Shown here: piece by piece, positions 1 to 64,000 of the stretch
Layout: every line of letters starts with the position of its first letter
Position numbering within the stretch: the stretch's first letter is position 1
DNA from: an uncultured Mediterraneibacter sp.
Lineage (GTDB): Bacteria; Bacillota; Clostridia; Lachnospirales; Lachnospiraceae
DNA length: 64,000 bases
Direction of reading: 5' to 3'
Assembly: GCA_944384505.1 (NCBI GenBank)
Contig: CALWTQ010000006.1
Location: forward strand, 16,223-80,222
Made by a program: the position numbers and the translations under genes
Notes under the pieces: model-generated
What the model was told of the DNA's origin: nothing
What the model saw: only the letters and a program-made list of their open reading frames with translations
Database searches by the model: none

Positions 1-2
1 CA

Positions 3-380
3 CACAAGAAGGAACTGGAGATCTGGGATGCCTGCGGGATTGTGCCGGAGGGCGGCTGGTATATCGAGGCGGGCGCCGGTATGGGAGCTGTGCTGGAGAT
101 GGCGAATGAGATGCTTGCATATACCTTATCTGACCGTGCGACATGGCTGAATCTGGACTTGGATGAAGATCTGAAGATCGTATGTGAGAATGATGAGAGC
201 GGGATTCTCTATAATCAGTATGGAGTCATCTGCGTCAACCCGGAGAAAAACGATCAGATCAACCATGAGGGAGCCAAGGCTTTTCAGGAGTGGATTGTGT
301 CAGATGAAGGACAGGATCTGATCGGACGGTATGGAGTGGAGGAGTATGGAAAAGCACTCTTTACCCCTAATGCGGCATAG
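3..380 (+). CDS. tupA: Tungstate ABC transporter substrate-binding protein (C-terminal part)
   Basis: This is the C-terminal part (about 125 codons) of an extracytoplasmic oxyanion-binding protein; the start lies outside the window. The reading frame is already open at base 3 (HKKELEIWDACG...). The segment HKKELEIW, then GGWYIEAGAGMGAVLEMA and AYTLSDRATWL, is the pattern of TupA proteins, which capture tungstate for import. It sits 38 bp before a permease and an ATPase of the same transporter, and the genes after them encode a tungsten enzyme, which supports tungstate over molybdate. Identification is by family pattern and context; the ligand is inferred. Confidence 0.85.
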   Translation, partial: HKKELEIWDACGIVPEGGWYIEAGAGMGAVLEMANEMLAYTLSDRATWLNLDLDEDLKIVCENDESGILYNQYGVICVNPEKNDQINHEGAKAFQEWIVSDEGQDLIGRYGVEEYGKALFTPNAA

Positions 381-418
381 AACAGAGATGCCTGGAAAAG
401 GATTGTGAAAATAATATT

Positions 419-1117
419 ATGGATGTAATACTCGACGGAATCGCGGAAGCCTTCCGGTTGATTGCCGGACTGGATACGGAAGTGTTTGAGGTAGTGTTTA
501 CCTCGCTGGAGGTTTCTCTGGTTTCCCTGTTTTTTGCGGGGATCATAGGAATCCCGGCAGGAATCCTGATTGCGGGACACCGATTTAAAGGGCGCCACGC
601 GCTGATGCGCCTGGTATATACTCTTATGGGGATGCCGCCGGTGCTGTGTGGACTGATAGTCTATCTTTTCTTCATGCGCAGAGGCCCCTTCGGGAGCCTG
701 CGCCTGAACTATACGGTGACGGTGATGATCATTGCTCAGACCCTTCTGATTCTCCCTATTATGATTGGACTTACCGTCAGCGCGGCCAGGGAGCGCCAGG
801 AGAAGATACGCAGGCTTGCGCGCACGCTGGGAGCAGGGAGGATACAGACTATGAAGCTTCTTCTGTGGGAGCTGCGCCCGGGAATTATGACTGCCCTTGT
901 GTCAGGATTTTCCAGAGGAATTTCGGAGGTCGGAGCAGTTATGATCGTAGGTGGAAATATAGAAGGAAAGACCAGGACGATGACGACTTATATTTCCCAG
1001 CTCAAGGGGATGGGGGAATTCGAGCGCGCGGTGGCAGTGGGGATCATTCTGCTGCTTCTTTCCTTCGGCATGAACACACTGCTCTACCACTTTCAGAGAG
1101 AGAAGCTGGAGGACTGA
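419..1117 (+). CDS. tupB: Tungstate ABC transporter permease
   Basis: A 232-residue integral membrane permease of the TupB/ModB type. Several hydrophobic spans are visible (around residues 25-55, 60-85, 95-120, 165-180 and 200-225). The EAA-like cytoplasmic loop that contacts the ATPase (LARTLGAGRIQTMKLLLWEL, about residues 138-157) is present. It would carry the oxyanion delivered by the upstream binding protein across the membrane. The stop is followed one base later by the ATPase start, so the two are probably translationally coupled. The length is normal for the family. Confidence 0.88.
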   Translation: MDVILDGIAEAFRLIAGLDTEVFEVVFTSLEVSLVSLFFAGIIGIPAGILIAGHRFKGRHALMRLVYTLMGMPPVLCGLIVYLFFMRRGPFGSLRLNYTVTVMIIAQTLLILPIMIGLTVSAARERQEKIRRLARTLGAGRIQTMKLLLWELRPGIMTALVSGFSRGISEVGAVMIVGGNIEGKTRTMTTYISQLKGMGEFERAVAVGIILLLLSFGMNTLLYHFQREKLED

Positions 1118-1118
1118 C

Positions 1119-1766
1119 ATGGAGCTTAATATCTGTGGACTGAAAAAAATGTATGGTTCCCGGGAAGTTCTTTCGATACGGGATCTGGTAATCCCGTCCG
1201 GGAAGATCACAGCAGTGCTTGGTCCCAACGGGGCGGGCAAGACAACACTTTTAAATCTGATCGCGGGGCTGGAGGGAAAGGATGGCGGAAGGATTCTCTA
1301 CGATGGGAGAGAGGATCCGCCCTTCCGGGAGATGACCATGGTTTTCCAGGAGCCGTATCTGATATCCGGGACAGTGAGGAAAAATATTGTCTGGCCCTTA
1401 AAGATTCGGAAGATAGAACGCCCGGCAGCAGAAGAACGGGTGGCGGGCCTGGCCGATGATCTGGGCCTGCGCGGGCTTTTGGATCGCAGGGCAGAACGCC
1501 TGTCAGCAGGAGAACGCCAGAAAACAGCGCTTGCCCGTGCGCTGTCGTTTCGGCCCCGGCTTCTGCTTCTGGACGAACCAAGCGCAAATCTCGATTCAAA
1601 GACAACGGCAGAGATCGAGCGGATGCTGCGAAAAATGAGAGAGACGGACAGGACAACAATTATAATTGTGACGCATAATCAGGCACAGGCAGAGAGGACT
1701 GCGGATGAGATGGTCTTTTTAAACAATGGCCGGATCAGCGGGCACATACTAAGAGAAATGAGGTGA
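1119..1766 (+). CDS. tupC: Tungstate ABC transporter ATP-binding protein
   Basis: A 215-residue ABC ATPase that would power tungstate uptake with TupA and TupB. Walker A (GPNGAGKTT, near residue 35), Q-loop (VFQEPYL), signature (LSAGERQ), Walker B (LLLLDEPSANLD) and the switch histidine (VTHNQAQ) are all readable and intact. There is no C-terminal regulatory TOBE domain, as in short TupC proteins. The end overlaps the start of the downstream aldehyde oxidoreductase, so transporter and enzyme probably form one transcript. Confidence 0.9.
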   Translation: MELNICGLKKMYGSREVLSIRDLVIPSGKITAVLGPNGAGKTTLLNLIAGLEGKDGGRILYDGREDPPFREMTMVFQEPYLISGTVRKNIVWPLKIRKIERPAAEERVAGLADDLGLRGLLDRRAERLSAGERQKTALARALSFRPRLLLLDEPSANLDSKTTAEIERMLRKMRETDRTTIIIVTHNQAQAERTADEMVFLNNGRISGHILREMR

Positions 1767-3715
1767 GAGAGTTGGCAACAAAATATGGCGGATACATGGG
1801 AAAGGTTTTAAAAATTAATCTGACCAGCCGGGAAGTGTCCGAATATCCATTTTCTGATGAAGAGAGAGAATTATTCATCGGAGGTAAGATTATGGCGGCT
1901 AAGATCCTGGGCGATCATTTGACAGGGAAGGAGAAAGCTTTCTCTGAGGAGAATCTTCTGGTGGTGACTACAGGGCCTCTGACCGGCTCCGGGGCGCCCA
2001 GCTCCAGCAGGTTTAATATCTCTACCTTGTCTCCGCAGACCGGATATATTACATCGTCCAACTGTGGAGGGAACTTCGGGTATTATCTTAAGAAAGCGGG
2101 ACTGGACGCTTTGATTCTGACCGGAAGATGTGAGAAGCCGTCCTGGATTGAGATCCAGAACGATAAGGTCGTCTTTCATGAGGCGGAAGATATCTGGGGA
2201 ATGAAGACGTCAGAGACTCAGTCTGCTCTCGATGACAAACTGCGTATGAAAAACGGCAGGGTGCGTAAAAACGGGAAGATCTGTATCGGGCCCGCCGGAG
2301 AAAATCTGGTTCTCTATTCCTGCATCGTATCAAATGAGCGCGTCTCAGGAAGAGGCGGAACCGGAGCGGTTATGGGATGGATGCGCCTTAAGGCAGTCTG
2401 CGCCAGCGGGAATAAAGAGATCCCGGTTTATGATAAAGAGAAAATGGTAAAGCACACGCAGAAATGGTTCCGGTATATACGGAATCATCCGCTGACTGGA
2501 AATCAGCTTCCGAAGCTGGGGACAGCAGGACTTGTCAGCGCCATGCAGATGAAGCACATACTTTCTACGAAAAATTACAGCGCGGGCCAGTATGATGAGT
2601 TTGAGAAGGTAAGCGGAGAAGAGCTGGCGGAGAAGTACAATATCGTAAACAAAGGCTGCCTGACCTGTCCGATCCGCTGTGCCCGCACCGTGGAGGTAGA
2701 CGGGCAGCAGGTGAAAGGTCCGGAGCTGGAGACACTGGTGCTCCTGGGAAGCGGAATTCTGAACAATGATCTCCCCTCGATTTTGAAGTGGAACTATGAA
2801 CTGGATGAGCTGGGACTGGATACGATTTCCTGCGCGAATACAATCTCTTACGCTATGGAGGCGGATGAAAAAGGACTGTGGAAGAACGGGCTGCATTTTT
2901 CGGATACGGGAGAACTGACGAAGATTTTCGAAGATATTGCCTACCGCCGCGGGATCGGGGACGAGCTCGCGCTTGGAAGTAAGAGGCTGTCTGAAAAATA
3001 CGGGGGAAAGGATTTCGCCATTCATGCCAAAGGAATGGAGCTTGCGGCCTATGAGCCGCGGAAAGCCGTGGGCCTGGGACTTGGCTATGCTACAAGCAAC
3101 CGGGGCGGCTGCCACTTAAATGGCGGATATCTGGTGATTCTGGAAGGCCTGGGGCTGTCCATTGACCAGACGACCTGGAGGGGAAAGGCGGATCTGACCA
3201 TGCTGTTTCAGGATCTGATGGAGATGATCTCAGCGGCCGGGCAGTGTCTGTTCACCAGCTATGCGTTCTTCCCCACGCCTTTGATGAAACATCCGAATGC
3301 ATGGTACACGAAAATGGTAAATAAAGTTCTGCCGTACTGCGGCCCGGCAGTCAGGCTGATTAATAAATATCCGGAAATCGCGCACCTTCATCTGCCGGTT
3401 TTCCACCACACAAAGGGATTCGAGTATACGACAGGAATGAAGATGAAGTTCGGGGATTACATCCGCTGCGGAGAGCGGGGATATAACCTGGAGAGGGAAA
3501 TAAACCGCAGATTCGGCGTGAACGCGAATAAGGACGCTCTGCCGAAACGGCTGACGGACACACTGCAGGATCCGAATGACCCGAATTCTAAGGTGCCTCT
3601 GGAACGGCTGAAAAAAGTTTATTATCATGCGCGGGGCTGGGATAAGAGAGGACTTCCTACGGAGAGAACACTGAAAAAACTAAAGATCGATTTTGCGTCC
3701 GAGAGCGGGAGGTGA
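1763..3715 (+). CDS. Tungsten-containing aldehyde:ferredoxin oxidoreductase
   Basis: A 650-residue member of the AOR family, which interconverts aldehydes and carboxylates with ferredoxin using a tungsten-bispyranopterin and a [4Fe-4S] cluster. The N-terminus (GYMGKVLKINLTSREV) and the GPLTGSGAPSSSR segment are typical. The cluster ligands are visible as Cys299, Cys302 and Cys306 (GCLTCPIRC) with a fourth cysteine near 495 (AGQCLFTSY). It follows tupABC directly and precedes a MoaD-like gene and a ferredoxin-alcohol dehydrogenase, so tungsten as metal is a strong inference. The start is ambiguous: GTG at 1763 overlaps the tupC stop, while TTG at 1772 has the better-spaced AGGTGA ribosome site. 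Confidence 0.9.
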   Translation: MRELATKYGGYMGKVLKINLTSREVSEYPFSDEERELFIGGKIMAAKILGDHLTGKEKAFSEENLLVVTTGPLTGSGAPSSSRFNISTLSPQTGYITSSNCGGNFGYYLKKAGLDALILTGRCEKPSWIEIQNDKVVFHEAEDIWGMKTSETQSALDDKLRMKNGRVRKNGKICIGPAGENLVLYSCIVSNERVSGRGGTGAVMGWMRLKAVCASGNKEIPVYDKEKMVKHTQKWFRYIRNHPLTGNQLPKLGTAGLVSAMQMKHILSTKNYSAGQYDEFEKVSGEELAEKYNIVNKGCLTCPIRCARTVEVDGQQVKGPELETLVLLGSGILNNDLPSILKWNYELDELGLDTISCANTISYAMEADEKGLWKNGLHFSDTGELTKIFEDIAYRRGIGDELALGSKRLSEKYGGKDFAIHAKGMELAAYEPRKAVGLGLGYATSNRGGCHLNGGYLVILEGLGLSIDQTTWRGKADLTMLFQDLMEMISAAGQCLFTSYAFFPTPLMKHPNAWYTKMVNKVLPYCGPAVRLINKYPEIAHLHLPVFHHTKGFEYTTGMKMKFGDYIRCGERGYNLEREINRRFGVNANKDALPKRLTDTLQDPNDPNSKVPLERLKKVYYHARGWDKRGLPTERTLKKLKIDFASESGR

Positions 3716-3719
3716 GCGT

Positions 3720-3944
3720 ATGGTTCGTGTGAAGATATTCGGGGTCGCGCGTCTGAAAGCAGGCACGGGCACATTTGAACGTGACGTGGAGACCGTGGAT
3801 GAACTGCTGGGGAGTATTCCGAATATGACGAAGAAAGAGGCGAAAGACCTGGTGCTGCTTGTGAATGGAAATCCTGTGAGCAGGAGATACCGGTTTAAAG
3901 ATGGGGATGAAGCTGTGCTTCTGGCCCCGGCGGGAGGTGGCTGA
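3720..3944 (+). CDS. MoaD/ThiS-like sulfur carrier protein
   Basis: A 74-residue protein with the beta-grasp MoaD/ThiS pattern (VRVKIFGVARLKAG..., DGDEAVLLAPAGGG). It ends in Gly-Gly-Gly, the C-terminal tail that is thiocarboxylated in sulfur carriers for pterin or thiamine synthesis. Placed between a tungstopterin enzyme and its presumed partner, it probably supplies sulfur for the metal-binding dithiolene. I chose ATG 3720 because GGGAGG lies 7 bases upstream; an earlier in-frame ATG at 3693 lies inside the previous gene. Such small MoaD-like genes beside AOR genes are known in anaerobes. Confidence 0.85.
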   Translation: MVRVKIFGVARLKAGTGTFERDVETVDELLGSIPNMTKKEAKDLVLLVNGNPVSRRYRFKDGDEAVLLAPAGGG

Positions 3945-3946
3945 TC

Positions 3947-5419
3947 GTGAAGAAAGTAAAGGAAATACCATATATCAATAAAGAAACCTGTGCGGGATGT
4001 TCGGTCTGCGTAGAAAACTGTCCTATGGACTGCATCCATATCGAGCCGCCGAAATATCATGGTGATATCCGCACCATTGCACAGGCGGATTGGAAGAAAT
4101 GTATCGGATGCGGGATATGCGCAAAGGTCTGTCCCATCCGTGCCATTGAGATGAGAAGAGAGGGAAAGGCGGTGCATAAGATGAAAACGAGCTGGAATAT
4201 AAAGAAACTGGGATGCAGAGGATTTCAATATGTGATGAAGATCGCAATGTATGTTCTGCCCTGGAGAGTGCCGAAGCTCATGCAGGGCGCAGGGGCAGTG
4301 AAAAAGCTTCCGGCCGCGGTGAAGCGCAGAGGATTTAAAAAGGTGCTGATCGTGACAGATCATACATTGATGGACCTGCACCTCTTGGACGGAATGCTGG
4401 AGGCTATGAAGGCAGCGGAACTGGACTATGTAATCTATGACGGTGTGGCGCCAAATCCCACGGATAAAAATGTGGAGGCCGGAGTATCTATGTTCCGGGA
4501 GAATCACTGTGACTGTATGATCGCATTTGGCGGAGGCTCTCCCATGGACTGCGCGAAGGCGGTCGGCGGACGGATCGCCCGTCCGAATAAGCCGGTGAGA
4601 AAACTGCAGGGACTTTTCCGGATCTTAAAGCCGATCCCTATTATTTTTGCTGTGCCTACTACGGCCGGAACCGGCTCTGAGACTACAATCGCGGCTGTGA
4701 TCACTGAGGAGGCGGCTCACCATAAAGCGTCCATCAACGATCTGTGCCTGATGCCGAAATTCGCGGTGCTCGATCCAGAACTCACGGTGGGGCTTCCTCC
4801 AAAAGTGACGGCGACAACTGGGATGGACGCGCTGTGTCATGCTGTGGAGGCTTACACGAACAACACGTATAACAGCAGGCTGGAAAAAGATATGTGCCGC
4901 AAAGCAGTGAAATTGATCCATGATAACCTGCTTAAAGTATACCAGGATGGTTATGATCTGGAGGCAAGACAGAAGATGCAGCAGGCAGCATTTTACGGCG
5001 GCCGGGCATTTACGAGAGGATCTGTGGGATATGTGCATGCCATCGGCCATACATTGGGCGGACTTTACGGAACACCCCACGGGCTGGCCATGTCCATCCT
5101 TCTTCCACATGTGATGCGGGCGTTCGGCGAGGCGGCGCAGGAGAAACTGGCAGAACTAAGCGATGTATGCTCTCTGACAGATGCGGACGAGACGGTTTCT
5201 GTAAAGGCAGAGGCGTTTATCCGATGGATAGAGGATATGAAAGAAAAGATGAACATACCGGAGTACCCGGATATGATCCGTGCAGAAGACATAGATCAGA
5301 TCGTAGAGTGGGCGGAGAAAGAAGGAAATCCCCTCTATCCAGTGCCGGTAATCTGGAGCCGGAAAGAGTTTAAAGACTTTATCCTATCAGTTCAGCCATC
5401 AGCAAAGAGCACGGGCTGA
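3947..5419 (+). CDS. Ferredoxin-domain / iron-containing alcohol dehydrogenase fusion
   Basis: A 490-residue protein with an N-terminal 2x[4Fe-4S] ferredoxin domain (Cys15, 18, 21, 25 and Cys52, 55, 58, 62) fused to a group III iron-dependent alcohol dehydrogenase (about residues 110-480). The dehydrogenase has the NAD(P)-binding GGGSPMDCAK segment and metal ligands in MDALCHAVE and HAIGHTLGGLYGTPHG. Canonical members are about 380-390 residues, so the extra N-terminus is a real fusion. GTG start at 3947 with GGGAGG upstream, 2 bp after the MoaD-like gene. With the tungsten AOR it could pass electrons between ferredoxin, aldehyde and alcohol. The substrate is unknown. Confidence 0.88.
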   Translation: MKKVKEIPYINKETCAGCSVCVENCPMDCIHIEPPKYHGDIRTIAQADWKKCIGCGICAKVCPIRAIEMRREGKAVHKMKTSWNIKKLGCRGFQYVMKIAMYVLPWRVPKLMQGAGAVKKLPAAVKRRGFKKVLIVTDHTLMDLHLLDGMLEAMKAAELDYVIYDGVAPNPTDKNVEAGVSMFRENHCDCMIAFGGGSPMDCAKAVGGRIARPNKPVRKLQGLFRILKPIPIIFAVPTTAGTGSETTIAAVITEEAAHHKASINDLCLMPKFAVLDPELTVGLPPKVTATTGMDALCHAVEAYTNNTYNSRLEKDMCRKAVKLIHDNLLKVYQDGYDLEARQKMQQAAFYGGRAFTRGSVGYVHAIGHTLGGLYGTPHGLAMSILLPHVMRAFGEAAQEKLAELSDVCSLTDADETVSVKAEAFIRWIEDMKEKMNIPEYPDMIRAEDIDQIVEWAEKEGNPLYPVPVIWSRKEFKDFILSVQPSAKSTG

Positions 5420-5427
5420 GCTGATAG
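5384..5427 (+). other. Stable hairpin at the end of the tungsten operon
   Basis: A 14-bp stem (CTATCAGTTCAGCC at 5384-5397 pairing with GGCTGAGCTGATAG at 5414-5427, one G-T pair) spans the last codons and stop of the alcohol dehydrogenase. No T-tract follows, so it is not a clear intrinsic terminator. It may stabilise the mRNA 3' end or act with Rho. Confidence 0.45.
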
Positions 5428-5477
5428 AGAAATCATCAGCGGAAAGCGAAATTTGACAGAAAGGAAACGACAGTTTT

Positions 5478-6242
5478 ATGATATTTGACACACATGCCCA
5501 CTATGATGATGAGCAGTTTGACCAGGACCGGGAGGAACTTCTTGGAAGCATGAATGCGGGCGGCGTGGGGCTGATTGTTGACGCAGCTTCCACGATCCGC
5601 TCGTGGGATGAGATCGTGAAGCTGACAGAGCGGTATGATTTTATCTATGGATCTGTGGGAGTTCATCCGGACGAGGTGGGAAGCTTGGACGAAGAGAGCT
5701 TTCAGAGAATGAGAGAGCTGCTGGATCGTGAGAAAATCGTGGCTGTGGGTGAGATTGGGCTGGATTACTACTGGGATAAGGAGAACCATGACCTGCAGAA
5801 AAAGTGGTTTGTACGCCAGCTTGAGCTGGCCCGGGAGAAAGCTCTGCCGGTAATGATCCACAGCCGCGAGGCGGCCGCAGATACTATGGAAATTATGAAA
5901 ACATATGCGGCTGGAATGAACGCGGTGATTCACTGCTATTCTTATTCAGCAGAAATGGCCCGGGAATATGTGAAGATGGGATATTATATTGGCGTGGGCG
6001 GGGTCGTAACATTTAAGAACGCCAAAAAGCTGAAACAGGTTGTGGAAGAAATCCCGCTGGAAGCGATCGTACTGGAAACAGACTGCCCGTACCTGGCGCC
6101 GGTGCCGTACCGGGGAAAGAGGAACTGCTCCTTGTACCTGCCTTATGTGGCGGAAGAGATTGCCCGCTTGAAGGGGATAACCTGTGAAGCGGTGATAAGA
6201 CAGACAGAGGAAAATGCAAGGAAGCTGTACCGCATAAATTGA
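5478..6242 (+). CDS. tatD: TatD family metal-dependent hydrolase
   Basis: A 254-residue TatD-type TIM-barrel hydrolase, a magnesium-dependent DNase family linked to DNA repair and RNA quality control. Metal ligands are visible in DTHAHYDD (start), GEIGLDYYWD (about residue 95), MIHSREA, VIHCYSYS and ETDCPYLAP (about residue 200). Length is normal. It is followed 19 bp later by rsmA, the common tatD-rsmA neighbourhood of Firmicutes. Confidence 0.93.
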   Translation: MIFDTHAHYDDEQFDQDREELLGSMNAGGVGLIVDAASTIRSWDEIVKLTERYDFIYGSVGVHPDEVGSLDEESFQRMRELLDREKIVAVGEIGLDYYWDKENHDLQKKWFVRQLELAREKALPVMIHSREAAADTMEIMKTYAAGMNAVIHCYSYSAEMAREYVKMGYYIGVGGVVTFKNAKKLKQVVEEIPLEAIVLETDCPYLAPVPYRGKRNCSLYLPYVAEEIARLKGITCEAVIRQTEENARKLYRIN

Positions 6243-6261
6243 TTTGAGGAGAAAGAAACGT

Positions 6262-7143
6262 ATGAGAGAACCTACGCTTGGAAATCCGCAGAATACCATT
6301 GCGGTGCTGCAAAAATATAATTTTGTGTTCCAGAAGAAGTTTGGTCAAAACTTCCTTATAGACACGCATGTCCTGGATAAAATTATCCGGGCGGCGCAGA
6401 TCGGACCAGAGGATTGTGTCCTGGAGATTGGTCCGGGAATTGGAACTATGACTCAGTATCTGGCATGTGCGGCCCGGAAAGTTGTGGCTGTGGAGATCGA
6501 TCGGGCGCTGATCCCGATTCTGGAGGATACGCTGGATGGTTATGAGAACGTGAAGATTATAAATGATGATGTGCTCAAAGTCGATATCACAAAGCTGGCC
6601 GAGGAGGAAAACGGCGGAAAACCAATCAAAGTAGTGGCAAATCTGCCATACTATATTACAACACCGATTATTATGGGGCTGTTTGAGAATCATGTCCCTG
6701 TAAAGAGCATCACAGTTATGGTACAGAAAGAGGTAGCTGACCGGATGCAGACAGGTCCGGGTTCTAAGGATTATGGGGCGCTGTCCCTTGCGGTGCAGTA
6801 TTATGCCAAGCCGTATATTGTGGCCAATGTGCCGCCTAACTGCTTCATGCCCCGTCCAAAGGTGGGATCGGCTGTGATCCGGCTGGATCGATATGAAGAG
6901 CCTCCGGTGAAAGTGAAGGATGAGAAGCTGATGTTCCGCCTGATTCGCGCTTCATTTAATCAGCGAAGAAAGACCTTGGCGAATGGTATTAAGAATTCGC
7001 CGGATTTGGAATATACAAAAGAGGAGATTGAGGAGGCGATACTCGCATTGGGGAAAGGCCCCTCCGTGAGGGGAGAGGCGCTGACCCTGGAAGAGTTTGC
7101 TAAGCTTTCTGATGCTTTGTCTGGAGCCGGAGGGCCTGAGTGA
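6262..7143 (+). CDS. rsmA: 16S rRNA dimethyladenosine transferase
   Basis: A 293-residue SAM-dependent methyltransferase (KsgA) that dimethylates two adjacent adenines near the 3' end of 16S rRNA during small-subunit assembly. The family motifs are present: GQNFLIDTHVLDKI, the SAM loop VLEIGPGIGTMTQ and the catalytic NLPYYITTPII. I start it at ATG 6262, with a GAGGAGAAAG site upstream, rather than at an in-frame TTG at 6244. It converges on the LacI::kinase gene with a gap of only 12 bp and no visible terminator. Confidence 0.95.
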   Translation: MREPTLGNPQNTIAVLQKYNFVFQKKFGQNFLIDTHVLDKIIRAAQIGPEDCVLEIGPGIGTMTQYLACAARKVVAVEIDRALIPILEDTLDGYENVKIINDDVLKVDITKLAEEENGGKPIKVVANLPYYITTPIIMGLFENHVPVKSITVMVQKEVADRMQTGPGSKDYGALSLAVQYYAKPYIVANVPPNCFMPRPKVGSAVIRLDRYEEPPVKVKDEKLMFRLIRASFNQRRKTLANGIKNSPDLEYTKEEIEEAILALGKGPSVRGEALTLEEFAKLSDALSGAGGPE

Positions 7144-7155
7144 AGATGCATTTCA

Positions 7156-9054
7156 TTATAATAAATCTTTTTCGAATCTTCTGATGTGTGTCTTAAGGGT
7201 TGACCTGTCGACAAGTGCCGGGACAACTCCCTGCCTGGAGATGCAGAAACCGGCGGCGTAAGTGGCGATCCGGATTGCCGTTTCCAAGGAATAGCCTTCT
7301 GTCAGAAAAGAAGCGAGAGCGGCTATGAATGCGTCTGCTCCGCCGGTAGTGTCTACCGGGGTGAAATCTGCAGCCGGAAAATACTGGCTTGTTTCCGGGG
7401 ATTTTAAATAGCAGCCCTGATGTCCGAGGGTAATAATAATATTTTCGGCGCCCCTGTTGAAAAAAAATTCAGCCTGCTGTTCTATACTGTTAATTCCGGG
7501 ACAGAGTGAGGCGGCTTCGCTTTTGTTCGGGACTAATATGTCGATCTTCTGAAGAAGTTCATCGGAAAGCTGAGTTAATGCGGCCGGCTTCAATATGTTT
7601 TTACATCCGTATTTTCTGCCGGCGGCGGCTGCCTGGGTAATAACCGGCAGGGGGAGCTCGCTGGACAGAAGGCAATAGCTGACATTTTGAAACAGGTGTT
7701 CCTGCTCAAGGATATCTTCCTGTTTCAGGCTTCCGTTGGCTCCGGACAGGATCGTGATTGCGCTTTCGCCACTGGCTTCCAGATAAATATATGCCTTCCC
7801 TGTAGGCGTGCTTTTGTCATGGGATATTCCGGCGGTAGAGACATGCTCATTTTTCAGCGTGTCGATAATGAGGAAAGAATCAGCGTCCCGGCCTACTTTT
7901 CCGATCAGGGCTGTTTCGCGTCCGAGCCGGGCCGCTCCTACTGCCTGATTTGCGCCTTTTCCTCCTAACGTTATAGAGGAACTGGCGATCTGAGTAGTTT
8001 TTCCGGAGCGGGGAAGGGCGTCAACGTTAAAGGTTGTATCAATATGTATGCTCCCGATCACAACAATTTTTTTTGATCTGAGCGCAGGGGGAAGAGATAC
8101 ACTTTCTTCATGGTCAAACACATAAAAAGAGTCCGCCGGACAAACTGGTGTGCTTTCGTCTTTCTTTTCGCATTTTTCTATAATTCTCAGTCCGGACAGG
8201 CGTCCGAGCTCGCGCAGAGGGACTGCTATACCGGATATACGCGGATATGATATACTTTGGCAGATACCGCCGTTTTTAACAGACACGACAGACAAGTCTT
8301 CGGGAACGTGACAGCGAAGGCGGTTCAGACGCTCTGCCAGTGAGAGCGCTGAAGAAAAATCTGCTACAATAATTCCGGTTATATTTTGCGAAAATATTCG
8401 GGATATGCAGTCTGATTCCCAGGATTCGGGCAAAATATCCGGACCGCTGGCAATGTGGTTTTCAAACAGGCACTTCTGGATTCCGCCGGTAATGGAATTA
8501 AAAATGCTGTCGCCGGGATGTCCGGCGCAGGCGATTCGCGTATGGCGGTATTCGGTCAGCTTCTGAGCCAGAAGATATCCGATACGTTCATAATCAATAT
8601 GGCAGGAACCAGGAATTTCAGGCGTGTTTGTATATACGACGGGAATGCCGTGTTCCGCAAAAAGGCGTTCGTTCTGCAGACTCCGCTCGTTTACGGGTTC
8701 CCAGATGACGCCGTCTATTTTGTGCCTGACAAGAGCTGTAATGTGTTTCAGCTCTTCTTCTAAATTGTGGCTGTCAAATAAAACAACGCCATAGCCGTAT
8801 TCTCGTCCCGTTTCTATAATTCCATTCAGCAGTTCGGAAGAAGCGTCAGCGTTCTTGAGTAAAACACCCAGAAGAAATGTTTTGGCAGAAGAAATATTTT
8901 TAATTTTACTATAAGGAGTATAGTTATATTCTTTTACAATTCTTAAAACATGATCTCGTGTCGCGGGATTGATATTATCGTCTTTCCCATTCACAATTTT
9001 AGATACCGTGGCGATAGACACTCCGGCAAGCTTGGCGATTTCTTTAATTGTCAT
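7156..9054 (-). CDS. LacI-type repressor fused to a ribokinase-like PfkB kinase
   Basis: A 632-residue fusion. Residues 1-50 are a LacI helix-turn-helix (TIKEIAKLAGVSIATVSKIVNG), about 60-310 a periplasmic-binding-protein-like effector domain, and about 327-625 a PfkB sugar kinase with the substrate loop GGKGANQAVGAARLG and the catalytic DTTGGADAF. Classical LacI proteins end near residue 335, so this one carries a whole extra enzyme. The start at 9054 is set by the HTH and an AGAGAGG ribosome site; upstream in-frame codons are not homologous. It is divergent from a ribokinase/nucleoside hydrolase operon with an operator between them, so it probably senses ribose or a ribosyl metabolite. Kinase activity is inferred. 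Confidence 0.9.
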   Translation of the reverse strand: MTIKEIAKLAGVSIATVSKIVNGKDDNINPATRDHVLRIVKEYNYTPYSKIKNISSAKTFLLGVLLKNADASSELLNGIIETGREYGYGVVLFDSHNLEEELKHITALVRHKIDGVIWEPVNERSLQNERLFAEHGIPVVYTNTPEIPGSCHIDYERIGYLLAQKLTEYRHTRIACAGHPGDSIFNSITGGIQKCLFENHIASGPDILPESWESDCISRIFSQNITGIIVADFSSALSLAERLNRLRCHVPEDLSVVSVKNGGICQSISYPRISGIAVPLRELGRLSGLRIIEKCEKKDESTPVCPADSFYVFDHEESVSLPPALRSKKIVVIGSIHIDTTFNVDALPRSGKTTQIASSSITLGGKGANQAVGAARLGRETALIGKVGRDADSFLIIDTLKNEHVSTAGISHDKSTPTGKAYIYLEASGESAITILSGANGSLKQEDILEQEHLFQNVSYCLLSSELPLPVITQAAAAGRKYGCKNILKPAALTQLSDELLQKIDILVPNKSEAASLCPGINSIEQQAEFFFNRGAENIIITLGHQGCYLKSPETSQYFPAADFTPVDTTGGADAFIAALASFLTEGYSLETAIRIATYAAGFCISRQGVVPALVDRSTLKTHIRRFEKDLL

Positions 9055-9108
9055 ACAGATACCTCTCTGTTTTCTATTGAATACTTCCGGCATTTTTTCT
9101 TTTTTTTG

Positions 9109-9137
9109 ATTATGCGGTGTTTTCGGATGATTGTCAA
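9109..9137 (-). promoter_or_regulatory. Promoter of the LacI::kinase gene
   Basis: On the minus strand a perfect -35 TTGACA (9132-9137) is followed after 17 bp by CATAAT (9109-9114). It lies about 55 bp upstream of the start codon. Confidence 0.75.
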
Positions 9138-9217
9138 TATATAGACACAGCGAGTGTGCAATATATACAAAGGATAATGGATAAAAATATAGTAATTTCA
9201 CAAAAAAATAAAAATAC

Positions 9218-9246
9218 TTGACTATCGTTTGCTTTTGGTTTATATA
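9218..9246 (+). promoter_or_regulatory. Promoter of the ribosyl-utilisation operon
   Basis: TTGACT (9218-9223), a 17-bp spacer, then TATATA (9241-9246). It is divergent from the repressor promoter and immediately upstream of the 9267-9284 operator. Confidence 0.75.
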
Positions 9247-9266
9247 TAAATTATAGATAAACATTT

Positions 9267-9284
9267 TAGGAAAACATTTTCCTA
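9267..9284. promoter_or_regulatory. LacI-type operator
   Basis: The 18-bp inverted repeat TAGGAAAA-CA-TTTTCCTA has perfect 8-bp arms and lies about 20-38 bp after the -10 box, where repressor binding would block transcription. The natural ligand is the adjacent LacI::kinase protein; this assignment is by position. Confidence 0.75.
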
Positions 9285-9311
9285 GATAAAAAGATGAATG
9301 GAGGGCGGAAG

Positions 9312-10259
9312 TTGAAAGACCGGATACTCGTTGTGGGAAGTCTGAATATGGACATGGTAATAGAAATGAAGAAAATGCCCCGGATCGGAGAGTCGGTTAT
9401 GGGGAGGAATATTACATATATCCCTGGCGGGAAGGGCGGCAATCAGGCGTTTGCTGCCGGAAAACTGGGAAACAGGGTTATGATGCTGGGGTGTGTGGGG
9501 AATGATGATATAGGAAAAGCGCTGGTCGCAAATCTCTCGGAAATTGGTGTGGATGTAAGCAATGTATCATACATCTCTGAGGAAACTACGGGAATGGCGG
9601 TGATTTATGTCAGCGAAACAGGGGATAACAGTATAGTGGTAGTGCCCGGAGCCAATTCAGCCTGTGATATCGAATTCCTTCATGAAAATGAAAAGCTCTT
9701 CAGAATGGCAGACTATATCATATTCCAGCTGGAAATCCCATTTGAAACCGTGTTCCATGGAATCAGGAAAGCGAAAGAAATGGGAAAGACTGTAATTCTA
9801 AATCCGGCTCCGGCCCCTGAACCTGAAGAAATTCCGGAAGACATATGGGGGATGATAGATTATCTGACGCCGAATGAGACAGAAACGGCTAAACTGAGCG
9901 GCATAGATGATATATCTGACGAGGGGATTCAAAAAGGCGCGGCGCGGCTTTTGGAAAAAGGAGTGAAAAATGTTCTTGTGACTATGGGAAAGAAAGGCGC
10001 TTTCCTGGCTAACCGAAGTGCGAAGGTCTTCTATCCGGCGAGAAAGGCGGAGGCGGTAGATACAACAGCGGCAGGGGATTGTTTTAACGGCGCTTTTGTG
10101 ACGGGCTTATCGGAAGGCATGGGAATTCAGGACGCTGTTCAATTTGCCAATATCGCGGCTTCTATCGCTGTTGAGCGTAAAGGGGCGCAGAGCTCACTCC
10201 CGGGAAGAGAAGAAGTGAATTCTTTATGGAAAGGATATAAAGCAGATGAAAACGAATAG
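9312..10259 (+). CDS. rbsK: Ribokinase
   Basis: A 315-residue PfkB kinase that would phosphorylate ribose to ribose-5-phosphate. It has the N-terminal GSLNMDMV, the substrate-binding GGKGGNQAFAAGKLG and the catalytic DTTAAGDCFNGAF motifs of ribokinases. I prefer TTG 9312 because GGAGG at 9300-9304 is ideally spaced for it; ATG 9294 is in frame but has no ribosome site. It is the first gene after the operator and is followed 13 bp later by a nucleoside hydrolase, which would release free ribose. Confidence 0.9.
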   Translation: MKDRILVVGSLNMDMVIEMKKMPRIGESVMGRNITYIPGGKGGNQAFAAGKLGNRVMMLGCVGNDDIGKALVANLSEIGVDVSNVSYISEETTGMAVIYVSETGDNSIVVVPGANSACDIEFLHENEKLFRMADYIIFQLEIPFETVFHGIRKAKEMGKTVILNPAPAPEPEEIPEDIWGMIDYLTPNETETAKLSGIDDISDEGIQKGAARLLEKGVKNVLVTMGKKGAFLANRSAKVFYPARKAEAVDTTAAGDCFNGAFVTGLSEGMGIQDAVQFANIAASIAVERKGAQSSLPGREEVNSLWKGYKADENE

Positions 10260-10272
10260 AAAGGAGCGGGAT

Positions 10273-11220
10273 ATGGAACGAATTATACTTGATACGGATA
10301 TCGGCACAGATGTTGACGACGTGATGGCTGTGGCATTGGCTGCGCTTTCTCCGGAACTAAAGGTGGAAGGGATTACGACGGTTTACGGAGATGTTGACCT
10401 GCGAAGCCGTATGGTGGTAAAAGTGTTGAAGATGCTGGGGAGGGAGGACATTCCCGTGATGGCGGGGACACGGGACGTACTTCTGCGTAACCGCAAAATC
10501 TGGTGGCTGGGACATGAAGGAGAAGGTTTTCTTACCCCGGAAGATGAGAATCTTGCTTATGACAGAAGGCATGCGGTTGACTTTATAATCGAAACGGTAA
10601 TGAAAAATCCGGGAGAAATCACTCTGATCGCGATCGGCCCATTTACGAATCTGGCGATTGCGCTTGCCAGGGAGCCGCAGGTAGCGGAAGCGGTAAAGCA
10701 GATTATCATAATGGGAGGAAGCGCGCGGCTGGGAATGAACGCTATGGAACTGGAGCCGTCAGACCATAATATCAGCAGGGATCCTGAATCGGCAGCGCTG
10801 CTTTTCCGAAGCGGAGCCCCCATTGTAATGTGCGGATATGATGTGACGCGCCAGGTTCTTATCAGGGAGCCGCATATACGGAGGCTGGAGGAAAGTGATG
10901 ACCAGTTGAATCAGGCGTTGGGAAGGATGATCAGGATTTGGCTTCAATACTGGAAAAGGGACTTTACTGCTATGAACGACCCGCTCTGTGTTGCTATGGC
11001 CTTTGACCCGGAATTCTGCGACGGCCCGATGATGGATGTCCAGGTAGAATATGACCATCGGCACCCGAGCGGACGTACAATCTGTACACTTCCGGATACG
11101 CCCTGGACTCCTCCGGAGGAAAGGGGGATTGACCGGGAGCCGCCACGAACAAAGGTGTGTCTTACTGTAGACAGTGAGCGGTTTATTAATATGCTGTTGG
11201 ATAGGCTGTGTGTCCGCTGA
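10273..11220 (+). CDS. Inosine-uridine-preferring nucleoside hydrolase family protein
   Basis: A 315-residue hydrolase that splits the N-glycosidic bond of ribonucleosides, releasing base and ribose. The calcium/ribose-binding N-terminal motif DTDIGTDVDD (residues 7-16) has one more residue than the classic DTDPGxDD. IAIGPFTNLAIAL and the MGG(S) segment are also family marks. The start is ATG 10273, with AAGGAG 6 bases upstream. It follows ribokinase and precedes a sugar-type ABC transporter, so the operon probably feeds imported ribosides to ribose-5-phosphate. Base preference cannot be read. Confidence 0.88.
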   Translation: MERIILDTDIGTDVDDVMAVALAALSPELKVEGITTVYGDVDLRSRMVVKVLKMLGREDIPVMAGTRDVLLRNRKIWWLGHEGEGFLTPEDENLAYDRRHAVDFIIETVMKNPGEITLIAIGPFTNLAIALAREPQVAEAVKQIIIMGGSARLGMNAMELEPSDHNISRDPESAALLFRSGAPIVMCGYDVTRQVLIREPHIRRLEESDDQLNQALGRMIRIWLQYWKRDFTAMNDPLCVAMAFDPEFCDGPMMDVQVEYDHRHPSGRTICTLPDTPWTPPEERGIDREPPRTKVCLTVDSERFINMLLDRLCVR

Positions 11221-11274
11221 TAACGGACTGAGCATAGAGAGAACTTTATAAACAAACAAAAAAAGGAGGAAAAA

Positions 11275-12570
11275 ATGAAAAAAAGAAGTGTTTTGCTGCT
11301 GACGATGTGTATGGTTGTTATGACTGCCGGATGCGCATCCGGCGGGTCTGATGCGCAGAATCCGGACAATTCTGAATCGGGAGACGAGCTGAATGTACTC
11401 ATTGTTTCGGATCTAGACCCCCTGGAACCGGTGTTTGCAGAGTATGGAGACAAAAATGGAATTACGGTAAATGTAGAATCTGTTCCATATGCAGAAATAT
11501 TTGAGACAATAGAAGTAAGGATGGGGACTGAGGAGGACACAATTGATGTGCTTGTTGCGGATGCGCCGCTGATTACCAATTATACTGCCAAAGGTTATCT
11601 TGCGCCGCTGGATGATTATGTTGCGGAGGATTCCCTGGCCAGAATTACAGAGTCTTCGCGCGAAGGAGGGACTGTGGACGGACAGGTTATGGCGCTTCCG
11701 CTCTACAGCTCTTGTGTGAATTTATATTATAACAAGGAGTTGTTTGATGAGCGCGGTGTGGAATATCCGGACTATAATGTGGAGAACCGTATGACCTGGG
11801 AAGAGGTTGTTGAGACCGCACAGCAGCTCACCTATACCGATGATGAAGGGAATCAGATATACGGGATGACGTTCGAACAAATTGATACGCCTTATCAGCT
11901 CCTGCCGCTTTCCCAGAGCCTTGGCGCGGTCCAGTATATCAGTGACGATCAGACGACGACGGAAGGCTACACGAACAGCGAAGAGGTCGTGGAAGCGATG
12001 GAGTTTTATGGAAATACATTTAATAAATGGAATATAAGCCCTAAAATAGACGGTTCGGAGTCTACAAGCTATTTCTGCAGCGGGCAGATCGCCATGTTTG
12101 TCGGCGGATCATGGAATATTTCATCATTTGACGAAGCGGGCGTTAACTGGGGCGTGGCACCGCACCCGTACTTTGAAGGCGGAGACGCAGTTACTCCGAC
12201 AGGAAGCTGGTACATGGGCGTATCTGCGTATTCGAAAAATGCGGAGGCAGCGGCCGGCTTTGTTGAGTGGCTGACGACGGATGATGAAACATGCCAGAAA
12301 ACTTATGACATTATGCAGAATCTTCCCTGCAATATCAGTGTGCTGGATGCGATTGAGGCAGATCCGGAAAACGAGGGAACGCCTGCCGCGCTAAATGTAT
12401 ACGAGGCTATGAACACGGCAATGGCGCGTCCCGGAATGGTGGGGTATGAGGAGTGGCAGTCCGTGCTGCAGAAGACATACAGTGACGTGAAGAATGGTGC
12501 AGATCCGAAAGAAGCGCTGGATTCTGCGGTTACAGAGATTGACAGTCTGATTGAAAAATACCAGAAATAA
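11275..12570 (+). CDS. ABC transporter solute-binding lipoprotein (CUT1 type)
   Basis: A 431-residue extracellular solute-binding protein family 1 member. The N-terminus is a lipoprotein signal (MKKRSVLLLTMCMVVMTAGC), with the lipobox cysteine at residue 20, so it is anchored outside the membrane. The rest has the sugar-binding fold pattern (VLVADAPLITNY, ALPLYSSCVNLYYNKELFDE, GGSWNISSF, GFVEWLTTDDE). It would deliver a ribosyl compound or oligosaccharide to the two permeases that follow. CUT1 proteins usually bind sugars larger than free ribose, which argues for a riboside or larger ligand. Confidence 0.88.
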   Translation: MKKRSVLLLTMCMVVMTAGCASGGSDAQNPDNSESGDELNVLIVSDLDPLEPVFAEYGDKNGITVNVESVPYAEIFETIEVRMGTEEDTIDVLVADAPLITNYTAKGYLAPLDDYVAEDSLARITESSREGGTVDGQVMALPLYSSCVNLYYNKELFDERGVEYPDYNVENRMTWEEVVETAQQLTYTDDEGNQIYGMTFEQIDTPYQLLPLSQSLGAVQYISDDQTTTEGYTNSEEVVEAMEFYGNTFNKWNISPKIDGSESTSYFCSGQIAMFVGGSWNISSFDEAGVNWGVAPHPYFEGGDAVTPTGSWYMGVSAYSKNAEAAAGFVEWLTTDDETCQKTYDIMQNLPCNISVLDAIEADPENEGTPAALNVYEAMNTAMARPGMVGYEEWQSVLQKTYSDVKNGADPKEALDSAVTEIDSLIEKYQK

Positions 12571-12583
12571 TAAGGAGCCTCTT

Positions 12584-13444
12584 ATGAGAAGAAAAAATCT
12601 GGTCGTTACAGTGTTTTTGTTACCCGCAATGGCATTAATCATAATATTTAAAATATATCCTATTTTTCTTGGTGTATACGAAAGCTTTTTTACCTACTCT
12701 TTTGTCGGGAAAAATACTGTTTTTGCAGGTATTCAGAACTATATCACGGTATTTACAGACAGCACTGTTCTGAATTCTATTAAGGTAACGCTGATATTTA
12801 ATGTTATTGTTAATCCGGTACAGATATTCCTGTCCTTTGGACTGGCACTCTTATTGATGGTGAAGCTGCGCGGCAGAAAGTTTTTCCGAACAATCCATAT
12901 GATTCCGGTTGCGGTTTCGTTTACAATAGCATGTACGCTGTGGGGAGTTCTGCTCAGCCCCGAGCAGGGGCTGATGAATTCCCTGCTGAATGTAATCGGA
13001 ATTCCAAACCAGAGCTTTTTAAATGATAAGGATCAGGCGCTGGCCTGGGTAATCGTACTGTCAAGCTGGAAGGGGCTGGGATATTGGGCGCTGTTTTTTA
13101 TAACAGGACTTGAAGAGGTGCCTCAGCAGCTTTATGAAGCGGCTTCTCTGGATGGGGCTAATTACTGGAAAAGCCTGCGATGGATTACGCTGCCTCAGAT
13201 GAAAAGAACATTTAAGTTTGTGATTATCTCCGACACTATATCAAACTTTATCTTATTTGTTCCTGCGTATGTTCTTACAGGAGGAGGACCGAATGGAGCG
13301 ACAGATTTTCTGATGTACCGGATCTACCGCACCGCATATCAGTATTCGGATATGAATCTGGCGTCGGCAATGATTGTGGTGCTTCTGATTATGCTCGGAA
13401 TAATTATCGGAGCAGAAGCATTTCTGCTGCGGGACAAAGAATAG
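12584..13444 (+). CDS. Sugar ABC transporter permease (MalF type)
   Basis: A 286-residue membrane permease of the binding-protein-dependent sugar transporter family with about six hydrophobic spans. The EAA loop reads YEAASLDGANYWKSLRWITLPQM (about residues 185-207). The start is ATG 12584 with AAGGAG upstream. It pairs with the MalG-type permease encoded next. No ATPase gene is present, so a shared MsmK-like ATPase elsewhere in the genome is expected. Confidence 0.9.
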   Translation: MRRKNLVVTVFLLPAMALIIIFKIYPIFLGVYESFFTYSFVGKNTVFAGIQNYITVFTDSTVLNSIKVTLIFNVIVNPVQIFLSFGLALLLMVKLRGRKFFRTIHMIPVAVSFTIACTLWGVLLSPEQGLMNSLLNVIGIPNQSFLNDKDQALAWVIVLSSWKGLGYWALFFITGLEEVPQQLYEAASLDGANYWKSLRWITLPQMKRTFKFVIISDTISNFILFVPAYVLTGGGPNGATDFLMYRIYRTAYQYSDMNLASAMIVVLLIMLGIIIGAEAFLLRDKE

Positions 13445-13461
13445 GAATGGAGGCGGATGCA

Positions 13462-14316
13462 ATGGAACGAAAAAAAGTGACCGGGAAAAGGGCAATATCG
13501 AAGCTTGTATTATATGCGCTGCATATAATTCTCATTATTGTGGTTTTTCTTCCGCTCATATTCGCATTTACCTCTTCCTTCAGACCCCTGGAAGATCTGT
13601 ACCGTTATGTCAGTCCTCTTACCTGGAAGACATTTATTCCGATAAAAGTAACACTGGACGCTTACGTTAGCATTTTCGCGGAGGGATACGGAACGGCTCT
13701 GCTGAATTCATTATTCATTGCAGGGGTTACAGTTGCTCTGGGAATACTGCTTAATGGTATGGCGGGATATGTGTTTGCCAAGTATAATTTCCGAGGGAAA
13801 AATATTTTGTTTTTTCTGGTTTTACTCTCGTATATGGTGCCGTTTGAACTGCTTTCAGTAAACCTGTACGATTTGATTATAAAGCTGGACTGGGTGGACA
13901 CATATAAGGCGCTGATCATACCGTGTATTGGAAATGGGATGATTATCTTTCTGTTCCGCCAGTATTATCTCAGTTTCCCGGACTATCTTCTGGAGGCGGC
14001 GAGGATCGATGGAATGGGACATTTCGCAATTTTTTTCAGGATCGTACTGCCGAATTCCAAGGCGATTAGTATCAGTGCGGGGCTGGTGCTGTTTGTGAAT
14101 CAATGGGAGTCATTCTTATGGCCGGTGCTGGTGACAAGGTCAAAAGAACTTTATACGGTTCAGCTTGCTCTGAGTAATTTTAGTACGCAGTATACGAAAA
14201 ACTGGGACCAGATATTTGCGGGATCAATTATCGCATTTTTACTTCCGGTTGCCATTATCATGCCGCTGCAGAGATTCTTTGCGGCGGGCCTGACTTCATC
14301 CGGAATCAAAGAATAG
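13462..14316 (+). CDS. Sugar ABC transporter permease (MalG type)
   Basis: A 284-residue inner-membrane partner of the preceding permease. It has about six membrane spans and the EAA loop LLEAARIDGMGHFAIFFRIVLP. The start is ATG 13462, with GGAGG 8 bases upstream. It is followed 12 bp later by an ADP-ribosylglycohydrolase-type gene in the same transcript. Confidence 0.9.
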   Translation: MERKKVTGKRAISKLVLYALHIILIIVVFLPLIFAFTSSFRPLEDLYRYVSPLTWKTFIPIKVTLDAYVSIFAEGYGTALLNSLFIAGVTVALGILLNGMAGYVFAKYNFRGKNILFFLVLLSYMVPFELLSVNLYDLIIKLDWVDTYKALIIPCIGNGMIIFLFRQYYLSFPDYLLEAARIDGMGHFAIFFRIVLPNSKAISISAGLVLFVNQWESFLWPVLVTRSKELYTVQLALSNFSTQYTKNWDQIFAGSIIAFLLPVAIIMPLQRFFAAGLTSSGIKE

Positions 14317-14328
14317 AGGAGACGAAAT

Positions 14329-15708
14329 ATGCTGAAAGATAAAATGCGCTGGATTTATTTTAGTGATATGCTGAAAGATGAATATCGTCAGTGCAAAATG
14401 GAAGGGAAAGATGTAGAAAATTATATTGAAAAAATTGACATGATATTAAAAATAAGCAGTGAGAGAGCGAGGGAAGAGGCCGCTGAGAAACTGCTCACTG
14501 AAATGGAGCAGGAGAAAGTCAGAAATGAATTTCCTTACAAAGAGCCTGTGGAATATGAGAAAATTGTCAATTCTCTTCAGGAAAAACGGGAGGATACCTT
14601 TGCATATGACAAAAAGCAGGCGGAAGATAAATTAAGAGGAGCCTGGTACGGCAGAACGGCGGGATGTGTATTGGGGATACCGGTAGAAGGGTGGCAGCGC
14701 CGGAAGATTGAAGACTATCTTAAAGAATCTGGGCAGTATCCGCTTGCAAATTATATTACTTCATCGGACGATCAACGTATTCGTGACCGGTTTGGTATTA
14801 CTGAAATTGATGTCACAACCCCTTATGACCGGCAGAAGGTGTGCTGGTTTAACTGTCTGCAGGGGCAACTGCCAAATGACGACGATCTCAACTATACGGT
14901 GGCGGCCCTGAAAACAGTAGAGCGATTTGGGAGAAACTTTACATCTCATGATATTGCCGAGACCTGGCTGCTGGGAATTCCCCCGCTGCATACCTGCACG
15001 GCAGAACGGGCGGCGGTGCGGAACTTTATGACGGGGATCCTTCCTCCGGAATCAGCATGGGTGTGCAATCCGTACAGAGAATGGATAGGGGCGCAGATCC
15101 GGGGGGATTTCTTTGGATACATCAATCCGGGAAATCCACATGAAGCGGCGCGTATGGCCTATGCCGACGGAAGCGTTTCACACACTAAAAACGGAGTTTA
15201 TGGAGAGATGTTCATTGCAGCGCTTTTAAGCCTGTGCTATCTGCCTGAACTTACTATGAAAGAGAGAATCAAAATCGCCATGCAGCAGATTCCGCCTGCC
15301 AGCAGGCTCCATAAGAGCCTGGAAGATGTATGTATACTATACGATGCAGGGGAGTCCTTTGAAGAGCTTGTTGATGAAGTGCACGGCCGGTTTGATGAAA
15401 ATAGTATGTTTGACTGGTGCCTGACAATCCCAAACGCAATGCTGGTATGTGCGTGCCTGCTGTGGAACAGTGACTTTGACTCTGCGGTCAGCGCGGCTGT
15501 TCTCGCAGGATTTGATACGGATTGTAATGGGGCTACGGTGGGATCGGTAATGGGGCTTGCAAATGGATTTCAGAGCATAAACCCAAAGTGGTATTCGCCT
15601 TTTGATGGGAATCTGCATACCAGCGTACATGGGCTTTATGAGATTTCGCTTGAAGATGCTGTGAGGAGGACTCTGACTCATATCCCCGGAGAAGCAGGAT
15701 GCTCCTGA
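14329..15708 (+). CDS. ADP-ribosylglycohydrolase family protein
   Basis: A 459-residue protein of the ADP-ribosylglycohydrolase (DraG/ARH) fold. The core starts near residue 100 (LRGAWYGRTAGCVLGIPVEGW). Metal-binding acidic motifs are NDDDLNYT (about 182) and GFDTDCNGATVGSVMG (about 394), as in magnesium-dependent members that cleave ADP-ribosyl N-glycosidic bonds. The first 95 residues are a charged helical extension not needed for the fold. As last gene of a ribokinase/nucleoside hydrolase/transporter operon it more likely acts on a small ribosyl metabolite than on modified protein; that is inference. Confidence 0.82.
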   Translation: MLKDKMRWIYFSDMLKDEYRQCKMEGKDVENYIEKIDMILKISSERAREEAAEKLLTEMEQEKVRNEFPYKEPVEYEKIVNSLQEKREDTFAYDKKQAEDKLRGAWYGRTAGCVLGIPVEGWQRRKIEDYLKESGQYPLANYITSSDDQRIRDRFGITEIDVTTPYDRQKVCWFNCLQGQLPNDDDLNYTVAALKTVERFGRNFTSHDIAETWLLGIPPLHTCTAERAAVRNFMTGILPPESAWVCNPYREWIGAQIRGDFFGYINPGNPHEAARMAYADGSVSHTKNGVYGEMFIAALLSLCYLPELTMKERIKIAMQQIPPASRLHKSLEDVCILYDAGESFEELVDEVHGRFDENSMFDWCLTIPNAMLVCACLLWNSDFDSAVSAAVLAGFDTDCNGATVGSVMGLANGFQSINPKWYSPFDGNLHTSVHGLYEISLEDAVRRTLTHIPGEAGCS

Positions 15709-15718
15709 ACGAGTGGAG

Positions 15719-15746
15719 AAAGGCCGGCAGATTATGCCGGCCTTTC
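15719..15746 (+). terminator. Intrinsic terminator of the ribosyl operon
   Basis: An 11-bp GC-rich stem (AAAGGCCGGCA / TGCCGGCCTTT) with a five-base loop and short T run, 10 bp after the ADP-ribosylglycohydrolase stop. Confidence 0.8.
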
Positions 15747-15807
15747 GTGCGTTCCAATGTTTTTGCCAGAACTTCTGCCTGTTCATAAAGATTTAATATC
15801 CAGTTAA

Positions 15808-15836
15808 TTGTATAGTTTGCAAATTTTTAGTATAAT
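15808..15836 (+). promoter_or_regulatory. Likely citrate synthase promoter
   Basis: A perfect -10 TATAAT (15831-15836) lies 44 bp before the start codon; the -35 candidate TTGTAT, 17 bp further upstream, is weak. Confidence 0.5.
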
Positions 15837-15879
15837 AAACAAATATACAGAAAATAGAAGAGAGAAGGAGGAAGGTCAC

Positions 15880-17250
15880 ATGGTGAAAGATATTGACAAC
15901 ATTATTTTCGATATTACTCCCGAGATTGAAGAACTGGCCCTCAAGTGTGACAGCAACAATGAGATTGACAAGGAATTGTACACAAAGTATGAGGTGAAAC
16001 GAGGGCTGCGTGACCTGAATGGTAAAGGCGTTCTTGCAGGTCTTACAAACATTTCTGATGTATGCGCGTCTAAGGTAGTCAACGGTGAGACAGTACCCTG
16101 TGAAGGAAATCTTTATTATCGAGGATACAATATTAAGGATCTGGTGAAGGGCTTTTTGGCGGCCAAGCATCCGGGCTTTGAGGAGACGGCGTATTTGCTG
16201 CTCTTTGGCGAACTCCCGAATAAGGAACAGCTTAGGAATTTCCAGGAGATGCTTGCGGACCGGCGCATGCTTCCTCCTAATTTTGTGCGGGACGTTATTA
16301 TGAAAGCGCCAAGCCGCGATATGATGAACAGTATTACGAGAAGTATCCTGCAGTTGTATTCATATGATAAAAAGGCGGACGATACCAGCATTCCGAATGT
16401 GCTGCGCCAGTGTATGAATCTGATCGCGCAGTTCCCGATGCTGATGGTTTATGGTTATCATGCGTATAATTATAAAAGAGGCGAAGATCTGTTTATTTAC
16501 GCTCCGAAGAGAGAACTCTCCGCGGCGGAAAATATTCTGATGATGCTGCGTGAGGACAGGAAGTATACGAAGCTTGAGGCGAAGATCCTTGACATGGCCC
16601 TTGTGCTTCATATGGATCACGGCGGCGGTAACAACTCTACATTTACAACCCACGTAGTTACATCGTCAGGAACAGATACTTATTCTACAATGGCGGCGGC
16701 TATGGCTTCCTTAAAAGGGCCGAAGCACGGCGGCGCGAATATCAAGGTTACACAGATGTTCGAAGATATGAAGGCACATCTGACAGACTGGTCGGATGAC
16801 GATCAGATCCGGGCATACCTGACGGAACTGCTGGATAAAAAGGCATTTGACAAGAAAGGCCTGATTTACGGTATGGGACATGCGGTTTATTCGATATCAG
16901 ACCCGCGTGCCGACATATTCAGGCACTTTGTAAAGCAGCTTGCTAAGGCGAAAGGTTATGAGAAGGAATATGCACTTTATGAGAAAGTAGAGCATATGGC
17001 TCCGGAGATCATCGGTGAGAAGCGAAGGATGTACAAAGGTGTCAATGCGAATGTTGACTTCTACAGTGGCCTTGTTTATAGTATGCTGGATCTTCCATCA
17101 TCGCTGTATACTCCGATTTTCGCCGCTGCGCGTATTGTGGGCTGGAGCGCACACAGGCTGGAAGAGCTTAAGAACGTGGACAAGATTATCCGTCCGGCAT
17201 ACAAGGCGCTGGCGCCTCACCGCGAATACATAAATCTTGAAGACAGGTAA
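15880..17250 (+). CDS. gltA: Citrate synthase
   Basis: A 456-residue citrate synthase condensing acetyl-CoA and oxaloacetate to citrate. Active-site regions are visible: GPKHGGAN (histidine near residue 281), GMGHAVY (histidine near 332), and the C-terminal arginine region (DFYSGLVYSML, IIRPAY). The start is ATG 15880 with AAGGAGG upstream; an upstream in-frame ATG at 15808 lies inside the promoter. No other TCA gene is nearby, so it probably serves glutamate synthesis in a branched anaerobic pathway. Confidence 0.93.
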   Translation: MVKDIDNIIFDITPEIEELALKCDSNNEIDKELYTKYEVKRGLRDLNGKGVLAGLTNISDVCASKVVNGETVPCEGNLYYRGYNIKDLVKGFLAAKHPGFEETAYLLLFGELPNKEQLRNFQEMLADRRMLPPNFVRDVIMKAPSRDMMNSITRSILQLYSYDKKADDTSIPNVLRQCMNLIAQFPMLMVYGYHAYNYKRGEDLFIYAPKRELSAAENILMMLREDRKYTKLEAKILDMALVLHMDHGGGNNSTFTTHVVTSSGTDTYSTMAAAMASLKGPKHGGANIKVTQMFEDMKAHLTDWSDDDQIRAYLTELLDKKAFDKKGLIYGMGHAVYSISDPRADIFRHFVKQLAKAKGYEKEYALYEKVEHMAPEIIGEKRRMYKGVNANVDFYSGLVYSMLDLPSSLYTPIFAAARIVGWSAHRLEELKNVDKIIRPAYKALAPHREYINLEDR

Positions 17251-17263
17251 GTGAGAGAGTACC

Positions 17264-18202
17264 ATGAGAGACGAGTTTTATTTCCCATCCAAGGACGGCA
17301 ATACGGAAATCCACACTATGGAGTGGAAACCAGAAGGAGAAGTGAAGGCTGCCCTGCAGATCTGTCACGGAATGATGGAATATATCAGACGATATGACGA
17401 GTTCGCTGAGTTTTTGTGCGGGCAGGGATATTATGTCGTGGGAAATGACCATCTCGGGCATGGAAAATCCGTACAGGCAAAAACAGAGTATGGTTTTTTC
17501 AATGAGAAATATGGAAATGCCTGCCTGCTGGGCGATATGCACACGCTTCGCCTGCGGACGGCAAAAAAATACCCGGATGTTCCCTATTTCATGCTGGGAC
17601 ATAGTATGGGATCTTCCCTTTTGCGGCAGTATATCCAGATGTATGGAAATGGCCTGAGCGGCGCAGTGCTTATGGGGACTGTGGCAGACCACAAAAAAGC
17701 AGAACTCCTCTTCGGAAAGAGGATCTGCCGGGTGATGGCGGCGTTCAGAGGCTGGCATTACCGAAGCAAAATGGTTAATAACATGGCTTTGGGCGGCTAC
17801 AACAGGAAGTTTAAGCCGGCCAGAACAAAGGCGGACTGGATTACCAGTGATCAGGAACGGCTTGACGTTTATACATCGGATCCGCTGTGCTCGTTTATGT
17901 TTACAGTCAATGCTTATTATAGTATGTTTTCAGGGATGATCAGCATGCAGAGAAAAGAAGGCGTGTATATGATCCCGAAATCACTTCCGATTCTGTTCGT
18001 ATCAGGCGCGGAAGACCCGGTGGGGAATTTCGGCAAGGGCGTGCGGAAGATCTATGAGAAGTATCGGAATGCGGGGATACAGGATGTGACGCTTCGCCTG
18101 TACACAGAGGACAGGCATGAGATCCTCAATGAGACAGACAGGGAGCAGGTATATGCAGATCTGCTGAGATGGCTGGATGATCATAGGGATAAAAGTAAAT
18201 AA
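17264..18202 (+). CDS. Alpha/beta hydrolase (monoacylglycerol-lipase-like)
   Basis: A 312-residue serine hydrolase with the pattern of the lysophospholipase/monoglyceride lipase group. The nucleophile elbow is GHSMGS (serine near residue 114), the acid is probably Asp in SGAEDPVG (about 252), and the histidine is in TEDRHEILNE (about 286). No signal peptide, so cytoplasmic. It follows citrate synthase by 13 bp and may be co-transcribed. The substrate is not known. Confidence 0.87.
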   Translation: MRDEFYFPSKDGNTEIHTMEWKPEGEVKAALQICHGMMEYIRRYDEFAEFLCGQGYYVVGNDHLGHGKSVQAKTEYGFFNEKYGNACLLGDMHTLRLRTAKKYPDVPYFMLGHSMGSSLLRQYIQMYGNGLSGAVLMGTVADHKKAELLFGKRICRVMAAFRGWHYRSKMVNNMALGGYNRKFKPARTKADWITSDQERLDVYTSDPLCSFMFTVNAYYSMFSGMISMQRKEGVYMIPKSLPILFVSGAEDPVGNFGKGVRKIYEKYRNAGIQDVTLRLYTEDRHEILNETDREQVYADLLRWLDDHRDKSK

Positions 18203-18271
18203 ATGGAAAATTTTAACGATGCAGCCTGGGGTGCCCCAAAGGTGCCCGAAGCGGTCAGAATGGAAAGGGAT

Positions 18272-18444
18272 AAACAACGAACCCCGCCAGCCTTGCGGCT
18301 GGCGGGGTTCGTTGTTTTATAAGTTATCTAAAAGGAATGAGAGTAAAGTGCGGCGCCTGCTGGCGCCTGAACTTTATGAGGGGGAGATAGTTGTTTATCA
18401 ACTATCTGAGATAAAGTATAAAGGGAAAATGTGGAGAAAGTATG
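18272..18444 (+). repeat. Structured repeat R, copy 1
   Basis: First of three copies of a roughly 170-nt element. It begins with a 21-bp perfect hairpin (18272-18292 with 18297-18317) that can also terminate the upstream operon. Next comes the conserved segment AAAGGAATGAGAGTAAAGTG at 18331-18350, then a variable hairpin GGCGCC/GGCGCC inside a conserved TAAAGT/ACTTTA stem, then GGGGGAGATAGTT...AACTATCT, another hairpin, and a conserved tail ending AAAGTATG. The other copies are at 31997 and 33415. It fills the gap between the hydrolase and the LacI gene. Confidence 0.8.
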
Positions 18445-18510
18445 ATCAAAATATAAAAGAAATGGGAAAAATCTAAACTGGGAATTAACAAAATAGAAAA
18501 GCAGAACAAG

Positions 18511-18546
18511 AAAGCGGAGAACTGCGTAGCTGCAATTCTCCGCTTT
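18511..18546. terminator. Bidirectional terminator after the LacI gene
   Basis: AAAGCGGAGAA (18511-18521) pairs with TTCTCCGCTTT, with T-rich flanks on both sides. It sits 25 bp beyond the stop of the minus-strand LacI gene. Confidence 0.7.
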
Positions 18547-18570
18547 TCTATGAGTTAGAACAGGAAATGC

Positions 18571-19599
18571 TTACAGTATTGATCTGCATGATCCCCGCTT
18601 TGTCAGGACAGCATCATAGACAATATGCCGGGATGGTCCGCCCTGGAGCATTTCAAAGAGAAATTCAATTCCTGAAAGAGCCATTTGGGAGGCGGGCTGA
18701 CAGATCGTATCAAGGGCAGGGTTATAAAATTCTCCTGCGTCAATGCCGTCAAATCCCACAATGGAAATATCATCGGGAACTTTAAGTCCCATTGAAAAGA
18801 CTGCTTTGGCAGCGCCCAGTGCAAGGACGTCTGCAAAAGCGAAAACAGCTGTCATGTCCGGATTTCTTGAATAAAGCTGTTTCATAGCGTTAAAGCCAGT
18901 GAGATAGCCGGAATAAAAAGGCGCGTTCGTGTTGTCTGCGACTAAAGAGGGATTAAACGTAATGCCATGTTCTTCCAGAGCCCGCTGGTATCCCATAAAA
19001 CGCAGTCGGTTTGGCGTTAAGCTGTCTGATGTAGGATCGTAGATAAAGCCAATTTTTTTATGTCCGAGAGATATGAGATATTCTGTTGCGCGGAAGCCTT
19101 CCTTTTCGTCATCCACTTTTACGCTGGAATACAGATCCAGAGGGATAGAACTGTCCGCGGATACGGTGAGCAGTACACAGGGAATACCCAGCTGGCGGAA
19201 GCGCTGGGCTGAGTAGCCGAAAGTACCTCCGATCAGAATCACTCCGCATAAGTTCCTGCTTCCTGCTTCCTGGATGGCAAGGTCGAGCTCATCTACATGG
19301 TCATCTACGTTCTGAATGATCAGTGAGTATCCTCTCAGTGATGTTTTCTCTTCAATCACACGAATCATCGTATGAAAGAAGGGGTTTGTAATACCTTTTA
19401 CCAGGATTGCGATATTTTTTGAACTGTTTGCCTTCAGGTTACGCGCGCTTGAGTTTGGGACGTAGTTGTAGTCTTTCATAACCTTCATGACCCGCTGTCG
19501 GACTTCGTTGCTTACGTATCCCGTGTTGTTAATAACACGGGATACAGTAGAGATGCCAACCCCGGATTCTCTTGCAATATCTTTGATTGTAACTCTCAT
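18571..19599 (-). CDS. LacI family transcriptional repressor
   Basis: A 342-residue LacI-type regulator: helix-turn-helix at residues 1-50 (VTIKDIARESGVGISTVSRVINNTGYVS), hinge NSSARNLKAN, and a sugar-binding effector domain (GFDGIDAGEFYNPALDTICQP). The start is ATG 19599 with GGAG 6 bases upstream; a TTG further upstream lacks a site. It lies downstream of GH3 and GH94 genes and has its own promoter, so it probably controls the glucan cluster. Candidate operators lie in the 25.4-25.8 kb divergent promoter region. Effector unknown. Confidence 0.9.
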   Translation of the reverse strand: MRVTIKDIARESGVGISTVSRVINNTGYVSNEVRQRVMKVMKDYNYVPNSSARNLKANSSKNIAILVKGITNPFFHTMIRVIEEKTSLRGYSLIIQNVDDHVDELDLAIQEAGSRNLCGVILIGGTFGYSAQRFRQLGIPCVLLTVSADSSIPLDLYSSVKVDDEKEGFRATEYLISLGHKKIGFIYDPTSDSLTPNRLRFMGYQRALEEHGITFNPSLVADNTNAPFYSGYLTGFNAMKQLYSRNPDMTAVFAFADVLALGAAKAVFSMGLKVPDDISIVGFDGIDAGEFYNPALDTICQPASQMALSGIEFLFEMLQGGPSRHIVYDAVLTKRGSCRSIL

Positions 19600-19640
19600 A
19601 ACATACTCCAATTTCTAAAGACTTTGATCATACTACTCGT

Positions 19641-19649
19641 ATTATACCA
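19641..19649 (-). promoter_or_regulatory. Extended -10 promoter of the LacI gene
   Basis: On the minus strand TGGTATAAT is a TGn-extended -10 box about 40 bp before the start codon. No good -35 is seen, as is usual for this type. Confidence 0.6.
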
Positions 19650-19691
19650 GAAATAACCATTTTGTGTACAATTCCGCATTGCTTTCCTTCC

Positions 19692-22600
19692 TTACAATCC
19701 GGCGTTATGTCTGTAGAGCCGGTCATGTTCTCCGGGCCAGATGTTAAGATCTGACGCTGGGGCCTTCGGTACGGGCAGCGATTCGGATACGGCTGGGACA
19801 TAGATATGTATTTCAGAAGCATTCATATCCAGGCAGTTTTTATGAATTGAGATGCCGTCATCCCGGTATTTCCCGGCGCAGGAAACGGAGGGAAGTGTCT
19901 GCCCGTTCTGCTTTACGTACACATGCCTGTCAGATGGATGTTCAGAGTGCGAGTGTCCGGCCTGCGCGTCATCATTTCTGCGTGAAATGTGATAGTGGAA
20001 TGTAAATTCATGTCCAAAACATCGGTAATGCAGCCTGAGACCGTCAAGAGAAGCGGGGAGCACAGGGCAGAGGCGCAGGCTGTCTCTTACAATATGGATG
20101 CCCAGCAGATCGCAGATGAGCCTCTTCATATAGAGGCCCGGTCCGCTGGAGTAAATTCTCCATCCTCCCTTAACTTCAATAGATCCGTCTCTCAGTTTCT
20201 CGAAATTCTCTGCGTAATCATACCGGTTCATAAAGGCCCCTTCCGAGCTGCTGAAATACAGATTGCTCTGCCGCAGCGCTGCGTTTGGGACGGTGTCTTT
20301 TAAGTTGATGGGCGTGATCTCAAGAAGTGCTCGCCATGCAGCTTCCGGCTTGTTTGCTTTGCACAAAGTTTCAATGTAGCGGATATGCGCGTGCGTATAC
20401 TGCAGGCTGATTTCGCGGCCTACATTTGCTGCCTGTTCCGCCCGTTTGAAAAGCGTGCTGACTCCGCCGTGATAAGCAGCAGGGCGGTCCATCAGCCTAA
20501 CTCCGTCAGGAAAATGCAGATGCTTTTCGATCAGCCGGAGGTTGGTTTCTGCCAGATTTACTCCGGCTATATCCGCGAGGATCGAGCGGGTCAGGGGGAG
20601 CAGGCGTAGATGGATTCCGGTTTTTTTGTCATTCGGATGCAGCATGGGCACAAAATCATTATTCGGGGAGCTGTCCGCGCGGACTACGAACCCGGGAATG
20701 ATTCCATCGACTATCAGGTATTTATGGAAATCTTCTTTTATATATCCGGCCAGTACACTAAGGTGGTCGGCCAGCTCCGGTTCCATCCCGGCAAGTATTT
20801 CAGACAAAAGGCGGAGCACCTGATAAGCAAGCGCCTGAGTCCATGAGCTGACAAGCTTCTTTTTCATGGATTCATCAGAGGGCTGCAGTGTATCGTCCCA
20901 GTCTCCGCCGCCATAAGAGATAAGATGTGTATCCGGCAGGAAGCGGCGCTCAATGGAGGCGATGGCGAGCCGCACATGGTCGATCAGCGGTTTACCCTGC
21001 TCCTTCGGGGTATCGATAAACGGCAGTGTCTCTGAGAGGATAGACGTGTCTCCGGTGTGGCGGATATAATCCCCGATGCATTTCAGCGGCCAGAAGATCA
21101 CATCGCCGTGGCAGTCTTCCTGACAGTCTGTATACCGGTCAAACATAAACCACTGGGGCCATTCTCCTGAAATAGCCTTCTGATGTGAAAAGATATTGAG
21201 AAGGACTTCTCTTGCCAAAGGAAACTTTTGAACCGCCATGAACAGTTCCATGGGCCCCTGGCAGACGTCTCTGGTCCCCCATGCAGCGCCGCCGGACTGT
21301 TCCAGCCCGTGAGGCACGGCAAAATGCACCAGGGCGTTATGGCAGTACCAGCGGGATATGAGATTGAGCTTTTCGATATCCCGGCGGCGTTCTCCGTCCT
21401 TTTCCAGATGAAATCCGTTTAAAAAGCTGTCGTAGTACTCCAGATATTTTGCGCGTTCCGATGTGGAATCTGCAGGTTCGCAAGTTGGCACGGCGTCATC
21501 TTCCAGTGCTCCGCGGATAACGATCTGGAAATGAGAGCGGCCTTTTACGGAAAGCGTCAACAGTCCTGTGTTCTGCGGCATGTTGTCTTCAAAGAAGATG
21601 CGGTCGTCGCTCCATGTATAAGAGGTATTTGGGAGATACAGGTCGTAGTGCAGTCCGGGGTAAGGTGAGTTGTCCATGGGCTCGGGACGGAAGTGGAGCA
21701 CGCTTCCTGTGCCGGCGGATTCTCCTGGGGCAGCAGCTTCTTTTGCACTGCCGGTTCCTTCTGTGCTGTCCGGTACTTCCACGAGGATAGGGGATGTAAA
21801 TTCATGGGTCCCCAGAACAAGCTGACCGGTCATTATAAAATCATAGGCTTCTCCTTTCAGGCTCTCCACTTCTGTGATAATCTTAGTATCGTCCTTTACT
21901 GCAAAGGAAGTAACGCGAAGAATATCGTCCTCCAGCTGGTATAGCCAGCGGGAATAATTCAGGCCCGCTTCGAAAGCAGCGGGAAGTTTCAGCAGGCGGT
22001 ATTCTCCGTTGAGAAATATCCATATCCGCTGGCCGCTGTTTTTCAACAGATCCATAAGCCCCCTCGAAACAGAGAGCAGCTTATGCTTGGTTGTGTTTCC
22101 GATGACTGTCTGAGCGTTGAATATGCCGGAAATATAGTTTGTAGATGTAATCAGCCTGTTGTTAATCCTCTCCGGCGATGCGGCGGTAGTGATGATGTTT
22201 CCGTGAGGCCGTTCGGTGAGGAGTTCCTTCTGCTGGAGTACAACATGCGAATAGTCCGGAGTGAAGAACGACATCAGATTTCCGCCATGATATTCTTCCT
22301 GCAGGCGTTGAGGATACATTTCTGATATTTCTTCTTCTCCCCACTGATCTGAGGTGAAAGGTTCGCCGAAGCAGGAACGGATCTTAACCGGCGGAACGGG
22401 TCTGCCGTCTCCCGCGGGATAAAAATCTCGATAAATCTTTCGGATTTCATCCATATATTCTATAGAACTGACACTTTTCGGGTGATTGTCTTTAAAGCAG
22501 CTGAAAAATACTGTGTGTCTGGAACCATCCAGCCGGAAACGTTCGCTTTGCAGAGCAGTGTAGCTGTTTTCGAATTGCAGCGTCTGGCTTGGCAGATCTT

Positions 22601-23240
22601 TGGAGAGGGCGGCAGGAATCTGACAGGCTTTATATGAGAGGCCGAAAAACTGCAGACCATCTGTAGAATACTGTACAGCTCTGGCGTTTAATATTCCCTG
22701 GTGGATATATGGATATCCTGTGCTCTGGACCAGATTCTGACGGGAACATATGTGATATCCGTTTTTGTCCATGATGACTGTGTGCCCCAGGTACTGAGCG
22801 GCGTAGAGTTCATTTTCCAGCAGGGAAGGCTTGTCCGCTATTCCTACATCCTGGCCGCAGACCAGGTCTATGGTCCTAGCTTCCCCGGTTGTGCGAAGGG
22901 ACACATCCCAGAACCATGCGGATGGGCTGGGGATGAAGGTCACTTCGTAGGATATGTCTCTGATTTCTCCCTGGTATTTCAGGCATCTGCTGTCCTGGAT
23001 CAGGCGGGATCCGGAGTGGATGCCTAAAAGCGGATAATGGGAGATCTTAGCTCCGGAGGGATCCTCCTCATATATGCGGAGCCAGATATTGTTGGCGGAG
23101 CCTTCCTTTTTACTTCCGATAAATCCGTTCAGCATAACCGGTCCGGACTCGAAGCTGTAGACGTCGCCTGTGGTCAGGAAAGAGTAAACTGTATTCTCGC
23201 ACTGATACCGGATTGAACCGGGAATATGTGTAAGCTTCAT
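19692..23240 (-). CDS. GH94 family glycoside phosphorylase (probably 1,2-beta-oligoglucan phosphorylase)
   Basis: An 1182-residue GH94 protein: an N-terminal beta-sandwich region and a catalytic (alpha/alpha)6 barrel (about residues 600-1000). Barrel motifs are WGTRDVCQGP, EDCHGDVIFWPL and the catalytic-acid motif GGGDWDDT (near residue 778, matching the DWND of cellobiose phosphorylase). Cellobiose phosphorylases are about 800 residues; this length fits 1,2-beta-oligoglucan phosphorylases, which release glucose-1-phosphate from sophoro-oligosaccharides. No signal peptide, so cytoplasmic. The ATGA overlap with the GH3 gene shows translational coupling. The GH3 partner and transporter match the Listeria innocua sophorose-type cluster. 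Substrate is inferred. Confidence 0.82.
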   Translation of the reverse strand: MKLTHIPGSIRYQCENTVYSFLTTGDVYSFESGPVMLNGFIGSKKEGSANNIWLRIYEEDPSGAKISHYPLLGIHSGSRLIQDSRCLKYQGEIRDISYEVTFIPSPSAWFWDVSLRTTGEARTIDLVCGQDVGIADKPSLLENELYAAQYLGHTVIMDKNGYHICSRQNLVQSTGYPYIHQGILNARAVQYSTDGLQFFGLSYKACQIPAALSKDLPSQTLQFENSYTALQSERFRLDGSRHTVFFSCFKDNHPKSVSSIEYMDEIRKIYRDFYPAGDGRPVPPVKIRSCFGEPFTSDQWGEEEISEMYPQRLQEEYHGGNLMSFFTPDYSHVVLQQKELLTERPHGNIITTAASPERINNRLITSTNYISGIFNAQTVIGNTTKHKLLSVSRGLMDLLKNSGQRIWIFLNGEYRLLKLPAAFEAGLNYSRWLYQLEDDILRVTSFAVKDDTKIITEVESLKGEAYDFIMTGQLVLGTHEFTSPILVEVPDSTEGTGSAKEAAAPGESAGTGSVLHFRPEPMDNSPYPGLHYDLYLPNTSYTWSDDRIFFEDNMPQNTGLLTLSVKGRSHFQIVIRGALEDDAVPTCEPADSTSERAKYLEYYDSFLNGFHLEKDGERRRDIEKLNLISRWYCHNALVHFAVPHGLEQSGGAAWGTRDVCQGPMELFMAVQKFPLAREVLLNIFSHQKAISGEWPQWFMFDRYTDCQEDCHGDVIFWPLKCIGDYIRHTGDTSILSETLPFIDTPKEQGKPLIDHVRLAIASIERRFLPDTHLISYGGGDWDDTLQPSDESMKKKLVSSWTQALAYQVLRLLSEILAGMEPELADHLSVLAGYIKEDFHKYLIVDGIIPGFVVRADSSPNNDFVPMLHPNDKKTGIHLRLLPLTRSILADIAGVNLAETNLRLIEKHLHFPDGVRLMDRPAAYHGGVSTLFKRAEQAANVGREISLQYTHAHIRYIETLCKANKPEAAWRALLEITPINLKDTVPNAALRQSNLYFSSSEGAFMNRYDYAENFEKLRDGSIEVKGGWRIYSSGPGLYMKRLICDLLGIHIVRDSLRLCPVLPASLDGLRLHYRCFGHEFTFHYHISRRNDDAQAGHSHSEHPSDRHVYVKQNGQTLPSVSCAGKYRDDGISIHKNCLDMNASEIHIYVPAVSESLPVPKAPASDLNIWPGEHDRLYRHNAGL

Positions 23241-25447
23241 GATATCTCCTTTTCAAATAGATGTTCAGTTATATATAATTCTTTGTTTAAGGTATCGCTG
23301 GAATTCCTTCCGATCATGATGAGAAAGCTCCCATTTTCGAAGGTTTTCCGGCCGTCTTTATAAAAAGAGAGCATTTCTTTTGTGATGCGAAAGGTTACGG
23401 TTTGTGATTCGCCTCCTTTTAGGAAGACTTTGGAAAAACCTTTCAGTTCCATCACCGGGCGCACGATGCTGGCTGACAGATCGCGGATGTAGAGCTGTAC
23501 GGTTTCGCATCCGTCTGTGTCAGAGACATTGGAAACCGTGACAGAAGCCGTGATGCAGGCGGTTAAAGAACCGATAGCAGAATCTTCCGGGAAGATCTGC
23601 AGATTACTGTACTGGAAGTCGGAGTAGCTCAGCCCGTATCCGAAACAGTAGAGAGGTTCGCTGGGGCAGTCCAAATACCGTGATACATAACGGGAATCCG
23701 CATTTTCCGAGCACAGCGGCCTACCGGTTCGGAAGTGGTTATAGTAGACCGGGATCTGTCCTGCTGTGTATGGAAAACTCATGGAAAGCCTTCCGGATGG
23801 ATTGATGGTGCCGGTGATTAGGTCTGCCAGGGCATTCCCTGATTCTGTTCCGAGAAACCATGCCTGAAGTATTGCGCTGCAGTATGGGACAATGGGTGCG
23901 ATTTCCAGAGGACGTCCGCTGAAAAGGATCAGGATGACTCGTTTTCCTGCGTCATGCACCTGCCGGATCAGCAGCTCCTGATTCGGGGAAAGGCGCAGGA
24001 ATGCTTTGCTTCCGCCTTCCCCGGTGTCGTCCTGATGCTCTCCGGCCGCGATAATTACAGTGTCACAGTCGTTAAAGCGGGCGGAAAAGTCCTTATCAGG
24101 CGCCGGGATATCCGGATTGCCGGACAGACAGCTCCCGAGATCCCCGCAGTCTTCGAAGTGAATAGCATCCGGCGAAATTTTGCCGCAGAGTCCTTCGTAT
24201 AGAGAAACGCCGGTTTTGATGCCCGCGGACCAGCCGCCCAGAATATAAGGGGATGCGGCAAAGGGGCCTGTAAGTCCGATCTTTCCTGAACCTCTGGAAA
24301 TGTTAAGAGGCAGGACTTTGTCATTTTTCAGAAGCACAGCAGATCCCGCGGCGATACGCCGGGCGGCTGCACGGTTCTTTTCAGAAAGGTGGAGGGCGGT
24401 TTCTGCGTCTGCGGAAGCGTCCTTGTATGGATTTTCGAATAAGCCAAGCTCGTTTTTCAGAGTCAGGATGCGGAGCACGGCGTCATCTATCATCTGTTCT
24501 GTGATCGCTCCGTTATCTAGAAGCTCCTGCAGATGATTAGTAAAGTGTGTGGACATCATTTCTATGTCTGTCCCTGCGACAAGACTTTTTTCTGCGGCTT
24601 CGTACCCGTCCTTTGCGGCGCCGTGTTCTATTAATTCGCCTACAGAGTTATAGTCCGAGATTACAGGGCTGTTAAATTTCCATTCTGTGCGAAGAATATC
24701 GCTGAGAAGTTTTTTGTTTGCTGTAGACGGAACAAGGTCTACTGTATTGAAAGCGGTCATTACCATTTTTGCCCCTGCGTCTATCGCTGCCCGGTAAGCC
24801 GGGAGGTAACTGTTCCGGAGTACATTATCTGATATGTCGACTGTATTATATTCACGTCCGCCCTCGGGAGCGCCGTAAGCGGCGAAGTGCTTCACACAGG
24901 AAGCGGCACATCCAGGGGCTGAGATGTCTTCTCCCTGGTACCCCTCAACGGAAGCGGCGCACAATTGTGAATTCAGCAGGGGATCCTCACCGAAAGATTC
25001 CATAACGCGGCCCCAGCGGGGATCGCGTACAAGATCAGCCATAGGAGCAAATGTAACGTGGATACCTGATGCGGCGCTTTCTTCGGCTGCAATCCGCGCT
25101 GCTTCTCGAACGCTGTCGGGGGAGAAACTGCAGCCCAAAGCCAGCGGGATCGGGAATATGGTTTTGAATCCGTGTATGATATCTGCCATAAAAAGCAGAG
25201 GGATCTTGTGCGGATCATTTTTTAAATGTTCTGTCTGAATATAAATCATATCTTCAGCATTGTCGCAGTTTAAAACACTTCCTATAGAAGCTGCGGTCTT
25301 CGGATGAACCCGCAGTCCGGTATCTGGCCCTGTCAATGGTGTAATGCAGTTAAAACCAAAGTTTACAGGCGCTAGCTGCGTCATCTGGGCCGCTTTTTCT
25401 TCCAATGTCATAGAAGAAAGCAGCTGGGAAAGTTGTTTTTGTGTCAT
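23237..25447 (-). CDS. GH3 family beta-glucosidase
   Basis: A 736-residue GH3 enzyme with an N-terminal TIM barrel (nucleophile Asp in VISDYNSVGE, about residue 260), an alpha/beta sandwich, and a C-terminal fibronectin-III-like domain (TVSNVSDTDGCETVQLYI). KHFAAYGAPEGGREYNTVDIS and the substrate-binding DPRWGRVMESFGEDP are typical. There is no signal peptide, so it acts on imported oligosaccharide. It is the first gene of the minus-strand operon, coupled to GH94, with its own consensus promoter and operator upstream. It may hydrolyse the sophorose left by the phosphorylase. Confidence 0.92.
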   Translation of the reverse strand: MTQKQLSQLLSSMTLEEKAAQMTQLAPVNFGFNCITPLTGPDTGLRVHPKTAASIGSVLNCDNAEDMIYIQTEHLKNDPHKIPLLFMADIIHGFKTIFPIPLALGCSFSPDSVREAARIAAEESAASGIHVTFAPMADLVRDPRWGRVMESFGEDPLLNSQLCAASVEGYQGEDISAPGCAASCVKHFAAYGAPEGGREYNTVDISDNVLRNSYLPAYRAAIDAGAKMVMTAFNTVDLVPSTANKKLLSDILRTEWKFNSPVISDYNSVGELIEHGAAKDGYEAAEKSLVAGTDIEMMSTHFTNHLQELLDNGAITEQMIDDAVLRILTLKNELGLFENPYKDASADAETALHLSEKNRAAARRIAAGSAVLLKNDKVLPLNISRGSGKIGLTGPFAASPYILGGWSAGIKTGVSLYEGLCGKISPDAIHFEDCGDLGSCLSGNPDIPAPDKDFSARFNDCDTVIIAAGEHQDDTGEGGSKAFLRLSPNQELLIRQVHDAGKRVILILFSGRPLEIAPIVPYCSAILQAWFLGTESGNALADLITGTINPSGRLSMSFPYTAGQIPVYYNHFRTGRPLCSENADSRYVSRYLDCPSEPLYCFGYGLSYSDFQYSNLQIFPEDSAIGSLTACITASVTVSNVSDTDGCETVQLYIRDLSASIVRPVMELKGFSKVFLKGGESQTVTFRITKEMLSFYKDGRKTFENGSFLIMIGRNSSDTLNKELYITEHLFEKEIS

Positions 25448-25523
25448 TTGATCACCTCTGTTTTCGGAAAATAATTTTTAATAATGCTTAAAATATAATA
25501 AATTTTATTGAATTTACTGGTGT

Positions 25524-25535
25524 GGTAACGATTCC
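25524..25535. promoter_or_regulatory. LacI-like operator for the GH3-GH94 operon
   Basis: GGTAACGATTCC is an imperfect palindrome around a central CG (LacI family style), about 17-28 bp downstream of the minus-strand -10 box. Confidence 0.5.
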
Positions 25536-25551
25536 CTAATATTTTAAGAAG

Positions 25552-25580
25552 ATTTTAAAATAAATAATCTGGATTGTCAA
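25552..25580 (-). promoter_or_regulatory. Promoter of the GH3-GH94 operon
   Basis: Minus strand: TTGACA (25575-25580), a 17-bp spacer, then TAAAAT (25552-25557), about 105 bp upstream of the GH3 start. The 25448-25812 region otherwise holds only AT-rich regulatory DNA. Confidence 0.7.
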
Positions 25581-25679
25581 TATAAACGTGAAAATAATAG
25601 ATAAGCTAAAAATATATGAGCTAAATGCACAAAAAATAGGCTGTAAAATCATAAATAGTATATAAAAATATATTTAACG

Positions 25680-25708
25680 TTGACATGAAAATGCGAGGGC
25701 TGTATAAT
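25680..25708 (+). promoter_or_regulatory. Consensus promoter of the glucan transporter operon
   Basis: A perfect TTGACA (25680-25685), 17-bp spacer and perfect TATAAT (25703-25708). Such a strong promoter normally needs repression, and an operator follows directly. Confidence 0.85.
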
Positions 25709-25732
25709 CTAGATAGAAAACGGAAAGGGAAA

Positions 25733-25748
25733 TGGAAAAACGTTTCCA
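25733..25748. promoter_or_regulatory. LacI-type operator of the transporter operon
   Basis: TGGAAA-AACG-TTTCCA has perfect 6-bp arms and contains the central CG typical of LacI/CcpA operators. It lies 25-40 bp after the -10 box. The LacI protein encoded at 18571-19599 is the natural candidate; CcpA is an alternative. Confidence 0.7.
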
Positions 25749-25812
25749 TAAATGGAGGTGAAAACAGGTTTTACGGGGAGAAAAATGATGTTAAGTAGTA
25801 AAGGAGGAGTGT

Positions 25813-26775
25813 ATGCGGCGTTTGGGAAAAGAAATATGGAAGAACAGGGCGCTTTATATCATGCTGCTGCCGGGACTTGTATGGTTTTTCATCTTTGCAT
25901 ATATGCCCATGGGAGGATTAACGCTCGCGTTTAAAGATTTTAATGCAAGTCTGGGAATCTGGGGAAGCCCGTGGTCGGGACTTGATAATTTTAGAGATCT
26001 GTTTCATGATCCGGCATTTTTGAGATCAGTATGGAGAACTCTGGCGATTAATATAGGAAAACTGATTGTGTCGTTTCCGGTACCGGTTGCGCTGGCGCTC
26101 TTGTTTAATGAGCTTCGGATGCGCAGATACAGCAAGGCGCTGCAGACAGTTTTTACATTTCCCAACTTTTTGTCATGGGTCATTACATCAGGAATTATTA
26201 TTAATATTCTGTCTAATTCAGGCCTGGTGAATGGGCTGCTGCAGACGATGGGCTTTGATATTGTTAATTTCCTTGGATCGGAGAAGATGTTCATTCCGAT
26301 GCTGTATCTCAGTGAGATATGGAAGACGTCAGGATGGTCGGCGATCATTTATATGGCATCGATCAGCGGGATAGATGCAGAGCAGTATGAAGCGGCTCAG
26401 CTGGACGGAGCATCCAGGTTTCAGATGATGATGCATATTACTCTGCCAAGTATTGCACCAACGATCATTGTAATGTTTATCCTGGCATCAGGAAATCTGA
26501 TGACGTCAAGTTTTGACCAGGTATTCAATTTGTCAAATGCGGCTACAAAGAACGTGGCAGAGGTTCTGGATATGTACATATACAGGATTACATTCCAGAG
26601 CTCTACGGATTTCTCGTTCTCAACGGCTGCCAGTCTGTTCAGGTCTGTGGTCAACATGATACTGCTGCTGGCGGCGGACTGGGGCGCAAAACGCATGGGC
26701 GGCACCGGACTGTTCGGCGGCGTGCAGAAAGGAGAGGGAAAGCGTGAAAAGAGAAAAGCAAGAAAAGCGGCATAA
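25813..26775 (+). CDS. ABC transporter permease (LplB type)
   Basis: A 320-residue permease of the LplB/YtcP group found in polysaccharide-derived sugar importers. About six membrane spans; EAA loop YEAAQLDGASRFQMMMHITLPSI (about residues 193-215). The start is ATG 25813 with AAGGAGGA upstream. The C-terminus ends in a Lys/Arg-rich tail whose codons overlap the start of the next permease by 32 bp. Confidence 0.9.
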   Translation: MRRLGKEIWKNRALYIMLLPGLVWFFIFAYMPMGGLTLAFKDFNASLGIWGSPWSGLDNFRDLFHDPAFLRSVWRTLAINIGKLIVSFPVPVALALLFNELRMRRYSKALQTVFTFPNFLSWVITSGIIINILSNSGLVNGLLQTMGFDIVNFLGSEKMFIPMLYLSEIWKTSGWSAIIYMASISGIDAEQYEAAQLDGASRFQMMMHITLPSIAPTIIVMFILASGNLMTSSFDQVFNLSNAATKNVAEVLDMYIYRITFQSSTDFSFSTAASLFRSVVNMILLLAADWGAKRMGGTGLFGGVQKGEGKREKRKARKAA

Positions 26776-27640
26776 GCGTAAGTTTTCTAAACTTGATATT
26801 GCGATTTTTATTATTCTGACTCTGGGCGCGATTGTGATTATTGTCCCGTTCTGGAATGTGCTTGTAGTATCATTTGCAACTCAGAAGGAATACGCGGACA
26901 ATCCGCTGATGCTCTTTCCTCAGAGCCCGACTCTGGACGCGTACAAGTATTTGTTCAAAGACGGGAAGATCTGGCAGGGATATATCAACACATTTAAACT
27001 GCTTATCATGGGACTTCCCTTAAGCGTGTTCCTGACAACCACCATGGCATACGGGCTGAGCAGGCCGAATTTCCCGGGCAGGAAAGTGATCATGTATCTG
27101 GTTGTGTTCACCATGATATTTAACGGCGGTATTGTGCCGATGTATCTAGTAATGAGACAGCTTGGACTGACAGGGTCTCTCTGGGCGGTAACTTTTTCTA
27201 CATGCTTCAGCGTATTTAACATGATCCTGATGATCAATTATTTCCAGAGCATTCCGGATTCGTTGATTGAGTCGGCACGGCTGGACGGTGCGGGAGAGTG
27301 GAAGATTCTTTTGAAGATCATCCTTCCGTTGTCGAAACCGATTATGGCGACGATTACTTTGTTCTACGGCGTGTCCATTTGGAATGAATGGTATGACGCC
27401 ATGATCTTTATCAGGGATCCTCAGAAACTGCCGCTGCAGAACGTGCTTCGAAGTATTATTCAGGAGACGGAGATCGCTACAAGCGCAACAGGAAGTATAG
27501 CTGCAATGGGCGGCCCTCAGTTTGACGATGGAATTAAAATGGCGGCGGTGTTTTTGACAATGGTGCCAATCATGTGTTTCTATCCGTTCTTACAGAAATA
27601 TTTTACGAAGGGAATCATGGTAGGAGCGGTTAAGATGTAA
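26744..27640 (+). CDS. ABC transporter permease (YtcP/MalG type)
   Basis: A 298-residue second permease of the importer. GTG start at 26744 with GGAG upstream, inside the end of the previous gene. The EAA loop is IESARLDGAGEWKILLKIILPLS. About six membrane spans and a basic N-terminal tail (KREKQEKRHKRKFSKLD). It forms the channel with the LplB-type protein; the ATPase must come from elsewhere. Confidence 0.9.
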   Translation: MKREKQEKRHKRKFSKLDIAIFIILTLGAIVIIVPFWNVLVVSFATQKEYADNPLMLFPQSPTLDAYKYLFKDGKIWQGYINTFKLLIMGLPLSVFLTTTMAYGLSRPNFPGRKVIMYLVVFTMIFNGGIVPMYLVMRQLGLTGSLWAVTFSTCFSVFNMILMINYFQSIPDSLIESARLDGAGEWKILLKIILPLSKPIMATITLFYGVSIWNEWYDAMIFIRDPQKLPLQNVLRSIIQETEIATSATGSIAAMGGPQFDDGIKMAAVFLTMVPIMCFYPFLQKYFTKGIMVGAVKM

Positions 27641-27664
27641 AAAGCAATAAAAGGAGGATGAAGA

Positions 27665-29245
27665 ATGAAAGGGTACAGAAAATGGACAAAAAGAGCTGTA
27701 TCGCTGGGGCTTGCAGCCCTGATGACCCTGTCGATGGCCGGGTGTTCAAACGGAGGAGGCTCAAATGGAGGTTCTTCTTCCGGCGGAGATGACGACACGC
27801 TTACGATTTCCTTTGGAGCGCTGGACAATGTTACAAAAGAACAGTGGGAGACAGATTTCCACCAGTTTTTTATGGACAAGTTCAATATCAAATGGGACTT
27901 TAACTACGTAGAGTGGGCTTCCTGGGATGAGAAGATGCGAGTGTGGATCAACTCAGGAGATCTGCCGGACGTATCCATCTGGAACTACAACTATACAGAT
28001 GCAAAAAATTATGCAGAACAGGGACTGCTCTATAAATTTCCGGACGACTGGAAAGAGAGATGGCCAAACGCGGCTATGGCGTATGAGGCAAGTCCACTGA
28101 ATACTCAGCTTGAGGAACGATTTGGAGGAACTTATGTGATGCTGCGTCCGACCTATGTATACCATGCGCAGACAGATCCGATGGTAAATCAGATCGGTGT
28201 AATCGGTATCCGGAAAGACTGGGCAGAGGCGGTTGGATTTGAAATTAAAGATGCTTATACAGTTGATGAGATTCTGGAATTTGCCCGTTTGATAAAAGAG
28301 CAGGATCCGGGCAATCTGGGCAGCAGCCTGATCCCGATCTGCTTTGACCCGGCGAATTCTCTGACATGTTTTGTAAGCTCTAACAGCAGACATTCGAGAA
28401 TTGAGACTGCCTTCTATAAAGAGGAGAACGGCGAATATCAGTGGGGACCGGCAGACGAGAGCGTGCTTGAGGCACTTAAGCTCTATCAGCAGGCGTACAG
28501 AGAGGGACTTCTTGACCCGGAATTCTACCTGCTCAACGACAATGATAAAGACAAGTTCTATATCAACGGAACTGTAGCAGTTTACCACATGGGCGGCGTG
28601 GCTGAGTTCCGCCAGACAGTAGATACTGAGATGAGGAACAACCTTCAGCTCAACAGCGACGATGTAGTGCATGAGGCAATTCTTCTTGGAAATGATGAGA
28701 AATACCACAACATTATCCTTGGTTCCAACTACTGGAGCAGTCTGATCTTCTCTCCGAATATCAGCGATGAGAACTTTGAAAGAATCATGGATCTGATCGA
28801 CTGGACATGTACGGAAGCGGGGCAGATAGTCTGCAACATGGGCATTGAAGGAGTTGACTGGGAGTACCAGGACGGAGAGGCTGTAAGCATCCTTCCGGAG
28901 GACACGAGCCTTCTGGATAAATACGGTCCGAGAGTGGAATCTATGTATATCCTTGAGGATGACTTCGCTGTAGTGAATCCATCTATCAAGGAAGAATACA
29001 GAAACCGTATGAACAGCCTTGCGCAGCTGAAGCTGGATTATGGCCAGGGCGAGTATGATGATATTGATTGGAATCAGGAATTCCATGTATCGAGGGCAAA
29101 AGACCGCGTACAATTTGACTATGGTCAGGAATATGCAAACCTGATCGTGCAGGAAGGTGATCTGGAGACAAACTGGAAAGCGTGGGTGGATGAAAAGATG
29201 CCGCTTGTACAGGAGTATCTGGATGAATTAAACAGCTCTTATTAA
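27665..29245 (+). CDS. Extracellular solute-binding lipoprotein (LplA/YtcQ type)
   Basis: A 526-residue binding protein. The signal peptide ends in the lipobox LSMAGC (cysteine near residue 29) and is followed by a Gly/Ser-rich linker (SNGGGSNGGSSSGGDDD). The long family-1 solute-binding fold (EYASWDEKMRVWINSGDLPDV-like segments, GVIGIRKDWAEAVGFE) is typical of importers of complex oligosaccharides. Neighbouring GH94 and GH3 enzymes suggest a beta-glucan oligosaccharide ligand, though GH127 downstream leaves arabinosides possible. Confidence 0.88.
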   Translation: MKGYRKWTKRAVSLGLAALMTLSMAGCSNGGGSNGGSSSGGDDDTLTISFGALDNVTKEQWETDFHQFFMDKFNIKWDFNYVEWASWDEKMRVWINSGDLPDVSIWNYNYTDAKNYAEQGLLYKFPDDWKERWPNAAMAYEASPLNTQLEERFGGTYVMLRPTYVYHAQTDPMVNQIGVIGIRKDWAEAVGFEIKDAYTVDEILEFARLIKEQDPGNLGSSLIPICFDPANSLTCFVSSNSRHSRIETAFYKEENGEYQWGPADESVLEALKLYQQAYREGLLDPEFYLLNDNDKDKFYINGTVAVYHMGGVAEFRQTVDTEMRNNLQLNSDDVVHEAILLGNDEKYHNIILGSNYWSSLIFSPNISDENFERIMDLIDWTCTEAGQIVCNMGIEGVDWEYQDGEAVSILPEDTSLLDKYGPRVESMYILEDDFAVVNPSIKEEYRNRMNSLAQLKLDYGQGEYDDIDWNQEFHVSRAKDRVQFDYGQEYANLIVQEGDLETNWKAWVDEKMPLVQEYLDELNSSY

Positions 29246-29270
29246 ACAGGAGATGACAATGGAGGGAAGG

Positions 29271-31208
29271 ATGGAGCAGAATAGGTTTATACCCTGGACA
29301 GCTATAAAGCTGTCCGGGGGTTTTTGGAAAAAATGGCAGGATAATGTGGCGGAAAACACGTCCAGGGCAATCTACGACAGATTTAAAGAGACGGGCAGAA
29401 TAGAGGCGATGAAACTGGAATGGAAAGAGGGTATGCCAAACAGGCCCCATATATACTGGGATTCGGATATTGCCAAATGGATGGAAGGTTCTGCTTATCT
29501 TCTGTATCTGAAAGATGACAAAGAGCTCAGAGAGCGTCTGGAGACAATCATTGATTATATCGAGAAAGGGCAGACAGAAGAAGGCTATTTTAATTCCGCT
29601 TATCTTACCTTCAAGCCGGATAAAACTTTTACGGACAGGACAGATCATGAGCTCTATACAGCGGGACATTTTATAGAAGCGGCAGTTGCGCACTATTACT
29701 CAACGGGGAGCGACCGGTTTCTGAAAATGATGATGAAGTTTGCCGACTATATCGAAGAGCGGTTCTGCGTGAAGAAAAACACTGTGTTTAAGACGCCGGG
29801 CCATGAGGAGATCGAGCTGGCGCTCGTGAGACTCTGGGAGGCTACAGGAGAAGAGAGATACCTTAAGCTTTCCAAACATTTCGTGGATACCCGCGGAACA
29901 GACAAAAATGAGAGAGTATTCTCTGTGAAGAACGGTACGTTTCCGGCGGATCCGCCGCTGGCAAACCAGCTGTATTATAATGATACATATGCTCAGGATG
30001 ACCGGCCGGCAAGAGAGATGAGAAAGGCCGGGGGGCATGCTGTCCGGGCCATGTATTTCTACACCGCGATGGCGGACATTGCAAGAGAATACGGCGATGA
30101 AGCTCTCCAGGAGGCGTGCACAAGCCTCTGGGATGACAGCGTGAATCGGAAGATGTACATCACCGGCGGCGTGAGCGCGGAGCGGTACGGAGAAGCGATC
30201 GGCACAGACTATGTGCTGCCGAATGATTATGCATATGCGGAGACATGCGCGTCTGTGGCCATGGCAAACTTTTCCCAGAGAATGTTCCGCCTCGAACAGG
30301 ATGGCAAATACATGGACATGATTGAGCGCCAGATGTACAATGGAGCACTGTCGGGTTTGTCCATGGATGGAAAAGGTTTCTTCTATGATAATGCGCTGCA
30401 GTGCAGGCCTGAAGTGGACGACTTCTTTGCCGGGATTCACGCGCTTCCGCTGCTGCCTCCTTACCGGAGACAAGAAGTGTTTGAATGCTCCTGCTGTCCT
30501 CCAAACATATACCGATTTATCGCGGCTCTCGGACAATACTTTTATTCTTCTGGGGGCGGCAGGGTCTACATTCACCAGTATGGAGAGAGTAATGCGGATG
30601 TGGAGATAAACGGACAGAAAGTAACGTTTCAGCAGGAGACAGACTATCCGTGGAACGGTAAGATTCTGATTACCGTGAAGCCTGAGGCAGATGTGAAGAT
30701 GACTGTCGCGGTGCGCGTGCCGGGCTGGTGCCTGGAAGGCGCGCAGATCAAGATAAACGGTGTGCCGGCGGATGCTTCGGATCTGGAGAATGGCTATGTT
30801 CTGCTTGAGAATATATGGCATGAGGGTGATACAATAGAACTGTATTTCCCCATGAAAATAGTAAAAATCGAGGGAAATCCCAAGATCGTGGAGTCGGCGG
30901 GGAAGACCGCGATCATGCGCGGACCGCTCGTCTACTGTGTAGAGGGTGTGGACAACGACTTTGATATCTTCGACCTGACCCTCGGCAGAATCGATGAAGA
31001 ATTCTCCTGTGAAAAAATGGAGATTCAGGGGTATCCGATCGTTGCGGTGAAAGGCAAAGGAATGCTTCACCAGGATCACAGCTGGGATGGAAAACTGTAC
31101 CGACGGTATAAAGCGGATTATAAAGAGACAGAGTTTACAGTCATTCCGTATTTCGCCTGGTGTAACAGGGAAGTATGCGATATGACCGTGTGGATCAGGA
31201 ATGATTAG
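29271..31208 (+). CDS. GH127 family (DUF1680) beta-L-arabinofuranosidase-like protein
   Basis: A 645-residue GH127 protein: (alpha/alpha)6 barrel plus C-terminal beta-sandwich. The zinc/nucleophile residues are visible: Glu and Cys in YAETCASVAM and the CSCCPPN cysteine cluster (about residue 405), the retaining cysteine-nucleophile arrangement known for bifidobacterial HypBA1. No signal peptide, so cytoplasmic. Start choice: ATG 29271 with GGAGGG upstream; ATG 29259 with AGGAG is equally possible. It ends the transporter operon, 5 bp before a mobile-like element. Actual sugar specificity in this operon is uncertain. Confidence 0.88.
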   Translation: MEQNRFIPWTAIKLSGGFWKKWQDNVAENTSRAIYDRFKETGRIEAMKLEWKEGMPNRPHIYWDSDIAKWMEGSAYLLYLKDDKELRERLETIIDYIEKGQTEEGYFNSAYLTFKPDKTFTDRTDHELYTAGHFIEAAVAHYYSTGSDRFLKMMMKFADYIEERFCVKKNTVFKTPGHEEIELALVRLWEATGEERYLKLSKHFVDTRGTDKNERVFSVKNGTFPADPPLANQLYYNDTYAQDDRPAREMRKAGGHAVRAMYFYTAMADIAREYGDEALQEACTSLWDDSVNRKMYITGGVSAERYGEAIGTDYVLPNDYAYAETCASVAMANFSQRMFRLEQDGKYMDMIERQMYNGALSGLSMDGKGFFYDNALQCRPEVDDFFAGIHALPLLPPYRRQEVFECSCCPPNIYRFIAALGQYFYSSGGGRVYIHQYGESNADVEINGQKVTFQQETDYPWNGKILITVKPEADVKMTVAVRVPGWCLEGAQIKINGVPADASDLENGYVLLENIWHEGDTIELYFPMKIVKIEGNPKIVESAGKTAIMRGPLVYCVEGVDNDFDIFDLTLGRIDEEFSCEKMEIQGYPIVAVKGKGMLHQDHSWDGKLYRRYKADYKETEFTVIPYFAWCNREVCDMTVWIRND

Positions 31209-31213
31209 GTGAG

Positions 31214-31974
31214 CAGCTATTTAGATCATTAACACTTTCCGTCCAAAAGTGTCCGGAAGAGGAGCGGATGTTTGAAACGTGTTCTTGGAGAGGGGACATG
31301 TGTGTACTGCTCCGTTCCGGAATCTGGGAAGGATCTAAGAAGCCGGAGAGCTGTTTAAGGGCAAAGCGGCGCGCAGGGTAACTCGTTTCACTCAAACATC
31401 CCCTGCGCGCCGCTTAACAACATCTCTCCGCCTTCTAAGATCTTCCATCAGATTCCTCCAAAGTCACAGTCCCCACACGCCCCTCTCCAAGAACTTACGC
31501 TTCAAACATCCGCTCCCCTTCCTGCGCATTCCTAGACGGAAGTGTCATTGTCCTAAATAGGCTGAACCGTGCAATTGGCGCGGCTTGAGGGCCTTCGACC
31601 TCGAAAAACTTCCGGCCGCGCCTGCTGCTTGTGACGGCTATATATTCATTAACTTCCGGCTCGAAAGGCCCAGAAAACAGCCCCATTTCAAGATAAATTC
31701 TGCGGGGATGGAGGATGGCGAGGGGCGCCTTCGGAAGGGGATTAGCGAAACTTAAAGTACCGGATACGGATGTTAGGGCAGCCGGGGCGATTGTCTGAGA
31801 GAAGCGAGTTGAGCCCCGGCTGTCCTTGCCTTTAATCCGTATCCGGTACTTTGTAGTTTCCCTTATCCCCTGGAGCGAAGCCCGGAGCCATCCTCCATCC
31901 CCGCAGAATATGTTTTGGCAAGGACTCTGTTTTCGGACGTTTTTCAAAAGGGCGTTAGTGAACTTTATAGCTGT
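31214..31974 (-). mobile_element. MITE-like hairpin element, copy A
   Basis: A 761-bp element without a transposase. The ends form imperfect 20-bp terminal inverted repeats (CAGCTATTTAGATCATTAAC at left; right end reads CAGCTATAAAGTTCACTAAC on the other strand; 16 of 20 identical). Inside are two giant imperfect hairpins, about 31261-31505 and 31698-31914, and a smaller GGCGCGGC/GCCGCGCC stem between. The last 14 bp (GAACTTTATAGCTG) are repeated at 31977-31990. Copy B, inverted, is at 63163-63922. It begins 5 bp after GH127 and explains most of the gene-free stretch to 32386. Confidence 0.8.
31495..31686 (-). other. 63-codon open frame inside element A
   Basis: An ATG-to-TAA frame (starts MGLFSG, ends MFEA) that has the same length, start and stop in copy B (63451-63642). 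Differences between the copies fall about evenly on all three codon positions, so coding selection is not evident. It may simply be carried by the element; no ribosome binding site is clear. Confidence 0.25.
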
Positions 31975-31996
31975 TGAACTTTATAGCTGCAGTGAC

Positions 31997-32163
31997 AAAG
32001 AGAAACCCATCAGCCATCTGACTGACGGGTTTCTCTTTATAAGCTAATTAAAAGGAATGAGAGTAAAGTGTGACGTTCGAAACGTCTATATTTTATAAGG
32101 GGGAAGATAGCTGTTATCAACTATCTGGCTATAGTATATCCAAGGAATGTGGACAAAATATGA
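31997..32163 (+). repeat. Structured repeat R, copy 2
   Basis: Second copy of the 170-nt repeat, directly after element A. Leading hairpin AAAGAGAAACCC...GGGTTTCTCTTT (31997-32038), the identical 20-nt core at 32051-32070, a different inner stem GACGTT/AACGTC, then AGATAGCT...AACTATCT and the conserved tail. The inner stem shares no sequence with copies 1 and 3 but pairs perfectly. Confidence 0.8.
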
Positions 32164-32386
32164 TGAGATTCTAAAAGAAAAGAGAAAAAAATAAATTGTA
32201 AATTAAGAAAGTGGGAAAATTCTCGCGGAAGTAACGTGATGTAAGAAAAAGAAGAGTATAATATGGAAAAGTAACATTTTATCCTTTGTGGATGAAATGT
32301 TAACAAAAAGAAAGAATTTGAATGAAAAATATTGCATTTTGCTTCGAAATTTATTAAAATTAAAGAAAAAGAATGGAGGGAATCAT

Positions 32387-32659
32387 ATGACAACAGTAAG
32401 TCTTCGTTTTGATGATGATATGAAAAAAGAACTTGATGAAATGTGTGAAGAAATGGGGATGAATCTTACTACATTTTTTATGATATATGCAAAAAAGGTT
32501 TTACGTGATCGAAAAATTCCTTTTGAGATTTCCGCACCTGTTGATCCTTTCTATTCTGAATCAAATGTAAAAAGAATAAAAAAAGCAGATCAGCAGATAA
32601 GAGAAGGTAAAGTTGTTGTCAAGAGTATTAGTGAACTGGAGAAAATGGAAGATGAGTAA
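32387..32659 (+). CDS. Orphan RelB/DinJ-type antitoxin
   Basis: A 90-residue RelB/DinJ antitoxin. The N-terminal ribbon-helix-helix (TTVSLRFDDDMKKELDEMCEEMGMNLTTFFM) binds DNA as a dimer; the C-terminal part (IREGKVVVKSISELEKMEDE) normally neutralises a RelE-type toxin. The start is ATG 32387 with GGAGGG 6 bases upstream. A toxin gene would be expected to overlap the stop; instead the overlapping ATG at 32652 runs directly into integrase sequence. So the toxin body seems lost and the antitoxin is alone. Confidence 0.85.
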   Translation: MTTVSLRFDDDMKKELDEMCEEMGMNLTTFFMIYAKKVLRDRKIPFEISAPVDPFYSESNVKRIKKADQQIREGKVVVKSISELEKMEDE

Positions 32660-33320
32660 GATTACATATGCAAAGGGCAGATTGTATGAGAATCTGATCG
32701 TAACCGCATTAGGAACAGGGATGCGCGCGGGGGAACTTCTTGGATTGACAGACGCAGATTTGAATTTCAGAAAACGGGAGATCACGATCAACAAGACGCT
32801 AGTGTATATCAAAGACCTGTCAACCGGAAAATATGTTTTTAAATATCAGACTCCAAAGACAGAGAGCGGAAAGCGCGTGATACCGATGCAGGAAAGTGTA
32901 TACAAGGCATTGAGAAAGCAGAGGACTCAGAAAAAAGAAATGCAGATCGCGTCTGATGCATGGGAGCCGTTAAAGGGATTTGAAAATCTTGTGTTTGTCG
33001 GTAGGAACGGAAAACCAGTATCAGAACATGCTTTTCAGTCCGCGCTTAACTGGATCGTAAATGCGATCAACAAAGACCGTCAGAAACAGGCTGAGAAAGG
33101 TAAAAAGGATTTTGTGCCGATGGAGCACATCTATCCTCACGCGCTCCGGCATACGTTTGCGACAAGGTGCTTTGAAGCAGGGATTGAAGCAAAGACAGTA
33201 CAGAAGTATCTCGGTCATTCTTCTGTAGCGATCACGTTGGATATTTACACGCATGTCACGAACGATAAGGCAAAAGAAGATATGAATAAACTGGAAGAAC
33301 TCTATAAAAAGATTATATAG
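32652..33320 (+). pseudogene. Tyrosine integrase remnant (catalytic domain only)
   Basis: 222 codons of a tyrosine recombinase catalytic domain: Arg in TGMRAGELLGL, Lys in ESGKRVIPM, HALRHTFATR, LGHSSVAITLDIYTHV with the nucleophile Tyr. All five classic catalytic positions are present. The N-terminal arm- and core-binding domains (about 170 residues in related Tn916-type integrases) are missing. Its first codons (MSKITY) look like the start of the lost toxin, coupled to the antitoxin stop, so a deletion probably joined the two. Without its DNA-binding half it is unlikely to recombine. Confidence 0.85.
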
Positions 33321-33414
33321 CAACTCTATAAACAACTATCTATCACCGCAACATTCCAGCAGATAACAAAAGTGTCCGAAAGGTGTCCAAGACAGTGGAA
33401 GCGGAGAGCTATGG

Positions 33415-33594
33415 ACAACGAAAACCCGCTAACCACAAGGGCTAACGGGTTCCGTGTTGTTATAGTTATCTAAAGGAATGAGAGTAAAGTGCGGCATCCC
33501 GGCTACCGGGATGCCTATACTTTATGAGGGGGGAGATAGTTGTTTTACCAACTATCTGCTTCACAGTATACCCAGAAAATGTGTCCAAAGTATG
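33415..33594 (+). repeat. Structured repeat R, copy 3
   Basis: Third copy, starting 94 bp after the integrase stop. Leading hairpin 33415-33460 (ACAAC...GTTGT with AACCCG/CGGGTT), core at 33472-33490 lacking one A, inner stem GGCATCCCGG/CCGGGATGCC inside TAAAGT/ACTTTA, then AGATAGTT...AACTATCT and tail. The 33321-33414 stretch upstream carries GTGTCCGAAAGGTGTCC, similar to GTGCCCCAAAGGTGCCC upstream of copy 1, so the homology extends beyond the hairpins. Confidence 0.8.
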
Positions 33595-33619
33595 TTTAAA
33601 CTCTTAACAAAAAAGAAAA

Positions 33620-34600
33620 TTATCGTATGCGGATCGTGTTCCCTGCGTAGATCAGGTTGGGGTTGGAGATTCCGTTTAATGCCGCCAGAGCGCTGGCAGT
33701 GGTTCCGAATTTCTGTGCGATACCGCTGAGAGTATCTCCTGGGAGAATGGTATAATATTGGGCGTTTCCGCCGCTTTCCGGAACGCGGAGCGTATTTCCC
33801 GCGTAGATTTTATCCGGATCGGTGATTCCGTTGAGCCGGGCAAGTTCGGCGGTTGTCGTGCCATAGCGCAGGGCAATTCCGCTTAGGGTATCCCCGGGCT
33901 GGATCACGTAAGTAATATAAGAAGGAGAGGGATCCGGGGAGGGGGACGGGGATGGAGATGGGGAACTTCCGTCCAGGTAGTTGAGTCCTGCGGAGCGGAT
34001 GACGGATGGATAGTCCACATATCCGGTATCCAGATCTACATTGCCGTTGACTCCGGGGATGCTTCCCTCGCTGGTGTACTGCCAGATCCCGCAGTTTGTG
34101 CCGTCAAAAGATGAGGCGTATCGTGCGTACCAGAACGCGTAGCGCTCTGTCAGGCCGGAACCGAGATAGGTGTCCAGGAAATTACGGTTTGTATAAAACA
34201 TGGCGAAATACTTATTTCTCTCTATTTCATTACAGAAATTCTCTACGATCTGGCGCGCGAGAGAAGCGGTCATTGTAACGCCCTCTCCGGAGGCGTATGC
34301 CACGGACGCCTGTTCGATATCGTAGCATACCGGATAGTCCAGCCGATATCCGGAGATTGTCTTTAAGCATCCCTGCGCTTCCTGAACCGCTGTCTGGGGA
34401 CTTACTGCATAGCAGAACCAGTAGACTCCGATGGGCAGCCCGATTCGGTTGCATTCGGAGGCATTTCTGTGAAACTGTTTATCTACAGTATTAAATCCGT
34501 ATCCTGCGCGGAGCATGGCGAACTGATATCCTGCGGCTTTCACCCGTTCCCAGTCCACCGTACCCTGAAATTCACTTACATCAAGTCCTTTATAACTCAT
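33620..34600 (-). CDS. GH25 lysozyme with two LysM domains
   Basis: A 326-residue muramidase: GH25 catalytic domain at residues 1-205 (GLDVSEFQGTVDW; catalytic acids in VCYDIEQ), a Ser-Pro repeat linker (about 212-228), and two LysM peptidoglycan-binding repeats (about 230-273 and 281-326). There is no signal peptide, so it needs a holin, lysis or non-classical export; this resembles a phage endolysin. It sits beside integrase debris, which may hint at prophage origin, but similar lysozymes are common chromosomal genes in Lachnospiraceae. Confidence 0.9.
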   Translation of the reverse strand: MSYKGLDVSEFQGTVDWERVKAAGYQFAMLRAGYGFNTVDKQFHRNASECNRIGLPIGVYWFCYAVSPQTAVQEAQGCLKTISGYRLDYPVCYDIEQASVAYASGEGVTMTASLARQIVENFCNEIERNKYFAMFYTNRNFLDTYLGSGLTERYAFWYARYASSFDGTNCGIWQYTSEGSIPGVNGNVDLDTGYVDYPSVIRSAGLNYLDGSSPSPSPSPSPDPSPSYITYVIQPGDTLSGIALRYGTTTAELARLNGITDPDKIYAGNTLRVPESGGNAQYYTILPGDTLSGIAQKFGTTASALAALNGISNPNLIYAGNTIRIR

Positions 34601-34760
34601 GAGATCAACCTTTCAAAATAGACAGCTCCCGGCGTGTAGTGCATGACAGAAATGCTGTCAGGGTGCTGTCGGATTTGATTTAATATATGCTGCCGGGCAG
34701 GCAGGCGTGATGGGAAATAGAATAGATCAGCCGCGTGCGCGGATTTTTACGTTGGGAATT

Positions 34761-34779
34761 CACTTTTTGTGAAAAAGTG
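34761..34779. promoter_or_regulatory. Inverted repeat upstream of the hydrogenase promoter
   Basis: CACTTTTT-GTG-AAAAAGTG, perfect 8-bp arms, about 24 bp upstream of the -35 box. Could be an activator or repressor site; no regulator is encoded nearby. Confidence 0.4.
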
Positions 34780-34802
34780 CAAAGAATCGGCTGGAAATCT
34801 TA

Positions 34803-34831
34803 TTGATTATCCGTCATATCTCCCATATAAT
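34803..34831 (+). promoter_or_regulatory. Hydrogenase operon promoter
   Basis: TTGATT (34803-34808), 17-bp spacer, TATAAT (34826-34831), 59 bp before the first hydrogenase codon. Confidence 0.75.
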
Positions 34832-34840
34832 ATAAACTGA

Positions 34841-34858
34841 TTGATTATTTTTTATCAA
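34841..34858. promoter_or_regulatory. Candidate Rex (redox repressor) site
   Basis: TTGATTA-TTTT-TTATCAA has the 7-4-7 layout of Rex operators (TTGTtAA-N4-TTaACAA) with 6 of 7 arm positions complementary. It covers the start of the transcript. An NADH-using hydrogenase is a sensible Rex target; this is inference from spacing. Confidence 0.45.
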
Positions 34859-34889
34859 TATCATACAAAAGGACTAAAGGAGGTATCCC

Positions 34890-35363
34890 ATGTTAGATCA
34901 GAGCTACTATGACAAGACGGATGAGATCATCGCGGAACATGGCTCAGACCAGGCTTCGCTGATTCCGATCATCCAGGACATCCAGACGGAATACCGTTAT
35001 CTTCCGCCGGAGCTTCTTAATTATGTGGCGGGAAAACTGGGCATCAATGAGGCGAAGGCGTACAGTGTGGCAACTTTTTATGAGAATTTTTCTTTTGAGC
35101 CCAAAGGAAAATATGTGATTAAAGTCTGTGACGGGACGGCCTGTCATGTGCGGAAGTCCATCCCTATACTGGAGAGGCTGTACAGCGAGCTTGGGCTGTC
35201 CGCGGAAAAAGCAACGACTGACGATATGCTGTTTACGCTGGAGACAGTGTCCTGTCTTGGAGCGTGCGGGCTGGCCCCGGTTATGACAGTGAATGATAAG
35301 GTGTATCCGGCTATGACGCCGGATGCCGCGGCGGATTTGATTCGGGAGTTGAGAGGAGCTTAA
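34890..35363 (+). CDS. hydC: NADH-dependent [FeFe] hydrogenase, NuoE-like subunit
   Basis: A 157-residue thioredoxin-fold [2Fe-2S] subunit homologous to NuoE. The four ligands are in VCDGTACHVR and SCLGACGLAP. It relays electrons in the bifurcating hydrogenase, with HydB and HydA encoded next. The start is ATG 34890 with AAAGGAGG upstream. It is first in a three-gene operon; the stop is followed 4 bp later by hydB. Confidence 0.92.
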   Translation: MLDQSYYDKTDEIIAEHGSDQASLIPIIQDIQTEYRYLPPELLNYVAGKLGINEAKAYSVATFYENFSFEPKGKYVIKVCDGTACHVRKSIPILERLYSELGLSAEKATTDDMLFTLETVSCLGACGLAPVMTVNDKVYPAMTPDAAADLIRELRGA

Positions 35364-35367
35364 GCGT

Positions 35368-37254
35368 ATGGAAAGAATAGAGAACAGAGAAGCTCTCGGA
35401 CAGGTGCGCGAGGCTTCGAAGGCACAGGTTGAAAACAGTAAATGCAGGATTCTGATCTGCGCAGGAACGGGATGTCTGGCAGGCGGTTCGGGACAGATCT
35501 ATGACAGGATGTGCGAGCTGGTGAAGGATCATCCGGATGTGGAAGTTCATTTTGGTCCGGAGATCGCGCATGGGGACGGAGAGATCAGCATCAAGAAGAG
35601 CGGATGCCACGGCTTTTGTGAGATGGGACCGCTGATGAGGATCGAGCCCCAGGGAATCCTTTATACAAAGGTACAGCCTGAGGACTGCGACGCGATTTTT
35701 CACAGGACGATTGAGAAGGGGGATGTGATCCGTCACCTCCTCTTTAAGCAGGAAGGAATTGAGTACAAAAGCCAGGAAGAGATTCCTTTCTACAAGAAAC
35801 AGACGAGAAATGTTTTGAAAAACTGCGGTCATATTGATTCAGAACATATACAGGAGTACATAGCTACAGGCGGATATAAGGCGCTGGAAAAGGCGCTCTT
35901 CGAAATGAAGCCGGAGGATGTCATTAAAGAAGTGTCTGACTCTAACCTGCGAGGCCGCGGGGGCGGCGGCTTCCCCACCGGATACAAGTGGACCCAGGTG
36001 GCCCGCCAGCCCGAGCGGGAACGGTACGTTGTCTGTAACGGTGATGAGGGGGATCCGGGCGCGTTTATGGACCGGAGCATCATGGAAGGCGATCCGCACA
36101 AGATGATCGAGGGAATGATGATCGCGGCATATGCAGTGGGGGCGAAGGAAGGCTACATTTACGTGCGCGCTGAGTACCCGCTTGCGGTCAGCCGCCTGAA
36201 ACTGGCCATCGCCCAGGCGGAGGAGTGCGGACTACTCGGGGATCATATCCTGGGGACGGATTTCTCTTTCCGGCTGCACATCAACCGGGGAGCGGGAGCG
36301 TTCGTCTGCGGAGAGGGAAGCGCCTTGACAGCGTCTATTGAAGGAAACCGGGGCATGCCCCGCGTGAAGCCTCCGCGTACAGTGGAACAGGGGCTCTTCG
36401 GGAAGCCGACAGTCTTAAATAATGTAGAAACATTCGCTAATGTTCCCATGATTATCATGGAGGGGGCGGACTGGTTCAAGAGCATTGGTCCGGAGAACAG
36501 CCCTGGAACAAAGGCATTTGCCCTGACAGGAAGCGTGAAGCATACAGGGCTTATTGAAGTTCCCATGGGAACCACCCTCCGGGAGGTTATCTTTGATATC
36601 GGAGGCGGAATCAAGGGGGACGGAGAATTCAAAGCTGTCCAGATCGGCGGTCCCTCCGGAGGATGTCTGACAGAGGATCATCTGGATGTGAGCCTTGATT
36701 TTGATTCTCTGAAGAAGATGGGAGCTATGATCGGATCCGGCGGACTGGTGGTCATGGACAACAATACCTGTATGGTGGAGGTTGCCCGGTTCTTTATGAA
36801 CTTCACTCAGAATGAAAGCTGCGGCAAATGTGTGCCCTGCCGTGAGGGTACGAAGCGTATGCTGGAGATCCTGGAACGGATCGTAGCCGGCAGCGGAAAA
36901 ATGGAGGATCTGGATCTTCTGGAAGAGCTTGCCACGACGATCACAGAGACGGCATTGTGCGGACTTGGAAAGAGCGCCGCCCTTCCGGTTATGAGCACGC
37001 TGAGATATTTCCGTGACGAGTATATTCAACATGTGGTAGACAAGCACTGCGCTTCTCACACCTGTTCAGCGATGAAACGCTACATCATCAGTCCGGACCG
37101 GTGCAAGGGCTGTTCTAAGTGCGCAAGGAACTGTCCGGCGGACGCGATCAGCGGAAAGATCAAGGAACCGTTTGTAATTGACACTGACAGATGTATTAAG
37201 TGCGGCGCATGTGAGAGTTCATGTGCATTCGGCGCAATCCATGTGGAATGGTAG
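35368..37254 (+). CDS. hydB: NADH-dependent [FeFe] hydrogenase, NuoF-like flavoprotein subunit
   Basis: A 628-residue FMN/NADH subunit. N-terminal [2Fe-2S] thioredoxin domain (CAGTGCLAGG ... CHGFCEMGP), NuoF core with the NADH/FMN glycine loop GRGGGGFPTGYKW (about residue 195), the [4Fe-4S] site CGKCVPCREGTKR, and a C-terminal 2x[4Fe-4S] ferredoxin domain (CKGCSKCARNCP, CIKCGACESSC). This layout is that of the bifurcating HydABC complexes, which couple NADH and ferredoxin to hydrogen formation or use. Confidence 0.95.
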   Translation: MERIENREALGQVREASKAQVENSKCRILICAGTGCLAGGSGQIYDRMCELVKDHPDVEVHFGPEIAHGDGEISIKKSGCHGFCEMGPLMRIEPQGILYTKVQPEDCDAIFHRTIEKGDVIRHLLFKQEGIEYKSQEEIPFYKKQTRNVLKNCGHIDSEHIQEYIATGGYKALEKALFEMKPEDVIKEVSDSNLRGRGGGGFPTGYKWTQVARQPERERYVVCNGDEGDPGAFMDRSIMEGDPHKMIEGMMIAAYAVGAKEGYIYVRAEYPLAVSRLKLAIAQAEECGLLGDHILGTDFSFRLHINRGAGAFVCGEGSALTASIEGNRGMPRVKPPRTVEQGLFGKPTVLNNVETFANVPMIIMEGADWFKSIGPENSPGTKAFALTGSVKHTGLIEVPMGTTLREVIFDIGGGIKGDGEFKAVQIGGPSGGCLTEDHLDVSLDFDSLKKMGAMIGSGGLVVMDNNTCMVEVARFFMNFTQNESCGKCVPCREGTKRMLEILERIVAGSGKMEDLDLLEELATTITETALCGLGKSAALPVMSTLRYFRDEYIQHVVDKHCASHTCSAMKRYIISPDRCKGCSKCARNCPADAISGKIKEPFVIDTDRCIKCGACESSCAFGAIHVEW

Positions 37255-37266
37255 GAGGAGACAAGC

Positions 37267-38967
37267 ATGAGTTATATGACGATAAACAACAGAAGAGTGA
37301 CTTTTACCAACGAGAAGAACGTGCTGTCCGTCATCCGTAAATCCGGAATCGACCTGCCTACGTTCTGCTATCACTCGGAGCTGTCCACATACGGCGCGTG
37401 CCGCATGTGCGTGGTGGAGGACGACAGAGGAAAAGTCTTCGCGTCCTGTTCGGAAGTTCCGAGAGACGGAATGGTAATCTATACAAATACACCCAGGCTG
37501 CAACATCACAGAAAGATGATTATCGAGCTGCTTCTGGCAGCCCACTGCCGGGACTGTACGACCTGCGCGAAGAACGGCGTCTGCACACTGCAGAAACTGT
37601 CCCGCCAGCTGGGGATTACAGACGTCCGGTTTGAAAATAATAAGAAACAGCTGCCAAAGGATACGTCTTCCGACTGCGTGATCCGCGATCCGAATAAATG
37701 TATTCTCTGCGGAGACTGTGTGAGAACCTGCGATGAGATCCAGGGACTGGGGATTCTGGATTTTGCGTTCCGCGGCTCCAAGATGCAGGTGACGCCTGCG
37801 TTTAATAAGGACCTGGCGCAGACCGACTGTGTGGGCTGCGGACAGTGCCGCGCAGTCTGTCCTACCGGCGCGATCAGCATCAAACAGGATGTGGAGCCTG
37901 TATGGGCAGCCCTGGCGGATAAGGATATCCGCGTAGTGGCGCAGATAGCTCCTGCTGTCCGCGTGGCTGTGGGAGATAAGTTCGGCATTAAGAAAGGGGA
38001 AAACACACTGGGACGTCTTGTCGCGGCCCTGAGAAGAATCGGCTTTGACGAAGTATACGACACTAATTTCGGCGCGGATCTTACTGTTATGGAGGAGTCA
38101 AAAGAGCTGGTAGAGCGCCTGGAATCAGGTGAGAACCTGCCGCTTTTTACTTCCTGCTGTCCGGCCTGGGTGAAGTTCTGCGAGAACCGCTATCCGGAAT
38201 TCAGAGGGCACATCTCCAGCTGCAAATCACCTCAGGAGATGTTCGGCACGCTGTTAAAAGAAGAGGCGCGGATGAACGAAAAGAAGGCGGCCGAAGAGGG
38301 AAAGAGCGTCCGGAAGACGGTGGTAGTTTCTATCATGCCATGTACGGCTAAAAAGGCGGAGATCAAACGCCCGGAACATTTTACAGAAGGGGAGCAGGAT
38401 GTGGATTTCGTTTTGACAACCACTGAGATCACCCGTATGATCCAGGAAGCTGGAATCGATCTGGCCCAGGTGCAGCCTGAGGCGCTTGATATGCCTTTTG
38501 GCCTTGCATCCGGAGCAGGCGCTATCTTTGGCGTAACCGGCGGAGTGACAGAGGCTGTCTTAAGACGTCTTGTGAACAGTAACCGGGCCGAGGATCTGGA
38601 AGAGATCAGCTTCACCGGAATACGCGGCGTAGAGGGAATCAAAGAGGCGAAAGTGAATCTGAACGGCAGAGAAGTAAAGATTGCTGTGGTAAACGGCCTT
38701 CACAGCGCGGAAGACCTTCTTGATAAGATGAAAGCTGGAGAGGCGCAGTACGACTTTGTTGAAGTAATGGCCTGCAAGAGAGGCTGTATTGCCGGAGGCG
38801 GCCAGCCGGTGCCGATCGGGCCGAGGACGAAGAAAGCTAGACTGGAGGGAATCTATAAGATCGACAGCATGGCGCAGATCAAGCTGTCTAATGAGAATCC
38901 GATTATCACGGAAGTGTATGAGGGGATACTCAAAGGAAAAGAACATAAACTGCTGCATAATGATTGA
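37267..38967 (+). CDS. hydA: [FeFe] hydrogenase catalytic subunit
   Basis: A 566-residue catalytic subunit. The N-terminus has a [2Fe-2S] domain (CYHSELSTYGACRMC), a His-ligated cluster (AAHCRDCTTCAKNGVC) and two [4Fe-4S] clusters (CILCGDCVRTCDE, CVGCGQCRAVCP). The H-cluster motifs are complete: FTSCCPAWVKFCE (L1), IMPCTAKKAE (L2) and EVMACKRGCIAGGGQP (L3). Cytoplasmic. Last gene of hydCBA, followed by a strong terminator. Maturation genes hydEFG are not in the window. Confidence 0.96.
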   Translation: MSYMTINNRRVTFTNEKNVLSVIRKSGIDLPTFCYHSELSTYGACRMCVVEDDRGKVFASCSEVPRDGMVIYTNTPRLQHHRKMIIELLLAAHCRDCTTCAKNGVCTLQKLSRQLGITDVRFENNKKQLPKDTSSDCVIRDPNKCILCGDCVRTCDEIQGLGILDFAFRGSKMQVTPAFNKDLAQTDCVGCGQCRAVCPTGAISIKQDVEPVWAALADKDIRVVAQIAPAVRVAVGDKFGIKKGENTLGRLVAALRRIGFDEVYDTNFGADLTVMEESKELVERLESGENLPLFTSCCPAWVKFCENRYPEFRGHISSCKSPQEMFGTLLKEEARMNEKKAAEEGKSVRKTVVVSIMPCTAKKAEIKRPEHFTEGEQDVDFVLTTTEITRMIQEAGIDLAQVQPEALDMPFGLASGAGAIFGVTGGVTEAVLRRLVNSNRAEDLEEISFTGIRGVEGIKEAKVNLNGREVKIAVVNGLHSAEDLLDKMKAGEAQYDFVEVMACKRGCIAGGGQPVPIGPRTKKARLEGIYKIDSMAQIKLSNENPIITEVYEGILKGKEHKLLHND

Positions 38968-38990
38968 TTTAGAAGAGTAGTTTAATAGCA

Positions 38991-39042
38991 AAGCGGTACG
39001 CCGGGGAAGTCGTTTTATTCAGACAGCCCCGGCGTACTGCTT
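38991..39042. terminator. Terminator between hydA and the converging permease
   Basis: A 16-bp stem (AAGCGGTACGCCGGGG with CCCCGGCGTACTGCTT, one G-T) with a 20-base loop. The loop (GTCTGAATAAAACGACTT on the minus strand) resembles the conserved apical loop in the hairpins of the MITE-like elements. Confidence 0.7.
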
Positions 39043-39064
39043 CACAACAGCTGCAATTTGGCGA

Positions 39065-40201
39065 TTAAACCATCAGCAAAAGCACCGCTGCCCCGGTCAG
39101 AATCAGGAGAAAGAGAAGATTCCAGAATGTGAAGATCTTCAGAAAACGGCTGATCTGTCTGGAGTAAGCTCCTGCGCAGAACTTAAAGGAAATCAGGCTG
39201 GCCAGGGAGGCAATAGGGGTGCCGAGCCCGCCCAGGTTCACGGCGGTGAGCAGTGTGGAAAGGTTTTCTGTGAAGCCGGACAGGAGGATGGCGGCGGGCA
39301 CGTTGCTGATCACCTGACTGGCAAGGATACCGGTCAAAAGCTCATTTCCCTGTACCAGGGCGCGCAGAAGACTGCTGACTTCCGGCAGACGCTTGAGGTT
39401 GCCCACGAAGATAAAAAAGCAGACGAAGGTAAGCAGCAGTATATAGTCCACTGACAAAAACAGACGCCGGTTCATCACTGCCGTTACCGCCGCCACGCAG
39501 AGGAGTATGGGGAGATAACCCACTACTCGGAATACCACCAGCAGGCACAGCGTCAGGCAGAGGAGGAGCGCCAGCAGGGGAATCTTTGGAATTTTTTCTG
39601 TCTCATTCTGCTCCTGCGAAGATTCTGCCGCAAGGATGGGTTCATCCTTCTGAACTGCCAGCACAACTGTCAGCAGAATCAGGGAGAGCCCGGCGTAGGG
39701 AAGCGCTGCCCGTGCGAATTGGGGCAGGCTCATGCCGGCTGCGGAGTAGAGATACAGATTCTGGGGATTGCCGATGGGAGTGGCCATGCTGCCTAGGTTA
39801 GCGGCGATGGTTTCAAGGGCGACCAGGGTGAGAATCCGGTCTTCCCGTCCGATCCCGCGGGATACCAGCAGGGTAAACGGAACAAAGGTGATGAGAGTCA
39901 CATCATTAGTGATCACCATACTGCTGAAAAAGCATAGCAGGGTCAGTGACAGGGACAGGCCCCGCAGGCTGCCTGTGCGCCGCAGAAGAATATGCCCCAG
40001 CAGTTCGAATATACCCAGAGAGCGGAACCCGGCGACAATGAGCATCAGGCAGAACAAAAGCGCAAGGGTCCGGTAATCTGAGTAGGCCAGGTATGCTTCG
40101 TCCGGCGGCACAACAAGGGCGGTGAGCAGGGCGAGAACGAGGGAAACGCAGAATACAGTCTCCTGTCTGAAGAAGTCGCGGCATTTTTTCAGTATTCTCA
40201 T
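39065..40201 (-). CDS. ArsB/NhaD superfamily ion permease
   Basis: A 378-residue integral membrane protein with about 10 hydrophobic spans. The two family marks MVITNDVTLITFVPF (about residue 95) and NLGSMATPIGNPQNLYLY (about residue 140) place it in the ion transporter superfamily that includes arsenite, Na+/H+ and dicarboxylate carriers. Substrate is not readable; absence of ars genes nearby argues against arsenite. It converges on hydA across the shared terminator. Confidence 0.85.
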   Translation of the reverse strand: MRILKKCRDFFRQETVFCVSLVLALLTALVVPPDEAYLAYSDYRTLALLFCLMLIVAGFRSLGIFELLGHILLRRTGSLRGLSLSLTLLCFFSSMVITNDVTLITFVPFTLLVSRGIGREDRILTLVALETIAANLGSMATPIGNPQNLYLYSAAGMSLPQFARAALPYAGLSLILLTVVLAVQKDEPILAAESSQEQNETEKIPKIPLLALLLCLTLCLLVVFRVVGYLPILLCVAAVTAVMNRRLFLSVDYILLLTFVCFFIFVGNLKRLPEVSSLLRALVQGNELLTGILASQVISNVPAAILLSGFTENLSTLLTAVNLGGLGTPIASLASLISFKFCAGAYSRQISRFLKIFTFWNLLFLLILTGAAVLLLMV

Positions 40202-40290
40202 AATATAATCCCCCTGTGATGTTCTGATTCGCAGTCATATTCTATCATAATTGCCGGGACGTGAAAATGTTTTCTTTACCAGAAGGCATA

Positions 40291-42219
40291 TTATATTTTA
40301 TTTGCCAGAAGGCTTAAAAAGTTTTCAAAGTCAGTACATTGCTTTAGAAGAACGCAATTTTCCTCTGACGCCAGGAAGGATGACAGTGTAGCGAAGAGAT
40401 CTTTAAAAAGCGGCCGGTCTTCGCCTCGCAGTGAGAGGAGGAAAACGAAATCCACCTGATTCTCACCCCAGGGGATGGAACGCCTGCATATTGCTGCTGC
40501 GATAACGGACGTCTGTACGGAGCTGGTATCGCCGGCCAGTGAATGCGGCAGCGCTATATTACTGTAAGCGCTGGAGGATACTTTTTCGTGGTAGTAGATT
40601 TCATCCCGGAAGCCGGAGTCTGCATAACCGTATTCCTCCATCTTTTCGCAGAGAAAGTCAATGCACTCTTCCCGGGTTGTAAAGTCGGCAGCCGGAAAGA
40701 AAAGTTCTTCTTTAAACAGCCGGTGAAGCTTGCGAAGCAGCTCTTTATTGGAAAGCTTCTGCAGAAGATCGCCTGCTGTCACAAGTATCTTATCATAATC
40801 CTGATGTGTGGGCAGGGTGTGGATCTTGATTTCAGGAATTCCCAGATCTGATCCATTTGGCAGGGTTGTCAGAATCAGGTCTATTGTTTCAGGATTTTTT
40901 ATTTGTTCGTATGAAGTGACGATATCTGAAAAATAGAGGATATCTGTCATCTTTTTAATATTCTCTACAATCGATACACCCATTTTATAGTAATCATAAA
41001 TTACAAGAACACAGTTGATCTTCTGGCAAACGCTGTGTGTTTCTTCCATCAGGATTCCCAGATGAAGCGCAATATAGGAAACCTCGATTTCAGGAAGTGC
41101 GGTATTATATTTCCGATTAATGATCGAAGCAATAAATTCCGCGATTACATACAAAAACGGATAATCGTTTTTTATAGTAATGAAACTGTTTTCAGGCAGC
41201 TTAATATGGTGAGATATGCGGTCAAGCAGATTTTTCAGATGAAATGCAAAACGCACCATAAAGCTGTCTCTCTTAAGGTCTATGCCGTAGACGTCGTGAA
41301 CAGACAGCGTGATCTCGAGAAGAAGATCCCGGACAGAGGACGGAATGTGCTCTTCGAGCCGGCCGGAATCCAGATTGTCAATATCAAGCGACACAACCCG
41401 CGTGGCCATCAAAAGAGACGCGTCCATGAGCTGTTCGAACGGAAAGTCCGCCGGATAGGCTTTTTTTAATTCGAGATAGATTTCTTCTATAATACCTCTT
41501 ACAGGAGCAAGAAGAGTGATTTCATCCGACACGTCCGTCTTGCTCTGGAAGGCCCGCTCCCCTCCGGAAAATGCGGTTTCTATGCAGATCGCCAGATGGA
41601 GAACATAGTTCAGGAGAGAGAAGTCATCCAGAAAACAGGAATGATTCTCCAGGACTTTTTTGACAATCCTGTCAATCTTTGTAATCTCTGCATGGGTGAA
41701 GAAACGCTGCATCGTATGGAGATCAAAATGCGACTGTTTCAACTCCTGATTCAGAAGGGACATAATGAATTTGCGCACATTGCGGTCAGATCCGATGATA
41801 TACAGCCGGTTATTCTTAGTTTTCAGATAAAGCCCCTGGTCTTTTAAGGCTGCCCGGAGACGGCTGAGCTCGTTGTTTAAAGTGGCAGGGGATATGAACA
41901 TTCTGTCGGCCAGTTCATCAAGCGTAGGGTGGGCCGATTTAAGCAGCAGCTCCTGAAGGAGAAAAGACCTCCTTTTTTCAAAACTGTCAAAAGCGCGGGA
42001 AGCCTGGAGCTCCTGCAGCACTTTTCTCGCGCCGGCAGAATCGACACAGCGATATCCCTGATTAGTTGAAATAATTGTATTTGGTTCAAAGGAATTTATT
42101 TCACTGACATAATTGATGACTGTCCGCCGTGAAATCTCAAGTACATTTTGCAGTTCTCGGGTTGGAACAGTCCTTTTTTGTGTCAGAAGAAAATCCAGTA
42201 AATCGAATCGTTTATCCAT
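40291..42219 (-). CDS. PRD-domain transcriptional regulator with PTS EIIA domain (LicR/ManR type)
   Basis: A 642-residue BglG-family activator: helix-turn-helix (TRELQNVLEISRRTVINYVSEI, about 15-40), a second winged region (LDELADRMFISPATLNNELSRL), two PTS regulation domains (about 170-390, phosphorylatable histidines such as in VLHLAICIE and LHLGILMEE), an EIIB-like segment (about 395-480) without an obvious active cysteine, and a C-terminal EIIA domain with the ALPHS histidine (about 560). It is divergent from the beta-glucoside PTS genes and most likely activates them according to PTS phosphorylation. Confidence 0.88.
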   Translation of the reverse strand: MDKRFDLLDFLLTQKRTVPTRELQNVLEISRRTVINYVSEINSFEPNTIISTNQGYRCVDSAGARKVLQELQASRAFDSFEKRRSFLLQELLLKSAHPTLDELADRMFISPATLNNELSRLRAALKDQGLYLKTKNNRLYIIGSDRNVRKFIMSLLNQELKQSHFDLHTMQRFFTHAEITKIDRIVKKVLENHSCFLDDFSLLNYVLHLAICIETAFSGGERAFQSKTDVSDEITLLAPVRGIIEEIYLELKKAYPADFPFEQLMDASLLMATRVVSLDIDNLDSGRLEEHIPSSVRDLLLEITLSVHDVYGIDLKRDSFMVRFAFHLKNLLDRISHHIKLPENSFITIKNDYPFLYVIAEFIASIINRKYNTALPEIEVSYIALHLGILMEETHSVCQKINCVLVIYDYYKMGVSIVENIKKMTDILYFSDIVTSYEQIKNPETIDLILTTLPNGSDLGIPEIKIHTLPTHQDYDKILVTAGDLLQKLSNKELLRKLHRLFKEELFFPAADFTTREECIDFLCEKMEEYGYADSGFRDEIYYHEKVSSSAYSNIALPHSLAGDTSSVQTSVIAAAICRRSIPWGENQVDFVFLLSLRGEDRPLFKDLFATLSSFLASEENCVLLKQCTDFENFLSLLANKI

Positions 42220-42301
42220 AAGCTCTTCTGTTCCTCCACTCCTTCTAACTTACTATTTTTATCATATATAAAAAGAAAATTATCGTAAATCATTGGAATT
42301 G

Positions 42302-42343
42302 CACAGGGGCTGTGAAAAACGGAATCTAGATTTTGCTCCTGTG
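42302..42343. promoter_or_regulatory. Inverted repeat upstream of the PTS operon
   Basis: CACAGGGGC (42302-42310) pairs with GCTCCTGTG (42335-42343), one G-T pair, in the 171-bp gap between the PRD regulator and EIIA. It may be the activator site or a leader hairpin. Confidence 0.35.
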
Positions 42344-42390
42344 GGTGAGTAAACTTTGAGCATAACCAAAAAACAAAAGGAGGAATGCTT

Positions 42391-42711
42391 ATGGAATGGG
42401 AAATGATAATTTGCACAATTATTGCAAATGCAGGAGAAAGTAAAAGCGCTTCTATCGCAGCTATAGAAGCGGCAAGGGACGGAAAATTTGACGAGGCGGA
42501 TCAGCTGATGAAAGAAAGTGAAAAGGCTTATCTCGCCGCGCATGACGCGCATCTTCAGATATTGTCCGCGGAGGGACAGGAGGAACCGGTGCCTATGACT
42601 TTTCTTCTGGTGCATGCGGCAAATCATCTCTCCAACGCAGAGATCGCAAAAGATATGGCGGAACAGTTAATTGCTATTTTAAGGCAGCAGTTCAGCCATG
42701 GAGCTGTATGA
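42391..42711 (+). CDS. PTS lactose/cellobiose-type EIIA
   Basis: A 106-residue phosphocarrier of the lactose/cellobiose (chitobiose) PTS family. The phosphorylated histidine lies in LLVHAANHLSNAE; all-helical pattern with the N-terminal CTIIANAGESKS segment. The start is ATG 42391, 7 bases after AAGGAGG; ATG 42385 is too close. First gene of the EIIA-EIIB-EIIC-GH1 operon. The GH1 enzyme points to a beta-glucoside. Confidence 0.9.
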   Translation: MEWEMIICTIIANAGESKSASIAAIEAARDGKFDEADQLMKESEKAYLAAHDAHLQILSAEGQEEPVPMTFLLVHAANHLSNAEIAKDMAEQLIAILRQQFSHGAV

Positions 42712-42716
42712 GAGAG

Positions 42717-42740
42717 AAAATCATGCTCGCATGATTTTTC
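42717..42740 (+). terminator. Attenuator-like hairpin after EIIA
   Basis: AAAATCATG-CTCG-CATGATTTTT: a 9-bp stem running into T residues between EIIA and EIIB. It could lower downstream expression or protect the EIIA message, since the operon continues. Confidence 0.55.
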
Positions 42741-42777
42741 GAACAGGCAGCTCCATGAGCTGAGCGCCCGTTTATGA

Positions 42778-42822
42778 GGAAAACAGCGGCGCAGCCGCAG
42801 TAAGCACGCAGTGCGGTTTTCC
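42778..42822. repeat. REP-like intergenic hairpin
   Basis: GGAAAAC...GGTTTTCC with inner CCGCAGTAAGCACGCAGTGCGG. A similar GCCGCAGTAAGCATATATTGCGGC segment occurs at 49922-49946, so this seems a small dispersed palindrome. Confidence 0.4.
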
Positions 42823-42869
42823 GAATGGCGCGGGCTGAACTTTTACATTTTAAGAAAGGGGATAAAGGT

Positions 42870-43181
42870 ATGTTAAATATTGTATTGTTATGTCAGTTTG
42901 GAGCGAGCACAGGGATGCTGGCGGAGCGCATTGAGAAAGCGGCAGCCGCAAAAGGAGAAGAAGCAGTAGTAAATGCCTACAGTTTCTCAAAAGTAGGAGA
43001 AGTGATAGACGGAGCGGATATTATCCTTCTGGGGCCACAGATCCGTTTTAAGAAAGCGGCATTTGAAAAAGAGTATGCGGATAAGGGAGTTCCGTTTATG
43101 GTGATTGATACTCAGGCTTACGGAATGCTGAATGGAGAAAAGATTTATCAGGATGTGAAGAACGAGATCGAGAAAAAGTAG
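42870..43181 (+). CDS. PTS lactose/cellobiose-type EIIB
   Basis: A 103-residue EIIB phosphocarrier. Active-site Cys8 in LLCQFGASTGML receives the phosphate from EIIA and passes it to the sugar in the EIIC channel. The start is ATG 42870 with AAAGGGG upstream; in-frame codons from 42825 are not homologous. EIIC follows 19 bp later. Confidence 0.92.
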   Translation: MLNIVLLCQFGASTGMLAERIEKAAAAKGEEAVVNAYSFSKVGEVIDGADIILLGPQIRFKKAAFEKEYADKGVPFMVIDTQAYGMLNGEKIYQDVKNEIEKK

Positions 43182-43200
43182 AGGAAAGGAGAAAAAGTTT

Positions 43201-45886
<2,686 letters not shown>

Positions 45887-45920
45887 GGGGATTTTGCGGG
45901 AAAGGCAGGGAGAAAAGACA

Positions 45921-46979
45921 ATGGATGAAAGATATGAACAGTTCTGTTCAGGAGAAAACCGGAAGGCCATGCACAGAGTGTTCTTAAGATTTATAGAGGC
46001 GCTGCGGGAGGACCGATTTGAGTGTCTGTCTGAGATCTGTACACAGGACTGCCGGGCTGATTTCAGCACGGTGGGACATCTGGCAGGAATTGCAGAGATG
46101 CAGAGCAAATTGAAATGGCCCGGTCCTGAAACCAATATATCCAGAGCAACAGTCTGGAACTTTACGGCGCGCAGTAAGGAGGGAAAAGGGCAGCAGCTCG
46201 CTTATGTGCAGTTTATGCGAGGAATAGACGATGGAGAACAGCTCTGGCCGTTTCAGTTCGGCGGAGAGTTCTGCAGCAGCTTTGTATGCGAGAATGGAGT
46301 CTGGAAACTCAGCCGCGTCAGATTTGATCTCTGCTACGAAAAAGGAAATAACCTTTTCGTAAGAGGGCATTGGAGGCTGATGGATTATGCGAAATATTCC
46401 GGGCACGAGCCAATGATAAATGCGGAGCTGGACAATCCGTGGCTGGTAATTCCGGATGACTGTGAGCCTCAGACAGATGAGGAACAGATTTTTGAACTGA
46501 TGTATAAGTATGCGTTCGCTTTTGACCATGGGGATTTCTATTTTCTGCAGACTTTTGTGACAGATGATTTCATGATCAACGGCTCTGCCCACAGGAAGGA
46601 TTACTGGACGATGCCGCTGGAAAGCGGAGACTTCTTCCGGCATAGAAGCGTCAGCGACTTCCTTAGGGATAAGTACCATAAAGAAGCGAGAATGATGCAC
46701 GCGTGCAGGATGAAGAATATAGAGATTAACGGAGATACGGCGGTGGCATATATGCCGAGAGGAGAAGAGCACCGCCTGAAAAACCGGACGCTGACCCGAG
46801 ACAATGTACATTCTGTGTTTTCCACGGCTCTGCACTTTATTTATGCAAAAAAGATAAACGGGGAGTGGAAAATGTACAAGTACAGAATCGAACCGGTCTC
46901 GGAACAGATCCCGGTAGAAGACGAGTGTCTTGAGTATCATGAATATCTGCGGGGAGGTGAGAGGGATGCGGTCGTGTAA
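45921..46979 (+). CDS. NTF2/SnoaL-like protein, first paralogue
   Basis: A 352-residue protein that appears to hold two NTF2-like (SnoaL) alpha+beta domains, about 10-155 and 185-345 (ELMYKYAFAFDHGDFYFLQTFVTDDFMING is typical of the fold). Members include isomerases, dehydratases and non-catalytic ligand binders; no precise function can be read. No signal peptide. The start is ATG 45921, with GGGAG 8 bases upstream. It follows GH1 by 34 bp and overlaps its paralogue by 14 bp. Confidence 0.7.
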   Translation: MDERYEQFCSGENRKAMHRVFLRFIEALREDRFECLSEICTQDCRADFSTVGHLAGIAEMQSKLKWPGPETNISRATVWNFTARSKEGKGQQLAYVQFMRGIDDGEQLWPFQFGGEFCSSFVCENGVWKLSRVRFDLCYEKGNNLFVRGHWRLMDYAKYSGHEPMINAELDNPWLVIPDDCEPQTDEEQIFELMYKYAFAFDHGDFYFLQTFVTDDFMINGSAHRKDYWTMPLESGDFFRHRSVSDFLRDKYHKEARMMHACRMKNIEINGDTAVAYMPRGEEHRLKNRTLTRDNVHSVFSTALHFIYAKKINGEWKMYKYRIEPVSEQIPVEDECLEYHEYLRGGERDAVV

Positions 46980-47871
46980 GTCATTTTTCAGAGATTTTTT
47001 AACTTCATTAATGTATGAAAAGGCAGGAGAAGAGGCTGGACAGCTACAGAATTTAAAGATTAAAATGAATATGCTGGGGGAGGATACGACAGTATCCGGC
47101 TTTAATCGGACCATGTCGATCACGCCTGATTTTAATGTGAGATTCAGCACAATTACAAACTGTATGGAAGTGCCCAGGGGAGACCGGACGGTTCTCTTCG
47201 CGACAGTACACCATCTGTATGCCATAGATGAAAACCAGGAGCTGTTCCCGCTTGTGTTCGGAGGAAAGTACAGATTTGTATATAACTGGAAAGAAGACGC
47301 GCCGGAAGAGGCGGCTTTTGATCTTGAATATCTTGCGGGAAATACATATCTTACCCGGGGAAGCTGGCTGGCGCCGGGGGAGAGGAAGCGTCAGATCACA
47401 GGGGAAGAGCTGCGGGCAGGCGCGGATTCCGTGATATCTCCGGAAGAAACTGTTTACCGCTTTTTCTGGGCGCTGGATACAGAGGATGAGGCATTGTTTA
47501 TGGAGAATGTTTCTCCTGATATCCAGATTACAAGGGCCGGTGTGGACGGAGATTCTTACGGTATGACGAATATCTCCGAAACGGCCGCATTTATGGCGGA
47601 GGATAAACAGTATTACAGCCAGAATCAGTACAGCGTTCATATCGACCGGACAGAGTTCGCGGATGATACACATGCTGTCGTTCATGCGCTGCGTCTTTAT
47701 CCGGCGGATACCGGAAATAAACACCGGGGTTCTCAGAATAAGTTCTCCCAGTTTTACAATGAGATTTTTACACTGGAGCTGGAAAAGAGCGATCGGTGGA
47801 AAGTAAGGAGAGCGGTATTTAAACGGAAGGAAAATCCGGTTCCCTATGGATACAGGGTATTGGAACTGTAG
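46966..47871 (+). CDS. NTF2/SnoaL-like protein, second paralogue
   Basis: A 301-residue paralogue of the preceding gene. Both share a central pattern (GNNLFVRGHW... versus GNTYLTRGSWLAPGE) followed by a second NTF2-like half (VYRFFWALDTEDEALFMENVSPDIQI). Two tandem paralogues translated with overlap may form a heteromer. The start is ATG 46966 with GGAGGTGAGAGGG directly upstream. Function unknown; aglycone conversion is a guess from position. Confidence 0.68.
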   Translation: MRSCKSFFRDFLTSLMYEKAGEEAGQLQNLKIKMNMLGEDTTVSGFNRTMSITPDFNVRFSTITNCMEVPRGDRTVLFATVHHLYAIDENQELFPLVFGGKYRFVYNWKEDAPEEAAFDLEYLAGNTYLTRGSWLAPGERKRQITGEELRAGADSVISPEETVYRFFWALDTEDEALFMENVSPDIQITRAGVDGDSYGMTNISETAAFMAEDKQYYSQNQYSVHIDRTEFADDTHAVVHALRLYPADTGNKHRGSQNKFSQFYNEIFTLELEKSDRWKVRRAVFKRKENPVPYGYRVLEL

Positions 47872-47988
47872 AGAACTGCAAAATGATCTGGAGAGCGGCG
47901 GGATTCAAGATTGGCCTGCGGGATATGGCCCGGGGTTCTGCCAGATCTGAGGAACACTTAAGTGCATATGAAGGAAGGATGGAAGAAA

Positions 47989-48792
47989 ATGCGGGAAGAG
48001 AATACATATAACCAGAAAAAAGCTCCGAATCCTGTGAAGATCTCTGCGGATGCATTTGGCCCCAGGCCTGATACTGCCGTTTACTGGCTCGGAAACGGCG
48101 GAGCGATGATCAACTCACGGGGAGTCTGCATCATGATAGATCCGCTGCTTGAGGGATTTGATATGCCTCTTCTGGTAGAAGCTCCGCTTACACCGGAGGA
48201 AACCGGAGAACTGTCCGCAGTGCTTATTACACACTGCGATAATGATCATTTGAGCAGAGTGACATGCAGAAAAATTAAGGAAAAATGCGGACAGTTCTGC
48301 GGACCGCATTATGTGGCCGGGCTTCTTAAGGAAGCGGGAATTCCTGCGGCGGGCTACGATATTGGAGATGATTTCCGGGTGGGAGATGTTCTCGTTACCC
48401 TGACGCCTGCGGATCATGCATGGCAGAATGAGAGTAAAAAACATGCAACCCGCTTTTTCCGGCAGGAGGATTACTGTGGATTCTATCTGAAAACCGCGGA
48501 TGGATCGATCTGGATGCCTGGGGATTCGAGACTTATGGAAGAGCAGCTGCACATGCCTGCCCCTGATGTGATTCTGCTGGACTTCTCAGACAGCCGGTGG
48601 CATATCGGGCTGGAAGGCGCTGTGACTTTGTGCAGGGCATACCCGGACGCAGCATTGATTCCGATACACTGGGGATGTGTGGACGCCCCCGGCATGGCGG
48701 AATTTAATGGAGATCCGGAAGAACTGAGGAAGCGGATTGTAAATCCGGACCGGCTTCACGTTATGGCCCCGGGGGAACCGTACACTTTATAG
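47989..48792 (+). CDS. UlaG-like metallo-beta-lactamase-fold hydrolase
   Basis: A 267-residue MBL-fold protein. Motifs: WLGNGGAMINSRGVCIMIDPL, THCDNDHLS (HxxxDH-type metal site), DHAWQ, GDSRLMEE and a late histidine in IPIHWGCVDAPG. This resembles L-ascorbate-6-phosphate lactonase (UlaG), so a lactone or phosphodiester substrate is plausible. Start uncertain: ATG 47989 (AAGGAAGG upstream) chosen; ATG 47968 and GTG 47962 are in frame. It ends the PTS operon before a terminator. Confidence 0.8.
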   Translation: MREENTYNQKKAPNPVKISADAFGPRPDTAVYWLGNGGAMINSRGVCIMIDPLLEGFDMPLLVEAPLTPEETGELSAVLITHCDNDHLSRVTCRKIKEKCGQFCGPHYVAGLLKEAGIPAAGYDIGDDFRVGDVLVTLTPADHAWQNESKKHATRFFRQEDYCGFYLKTADGSIWMPGDSRLMEEQLHMPAPDVILLDFSDSRWHIGLEGAVTLCRAYPDAALIPIHWGCVDAPGMAEFNGDPEELRKRIVNPDRLHVMAPGEPYTL

Positions 48793-48864
48793 TGTACTGG
48801 CAGGAGACAGCTTTATTCCCGCGGGCAACGAGCCAAGCGGACATGCTGGCATTGCTGCCAGTTT

Positions 48865-48896
48865 AATGCCCCGTATGCCTGCATCGGGGTATTTTG
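48865..48896 (+). terminator. Terminator of the beta-glucoside operon
   Basis: AATGCCCCG pairs with CGGGGTATT (one G-T) and runs into TTTT, about 75 bp after the MBL-fold gene. Confidence 0.7.
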
Positions 48897-48943
48897 CTTA
48901 TGCTTGCATAAGAATCCGGCGGCTGATACTTGGCCGCGGTCTG

Positions 48944-48973
48944 TTGACGATTGTAAAAAAGCTCTATTATAAT
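48944..48973 (+). promoter_or_regulatory. Promoter of the AraC-type regulator
   Basis: TTGACG (48944-48949), 18-bp spacer, perfect TATAAT (48968-48973), 26 bp before the start codon. Confidence 0.75.
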
Positions 48974-48998
48974 AAGGGACATAAGAGAGGAAAGAACC

Positions 48999-49826
48999 AT
49001 GAATTATTCACATGAACTCATTGTCCCGGAAGAGGGCTTCCCCTTCAAGCTTTTTCTATTTGAGGGAAAGGACGGGAATTACTACAGAGACAGGCACTGG
49101 CACCGCTCTGTAGAGATCTTTGCTGTATGCGGCGGCGAACTTGAATTTCATATTGATGACAGACTGTGGCATCTGACACCGGGAGAGTTTATGATTGTGA
49201 ATTCCAACGAGATTCACGCGATAGATTCACCGATTCCCAATGAGACTGTTGTGCTTCAGATCCCTTTGAAACTGTTTGAAAATTATTTTACCGGGGAGCA
49301 GTTTATCTGGTTTACCCACGAGCCGGGGCGCCGGGACGAGCGGTTCATGGAGCTGGTCAGAGATCTATACCAGACTTATACAGAAAAGCCGTGCGGATAT
49401 GATATGAAGATGAAAAGTATTTTTTATTATATCATGTATTACCTGGTGAAGGACTACAGGCTGACGGAAGTGGATCAGGAATCGGTCAGGAGAAATCGGA
49501 ATATGACGCGGCTCTCGGCGATTACATCCTATATGAAGGAGAATTATACGGAAGATTTGAGTCTGGAGAAAATGGCGGGAATTTTCGGATATTCACCGGC
49601 TTATTTGTCGCGTATGTTTCGGAAGTACGCGGGAATCAGTTTTAAGGATCATGTCCAGAGTATCCGGCTTGGGTTTGCGGTGAAGGATCTTGAGAGTGGG
49701 AAATACAGTGTCACGGAGACTGCGATACGAAACGGATTCCCAGGGAGCAGGGCGTTTGCCAGGGCATTTCGGAAGAAATACGGGATGCTTCCAAGGGAGT
49801 ATAAAAAAGAAAAAGACAAGAAATGA
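48999..49826 (+). CDS. AraC family transcriptional regulator
   Basis: A 275-residue regulator with an N-terminal cupin ligand domain (HWHRSVEIFAVCGGELEFHID, about 28-95) and two C-terminal helix-turn-helix motifs (LSLEKMAGIFGYSPAYLSRMFRKY, about 185-210; SVTETAIRNGFPGSRAFARAFRKKYG, about 235-262). It probably activates the DUF4867-isomerase-kinase genes that follow; two similar sequences at 49853 and 52163, before those genes, are candidate binding sites. The ligand is unknown. Confidence 0.9.
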   Translation: MNYSHELIVPEEGFPFKLFLFEGKDGNYYRDRHWHRSVEIFAVCGGELEFHIDDRLWHLTPGEFMIVNSNEIHAIDSPIPNETVVLQIPLKLFENYFTGEQFIWFTHEPGRRDERFMELVRDLYQTYTEKPCGYDMKMKSIFYYIMYYLVKDYRLTEVDQESVRRNRNMTRLSAITSYMKENYTEDLSLEKMAGIFGYSPAYLSRMFRKYAGISFKDHVQSIRLGFAVKDLESGKYSVTETAIRNGFPGSRAFARAFRKKYGMLPREYKKEKDKK

Positions 49827-49852
49827 CCATTAAAAGGTAGATAATTAGGTCG

Positions 49853-49880
49853 AAAATGTAGTTTTATGTTGATAAAATGA
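49853..49880. promoter_or_regulatory. Candidate AraC-regulator site 1
   Basis: Contains AAATGTAG and TTTTATGTTGATAAAATGA between the regulator and DUF4867. A close relative with the same order of blocks is at 52163-52200, before the kinase gene. Confidence 0.4.
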
Positions 49881-49985
49881 CCTCAGATAATAGATTTGCT
49901 ATAGCAGTTCGGCTGCGTGGGCCGCAGTAAGCATATATTGCGGCGTTTGAATGCCATGGACCGACTGTAGAGAGGAGGTCAGAAA

Positions 49986-50600
49986 ATGAATATTGCAAAG
50001 CTGACAGAAACATCCTTCGGCAGATATGGGAGAGTGCTTACCGAACTTTCTTACGAGAAAGTTCTAAAAGAGATGGAACATACTCCCCTGCCGGAGGATG
50101 TTGTTTATGTACCGTCAGTTGAGGAGCTGGAGGCGCTTCCTGAAGCGGAGGAAATCTGCAGAAAAGGATTCGGAGGCCTGCCGGTTCAGATCGGGTACTG
50201 CAATGGGGACAACCATAAGTTAAATGCTCTGGAATATCACAGAAGTTCAGAGATTGACATTGCGGTTACGGATCTGATTCTGCTGCTTGGAAGCCAGCAG
50301 GACATAGAAGAGGGGGATGTGTATGATACGTCCAGGGTAGAAGCGTTTTACGTTCCCGCAGGTACAGCTGTGGAACTCTACGCCACAACACTTCATTATG
50401 CGCCGTGCTCTGCAAAAGAAGGCGGATTCCGCTGTGTGATCGTACTTCCGCGGGGAACCAATGAGCCGTTGACGTTTGAACTTGCAAAGGAAGGAGAGGA
50501 AAGACTTCTGACTGCAGTGAATAAGTGGTTGATCGCTCACGAGGAGGCCGGGATTGAAGGGGCATTCTGCGGACTGCAGGGCGAAAATCTGAGTGTATAA
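49986..50600 (+). CDS. DUF4867 cupin-like protein
   Basis: A 204-residue protein of the DUF4867 family, a cupin-like fold seen beside sugar isomerases. Visible core: ALEYHRSSEIDIAVTDLILLLG, FYVPAGTAVELYATTLHYAPC. Its role is not established; the position suggests a sugar mutarotase, isomerase accessory or ureidoglycolate-lyase-like role. AGAGAGGAGG lies upstream. It is followed 25 bp after its stop by the isomerase. Confidence 0.8.
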   Translation: MNIAKLTETSFGRYGRVLTELSYEKVLKEMEHTPLPEDVVYVPSVEELEALPEAEEICRKGFGGLPVQIGYCNGDNHKLNALEYHRSSEIDIAVTDLILLLGSQQDIEEGDVYDTSRVEAFYVPAGTAVELYATTLHYAPCSAKEGGFRCVIVLPRGTNEPLTFELAKEGEERLLTAVNKWLIAHEEAGIEGAFCGLQGENLSV

Positions 50601-50625
50601 AAAAGTAGAAAGTGAGGAAGAGAAT

Positions 50626-52116
50626 ATGAATAATATACCTGAGTTAAAAATCGGAGTTGTGGCTGTGAGTAGAGACTGCTTCCCTGAGAGCCTGTCTGTG
50701 AACAGGAGAAAGGCGGTTATAGAGGCTTATACAAAGAAATATGGAGAAGGAACAGTTTATGAGTGTCCGGTATGTATTGTGGAAAGTGAGATTCATATGG
50801 TGCAGGCGCTGGAGGATGTGAAAAAGGCGGGCTGCAACGCGCTGGTAGTCTACCTTGGGAACTTCGGGCCGGAGATCTCGGAGACACTGCTTGCAAAACA
50901 TTTTGACGGGCCGAAGATGTTTATTGCTGCGGCGGAAGAGACTCAGAATGACCTCGTACAGGGACGCGGAGACGCATACTGCGGGATGCTGAACGCCAGC
51001 TATAATCTGAAACTGAGGGGTGTAAAGGCGTATATTCCAGAATATCCGGTGGGGACAGCCGAAGAATGCGCGGATATGATCCATGAATTCGAGCCTATTG
51101 CAAGAGCAGTAGTAGGATTAAACAGCCTTAAGATTATCAGCTTCGGTCCACGGCCGCTTAATTTCCTGGCGTGCAATGCCCCGATCCAGCAGCTTTATAA
51201 TATCGGGGTGGAGATAGAAGAAAATTCGGAACTCGACCTTTTCGAGGCGTTTCATAAGCATGCGGGAGATGAGAGGATTCCGGCAGTCGTAAAAGAGATG
51301 GAAGAAGAGCTGGGAGCAGGAAATAAAAAACCGGAGATATTAAGTAAGCTGGCTCAGTACGAACTGACGCTGAAAGACTGGGTGGAAGAACACAGAGGAT
51401 ATCGCAAATATGTGGCTATTGCAGGGAAGTGCTGGCCGGCATTCCAGACCCAGTTCGGATTTGTTCCCTGCTATGTAAACAGCCGTCTGACTGCGCAGGG
51501 CATCCCGGTTTCCTGCGAGGTGGACATTTACGGAGCTTTAAGCGAGTTCATCGGAACGGTGGTAAGCCGGGATACAGTAACACTTCTGGACATTAACAAT
51601 ACGGTGCCGGCAGATATGTATAAGGAGAGTATAGAAGGGAAATTCCCTTATACACAGAAAGATACATTTATGGGATTCCACTGCGGGAACACTGCATCCG
51701 GCAAGCTTTCTTTCTGCGAGATGGGATATCAGATGATCATGGCGAGAAGCCTTCCGGAAGAAGTGACTCAGGGAACTTTGGAGGGAGATATTGTACCTGG
51801 AGATATTACGTTCTACCGCCTGCAGAGTACGGCGGATAATAAGCTGAGAGCATATGTGGCCCAGGGAGAGGTCCTTCCGGTGGCGACAAAATCTTTCGGC
51901 TCGATAGGGGTATTCGCGATTCCGGAGATGGGACGTTTTTACCGGCATGTGCTGATTGAGAAAAACTTCCCGCATCACGGGGCGGTGGCGTTCGGACATT
52001 TCGGGAAGGAGCTGTTTGAAGTGTTTAAGTATATCGGGGTTCCGGTGGGGGAGATCGGGTATAACCAGCCGCGGGGAGTACGTTATCCGACTGAAAATCC
52101 GTATTCCGGGACGTAG
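50626..52116 (+). CDS. L-fucose/L-arabinose isomerase-like protein
   Basis: A 496-residue protein of the L-fucose isomerase-like fold (FucI/AraA superfamily), which interconverts aldoses and ketoses. It shows the N-terminal VVAVSRDCFPESLSVNRRKAV, a Rossmann-like segment (ALVVYLGNFGPEISE), and acidic metal-binding positions in SCEVDIYGALSEF and MGFHCGNTASGK. The start is ATG 50626 with GAGGAAG upstream. With DUF4867 and a xylulokinase-like kinase it forms an isomerase-kinase route for an unidentified sugar. Confidence 0.85.
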   Translation: MNNIPELKIGVVAVSRDCFPESLSVNRRKAVIEAYTKKYGEGTVYECPVCIVESEIHMVQALEDVKKAGCNALVVYLGNFGPEISETLLAKHFDGPKMFIAAAEETQNDLVQGRGDAYCGMLNASYNLKLRGVKAYIPEYPVGTAEECADMIHEFEPIARAVVGLNSLKIISFGPRPLNFLACNAPIQQLYNIGVEIEENSELDLFEAFHKHAGDERIPAVVKEMEEELGAGNKKPEILSKLAQYELTLKDWVEEHRGYRKYVAIAGKCWPAFQTQFGFVPCYVNSRLTAQGIPVSCEVDIYGALSEFIGTVVSRDTVTLLDINNTVPADMYKESIEGKFPYTQKDTFMGFHCGNTASGKLSFCEMGYQMIMARSLPEEVTQGTLEGDIVPGDITFYRLQSTADNKLRAYVAQGEVLPVATKSFGSIGVFAIPEMGRFYRHVLIEKNFPHHGAVAFGHFGKELFEVFKYIGVPVGEIGYNQPRGVRYPTENPYSGT

Positions 52117-52145
52117 TAAAATCGAATTTTACTACGTCCCGGAAT
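52103..52145. repeat. Perfect 43-bp palindrome after the isomerase gene
   Basis: Left arm 52103-52122 and right arm 52126-52145 are perfect 20-bp complements (ATTCCGGGACGTAGTAAAAT and its reverse) around CGA. The left arm includes the last codons and stop of the isomerase. A relative (GGGACGTAGT...ACTACGTCCC) lies at 52268-52300. Confidence 0.75.
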
Positions 52146-52153
52146 GAAAATAG

Positions 52154-52300
52154 CCCTGTCCCAAATGTAGATATGGTCATTTTGATGTTGATAAATATGA
52201 GATTTGGCGAGATAATTACGTAAATTGTAGTGAAAAATAAAAAAAGGGACAGGGTGAATTGTAAAAAGGGACGTAGTGAATCTTGATTTTACTACGTCCC
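52154..52300. repeat. Nested palindromes before the kinase gene
   Basis: CCCTGTCCC (52154-52162) pairs with GGGACAGGG (52246-52254), and GGGACGTAGT (52268-52277) pairs with ACTACGTCCC (52291-52300). AAAAAGGGAC occurs twice (52241 and 52263), as in a tandem duplication. This covers almost all of the 198-bp gap. Confidence 0.6.
52163..52200. promoter_or_regulatory. Candidate AraC-regulator site 2
   Basis: AAATGTAG followed by TTTTGATGTTGATAAATATGA, the same two blocks as at 49853-49880 but spaced 9 bp wider. Confidence 0.4.
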
Positions 52301-52314
52301 GGAAGGAGGAGAAT

Positions 52315-53772
52315 ATGCTGTTTATCGGAGTAGATCTCGGTACATCCGCCGTTAAGCTTTTGCTTATGGATGAAAATGGAAGGATTTATAAAGTTGTATC
52401 TAAAGATTATCCTATCTCTTTTCCACATCCCGGGTGGTCTGAACAGAATCCGCAGGACTGGTTTGAGAAAACTATAGAAGGAATAAAAGAGCTGACGGCA
52501 GAGTGTGATAAAAGTCAGGTGAAAGGAATCAGTTTCGCGGGCCAGATGCACGGCTTGGTAACGCTGGATGAGGAGGATCAGGTGATCCGTCCGGCAATCC
52601 TTTGGAATGACGGCAGGACGGGAGAAGAAACAGAGTATTTGAATACTGTGATTGGAAAGGAAAAACTTTCTCGCTATACGGCCAATATCGCATTTGCCGG
52701 TTTTACGGCACCGAAAATTTTATGGATGCGCAAAAATGAACCGGAGAATTTTGCCCGGGTTCGTAAGATTATGCTGCCCAAAGATTATCTGGTCTACAGT
52801 CTGACCGGCGTTTCCTCCACGGATTATTCAGACGCTTCCGGCATGCTTCTTCTGGATGTGGAGCATAAGGAATGGTCAGAGGAAATGCTCAAGATCTGTG
52901 GAATCAGAAGGGAGCAGCTTCCGAAGCTGTATGAAAGCTGGGAACAGGTTGGGATATTAAAGGAAGAGATTGCACAAGAACTGCAGCTTCCGGCAGACGT
53001 GAAAGTGATCGCCGGGGCAGGCGATAATGCCGCCGCGGCAGTCGGAACAGCCACAGTAGGGGATGGCGAATGTAATATATCTCTTGGAACTTCGGGAACA
53101 CTTTTTATCTCAAGGAAAGACTTCGGAGTGGACAAGCATAATGCGCTTCATTCGTTTGCGCATGCGGACGGACATTATCACCTCATGGGATGTATGTTAA
53201 GCGCCGCATCCTGCAATAAATGGTGGATGGATGAGATATTGAAGACAACGGATTATATCGCGGAGCAGTCAAGAATCAGCGGACTTGGAGAAAACAGGGT
53301 ATTCTATCTTCCCTATTTAATGGGAGAAAGATCTCCCCACAACGATCCGGATGCGAGAGCCGCGTTTATCGGGATGAGTATGGATACAACGCGTGAGGAC
53401 ATGACTCTTGCCGTACTGGAGGGGGTGGCGTTCGGCCTGAGAGATTCTCTGGAAGTGGCGCGGAGCATTGGAGCCGCGCCTGAGAGGACCAAGATCTGCG
53501 GCGGAGGCGCAAAGAGTCCGTTGTGGCGGAAGATCATTGCCAATGTAATGAACATGAAGGTGGATCTGATTGAGAGCGAGGAAGGACCAGGGTACGGCGC
53601 TGCGATTCTGGCGGCGGTCGGATGCGGAGTCTATCCATCTGTAGAAGATGCGGCAAAAAAACTTGTAAAGGTAACCGGGACAGAAGAGCCGATACCATCC
53701 CTCGTAGGAAAATACGAGGAACGGTACCAGAAGTTCCGCAGGCTGTATCCGGCTCTTAAAGGCCTGTTTTAA
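52315..53772 (+). CDS. xylB: Xylulokinase-like FGGY kinase
   Basis: A 485-residue FGGY carbohydrate kinase. N-terminal phosphate loop GVDLGTSAVKLLLMD, the xylulokinase mark GQMHGLV (about residue 78), catalytic Asp in GAGDNAAAAVG (about 237), and ICGGGAKSPLWRKI near 405. It would phosphorylate the ketose made by the upstream isomerase, most likely D-xylulose or a similar pentulose. The start is ATG 52315 with GGAAGGAGGA upstream. Confidence 0.9.
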   Translation: MLFIGVDLGTSAVKLLLMDENGRIYKVVSKDYPISFPHPGWSEQNPQDWFEKTIEGIKELTAECDKSQVKGISFAGQMHGLVTLDEEDQVIRPAILWNDGRTGEETEYLNTVIGKEKLSRYTANIAFAGFTAPKILWMRKNEPENFARVRKIMLPKDYLVYSLTGVSSTDYSDASGMLLLDVEHKEWSEEMLKICGIRREQLPKLYESWEQVGILKEEIAQELQLPADVKVIAGAGDNAAAAVGTATVGDGECNISLGTSGTLFISRKDFGVDKHNALHSFAHADGHYHLMGCMLSAASCNKWWMDEILKTTDYIAEQSRISGLGENRVFYLPYLMGERSPHNDPDARAAFIGMSMDTTREDMTLAVLEGVAFGLRDSLEVARSIGAAPERTKICGGGAKSPLWRKIIANVMNMKVDLIESEEGPGYGAAILAAVGCGVYPSVEDAAKKLVKVTGTEEPIPSLVGKYEERYQKFRRLYPALKGLF

Positions 53773-53810
53773 AGAGTGCTTTGGCAGGACTGCGGGGGAA
53801 TCGCTTTTTC

Positions 53811-55064
53811 CTAAGCATCCTCGGAATAAGGAGATAATGACGCGGACATTTCCTCAATGGTCTTCGGGCTGATCTTCCCTTCCATGGGGCCGAATTCCAT
53901 GGCGTTGAGAGCTCCGGCCGCCGCTCCCATCCGGGCGGCCTCTTCCGGTGCCTGCCCCTGGATTAGTCCGGCCAGGAATGCTCCGTCAAAGCAGTCCCCG
54001 GCTCCGGTCGGGTCTTTCTGCTCAACTTTGCAGACGCCGACTTTTACAGATCTCAGCACCGGACTTTCCTGAACCCGTTCATAGAGGATGCTTCCCCGGG
54101 CACCGTCTTTTAGTACCAGAAGCTCAAGAACCGGATTCTCAAAGCAGATGCGGACCGCTTCCTCCAAGGAAGAGGCGTCTGTGGTCAGAAGCAGCTCCTC
54201 TTTCCCGGGCAGATAGATGCTGGTGTGCGCAAGCATGTCCCGGAATGCAGCCTGATTATCCGGATTCTGGAAAAGTTCCTTTCTGATATTAGGATCGAAA
54301 GAGATCTTGGTTCCTCTGGCCGAGAGGTACTTAACTGCCGTTAGAATTTCATCAGCCAATCTTGAATCGGCCATCAGGGAGCAGCCCATGACATGCATAT
54401 ATTTTATCTCCCGGAAGAGGGAAAGCGGAGGAAGCCCGGCTGTGGCAGCTGCTTCCATGTGGAAGAGAAATTTTCTCGAGCCGTCCTTAAAATAGGTGAC
54501 AAATGCGCAGCCGGTTGCGTACTCTCTGCTTCTGGCGACATAAGAGCAGTCCACTCCATCGGATGTTAATCTGCTCAGGAGCAGCTCTCCGAAATCGTCA
54601 TTTCCCACACTTCCGATCAGCGAAGTCCGGCATCCGAGCCGGGCAGCCGTATCGATGCAGATCGCAGGCGCGCCGCTGGGATAGGGGCCGCGGAAAATCC
54701 CGGGACGGCTTAGGGGGATGTCCTCCTGATCCCTCATGATTTCTACAAGAAGCTCGCCCATAATCAGCAGATCTGTCTGAATCGCAGGGCCGGATTTACC
54801 GGACTCAAGGGCGTCATGAAACGACTGCATGCGCTGCCTGTGGCGGCGGAGCAGCTCCTCGCGTTCAGAGTATCCAACGATCAGTTCTGCAGGCGGCACA
54901 CCGAGCGCGTCCGCTATTTTTTCAATCTGCCCTCTGCGCGGTTCCCGCTTTCCGGTCTCGTACTGACGGATGGTAATTTCCGCAAGATTACATCTCCTGG
55001 CAAGTTCCTTCTGTGTAAGTCCGGCTTCCTTCCGGCAGTTCCGGATGTTTTCTGATACAGCCAT
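53811..55064 (-). CDS. XRE helix-turn-helix fused to PfkB sugar kinase
   Basis: A 417-residue fusion. Residues 1-62 are a Cro/CI-type HTH (TQKELARRCNLAEITIRQYETGKREP), then a helical linker, then a complete PfkB kinase (about 97-400) with GAPAICIDTAARLG and catalytic DPTGAGDCFDGAF (about 351). Ordinary fructokinases and KDG kinases are about 310-330 residues and lack the HTH. AAAGGAGGATACCGAC precedes ATG 55064. It is convergent with the xylulokinase gene 38 bp away. It may be a trigger enzyme sensing its own sugar; target DNA unknown. Confidence 0.88.
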   Translation of the reverse strand: MAVSENIRNCRKEAGLTQKELARRCNLAEITIRQYETGKREPRRGQIEKIADALGVPPAELIVGYSEREELLRRHRQRMQSFHDALESGKSGPAIQTDLLIMGELLVEIMRDQEDIPLSRPGIFRGPYPSGAPAICIDTAARLGCRTSLIGSVGNDDFGELLLSRLTSDGVDCSYVARSREYATGCAFVTYFKDGSRKFLFHMEAAATAGLPPLSLFREIKYMHVMGCSLMADSRLADEILTAVKYLSARGTKISFDPNIRKELFQNPDNQAAFRDMLAHTSIYLPGKEELLLTTDASSLEEAVRICFENPVLELLVLKDGARGSILYERVQESPVLRSVKVGVCKVEQKDPTGAGDCFDGAFLAGLIQGQAPEEAARMGAAAGALNAMEFGPMEGKISPKTIEEMSASLSPYSEDA

Positions 55065-55231
55065 GTCGGTATCCTCCTTTTTGACCTTTCAATCATGCTC
55101 TTTTTCATGTTTCAGATTCTTTTCCGTATTCGATATTTACAGCATAACATAAAACAGACGATTTGAAAAGATTCAAAATGAATCTAGAAAAGCGCGGGTT
55201 ATCTGTATCCCTGCAGAGTACGTACCAGAAA

Positions 55232-55284
55232 TATTCCCTGTTTTCGGACTGTTTTGCGAAAGGTGTTATTGAACTTTATAGTTG
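55232..55284 (-). mobile_element. Remnant of the MITE-like element (copy C)
   Basis: TGTTTTCGGACTGTTTTGCG... to TTGAACTTTATAGTTG matches the right end of copy A (31928-31974). Only about 50 bp remain. The 55065-55449 stretch otherwise shows no gene I can support. Confidence 0.65.
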
Positions 55285-55449
55285 CCGAAAGCTTTTCGTC
55301 TTGCAATTCGAGATTATGTATACTACAATATTAATAGTTGCCCTTTCTGATGAGGGTGAACATATGAAACAATAAAGTTTCTTGGTGGGAGATCTAAAAA
55401 ACGGGAAACGTTTTTTGATGTGTGATTTTACGTGCAGGGGAGAAAATGT

Positions 55450-57069
55450 ATGAGTGATAGCTATAAACCACGTTCACTTGTGGAAATTATGAACGATGTG
55501 CTGAGCGCAGTACGGGATTACTACGACTCAGAGTATGCCTATTATATTGAGAAAGAGCAGGGGGATATTGAGACCATCTACGAGTGGTGCGCTGAGAATG
55601 TTGAATGGCAGCGCGACCGGCTGAAGCTTCTTCCGGAGGATCAGCAGCCCAAATGGATGAAAGAGGAGATTACGGATACAACGTCTGACAGTTACAGTGT
55701 ATTCCGGCAGATCAGCGAGGATACGACGGCGGTTCTGGCGGTTGTGGGCGTGCACAGAGGGGGATGTACGCTTGATTTGATGAGGGCACTCCTTCCGTAT
55801 ATTCCGCAGGCAATAGCGCTGCAGAAAATGCAGAAGCAGCAGGAGTACCTCAGTTATCATGATGATCTGACCGGCCTTTTGAACCGGAACAGTCTGGTGA
55901 ATTATTTTGATAATATATCAGTGTCGGAGCTGAAGTCTCTGGGTGCGCTGTCTATAGACATCAATGGCCTCAAAAATTTTAATAAGGAATTTGGACGGGA
56001 TTACGGGGACGAGGTTGTAATCCGCGTGGGGGAGGTACTGGAAGAGTATTTCCGCGGAGGTGATGTGTACCGGCTGACAGGTGATGAATACCTTGTGCTC
56101 GTGGAGAATGCGTCCTACGAAGACTTTACAAAACAGATTTACGGGGCGCATACAAAGCTGGATAATATCAGCCTTGGCCTGGTGTCCATGGGGTATGCAT
56201 GGGAAAAAGTAGACATAGACGCGGACAAGCTGGTTACAAGTGCAGAAGTGATGATGCGTGAGGAAAAGAAAAAATACTATAAAAATCTCAAAAAAGGTCA
56301 TCATGAGCCTATAATTAAGCAGGATCTTCTTGATGACCTGGAGCACAGGAATTTCATTGTCTGTCTGGTCCCCAAGATGGATGTCCGGACAGAGGAGATC
56401 GCCGGTGCGGAGGCGGTAGTCCGCTATCATCACAAAGATCTGGGGATTGTGGATCCGGGAAGATATATCAATCTTCTGGAAGAGACAAAGCTCTCACATT
56501 ATCTGGATCTCTATGTGTTTGAGGAGGTGTGCAGGACGCTGCATCGCTGGGAGATCGAGAATCTGCCGATGATTCCGATTTCTGTAAACTTTGCGGGGGC
56601 GACCCTGCGCCAGGAAAGCGTCGCGGATAAGATGCTTCATCTGATAGAAAAATATCATGTGCGGTGTGAATACCTTGAAGTAGAGGTGTCTGAGTCCGGA
56701 AACGATATGAATCAGGAAATGCTGGCAGAGACGAGCAGTAAGATCAGAAAAGGGAATGTCAGAGTGATTCTGGATCATTTCGGCGCGAAAGATTCCAGCT
56801 TTTCCATACTCTCTCTTATGGAGTTCGACGGCCTGAAGCTGGACAAGAGCCTGATTACCAACATTGTGGGGAATACCAGGAGCCGGATTGTGGCGCAGGC
56901 TGTCATTGACATCTGCCGTCAGCTCGGCGCGTCTGTCCAGGCGGCAGGTGTGGAGACGCAGGATCAGCTCAATGTGCTGCAGGAGCTGGGATGTGACTAT
57001 GCGCAGGGTACGCTGTTTAATAAGCCGATTAAGATCGAGACGTTTGAAGTCCGTTACCTGAGGAAATAG
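55450..57069 (+). CDS. Degenerate GGDEF-EAL protein
   Basis: A 539-residue protein: N-terminal sensor-like region (1-130), GGDEF-like domain (about 140-290) in which the signature reads LTGDEY instead of GGDEF, and EAL-like domain (about 300-535). In the EAL part EAL-R is EAVVR, DDFG is DHFG (about residue 441) followed by AKD rather than TG, while KLDKSL and AGVET are kept. The altered acidic metal ligand suggests no or weak c-di-GMP hydrolysis, so it may be a receptor. No membrane span. The start is ATG 55450 after GGGGAG. A phosphopantetheinyl transferase gene follows at once. Confidence 0.87.
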   Translation: MSDSYKPRSLVEIMNDVLSAVRDYYDSEYAYYIEKEQGDIETIYEWCAENVEWQRDRLKLLPEDQQPKWMKEEITDTTSDSYSVFRQISEDTTAVLAVVGVHRGGCTLDLMRALLPYIPQAIALQKMQKQQEYLSYHDDLTGLLNRNSLVNYFDNISVSELKSLGALSIDINGLKNFNKEFGRDYGDEVVIRVGEVLEEYFRGGDVYRLTGDEYLVLVENASYEDFTKQIYGAHTKLDNISLGLVSMGYAWEKVDIDADKLVTSAEVMMREEKKKYYKNLKKGHHEPIIKQDLLDDLEHRNFIVCLVPKMDVRTEEIAGAEAVVRYHHKDLGIVDPGRYINLLEETKLSHYLDLYVFEEVCRTLHRWEIENLPMIPISVNFAGATLRQESVADKMLHLIEKYHVRCEYLEVEVSESGNDMNQEMLAETSSKIRKGNVRVILDHFGAKDSSFSILSLMEFDGLKLDKSLITNIVGNTRSRIVAQAVIDICRQLGASVQAAGVETQDQLNVLQELGCDYAQGTLFNKPIKIETFEVRYLRK

Positions 57070-57071
57070 AT

Positions 57072-57698
57072 ATGGTAAGAGCATGGATTGCGGATGTCTC
57101 GCCGCTTGTCCGGCCGGAATGCTACCGGAAATATTATGAGCGGCTCCCTGACTTCAGGAAGGAGAAGGCAGACGGGCTCCGCTCTGATATTATGAGAGCG
57201 CAGAGCGCAGGCGCATGGATTCTGTGGGAGAAAATCCGGTCCGAATACGCGCTTCCGGAGGATGCATCATTTAACCTTTCGCATTCGGGCACCTATGCTA
57301 TGTGCGCCGCGGAACTTGACGGGGAAAGTGTCCGTGTGGGCTGTGATCTGGAAGCGGTTGGTGAATTAAAAGAAAATATCGCAAAGCGTTTCTTCTGCCC
57401 GGAAGAATATGATGTAATCATGCGGGAAAAGACAGAGGAAGAAAGAGCAGAACAGTTTTACAGATATTGGGTACTCAAAGAAAGTTTTATGAAGGCTACA
57501 GGAAAAGGCATGGCGCTGCCGGCAGATTCGTTTCAGATCCGGCTGGGAACTCCACCTGTTCTTATCCGTCAGCCGGACGAGTTCCCGGAATCTTATTATT
57601 ATATGGAGTACAGAAAGGCGGAAATCCCGTATCGGATGGCAGTGTGTTCCACAGACTGCAGGATTGATGCGGAACTGAATATGGAGTTTAGATTATGA
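57072..57698 (+). CDS. 4'-phosphopantetheinyl transferase (Sfp type)
   Basis: A 208-residue Sfp-superfamily enzyme that moves phosphopantetheine from CoA to a carrier-protein serine. Magnesium-binding motifs are GCDLEAV (Asp92, Glu94) and WVLKESFMKATGKG (Lys135, Glu136). The start is 2 bp after the GGDEF-EAL stop, and its end overlaps the VanY gene by 4 bp. No carrier protein, NRPS or PKS gene is in the window, so its target is elsewhere. Confidence 0.92.
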   Translation: MVRAWIADVSPLVRPECYRKYYERLPDFRKEKADGLRSDIMRAQSAGAWILWEKIRSEYALPEDASFNLSHSGTYAMCAAELDGESVRVGCDLEAVGELKENIAKRFFCPEEYDVIMREKTEEERAEQFYRYWVLKESFMKATGKGMALPADSFQIRLGTPPVLIRQPDEFPESYYYMEYRKAEIPYRMAVCSTDCRIDAELNMEFRL

Positions 57699-58495
57699 GA
57701 AGAGTAAGCGTCAGTCAAAGAATGAAAAAGATGTTTCTGCTCGGCATTATTATGGGGGCAGTGGCGGGAATTTTATTTACTGTGCTGATTGCAAATGGTA
57801 TTATTTCGAACAAAGAAGAGACATATGCAGCGAGAGTCCAGACTCTTACAAATGAAAATGAATCGCTGCAGCAGGAGGCCGCCAAGAGGGGGGCGGTGAA
57901 TAATAATACGGATCTTCTGGCAGGAAATGAAGAGGGATGGGCCCTTGCCCTTGTGAATGAATCACATCCCATGGCGGACACCTCCTACGTTCCGGCTGAG
58001 ATGATAGAGGTGGAGAGTGAGCGGTCTGTTGACTCACGGATTGCGGCAGACCTTGAGCAGATGCTTGCGGATGGGGCGGCAGAAGGGCTCAGCATGTATG
58101 TGGCTTCCGCTTACCGGTCATATGAACAGCAGAGGGATGTGTTTGATGCGACAATGAGGGACTGGATTAACCAGGGGTATTCCCCTCTTTCTGCATATGA
58201 TGAGACAAGGAAGTCGGTGGCTGTGCCCGGAACCAGCGAGCACGCCACAGGACTGGCTGTGGATATTATAGCCTCGGAGTATGAGGCCCTGGATGACCGG
58301 CAGGGGGATACAGACGAACAGAAGTGGCTGATGGAGCACTGCTGGGAATATGGTTTCATTCTGCGCTATCCACAGGAAAAGGCAGATATAACAGGGATTA
58401 TATATGAGCCGTGGCATTACCGTTATGTGGGAAAAGCCGCAGCAAAGGAAATCACGGAGCAGGGGGTTACACTGGAGGAATATCTGGGTGAGTAA
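57695..58495 (+). CDS. VanY-type D-alanyl-D-alanine carboxypeptidase
   Basis: A 266-residue membrane-anchored peptidase. Basic N-terminus, one hydrophobic span (about 13-35) and a short coiled coil, then the VanY domain outside: YRSYEQQRDVF, zinc ligands in SEHATGLAVDI (about 178) and the late EPWHYRYVG. It would trim the last D-Ala of peptidoglycan stems. The gene overlaps the transferase by 4 bp. No van resistance genes are nearby, so housekeeping cell-wall work is likely. Confidence 0.9.
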   Translation: MRRVSVSQRMKKMFLLGIIMGAVAGILFTVLIANGIISNKEETYAARVQTLTNENESLQQEAAKRGAVNNNTDLLAGNEEGWALALVNESHPMADTSYVPAEMIEVESERSVDSRIAADLEQMLADGAAEGLSMYVASAYRSYEQQRDVFDATMRDWINQGYSPLSAYDETRKSVAVPGTSEHATGLAVDIIASEYEALDDRQGDTDEQKWLMEHCWEYGFILRYPQEKADITGIIYEPWHYRYVGKAAAKEITEQGVTLEEYLGE

Positions 58496-58531
58496 CAAAA
58501 GCGAGTATAAATATACATAAGGAGGAGCATG

Positions 58532-59584
58532 ATGGAAGATTTAACATTTGGGGAACAGGTCAAAATCATTCTCGGAAGAAAGGGAATGACAATTAAGCAG
58601 CTTGCGGAACTGATTGAGGAAAAAACGGGCAAAAAGATGTCAAGACAGAATCTGACACAGCGCCTTGGAAGAGATAATTTTCAGGAGCAGGATATGAGGA
58701 TGATCGCGGCGATTCTTGAATGCCCCTTCTATCTGAGCATTATGTCCGCGGACACCCAGGCGCAGCCGCGCAGCACAGCGTCCCTGGAGAAGGCCGCGGC
58801 TGCCCGCACCGAGGCTGTGGAGCGGATGACTGACCAGGAAAGAGCAGACCTGGCGAAGAAGCCGGAGAGTATGATCCTTGCGGAAGAGACTGCTTATACC
58901 GAAGAATCGGATGAGCGCGATATGACGATCGGCGAACTCTATGACATGCACAGAGAGCTGGAAGCGCTGGAAGAAAGCGCAAAGGCGGGAGAGCCCATAG
59001 AGGAGATTAAGAAAGAGCTGGAAAAGCCGAAGCGGGAAGGGATCCTCTCAGGAGGATTTTTCCTGCGCAAAAAACGCGGGGAAGAAAAAGAGACTGAAAA
59101 AACAGAGGCGGAAAAGGAAAAAATGAAATCAGAAAAGGCGGTTTCTGATGCCGGATTAGACGAAATTCCTTACAGTGAGCCGCAGCCGGCTTTCTATAAT
59201 GCCGCTGATGACCTGCATGCGGCAGAGAAGCCGGATAATACTTTGCATGGGGACTCCGGGGACGAGGAGAAAGTCTCTTCTGCCATCGGGCAGGAGGCTT
59301 CCCACAGCATGGAAGAGCGGCAGGATGAAGATGATTTCGAACCGGTGATCCCGCACAAGGATGCTGAAGAGGATGCTGCGGTCGGTGAGATGAATCCGTA
59401 TACAGGACGGGAATACCAGTCCAACAGTGTGAGGATGCACCCCACACGGATCGGTTATGTGCAGGTTTATGACCGCACAATTCATAAGTGGACAGACATG
59501 ACAGAGTGGGCGTTTCTCGGGCTGCAGGAGCGCAAGAAGGCTCTGCTCGGCAAAGCCTATGAGCCGCCCATCTATCTTGACTGA
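58532..59584 (+). CDS. HTH protein with charged, low-complexity middle
   Basis: About 350 residues, not recognised as a characterised family. Residues 5-70 form a phage-repressor-like helix-turn-helix (MTIKQLAELIEEKTGKKMSRQNLTQRL). The middle (about 90-290) is rich in Glu/Lys and probably disordered or helical. The last 60 residues are ordered (MNPYTGREYQSNSVRMHPTRIG, WTDMTEWAFLGLQERKKAL) and may bind a partner. ATG 58529 or 58532 after GGAGGAG. Its place before dGTPase gives no clear role. Confidence 0.75.
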   Translation: MEDLTFGEQVKIILGRKGMTIKQLAELIEEKTGKKMSRQNLTQRLGRDNFQEQDMRMIAAILECPFYLSIMSADTQAQPRSTASLEKAAAARTEAVERMTDQERADLAKKPESMILAEETAYTEESDERDMTIGELYDMHRELEALEESAKAGEPIEEIKKELEKPKREGILSGGFFLRKKRGEEKETEKTEAEKEKMKSEKAVSDAGLDEIPYSEPQPAFYNAADDLHAAEKPDNTLHGDSGDEEKVSSAIGQEASHSMEERQDEDDFEPVIPHKDAEEDAAVGEMNPYTGREYQSNSVRMHPTRIGYVQVYDRTIHKWTDMTEWAFLGLQERKKALLGKAYEPPIYLD

Positions 59585-59620
59585 GCATGAACGGGCAGAG
59601 CGGAACAGGGAGCAGAGAAA

Positions 59621-61048
59621 ATGGAGTGGAACAGACTGCTGTCCCGGAAGCGTGAGAGGGAGAGTGCAAACCGTCAGAAAGCGGCTGATTTAAGGAGCGA
59701 ATTTGAGAAGGATTATCACAGGATTATCGGAAGCGCGTCTTTCCGGAGGCTTCAGGATAAGACTCAGGTCTTTCCTCTCGATAAGAGTGACTTCATCCGG
59801 ACCCGTCTGACGCATTCACTGGAGGTCGCCTCCCTCGGGAAGTCACTGGGACAGAATATCGGTGAAAATATTCTGAAATACAGACGCAATTCAGGCTTTA
59901 CACCACGGATGAAAGAGGATATTTCCCATATTCTGGAGTGCGCGGGGCTGATACACGATATCGGCAATCCCCCCTTCGGGCATTTCGGAGAGATCGCGAT
60001 CCGGGAGTGGTTCGGCCGGAATCTGCCGGCGATGTCATTTAAAGGACAGCCGGTGGAAGCGCTTTTGTCCGGACAGATGAAGCAGGATCTCTATCATTTC
60101 GAGGGAAATGCGCAGGCGCTGCGGCTTGTGACGCGTCTCCATTACCTTGTGGACGAGCACGGGATGAATCTGACCTATGCGCTCCTTAATACAATCATTA
60201 AATATCCAGTTTCTTCCCTGCAGATAGATGAGAGCAGTGCGAATATTAAGGATAAGAAGATGGGATACTATCTGGCGGATGAGAAGATATTCCGAGATGT
60301 GACAGAGACAACCGGAGCCGGAAATAACCGTCATCCGCTTACCTATATACTGGAGGCGGCGGATGACCTTGCCTATAAGACAGCGGACATTGAGGACGCC
60401 TTTGTGAAAGGATTTATCTCATATTACATGCTGGAGAGAGAACTCGCTCCGCTGGAGGAAGAGATGCAGAAGATGGCAGGGGATGCGCAGGAGCTTAAGT
60501 TCCGTCCCCTCTATAAACTTCGGCAGCTCCACAGGCGCGGCAGGGAGAAGGGAGTGAGCAATCCGGAATCCTATGCGGTTAAGAACTGGATCGTGAGCGC
60601 CCAGGGATTCCTGATGAGCTGTGCCACTTATGGATTTACGTCAAATTATGACCAGATAATGTTGGGAACCTATGAACACGACTTGTTCTGCGGAACTTTC
60701 GGAGAGAAGCTGATGGATCTGCTGGGGGATATGGCGTTCCGTTATGTCTTTTCTTCTATGGCGATCTATAAAATGGAAGTGGCAGAATCAACGATTCTGG
60801 ACTATCTGATGGACAGGCTGGTTCACGCAGTGCTGTATTACGATACGGATGTGGCCCAGGATACGATTGATAGCCGCGTGGTTTCCTTCATATCTGATAA
60901 TTATAAGAATGCGTATAAACTGCAGGCTGAGGGGAAGAGCGAGAGCGAAAGACTCTATCTCAGACTTCTTTTGGTGACAGACTATGTGTGCGGGATGACG
61001 GACAGCTATGCCAAACGGCTTTATCAGGAGATGAACGGGATGCTGTAG
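59621..61048 (+). CDS. dgt: Deoxyguanosinetriphosphate triphosphohydrolase family protein
   Basis: A 475-residue HD-domain dNTPase that splits dNTP into deoxynucleoside and triphosphate. The HD metal site is built from TRLTHSLEVA (about residue 65), HDIGNPPFGHFGE (about 110) and a later aspartate (EAADDLAYKTADIEDA). Length is normal for the Gram-positive group. The gene is followed by a strong bidirectional terminator shared with the DUF6128-like gene. Confidence 0.92.
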   Translation: MEWNRLLSRKRERESANRQKAADLRSEFEKDYHRIIGSASFRRLQDKTQVFPLDKSDFIRTRLTHSLEVASLGKSLGQNIGENILKYRRNSGFTPRMKEDISHILECAGLIHDIGNPPFGHFGEIAIREWFGRNLPAMSFKGQPVEALLSGQMKQDLYHFEGNAQALRLVTRLHYLVDEHGMNLTYALLNTIIKYPVSSLQIDESSANIKDKKMGYYLADEKIFRDVTETTGAGNNRHPLTYILEAADDLAYKTADIEDAFVKGFISYYMLERELAPLEEEMQKMAGDAQELKFRPLYKLRQLHRRGREKGVSNPESYAVKNWIVSAQGFLMSCATYGFTSNYDQIMLGTYEHDLFCGTFGEKLMDLLGDMAFRYVFSSMAIYKMEVAESTILDYLMDRLVHAVLYYDTDVAQDTIDSRVVSFISDNYKNAYKLQAEGKSESERLYLRLLLVTDYVCGMTDSYAKRLYQEMNGML

Positions 61049-61070
61049 AGAGCGGAGGCACATATAAGAA

Positions 61071-61111
61071 GCCGCCCGGGACACAAAATGTCTGACCCGG
61101 GCGGCGGTTTT
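61071..61111. terminator. Bidirectional terminator
   Basis: GCCGCCCGGG (61071-61080) pairs with CCCGGGCGGC (61096-61105) with an inner GACA/TGTC pair, followed by GGTTTT. It separates the convergent dgt and DUF6128-like genes. Confidence 0.8.
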
Positions 61112-62174
61112 ACTGTCTGCTGGACTGCCGGACTGCCGGCCCGACACAGCGGCACCAGTGGCCGAAATCATTGCTGTCGCTGCGCTCCTCTTCGGCCAGC
61201 CCAAGATCCGGCGCGTAGGCACGTGTGAAACGGGGAAAGCCGAAGAGATCTGCTGCTCTTGCCTCCCGGGCATCGTAGATGCCGGGGACGCCGAGCCAAA
61301 GCCGCCCGTTTTCTTCCGCCAGGAGCAGGTGGCCATAACAGTGATATCCGTGAAGCAGGAAACTGTTGCTGGCCAGCGGCCAGAACTTTCTGGGAAGAAG
61401 GGAAAGATCTTCCCGCCGGATTTTTCGGGCGGATCGGGGGGCGCCGTCTTTCTTCTCCGGGCTTTCCGGTGAAGCTTCAGACGTGCCCCTGGGCGGTTCT
61501 TCAAATGGCTCTCCAGACGACTCTTCGGGTGGTTCTTCAGATGGATCCCCGGATGGCTCTACGGGCGGCACTTCAGATGGCTCTCCGAACGACTCTTCGG
61601 GTAGTTCTTCAGAAGGCTCTCCGAACGACTCTTCGGATGATTCATCCAGTGGCTCATCCGGGGATTCCACGGGCGCGCATAATGTTTTCTCGGCAGCCTG
61701 GATTTCGCCGGAGTGCCGGAGCGGAGTCTGCTCCGGGAGCTTATGGGGGACTTCCGAAGGCGCAGAAGCTTCACCTGATGACGGCGGATGCATCAGGCGG
61801 ATATCCGCGTCAAAGAAGAAAGCGGACGCCATCCAGAAGCGTCCGTTTCTTTCGCCCGGAAGCTTCAGGAGAAAGCCATCGATAGTGAGAAGAGGACGGC
61901 CTTCGGGGAAAGAAGCTTCGGCGACCGGAAGACGGGCGGAGATATTTCCGCGAAAACAGTTGAGTGCGGCAATTCTGGCAGCGGTCAGATGAATATGATC
62001 ATCATCCCTGAAAAAGGCGTACAGTTCAGCCTGTGTTCCGTTTGGCGCTGGGATTCCTCGGGCGTTGATCTGGAGGATACAGGACCGGTAGTGGCGGGAG
62101 ACACGGATAAATCCCACGTTTCTTGTGCGCTTTTTGTTTTCATATTCATATAGATAAAATGTACCTGGATTCAT
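61110..62174 (-). CDS. DUF6128-like protein with acidic Pro-Glu-Ser repeats
   Basis: A 354-residue protein of unknown function, resembling Lachnospiraceae DUF6128 proteins. N-terminal domain (about 1-130, TFYLYEYENKKRTRNVGFIRV...) and C-terminal domain (about 265-345, PRKFWPLASNSFLLHGYHCYGHLLL) enclose an acidic linker of repeated EPSEELPEESFGEP-like units (about 165-245). The linker repeats are imperfect 12-15 codon units in the DNA. No signal peptide. It might be a sensor or scaffold; function not known. Confidence 0.75.
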   Translation of the reverse strand: MNPGTFYLYEYENKKRTRNVGFIRVSRHYRSCILQINARGIPAPNGTQAELYAFFRDDDHIHLTAARIAALNCFRGNISARLPVAEASFPEGRPLLTIDGFLLKLPGERNGRFWMASAFFFDADIRLMHPPSSGEASAPSEVPHKLPEQTPLRHSGEIQAAEKTLCAPVESPDEPLDESSEESFGEPSEELPEESFGEPSEVPPVEPSGDPSEEPPEESSGEPFEEPPRGTSEASPESPEKKDGAPRSARKIRREDLSLLPRKFWPLASNSFLLHGYHCYGHLLLAEENGRLWLGVPGIYDAREARAADLFGFPRFTRAYAPDLGLAEEERSDSNDFGHWCRCVGPAVRQSSRQ

Positions 62175-62266
62175 AGAATACCATTCCTTCTGGTCTTGTC
62201 TCTTTTCATTTCAGTCTATTCCGGCAAAAAGAGAAAAAGAACAGGGAGTGAAAGGAAAGTTGAGTC

Positions 62267-62797
62267 GTGAAGAAATCAGAATACTGTGAAGAACAGAAAA
62301 TAGAAGAGCAGAAAAAAAACGATGAAAAATATATGAGGGAAGCGTTAAAGCAGGCGAAAAAGGCTTATGATCTGGATGAGACGCCGATAGGCTGCGTGAT
62401 TGTCTGCGGTGGCAGGATCATTGGAAGAGGATATAATCGAAGGAATACGGATAAAAATCCTCTGGCTCATGCGGAGATTTCCGCGATCAAAAAAGCGAGC
62501 AGAAAGACAGGAGACTGGAGGCTGGAAGAGTGTACTCTCTATGTGACGCTGGAACCCTGTCAGATGTGCGCCGGTGCGATTGTACAGGCCAGGATCGCCA
62601 GGGTGGTAGTGGGATGTATGAACCCGAAGGCGGGGTGCGCGGGCTCGGTCTTAAACCTCCTCAATATGCAGGAGTTTAATCACCAGGTACAGCTTGAGAC
62701 AGGGGTTCTGCGGGAAGAGTGCAGCGCGCTGATGAAGAATTTTTTCAAAGAGCTGCGGGAAAAGCAGAAAATGCGAAAAAAAGGGAACTGTGAATAG
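62267..62797 (+). CDS. tadA: tRNA-specific adenosine deaminase
   Basis: A 176-residue zinc deaminase converting wobble adenosine-34 to inosine in tRNA-Arg. The active site is PLAHAEISAI (His and Glu) and LEPCQMCAGAI (two Cys). The GTG start at 62267 gives a 22-residue charged N-terminal extension compared with the usual MREALK start near 62333, which lacks its own ribosome site. It is convergent with the SRP RNA gene. Confidence 0.93.
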   Translation: MKKSEYCEEQKIEEQKKNDEKYMREALKQAKKAYDLDETPIGCVIVCGGRIIGRGYNRRNTDKNPLAHAEISAIKKASRKTGDWRLEECTLYVTLEPCQMCAGAIVQARIARVVVGCMNPKAGCAGSVLNLLNMQEFNHQVQLETGVLREECSALMKNFFKELREKQKMRKKGNCE

Positions 62798-62811
62798 TGA
62801 AAAATAAAAAA

Positions 62812-62843
62812 AGCAGCGCATCAATAAACTGATGCAGACTGCT
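62812..62843 (-). terminator. Terminator of the SRP RNA gene
   Basis: On the minus strand GCAGTCTGCATCA pairs with TGATGCGCTGC, then seven T residues follow. It also faces the tadA stop. Confidence 0.85.
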
Positions 62844-62854
62844 TTTGCTCTTTT

Positions 62855-63120
62855 TTACGTGCATTGCGCTTCGAACCTGACCAACAGGCGTTACCCCGGC
62901 AGTTTACTCAGCCCAGGCACCCTTACGGCACCCGGAAGGTCCTGCTTAGTGCTGCTCCGTTCCCGGCCTGACACGGTTCACAGGTTCCCGTCGCGTAAGA
63001 CCCGGACATCAACGTCACTTACCGGGGGCAGCCCCGCCAGCTGCCGCCCTCTGCGCAATATCACCCCTGCTATAGCGGATTGCAGGTACAAGGTACCGCT
63101 AACACCCCGGCTGCACGAGA
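62855..63120 (-). ncRNA. ffs: Signal recognition particle RNA (long Gram-positive form)
   Basis: About 260 nt on the minus strand. The 5' end CGTGCAGCCGGGGTG and 3' end TGCACG pair. The helix-8 core is readable as TGTCAGGCCGGGAACGGAGCAGCA, with the asymmetric loop and GGAA tetraloop bound by Ffh. The length and the Alu-type 5' domain fit Bacillus/Clostridium SRP RNA rather than the short 4.5S form. It is flanked by a consensus promoter and an intrinsic terminator. Confidence 0.93.
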
Positions 63121-63124
63121 GTTA

Positions 63125-63153
63125 ATTTTACATGGTTTTCAAGTAAATGTCAA
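63125..63153 (-). promoter_or_regulatory. Promoter of the SRP RNA gene
   Basis: Minus strand: TTGACA (63148-63153), 17-bp spacer, TAAAAT (63125-63130), predicted start near 63118. Element B begins only 10 bp upstream of the -35 box. Confidence 0.85.
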
Positions 63154-63162
63154 TAGGCGGTG

Positions 63163-63922
63163 CGGCTATAAAGTTCACTAACTTCTACATGAAAAACGTC
63201 CGAAAACAGGGGCGATTCCTAAAACGTATTCTGCGGGGATGGAGGACGGCTCGGGGCTTCGCTACAGGGGATAAGGGAAACTAAGAAGTTCCGGCTGCGG
63301 ATTAGATGCAAGGACAGGAGGGGAGCAACTCGCTTCGCTCAGACAATCTCCCCTCCTGCCCTAACATCCGCAGCCGCAACTTCAAGTTTCCCTAATCCCC
63401 TTCCGAAGGCGCCCGTCGCCCTCCTCCATCCCCGCAGAATTTTTCTCGAAATGGGGCTGTTTTCTGGACTTTTCAAGCCGGGAGTTAGTGACTATATAGC
63501 TGTTGTAAACAGTCGGCGCGGCCGGAAAGCTTTCGTAGAGGAAAGCCCTCAAGCCGCGCCAGTTGTACGTTTCAGCCTGTTTAGGGCAATAACACTTCCG
63601 ACAGGAAATGCGCAGGAAGCGGAGGGGATGGTTGAAGCGTAAGTTCTTGGAGAGGGGCGTGTGGGGACTGTGACTTTGGAGGAATCTGATGGAAGATCTT
63701 AGAAGTCGGAGAGCTGTTGTTAAGCGACGCGCAGGGATTGTCTGAGCGGAGCGAGTTGCCCGGAGCGCCGCTTTGCACTTAAACAGCTCTCCGACTTCTT
63801 AGATCCTTCCCGGATTCCGGAACGGAGCAGTACACACACGTCCCCTCTCCAAGAACACGTTTCAACCATCCCCTCCGCTTCCGGACGTAAGTCACAGGAA
63901 ATGTTAGTGCGCTAAATAGCTG
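63163..63922 (+). mobile_element. MITE-like hairpin element, copy B
   Basis: A 760-bp inverted copy of element A (31214-31974). Ends: CGGCTATAAAGTTCACTAAC at left, CAGCTATTTAGCGCACTAAC read inward from the right. Giant hairpins at about 63229-63437 and 63642-63868, and GGCGCGGC/GCCGCGCC between. Hairpin sides differ from copy A while remaining paired, whereas the apical loops stay the same. The last 78 bases of the window (63923-64000) show a TATAAT near 63932 but no gene I can support. Confidence 0.8.
63451..63642 (+). other. 63-codon open frame inside element B
   Basis: Counterpart of the 31495-31686 frame: same start, length and stop (MGLFSG to MVEA). No ribosome site is seen; coding status uncertain. 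Confidence 0.25.
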
Positions 63923-64000
63923 TAAGTTAGTGTATAATTATTATTGGCAAAGATAGGAATCATTCCTAAATTAAAAGGGAAGCAGAGAAAATCCCTACTT

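What the first reader, a model, noticed from the sequence alone, without database searches (positions are those of the whole stretch)
18272..33594. Three-copy ~170-nt repeat with conserved single-stranded core and covarying hairpins
Copies at 18272-18444, 31997-32163 and 33415-33594 share AAAGGAATGAGAGTAAAGTG, then GGGGGAGATAGTT..AACTATCT and a tail ending AAAGTATG. Between these the inner stem is GGCGCC/GGCGCC, GACGTT/AACGTC or GGCATCCCGG/CCGGGATGCC, and the leading hairpin also differs in every copy but always pairs. Changed sequence with kept pairing points to selection on structure: a non-coding RNA, or a recombination site that folds as single-stranded DNA. One copy follows an integrase remnant, and similar GTGTCC/GTGCCC stretches precede copies 1 and 3, hinting at a mobile-element origin. 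I cannot match it to a known riboswitch or ribozyme.
Basis: partly seen in the sequence, partly recalled or inferred. Interest (0 to 1): 0.82.

Follow-up and report, generated by a model that had tools for sequence, protein, structure and literature searches.

The report
Multicopy regulatory small RNA of gut bacteria
The three repeats look like genes for a small regulatory RNA, not found in the public RNA family library, that many gut bacteria of the Lachnospiraceae carry in several copies and that probably blocks translation of other genes under the control of a two-component sensor system.

Summary
The repeat is real: three copies in the window, none elsewhere in the genome, and 56 of 58 same-genus genomes carry it. 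But the RNA is on the other strand: G-U pairs far outnumber A-C mismatches when it is read as the minus strand. A minimal form lacking the last hairpin-and-strand pair occurs in other genera. The 5' domain is in 104 of 397 genomes of the family. No Rfam family matches. A VanR-like response regulator lies within 3 kb in 25 of 51 model-positive genomes, divergent in 25 of 26 pairs. Best reading: a multicopy, two-component-controlled RNA that pairs with translation starts, working like csRNAs and LhrC but not matching either by the features tested. The integrase probably belongs to an element inserted at the terminator. Transcription, targets and the regulator link are untested.

The parts
18270..18408 (-). 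sRNA copy 1 (short-hairpin class), inferred transcript
   Evidence: R1 model hit G000:C6:34530-34629; ends inferred from -10 box and terminator hairpin
31995..32127 (-). sRNA copy 2 (short-hairpin class, diverged), inferred transcript
   Evidence: R1 hit G000:C6:48251-48348
33413..33558 (-). sRNA copy 3 (long-hairpin class), inferred transcript
   Evidence: R1 hit G000:C6:49672-49779
18415..18461 (-). promoter of copy 1: -10 TATACT (18420-18415) and conserved upstream block (18461-18427)
32133..32179 (-). promoter of copy 2: -10 TATACT (32138-32133) and upstream block (32179-32145)
33565..33611 (-). promoter of copy 3: -10 TATACT (33570-33565) and upstream block (33611-33577)
18385..18407 (-). 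5' hairpin P1 of copy 1
32105..32126 (-). 5' hairpin P1 of copy 2
33534..33557 (-). 5' hairpin P1 of copy 3
18376..18384 (-). single-stranded C-rich seed 1 (CCCCCUCAU) of copy 1
32095..32104 (-). single-stranded C-rich seed 1 (UCCCCCUUAU) of copy 2
33524..33533 (-). single-stranded C-rich seed 1 (CCCCCCUCAU) of copy 3
18352..18367 (-). covarying hairpin P2 of copy 1
32072..32086 (-). covarying hairpin P2 of copy 2
33493..33515 (-). covarying hairpin P2 of copy 3
18331..18350 (-). conserved seed 2 of copy 1 (its first nucleotides may pair with AAAGU before P2)
32051..32070 (-). conserved seed 2 of copy 2
33472..33491 (-). conserved seed 2 of copy 3
18272..18317 (-). terminator hairpin of copy 1
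31997..32038 (-). terminator hairpin of copy 2
33415..33461 (-). terminator hairpin of copy 3, proposed attachment site of the adjacent integrase element
33620..34600 (-). GH25-LysM lysozyme gene whose stop lies just upstream of copy 3's promoter; recurrent neighbour
17264..18202 (+). alpha/beta hydrolase gene convergent with copy 1; recurrent neighbour
32613..33320 (+). 3' part of a tyrosine integrase gene ending about 95 nt from copy 3's terminator

Best explanation
Each copy is a stand-alone gene for a trans-acting small RNA on the minus strand. Shown by sequence: a promoter with a -10 box and no good -35 box, a conserved motif of 11-bp-phased half-sites in the -35 position, a 5' hairpin 6-8 nt after the -10 box (so the transcript should begin at the hairpin), a conserved C-rich single strand, a covarying hairpin, a second conserved strand and a terminator hairpin. 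Inferred: a VanR-like response regulator, encoded with its kinase divergently next to the RNA in about half of the model-positive genomes, switches the copies on. Inferred: the two strands (CUCCCCCCUCAU and CUCUCAUUCCUUU) pair with G-rich ribosome-binding sites and AUG codons of target mRNAs and block translation; several copies raise the dose. The C-rich strand is probably the ancestral working part, because minimal forms in other genera keep only it between hairpin and terminator.
For: Strand: wobble asymmetry 23:3, 5:0, 126:48. Structure: covariation, z-scores. Promoter: 232 of 237 distinct copies could be anchored on a -10 box and stack upstream without gaps; -10 to hairpin is 7 nt in 191, 6 in 39, 8 in 2; CAYA-N7-CAYA in 208 of 217 full and 27 of 31 minimal forms, the latter not used to define it; autocorrelation peaks at lag 11 (0.45 and 0.46); in the own genome the motif, with up to 3 mismatches, occurs only at the 3 copies. 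Minimal forms: all 31 distinct loci have a hairpin and a T-run after the C-rich strand under a loose test. Distribution: 51 of 397 family genomes with model R1, 104 of 397 with the 5'-domain pattern, reversed pattern 0. Regulator: within 3 kb in 25 of 51 R1-positive genomes (a lower bound: 3 of the 47 that have it were cut from the list and not placed), 25 of 26 pairs divergent; present in 47 of 51 R1-positive against 156 of 346 other genomes, Fisher p 2.9e-11, not corrected for kinship. Kinase motif downstream of it in 14 of 14 loci with enough flank. Analogy: csRNAs and LhrC.
Against: No transcript was seen. The sigma-70 scan and the strict terminator scan did not pick up the proposed minus-strand promoters or terminators. 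Pairing energies of both strands with 859 gene starts in fetched loci were no better than with shuffled strands, so no target is supported. The regulator is found in 156 genomes without an R1 hit, and in the own genome it lies on another contig. Spo0A_C-only proteins also stand beside 19 copies, and all 23 genomes with a close match to them carry the RNA or its 5' domain; they could bind instead. The 18-nt core was the search key for most copies and CCCCTCA for the rest, so the invariance of these stretches is partly ascertainment.
Confidence: 0.7

Rival explanations
1. A trans-acting small RNA as above, but driven by Spo0A or by the small Spo0A_C-only proteins found beside it; the half-sites read TGTCnAA-N4-TGTTnAA on the other strand, close to tandem 0A boxes (0A box TGTCGAA recalled).
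For: A Spo0A_C-only gene is the nearest upstream gene at 19 of 237 copies; matrix; of 23 genomes with a match of 140 bits or more to these proteins, 20 are R1-positive and all 23 carry the 5' domain, against 107 of 397 carrying either. The query was built from RNA neighbours, so this is biased, and kinship is not corrected for. On recounting I raised this rival from 0.20 to 0.22 and lowered the main reading from 0.72 to 0.70.
Against: 31 of 51 R1-positive genomes lack such a match; the own genome has only Spo0A and a diverged relative; the G of the 0A box core is nearly absent (3% at that matrix column).
Confidence: 0.22
2. The RNA works by binding a protein (a sponge or scaffold) rather than by pairing with mRNAs.
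For: Two conserved strands held between hairpins; no excess of target pairing.
Against: The strands read as complements of ribosome-binding sites and AUG; minimal forms keep the C-rich strand alone, as in UCCC-type small RNAs.
Confidence: 0.12
3. A recombination or attachment site that folds as single-stranded DNA, moved by the nearby integrase.
For: Integrase next to some copies; clustered copies.
Against: G-U over A-C asymmetry, promoter and terminator architecture, most copies without this integrase as neighbour, 56 of 58 genomes of the genus.
Confidence: 0.03
4. A plus-strand RNA with SD-like loops (GGGGGGAGA, AAAGGAATG), for example a decoy for a GGA-binding protein.
For: The plus strand also folds, and the strict terminator scan flags hairpins with T-runs on the plus strand but not the minus strand at the copies.
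Against: Wobble asymmetry, conserved minus-strand promoter at fixed distance, minimal forms ending in hairpin and T-run on that strand.
Confidence: 0.04

Closest known systems
csRNAs (cia-dependent small RNAs) of Streptococcus, CiaRH regulon
   Same: Several copies per genome, promoters with an 11-bp-phased direct repeat for a response regulator, stem-loop plus terminator, unpaired region complementary to SD and AUG (passages of PMC3091779 and PMC8186281).
   Different: TTTAAG-N5-TTTAAG absent (0 of 248 exact, 4 of 248 with up to one mismatch per half); other family of bacteria; second conserved strand and covarying hairpin in the window's clade; the candidate regulator is VanR-like.
LhrC1-5 of Listeria monocytogenes, LisRK-controlled
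   Same: Multicopy, two-component dependent, UCCC-bearing CU-rich strands, one of which covers an SD (passages of PMC4132741).
   Different: No Rfam match of the copies to any family at gathering score; different layout, with one C-rich strand instead of three CU-rich motifs.
UCCC-type sRNAs of low-GC bacteria (RNAIII, RsaE, SprD, FsrA as named in PMC4132741)
   Same: C-rich anti-SD strand.
   Different: No Rfam match at gathering score; here multicopy with its own promoter box.
sRNA or tRNA genes used as attachment sites by integrative elements (recalled)
   Same: An integrase gene ends right beside the RNA's terminator.
   Different: att borders were not mapped here.

Membership tests
csRNA (CiaR-dependent small RNAs) | CiaR direct repeat TTTAAG-N5-TTTAAG in the promoter | tested here: not met
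   0 of 248 exact, 4 of 248 with up to one mismatch in each half
csRNA (CiaR-dependent small RNAs) | transcription dependent on CiaRH | not testable with these tools
   needs mutants; CiaR orthology not examined
csRNA (CiaR-dependent small RNAs) | unpaired region complementary to SD and AUG between stem-loops | tested here: met
   sequence only: C5-7UCAU in 203 of 217 full and 28 of 31 minimal forms, all selected by a pattern holding CCCCTCA; pairing in the cell untested
LhrC | match to its RNA family model | tested here: not met
   no family matched the copies at gathering score in the window or in 40 further loci; no LhrC among the weak matches at copies 1 and 3; that LhrC is in Rfam is recalled
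LhrC | LisRK dependence | not testable with these tools
   needs mutants
Any Rfam 15 family | score at or above gathering threshold | tested here: not met
   only SRP RNA in the window; only tRNAs in 40 further loci
Integron attC or other folded single-stranded DNA site | structure kept at DNA level, no strand bias of wobble pairs | tested here: not met
   G-U to A-C 23:3, 5:0, 126:48
Riboswitch or cis leader | stands in the 5' UTR of a co-directional gene | tested here: not met
   nearest downstream gene convergent in 177 of 228 cases by simple gene finding; RNA ends in a terminator hairpin
VanR vancomycin-resistance regulator (for the neighbouring response regulator) | NCBIfam VanR cut-off | tested here: not met
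   best VanR model 279.7 bits, cut-off 350

The most novel reading that the evidence does not exclude
An undescribed signalling branch of the Lachnospiraceae: one VanR-like two-component system whose dedicated promoter box serves only a multicopy small-RNA family, so that the sensor's output through this box is purely post-transcriptional. The RNA is modular: an ancestral hairpin plus C-rich seed, to which one clade of gut commensals added a second hairpin and a second conserved seed, while mobile elements insert at its terminator.
Probability: 0.3. Interest if true: 0.75.

Novelty: new member of a known kind. Interest (0 to 1): 0.6.

Why it matters
Little is known of post-transcriptional control in the Lachnospiraceae (own knowledge). 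This gives one concrete RNA family with an inferred start, end, structure, candidate regulator and named carriers among gut bacteria ([Ruminococcus] torques, Coprococcus comes, Dorea, Faecalicatena, Claveliimonas, Mediterraneibacter). If it works as proposed, the design of streptococcal csRNAs and Listeria LhrC arose in a further lineage with other parts, and two-component control through RNA in gut commensals becomes testable.

Tried and rejected
Single-stranded-DNA recombination site: rejected by wobble asymmetry. Plus-strand RNA: rejected by the same and by promoter placement. Short peptide gene on either strand: looked at by eye only; ATG is not kept and hairpin lengths break the frame; not tested formally. 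Known RNA family: none. Extended complement elsewhere in the genome: none for seed 2 (20-mer, up to 3 mismatches), two non-RNA matches with 3 mismatches for the C-rich strand. Target prediction on 859 gene starts of fetched loci: no excess over shuffled strands. The Spo0A_C neighbour as sole regulator: not excluded, weakened by 31 of 51 R1-positive genomes without a close match. Counting G-U in minimum-energy folds was confounded by unequal pair numbers (minus 75 of 1688, plus 202 of 1830, which taken alone would speak for the plus strand) and replaced, which compares G-U with A-C inside the same stems. Literature: (search listings with abstract starts); passages seen in PMC11109978, PMC8632094, PMC4132741, PMC10267692, PMC8186281, PMC3091779. 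In these listings and passages I saw no description of this RNA; the two structured-RNA surveys have 0 mentions of Lachnospiraceae, Ruminococcus, Coprococcus, Dorea and Blautia in the main text.
Full report
What was checked. The 20-nt core is exact at 18331, 32051 and 33472; dinucleotide-preserving shuffles expect none, and the whole genome of the window holds these three only. Copy 2 is the most diverged. No Rfam family reaches its gathering score at any copy; the only hit in the window is SRP RNA. Below that score copy 1 has matches down to E 0.0008, but to microRNA and other hairpin models on both strands of the terminator hairpin, and copy 3 has four at E 1.2 or worse; I take these as chance matches to hairpins.

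Spread. In the same genus 56 of 58 genomes hold the core with at most two mismatches, 1 to 5 copies each, often clustered. A covariance model (R1) built from 93 copies found matches at E 0.01 or better in 51 of 397 genomes of the family, 44 of 334 genera. A second model from 108 matches found 9 of 295 genomes drawn from the order, all nine in the same family, and 1 of 54 drawn from the class, the own genome. All three searches used strict filters that lose weak matches. The window is therefore probably from Mediterraneibacter or a near relative (inference; lineage).

Which strand. In a functional RNA, G-U keeps a pair and A-C does not. Over distinct stems the minus strand shows 23 G-U to 3 A-C in the variable hairpin (92 stems; all three A-C come from one stem that the script misplaced), 5 to 0 in the 5' hairpin (28) and 126 to 48 in the terminator (104). 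This selects RNA over DNA and the minus strand over the plus strand. A cruder count on minimum-energy folds gave more G-U on the plus strand (202 of 1830 pairs against 75 of 1688), but it mixes in pairs formed on one strand only, so I set it aside.

Anatomy on the minus strand. Over 237 distinct copies with the 18-nt core, 232 have a -10 box TATA(C/A)T, followed after 6 to 8 nt (7 in 191) by the 5' hairpin, so the transcript should start at the hairpin. Upstream, without gaps, stand TTTCTTTTA and CATAYTTT-n-G-n-CACATTT, with no good -35 box. Script 80 found CAYA-N7-CAYA in 208 of 217 full forms and 27 of 31 minimal forms, against shuffled means of 0.7 and 0.1; the autocorrelation of the upstream region peaks at lag 11 (0.45 and 0.46). 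Eleven-base phasing in place of the -35 box is typical of activator sites of OmpR-type response regulators (recalled) and equals the csRNA promoter repeat TTTAAG-N5-TTTAAG in phasing. In the own genome the motif occurs at the three copies only. The rest is: hairpin P1, a single-stranded CUCCCCCCUCAU, hairpin P2 with strong covariation, ACUUUACUCUCAUUCCUUU and the terminator hairpin. In the genus, copies fall into a short-P2 class (64) and a long-P2 class (58), cut at 30 nt; 37 of 56 genomes have both.

A minimal form. Weak R1 matches led to RNAs with the same promoter and P1, the C-rich strand, and then at once a terminator. Of 248 distinct 5'-domain loci 31 lack the string CTCTCATTCCTTT; of these 31, L102 is a full form with a changed seed, and L131 and L192 keep P2 but not the seed. 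All 31 have a hairpin and a T-run after the C-rich strand under a loose test. The 5'-domain pattern is in 104 of 397 family genomes and 88 of 334 genera; the reversed pattern was 0. So the C-rich strand is the shared part, and P2 plus seed 2 is probably an addition of the clade that holds the window (inference; loss elsewhere is not excluded).

Neighbours. From script 39, by a simple longest-ORF method: a GH25-LysM lysozyme gene is the nearest upstream gene, co-directional, at 58 copies, an alpha/beta hydrolase gene convergent downstream at 42, a Spo0A_C-only gene upstream at 19, a tyrosine integrase convergent downstream at 12 (Pfam). A response regulator with the OmpR-type output domain, followed by a histidine kinase (five loci printed, Pfam on one, kinase motif in 14 of 14 loci with enough flank), stood out because it is divergent and upstream in 27 of 28 rows of RNA-bearing loci that hold it; two of these rows are the same gene, and two further loci held it without a pattern match. 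Counted over whole genomes, it is within 3 kb of an RNA copy in 25 of 51 R1-positive genomes, and 25 of 26 such pairs are divergent (one genome gives two pairs; 3 genomes that have the gene were cut from the list and could not be placed). It is present at E 1e-100 or better in 203 of 397 genomes: 47 of 51 R1-positive and 156 of 346 others, Fisher p 2.9e-11, or 83 of 104 with the 5' domain against 120 of 293. Kinship is not corrected for. NCBIfam calls it VanR-like but below the VanR cut-off, so it is no resistance regulator by that test. In the own genome an 83% identical copy lies on another contig than the RNAs. I take it as the likeliest activator. Spo0A-type proteins are the rival: 23 genomes have a match of 140 bits or more to the Spo0A_C-only neighbours, 20 of them R1-positive and all 23 with the 5' domain, although that query was built from RNA neighbours; 31 of 51 R1-positive genomes, the own one included, lack such a match.

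How it probably works. Signal, kinase, response regulator, binding at the phased half-sites, transcription of all copies, pairing of the C-rich strand and of seed 2 with G-rich ribosome-binding sites and start codons, block of translation. The RNA's design is shown by sequence; every step of action is inferred. A direct attempt at targets failed: over 859 gene starts of fetched loci neither strand pairs better than its shuffles. Some recurrent zinc-ribbon and response-regulator leaders rank high there, but this is not evidence; across the leaders of the regulator listed the pairing is mostly moderate. The general scans for sigma-70 promoters and strict terminators also missed the proposed sites, the first probably because no -35 box exists, the second probably because the U-tract is broken.

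The integrase. In 14 of 15 rows of script 83 the RNA core lies 154 to 214 nt past the end of the integrase match, convergent, with the terminator between; the 15th row is the first piece of a split match, two rows appear to stem from one genome and one is the window's own. Terminators beside integrases that are only 67-73% identical to the query still read almost alike. This fits an element that uses the terminator as attachment site and could explain the GTGTCC and GTGCCC repeats beside copies 1 and 3 as arm sites or scars (inference). Against it: the same terminator also stands at copies such as those in L007 and L010 for which no integrase hit was listed. Loci were chosen for holding the RNA, so this is not an unbiased census. 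The RNA is absent from the plasmid collection at the sensitivity used, matches one unannotated phage record and four IMG/VR contigs.

Known relatives. By design it is a csRNA- or LhrC-like RNA: multicopy, apparently tied to a two-component system, with an unpaired anti-SD strand ending in CAU (passages). It is not a csRNA by promoter (0 of 248 exact) and matched no RNA family model. The searches showed no paper on it in their listings; two surveys of structured RNAs do not mention Lachnospiraceae, Ruminococcus, Coprococcus, Dorea or Blautia in their main text. I therefore file it as a new RNA family of a known kind.

Noticed in passing
window 32288-32659 (+): A RelB/DinJ-like antitoxin reading frame overlaps the start of the open frame of the 3' integrase piece, between copies 2 and 3; it looks like a decayed mobile element.
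   Followed up: partly
window 62857-63118 (-): Bacterial large SRP RNA gene (Rfam RF01854, 185 bits).
   Followed up: no
L106, L111, L120, L132, L145 and others, upstream of the sRNA: A family of Spo0A_C-only proteins (about 110-170 aa open frames, no receiver domain seen in the one scanned) sits next to the sRNA; two genomes of one genus (G142, G440) carry 9 and 11 matches to it, Spo0A itself possibly included.
   Followed up: partly
G072 and G396 (L303, L304): Two genomes of one genus carry four 5'-domain copies each, on several contigs; the two copies looked at are minimal forms.
   Followed up: no
L079, L090, L258: Zinc-ribbon proteins with GGAATGGGAGG- or GGAATGGAGG-type leaders recur among the best pairing partners of seed 2, but shuffled controls score as well.
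   Followed up: no
window 31749-31860 (+): A long near-perfect inverted repeat (AAGTACCGGATACGGAT ... ATCCGTATCCGGTACTT) around a GC-rich stretch, seen by eye.
   Followed up: no
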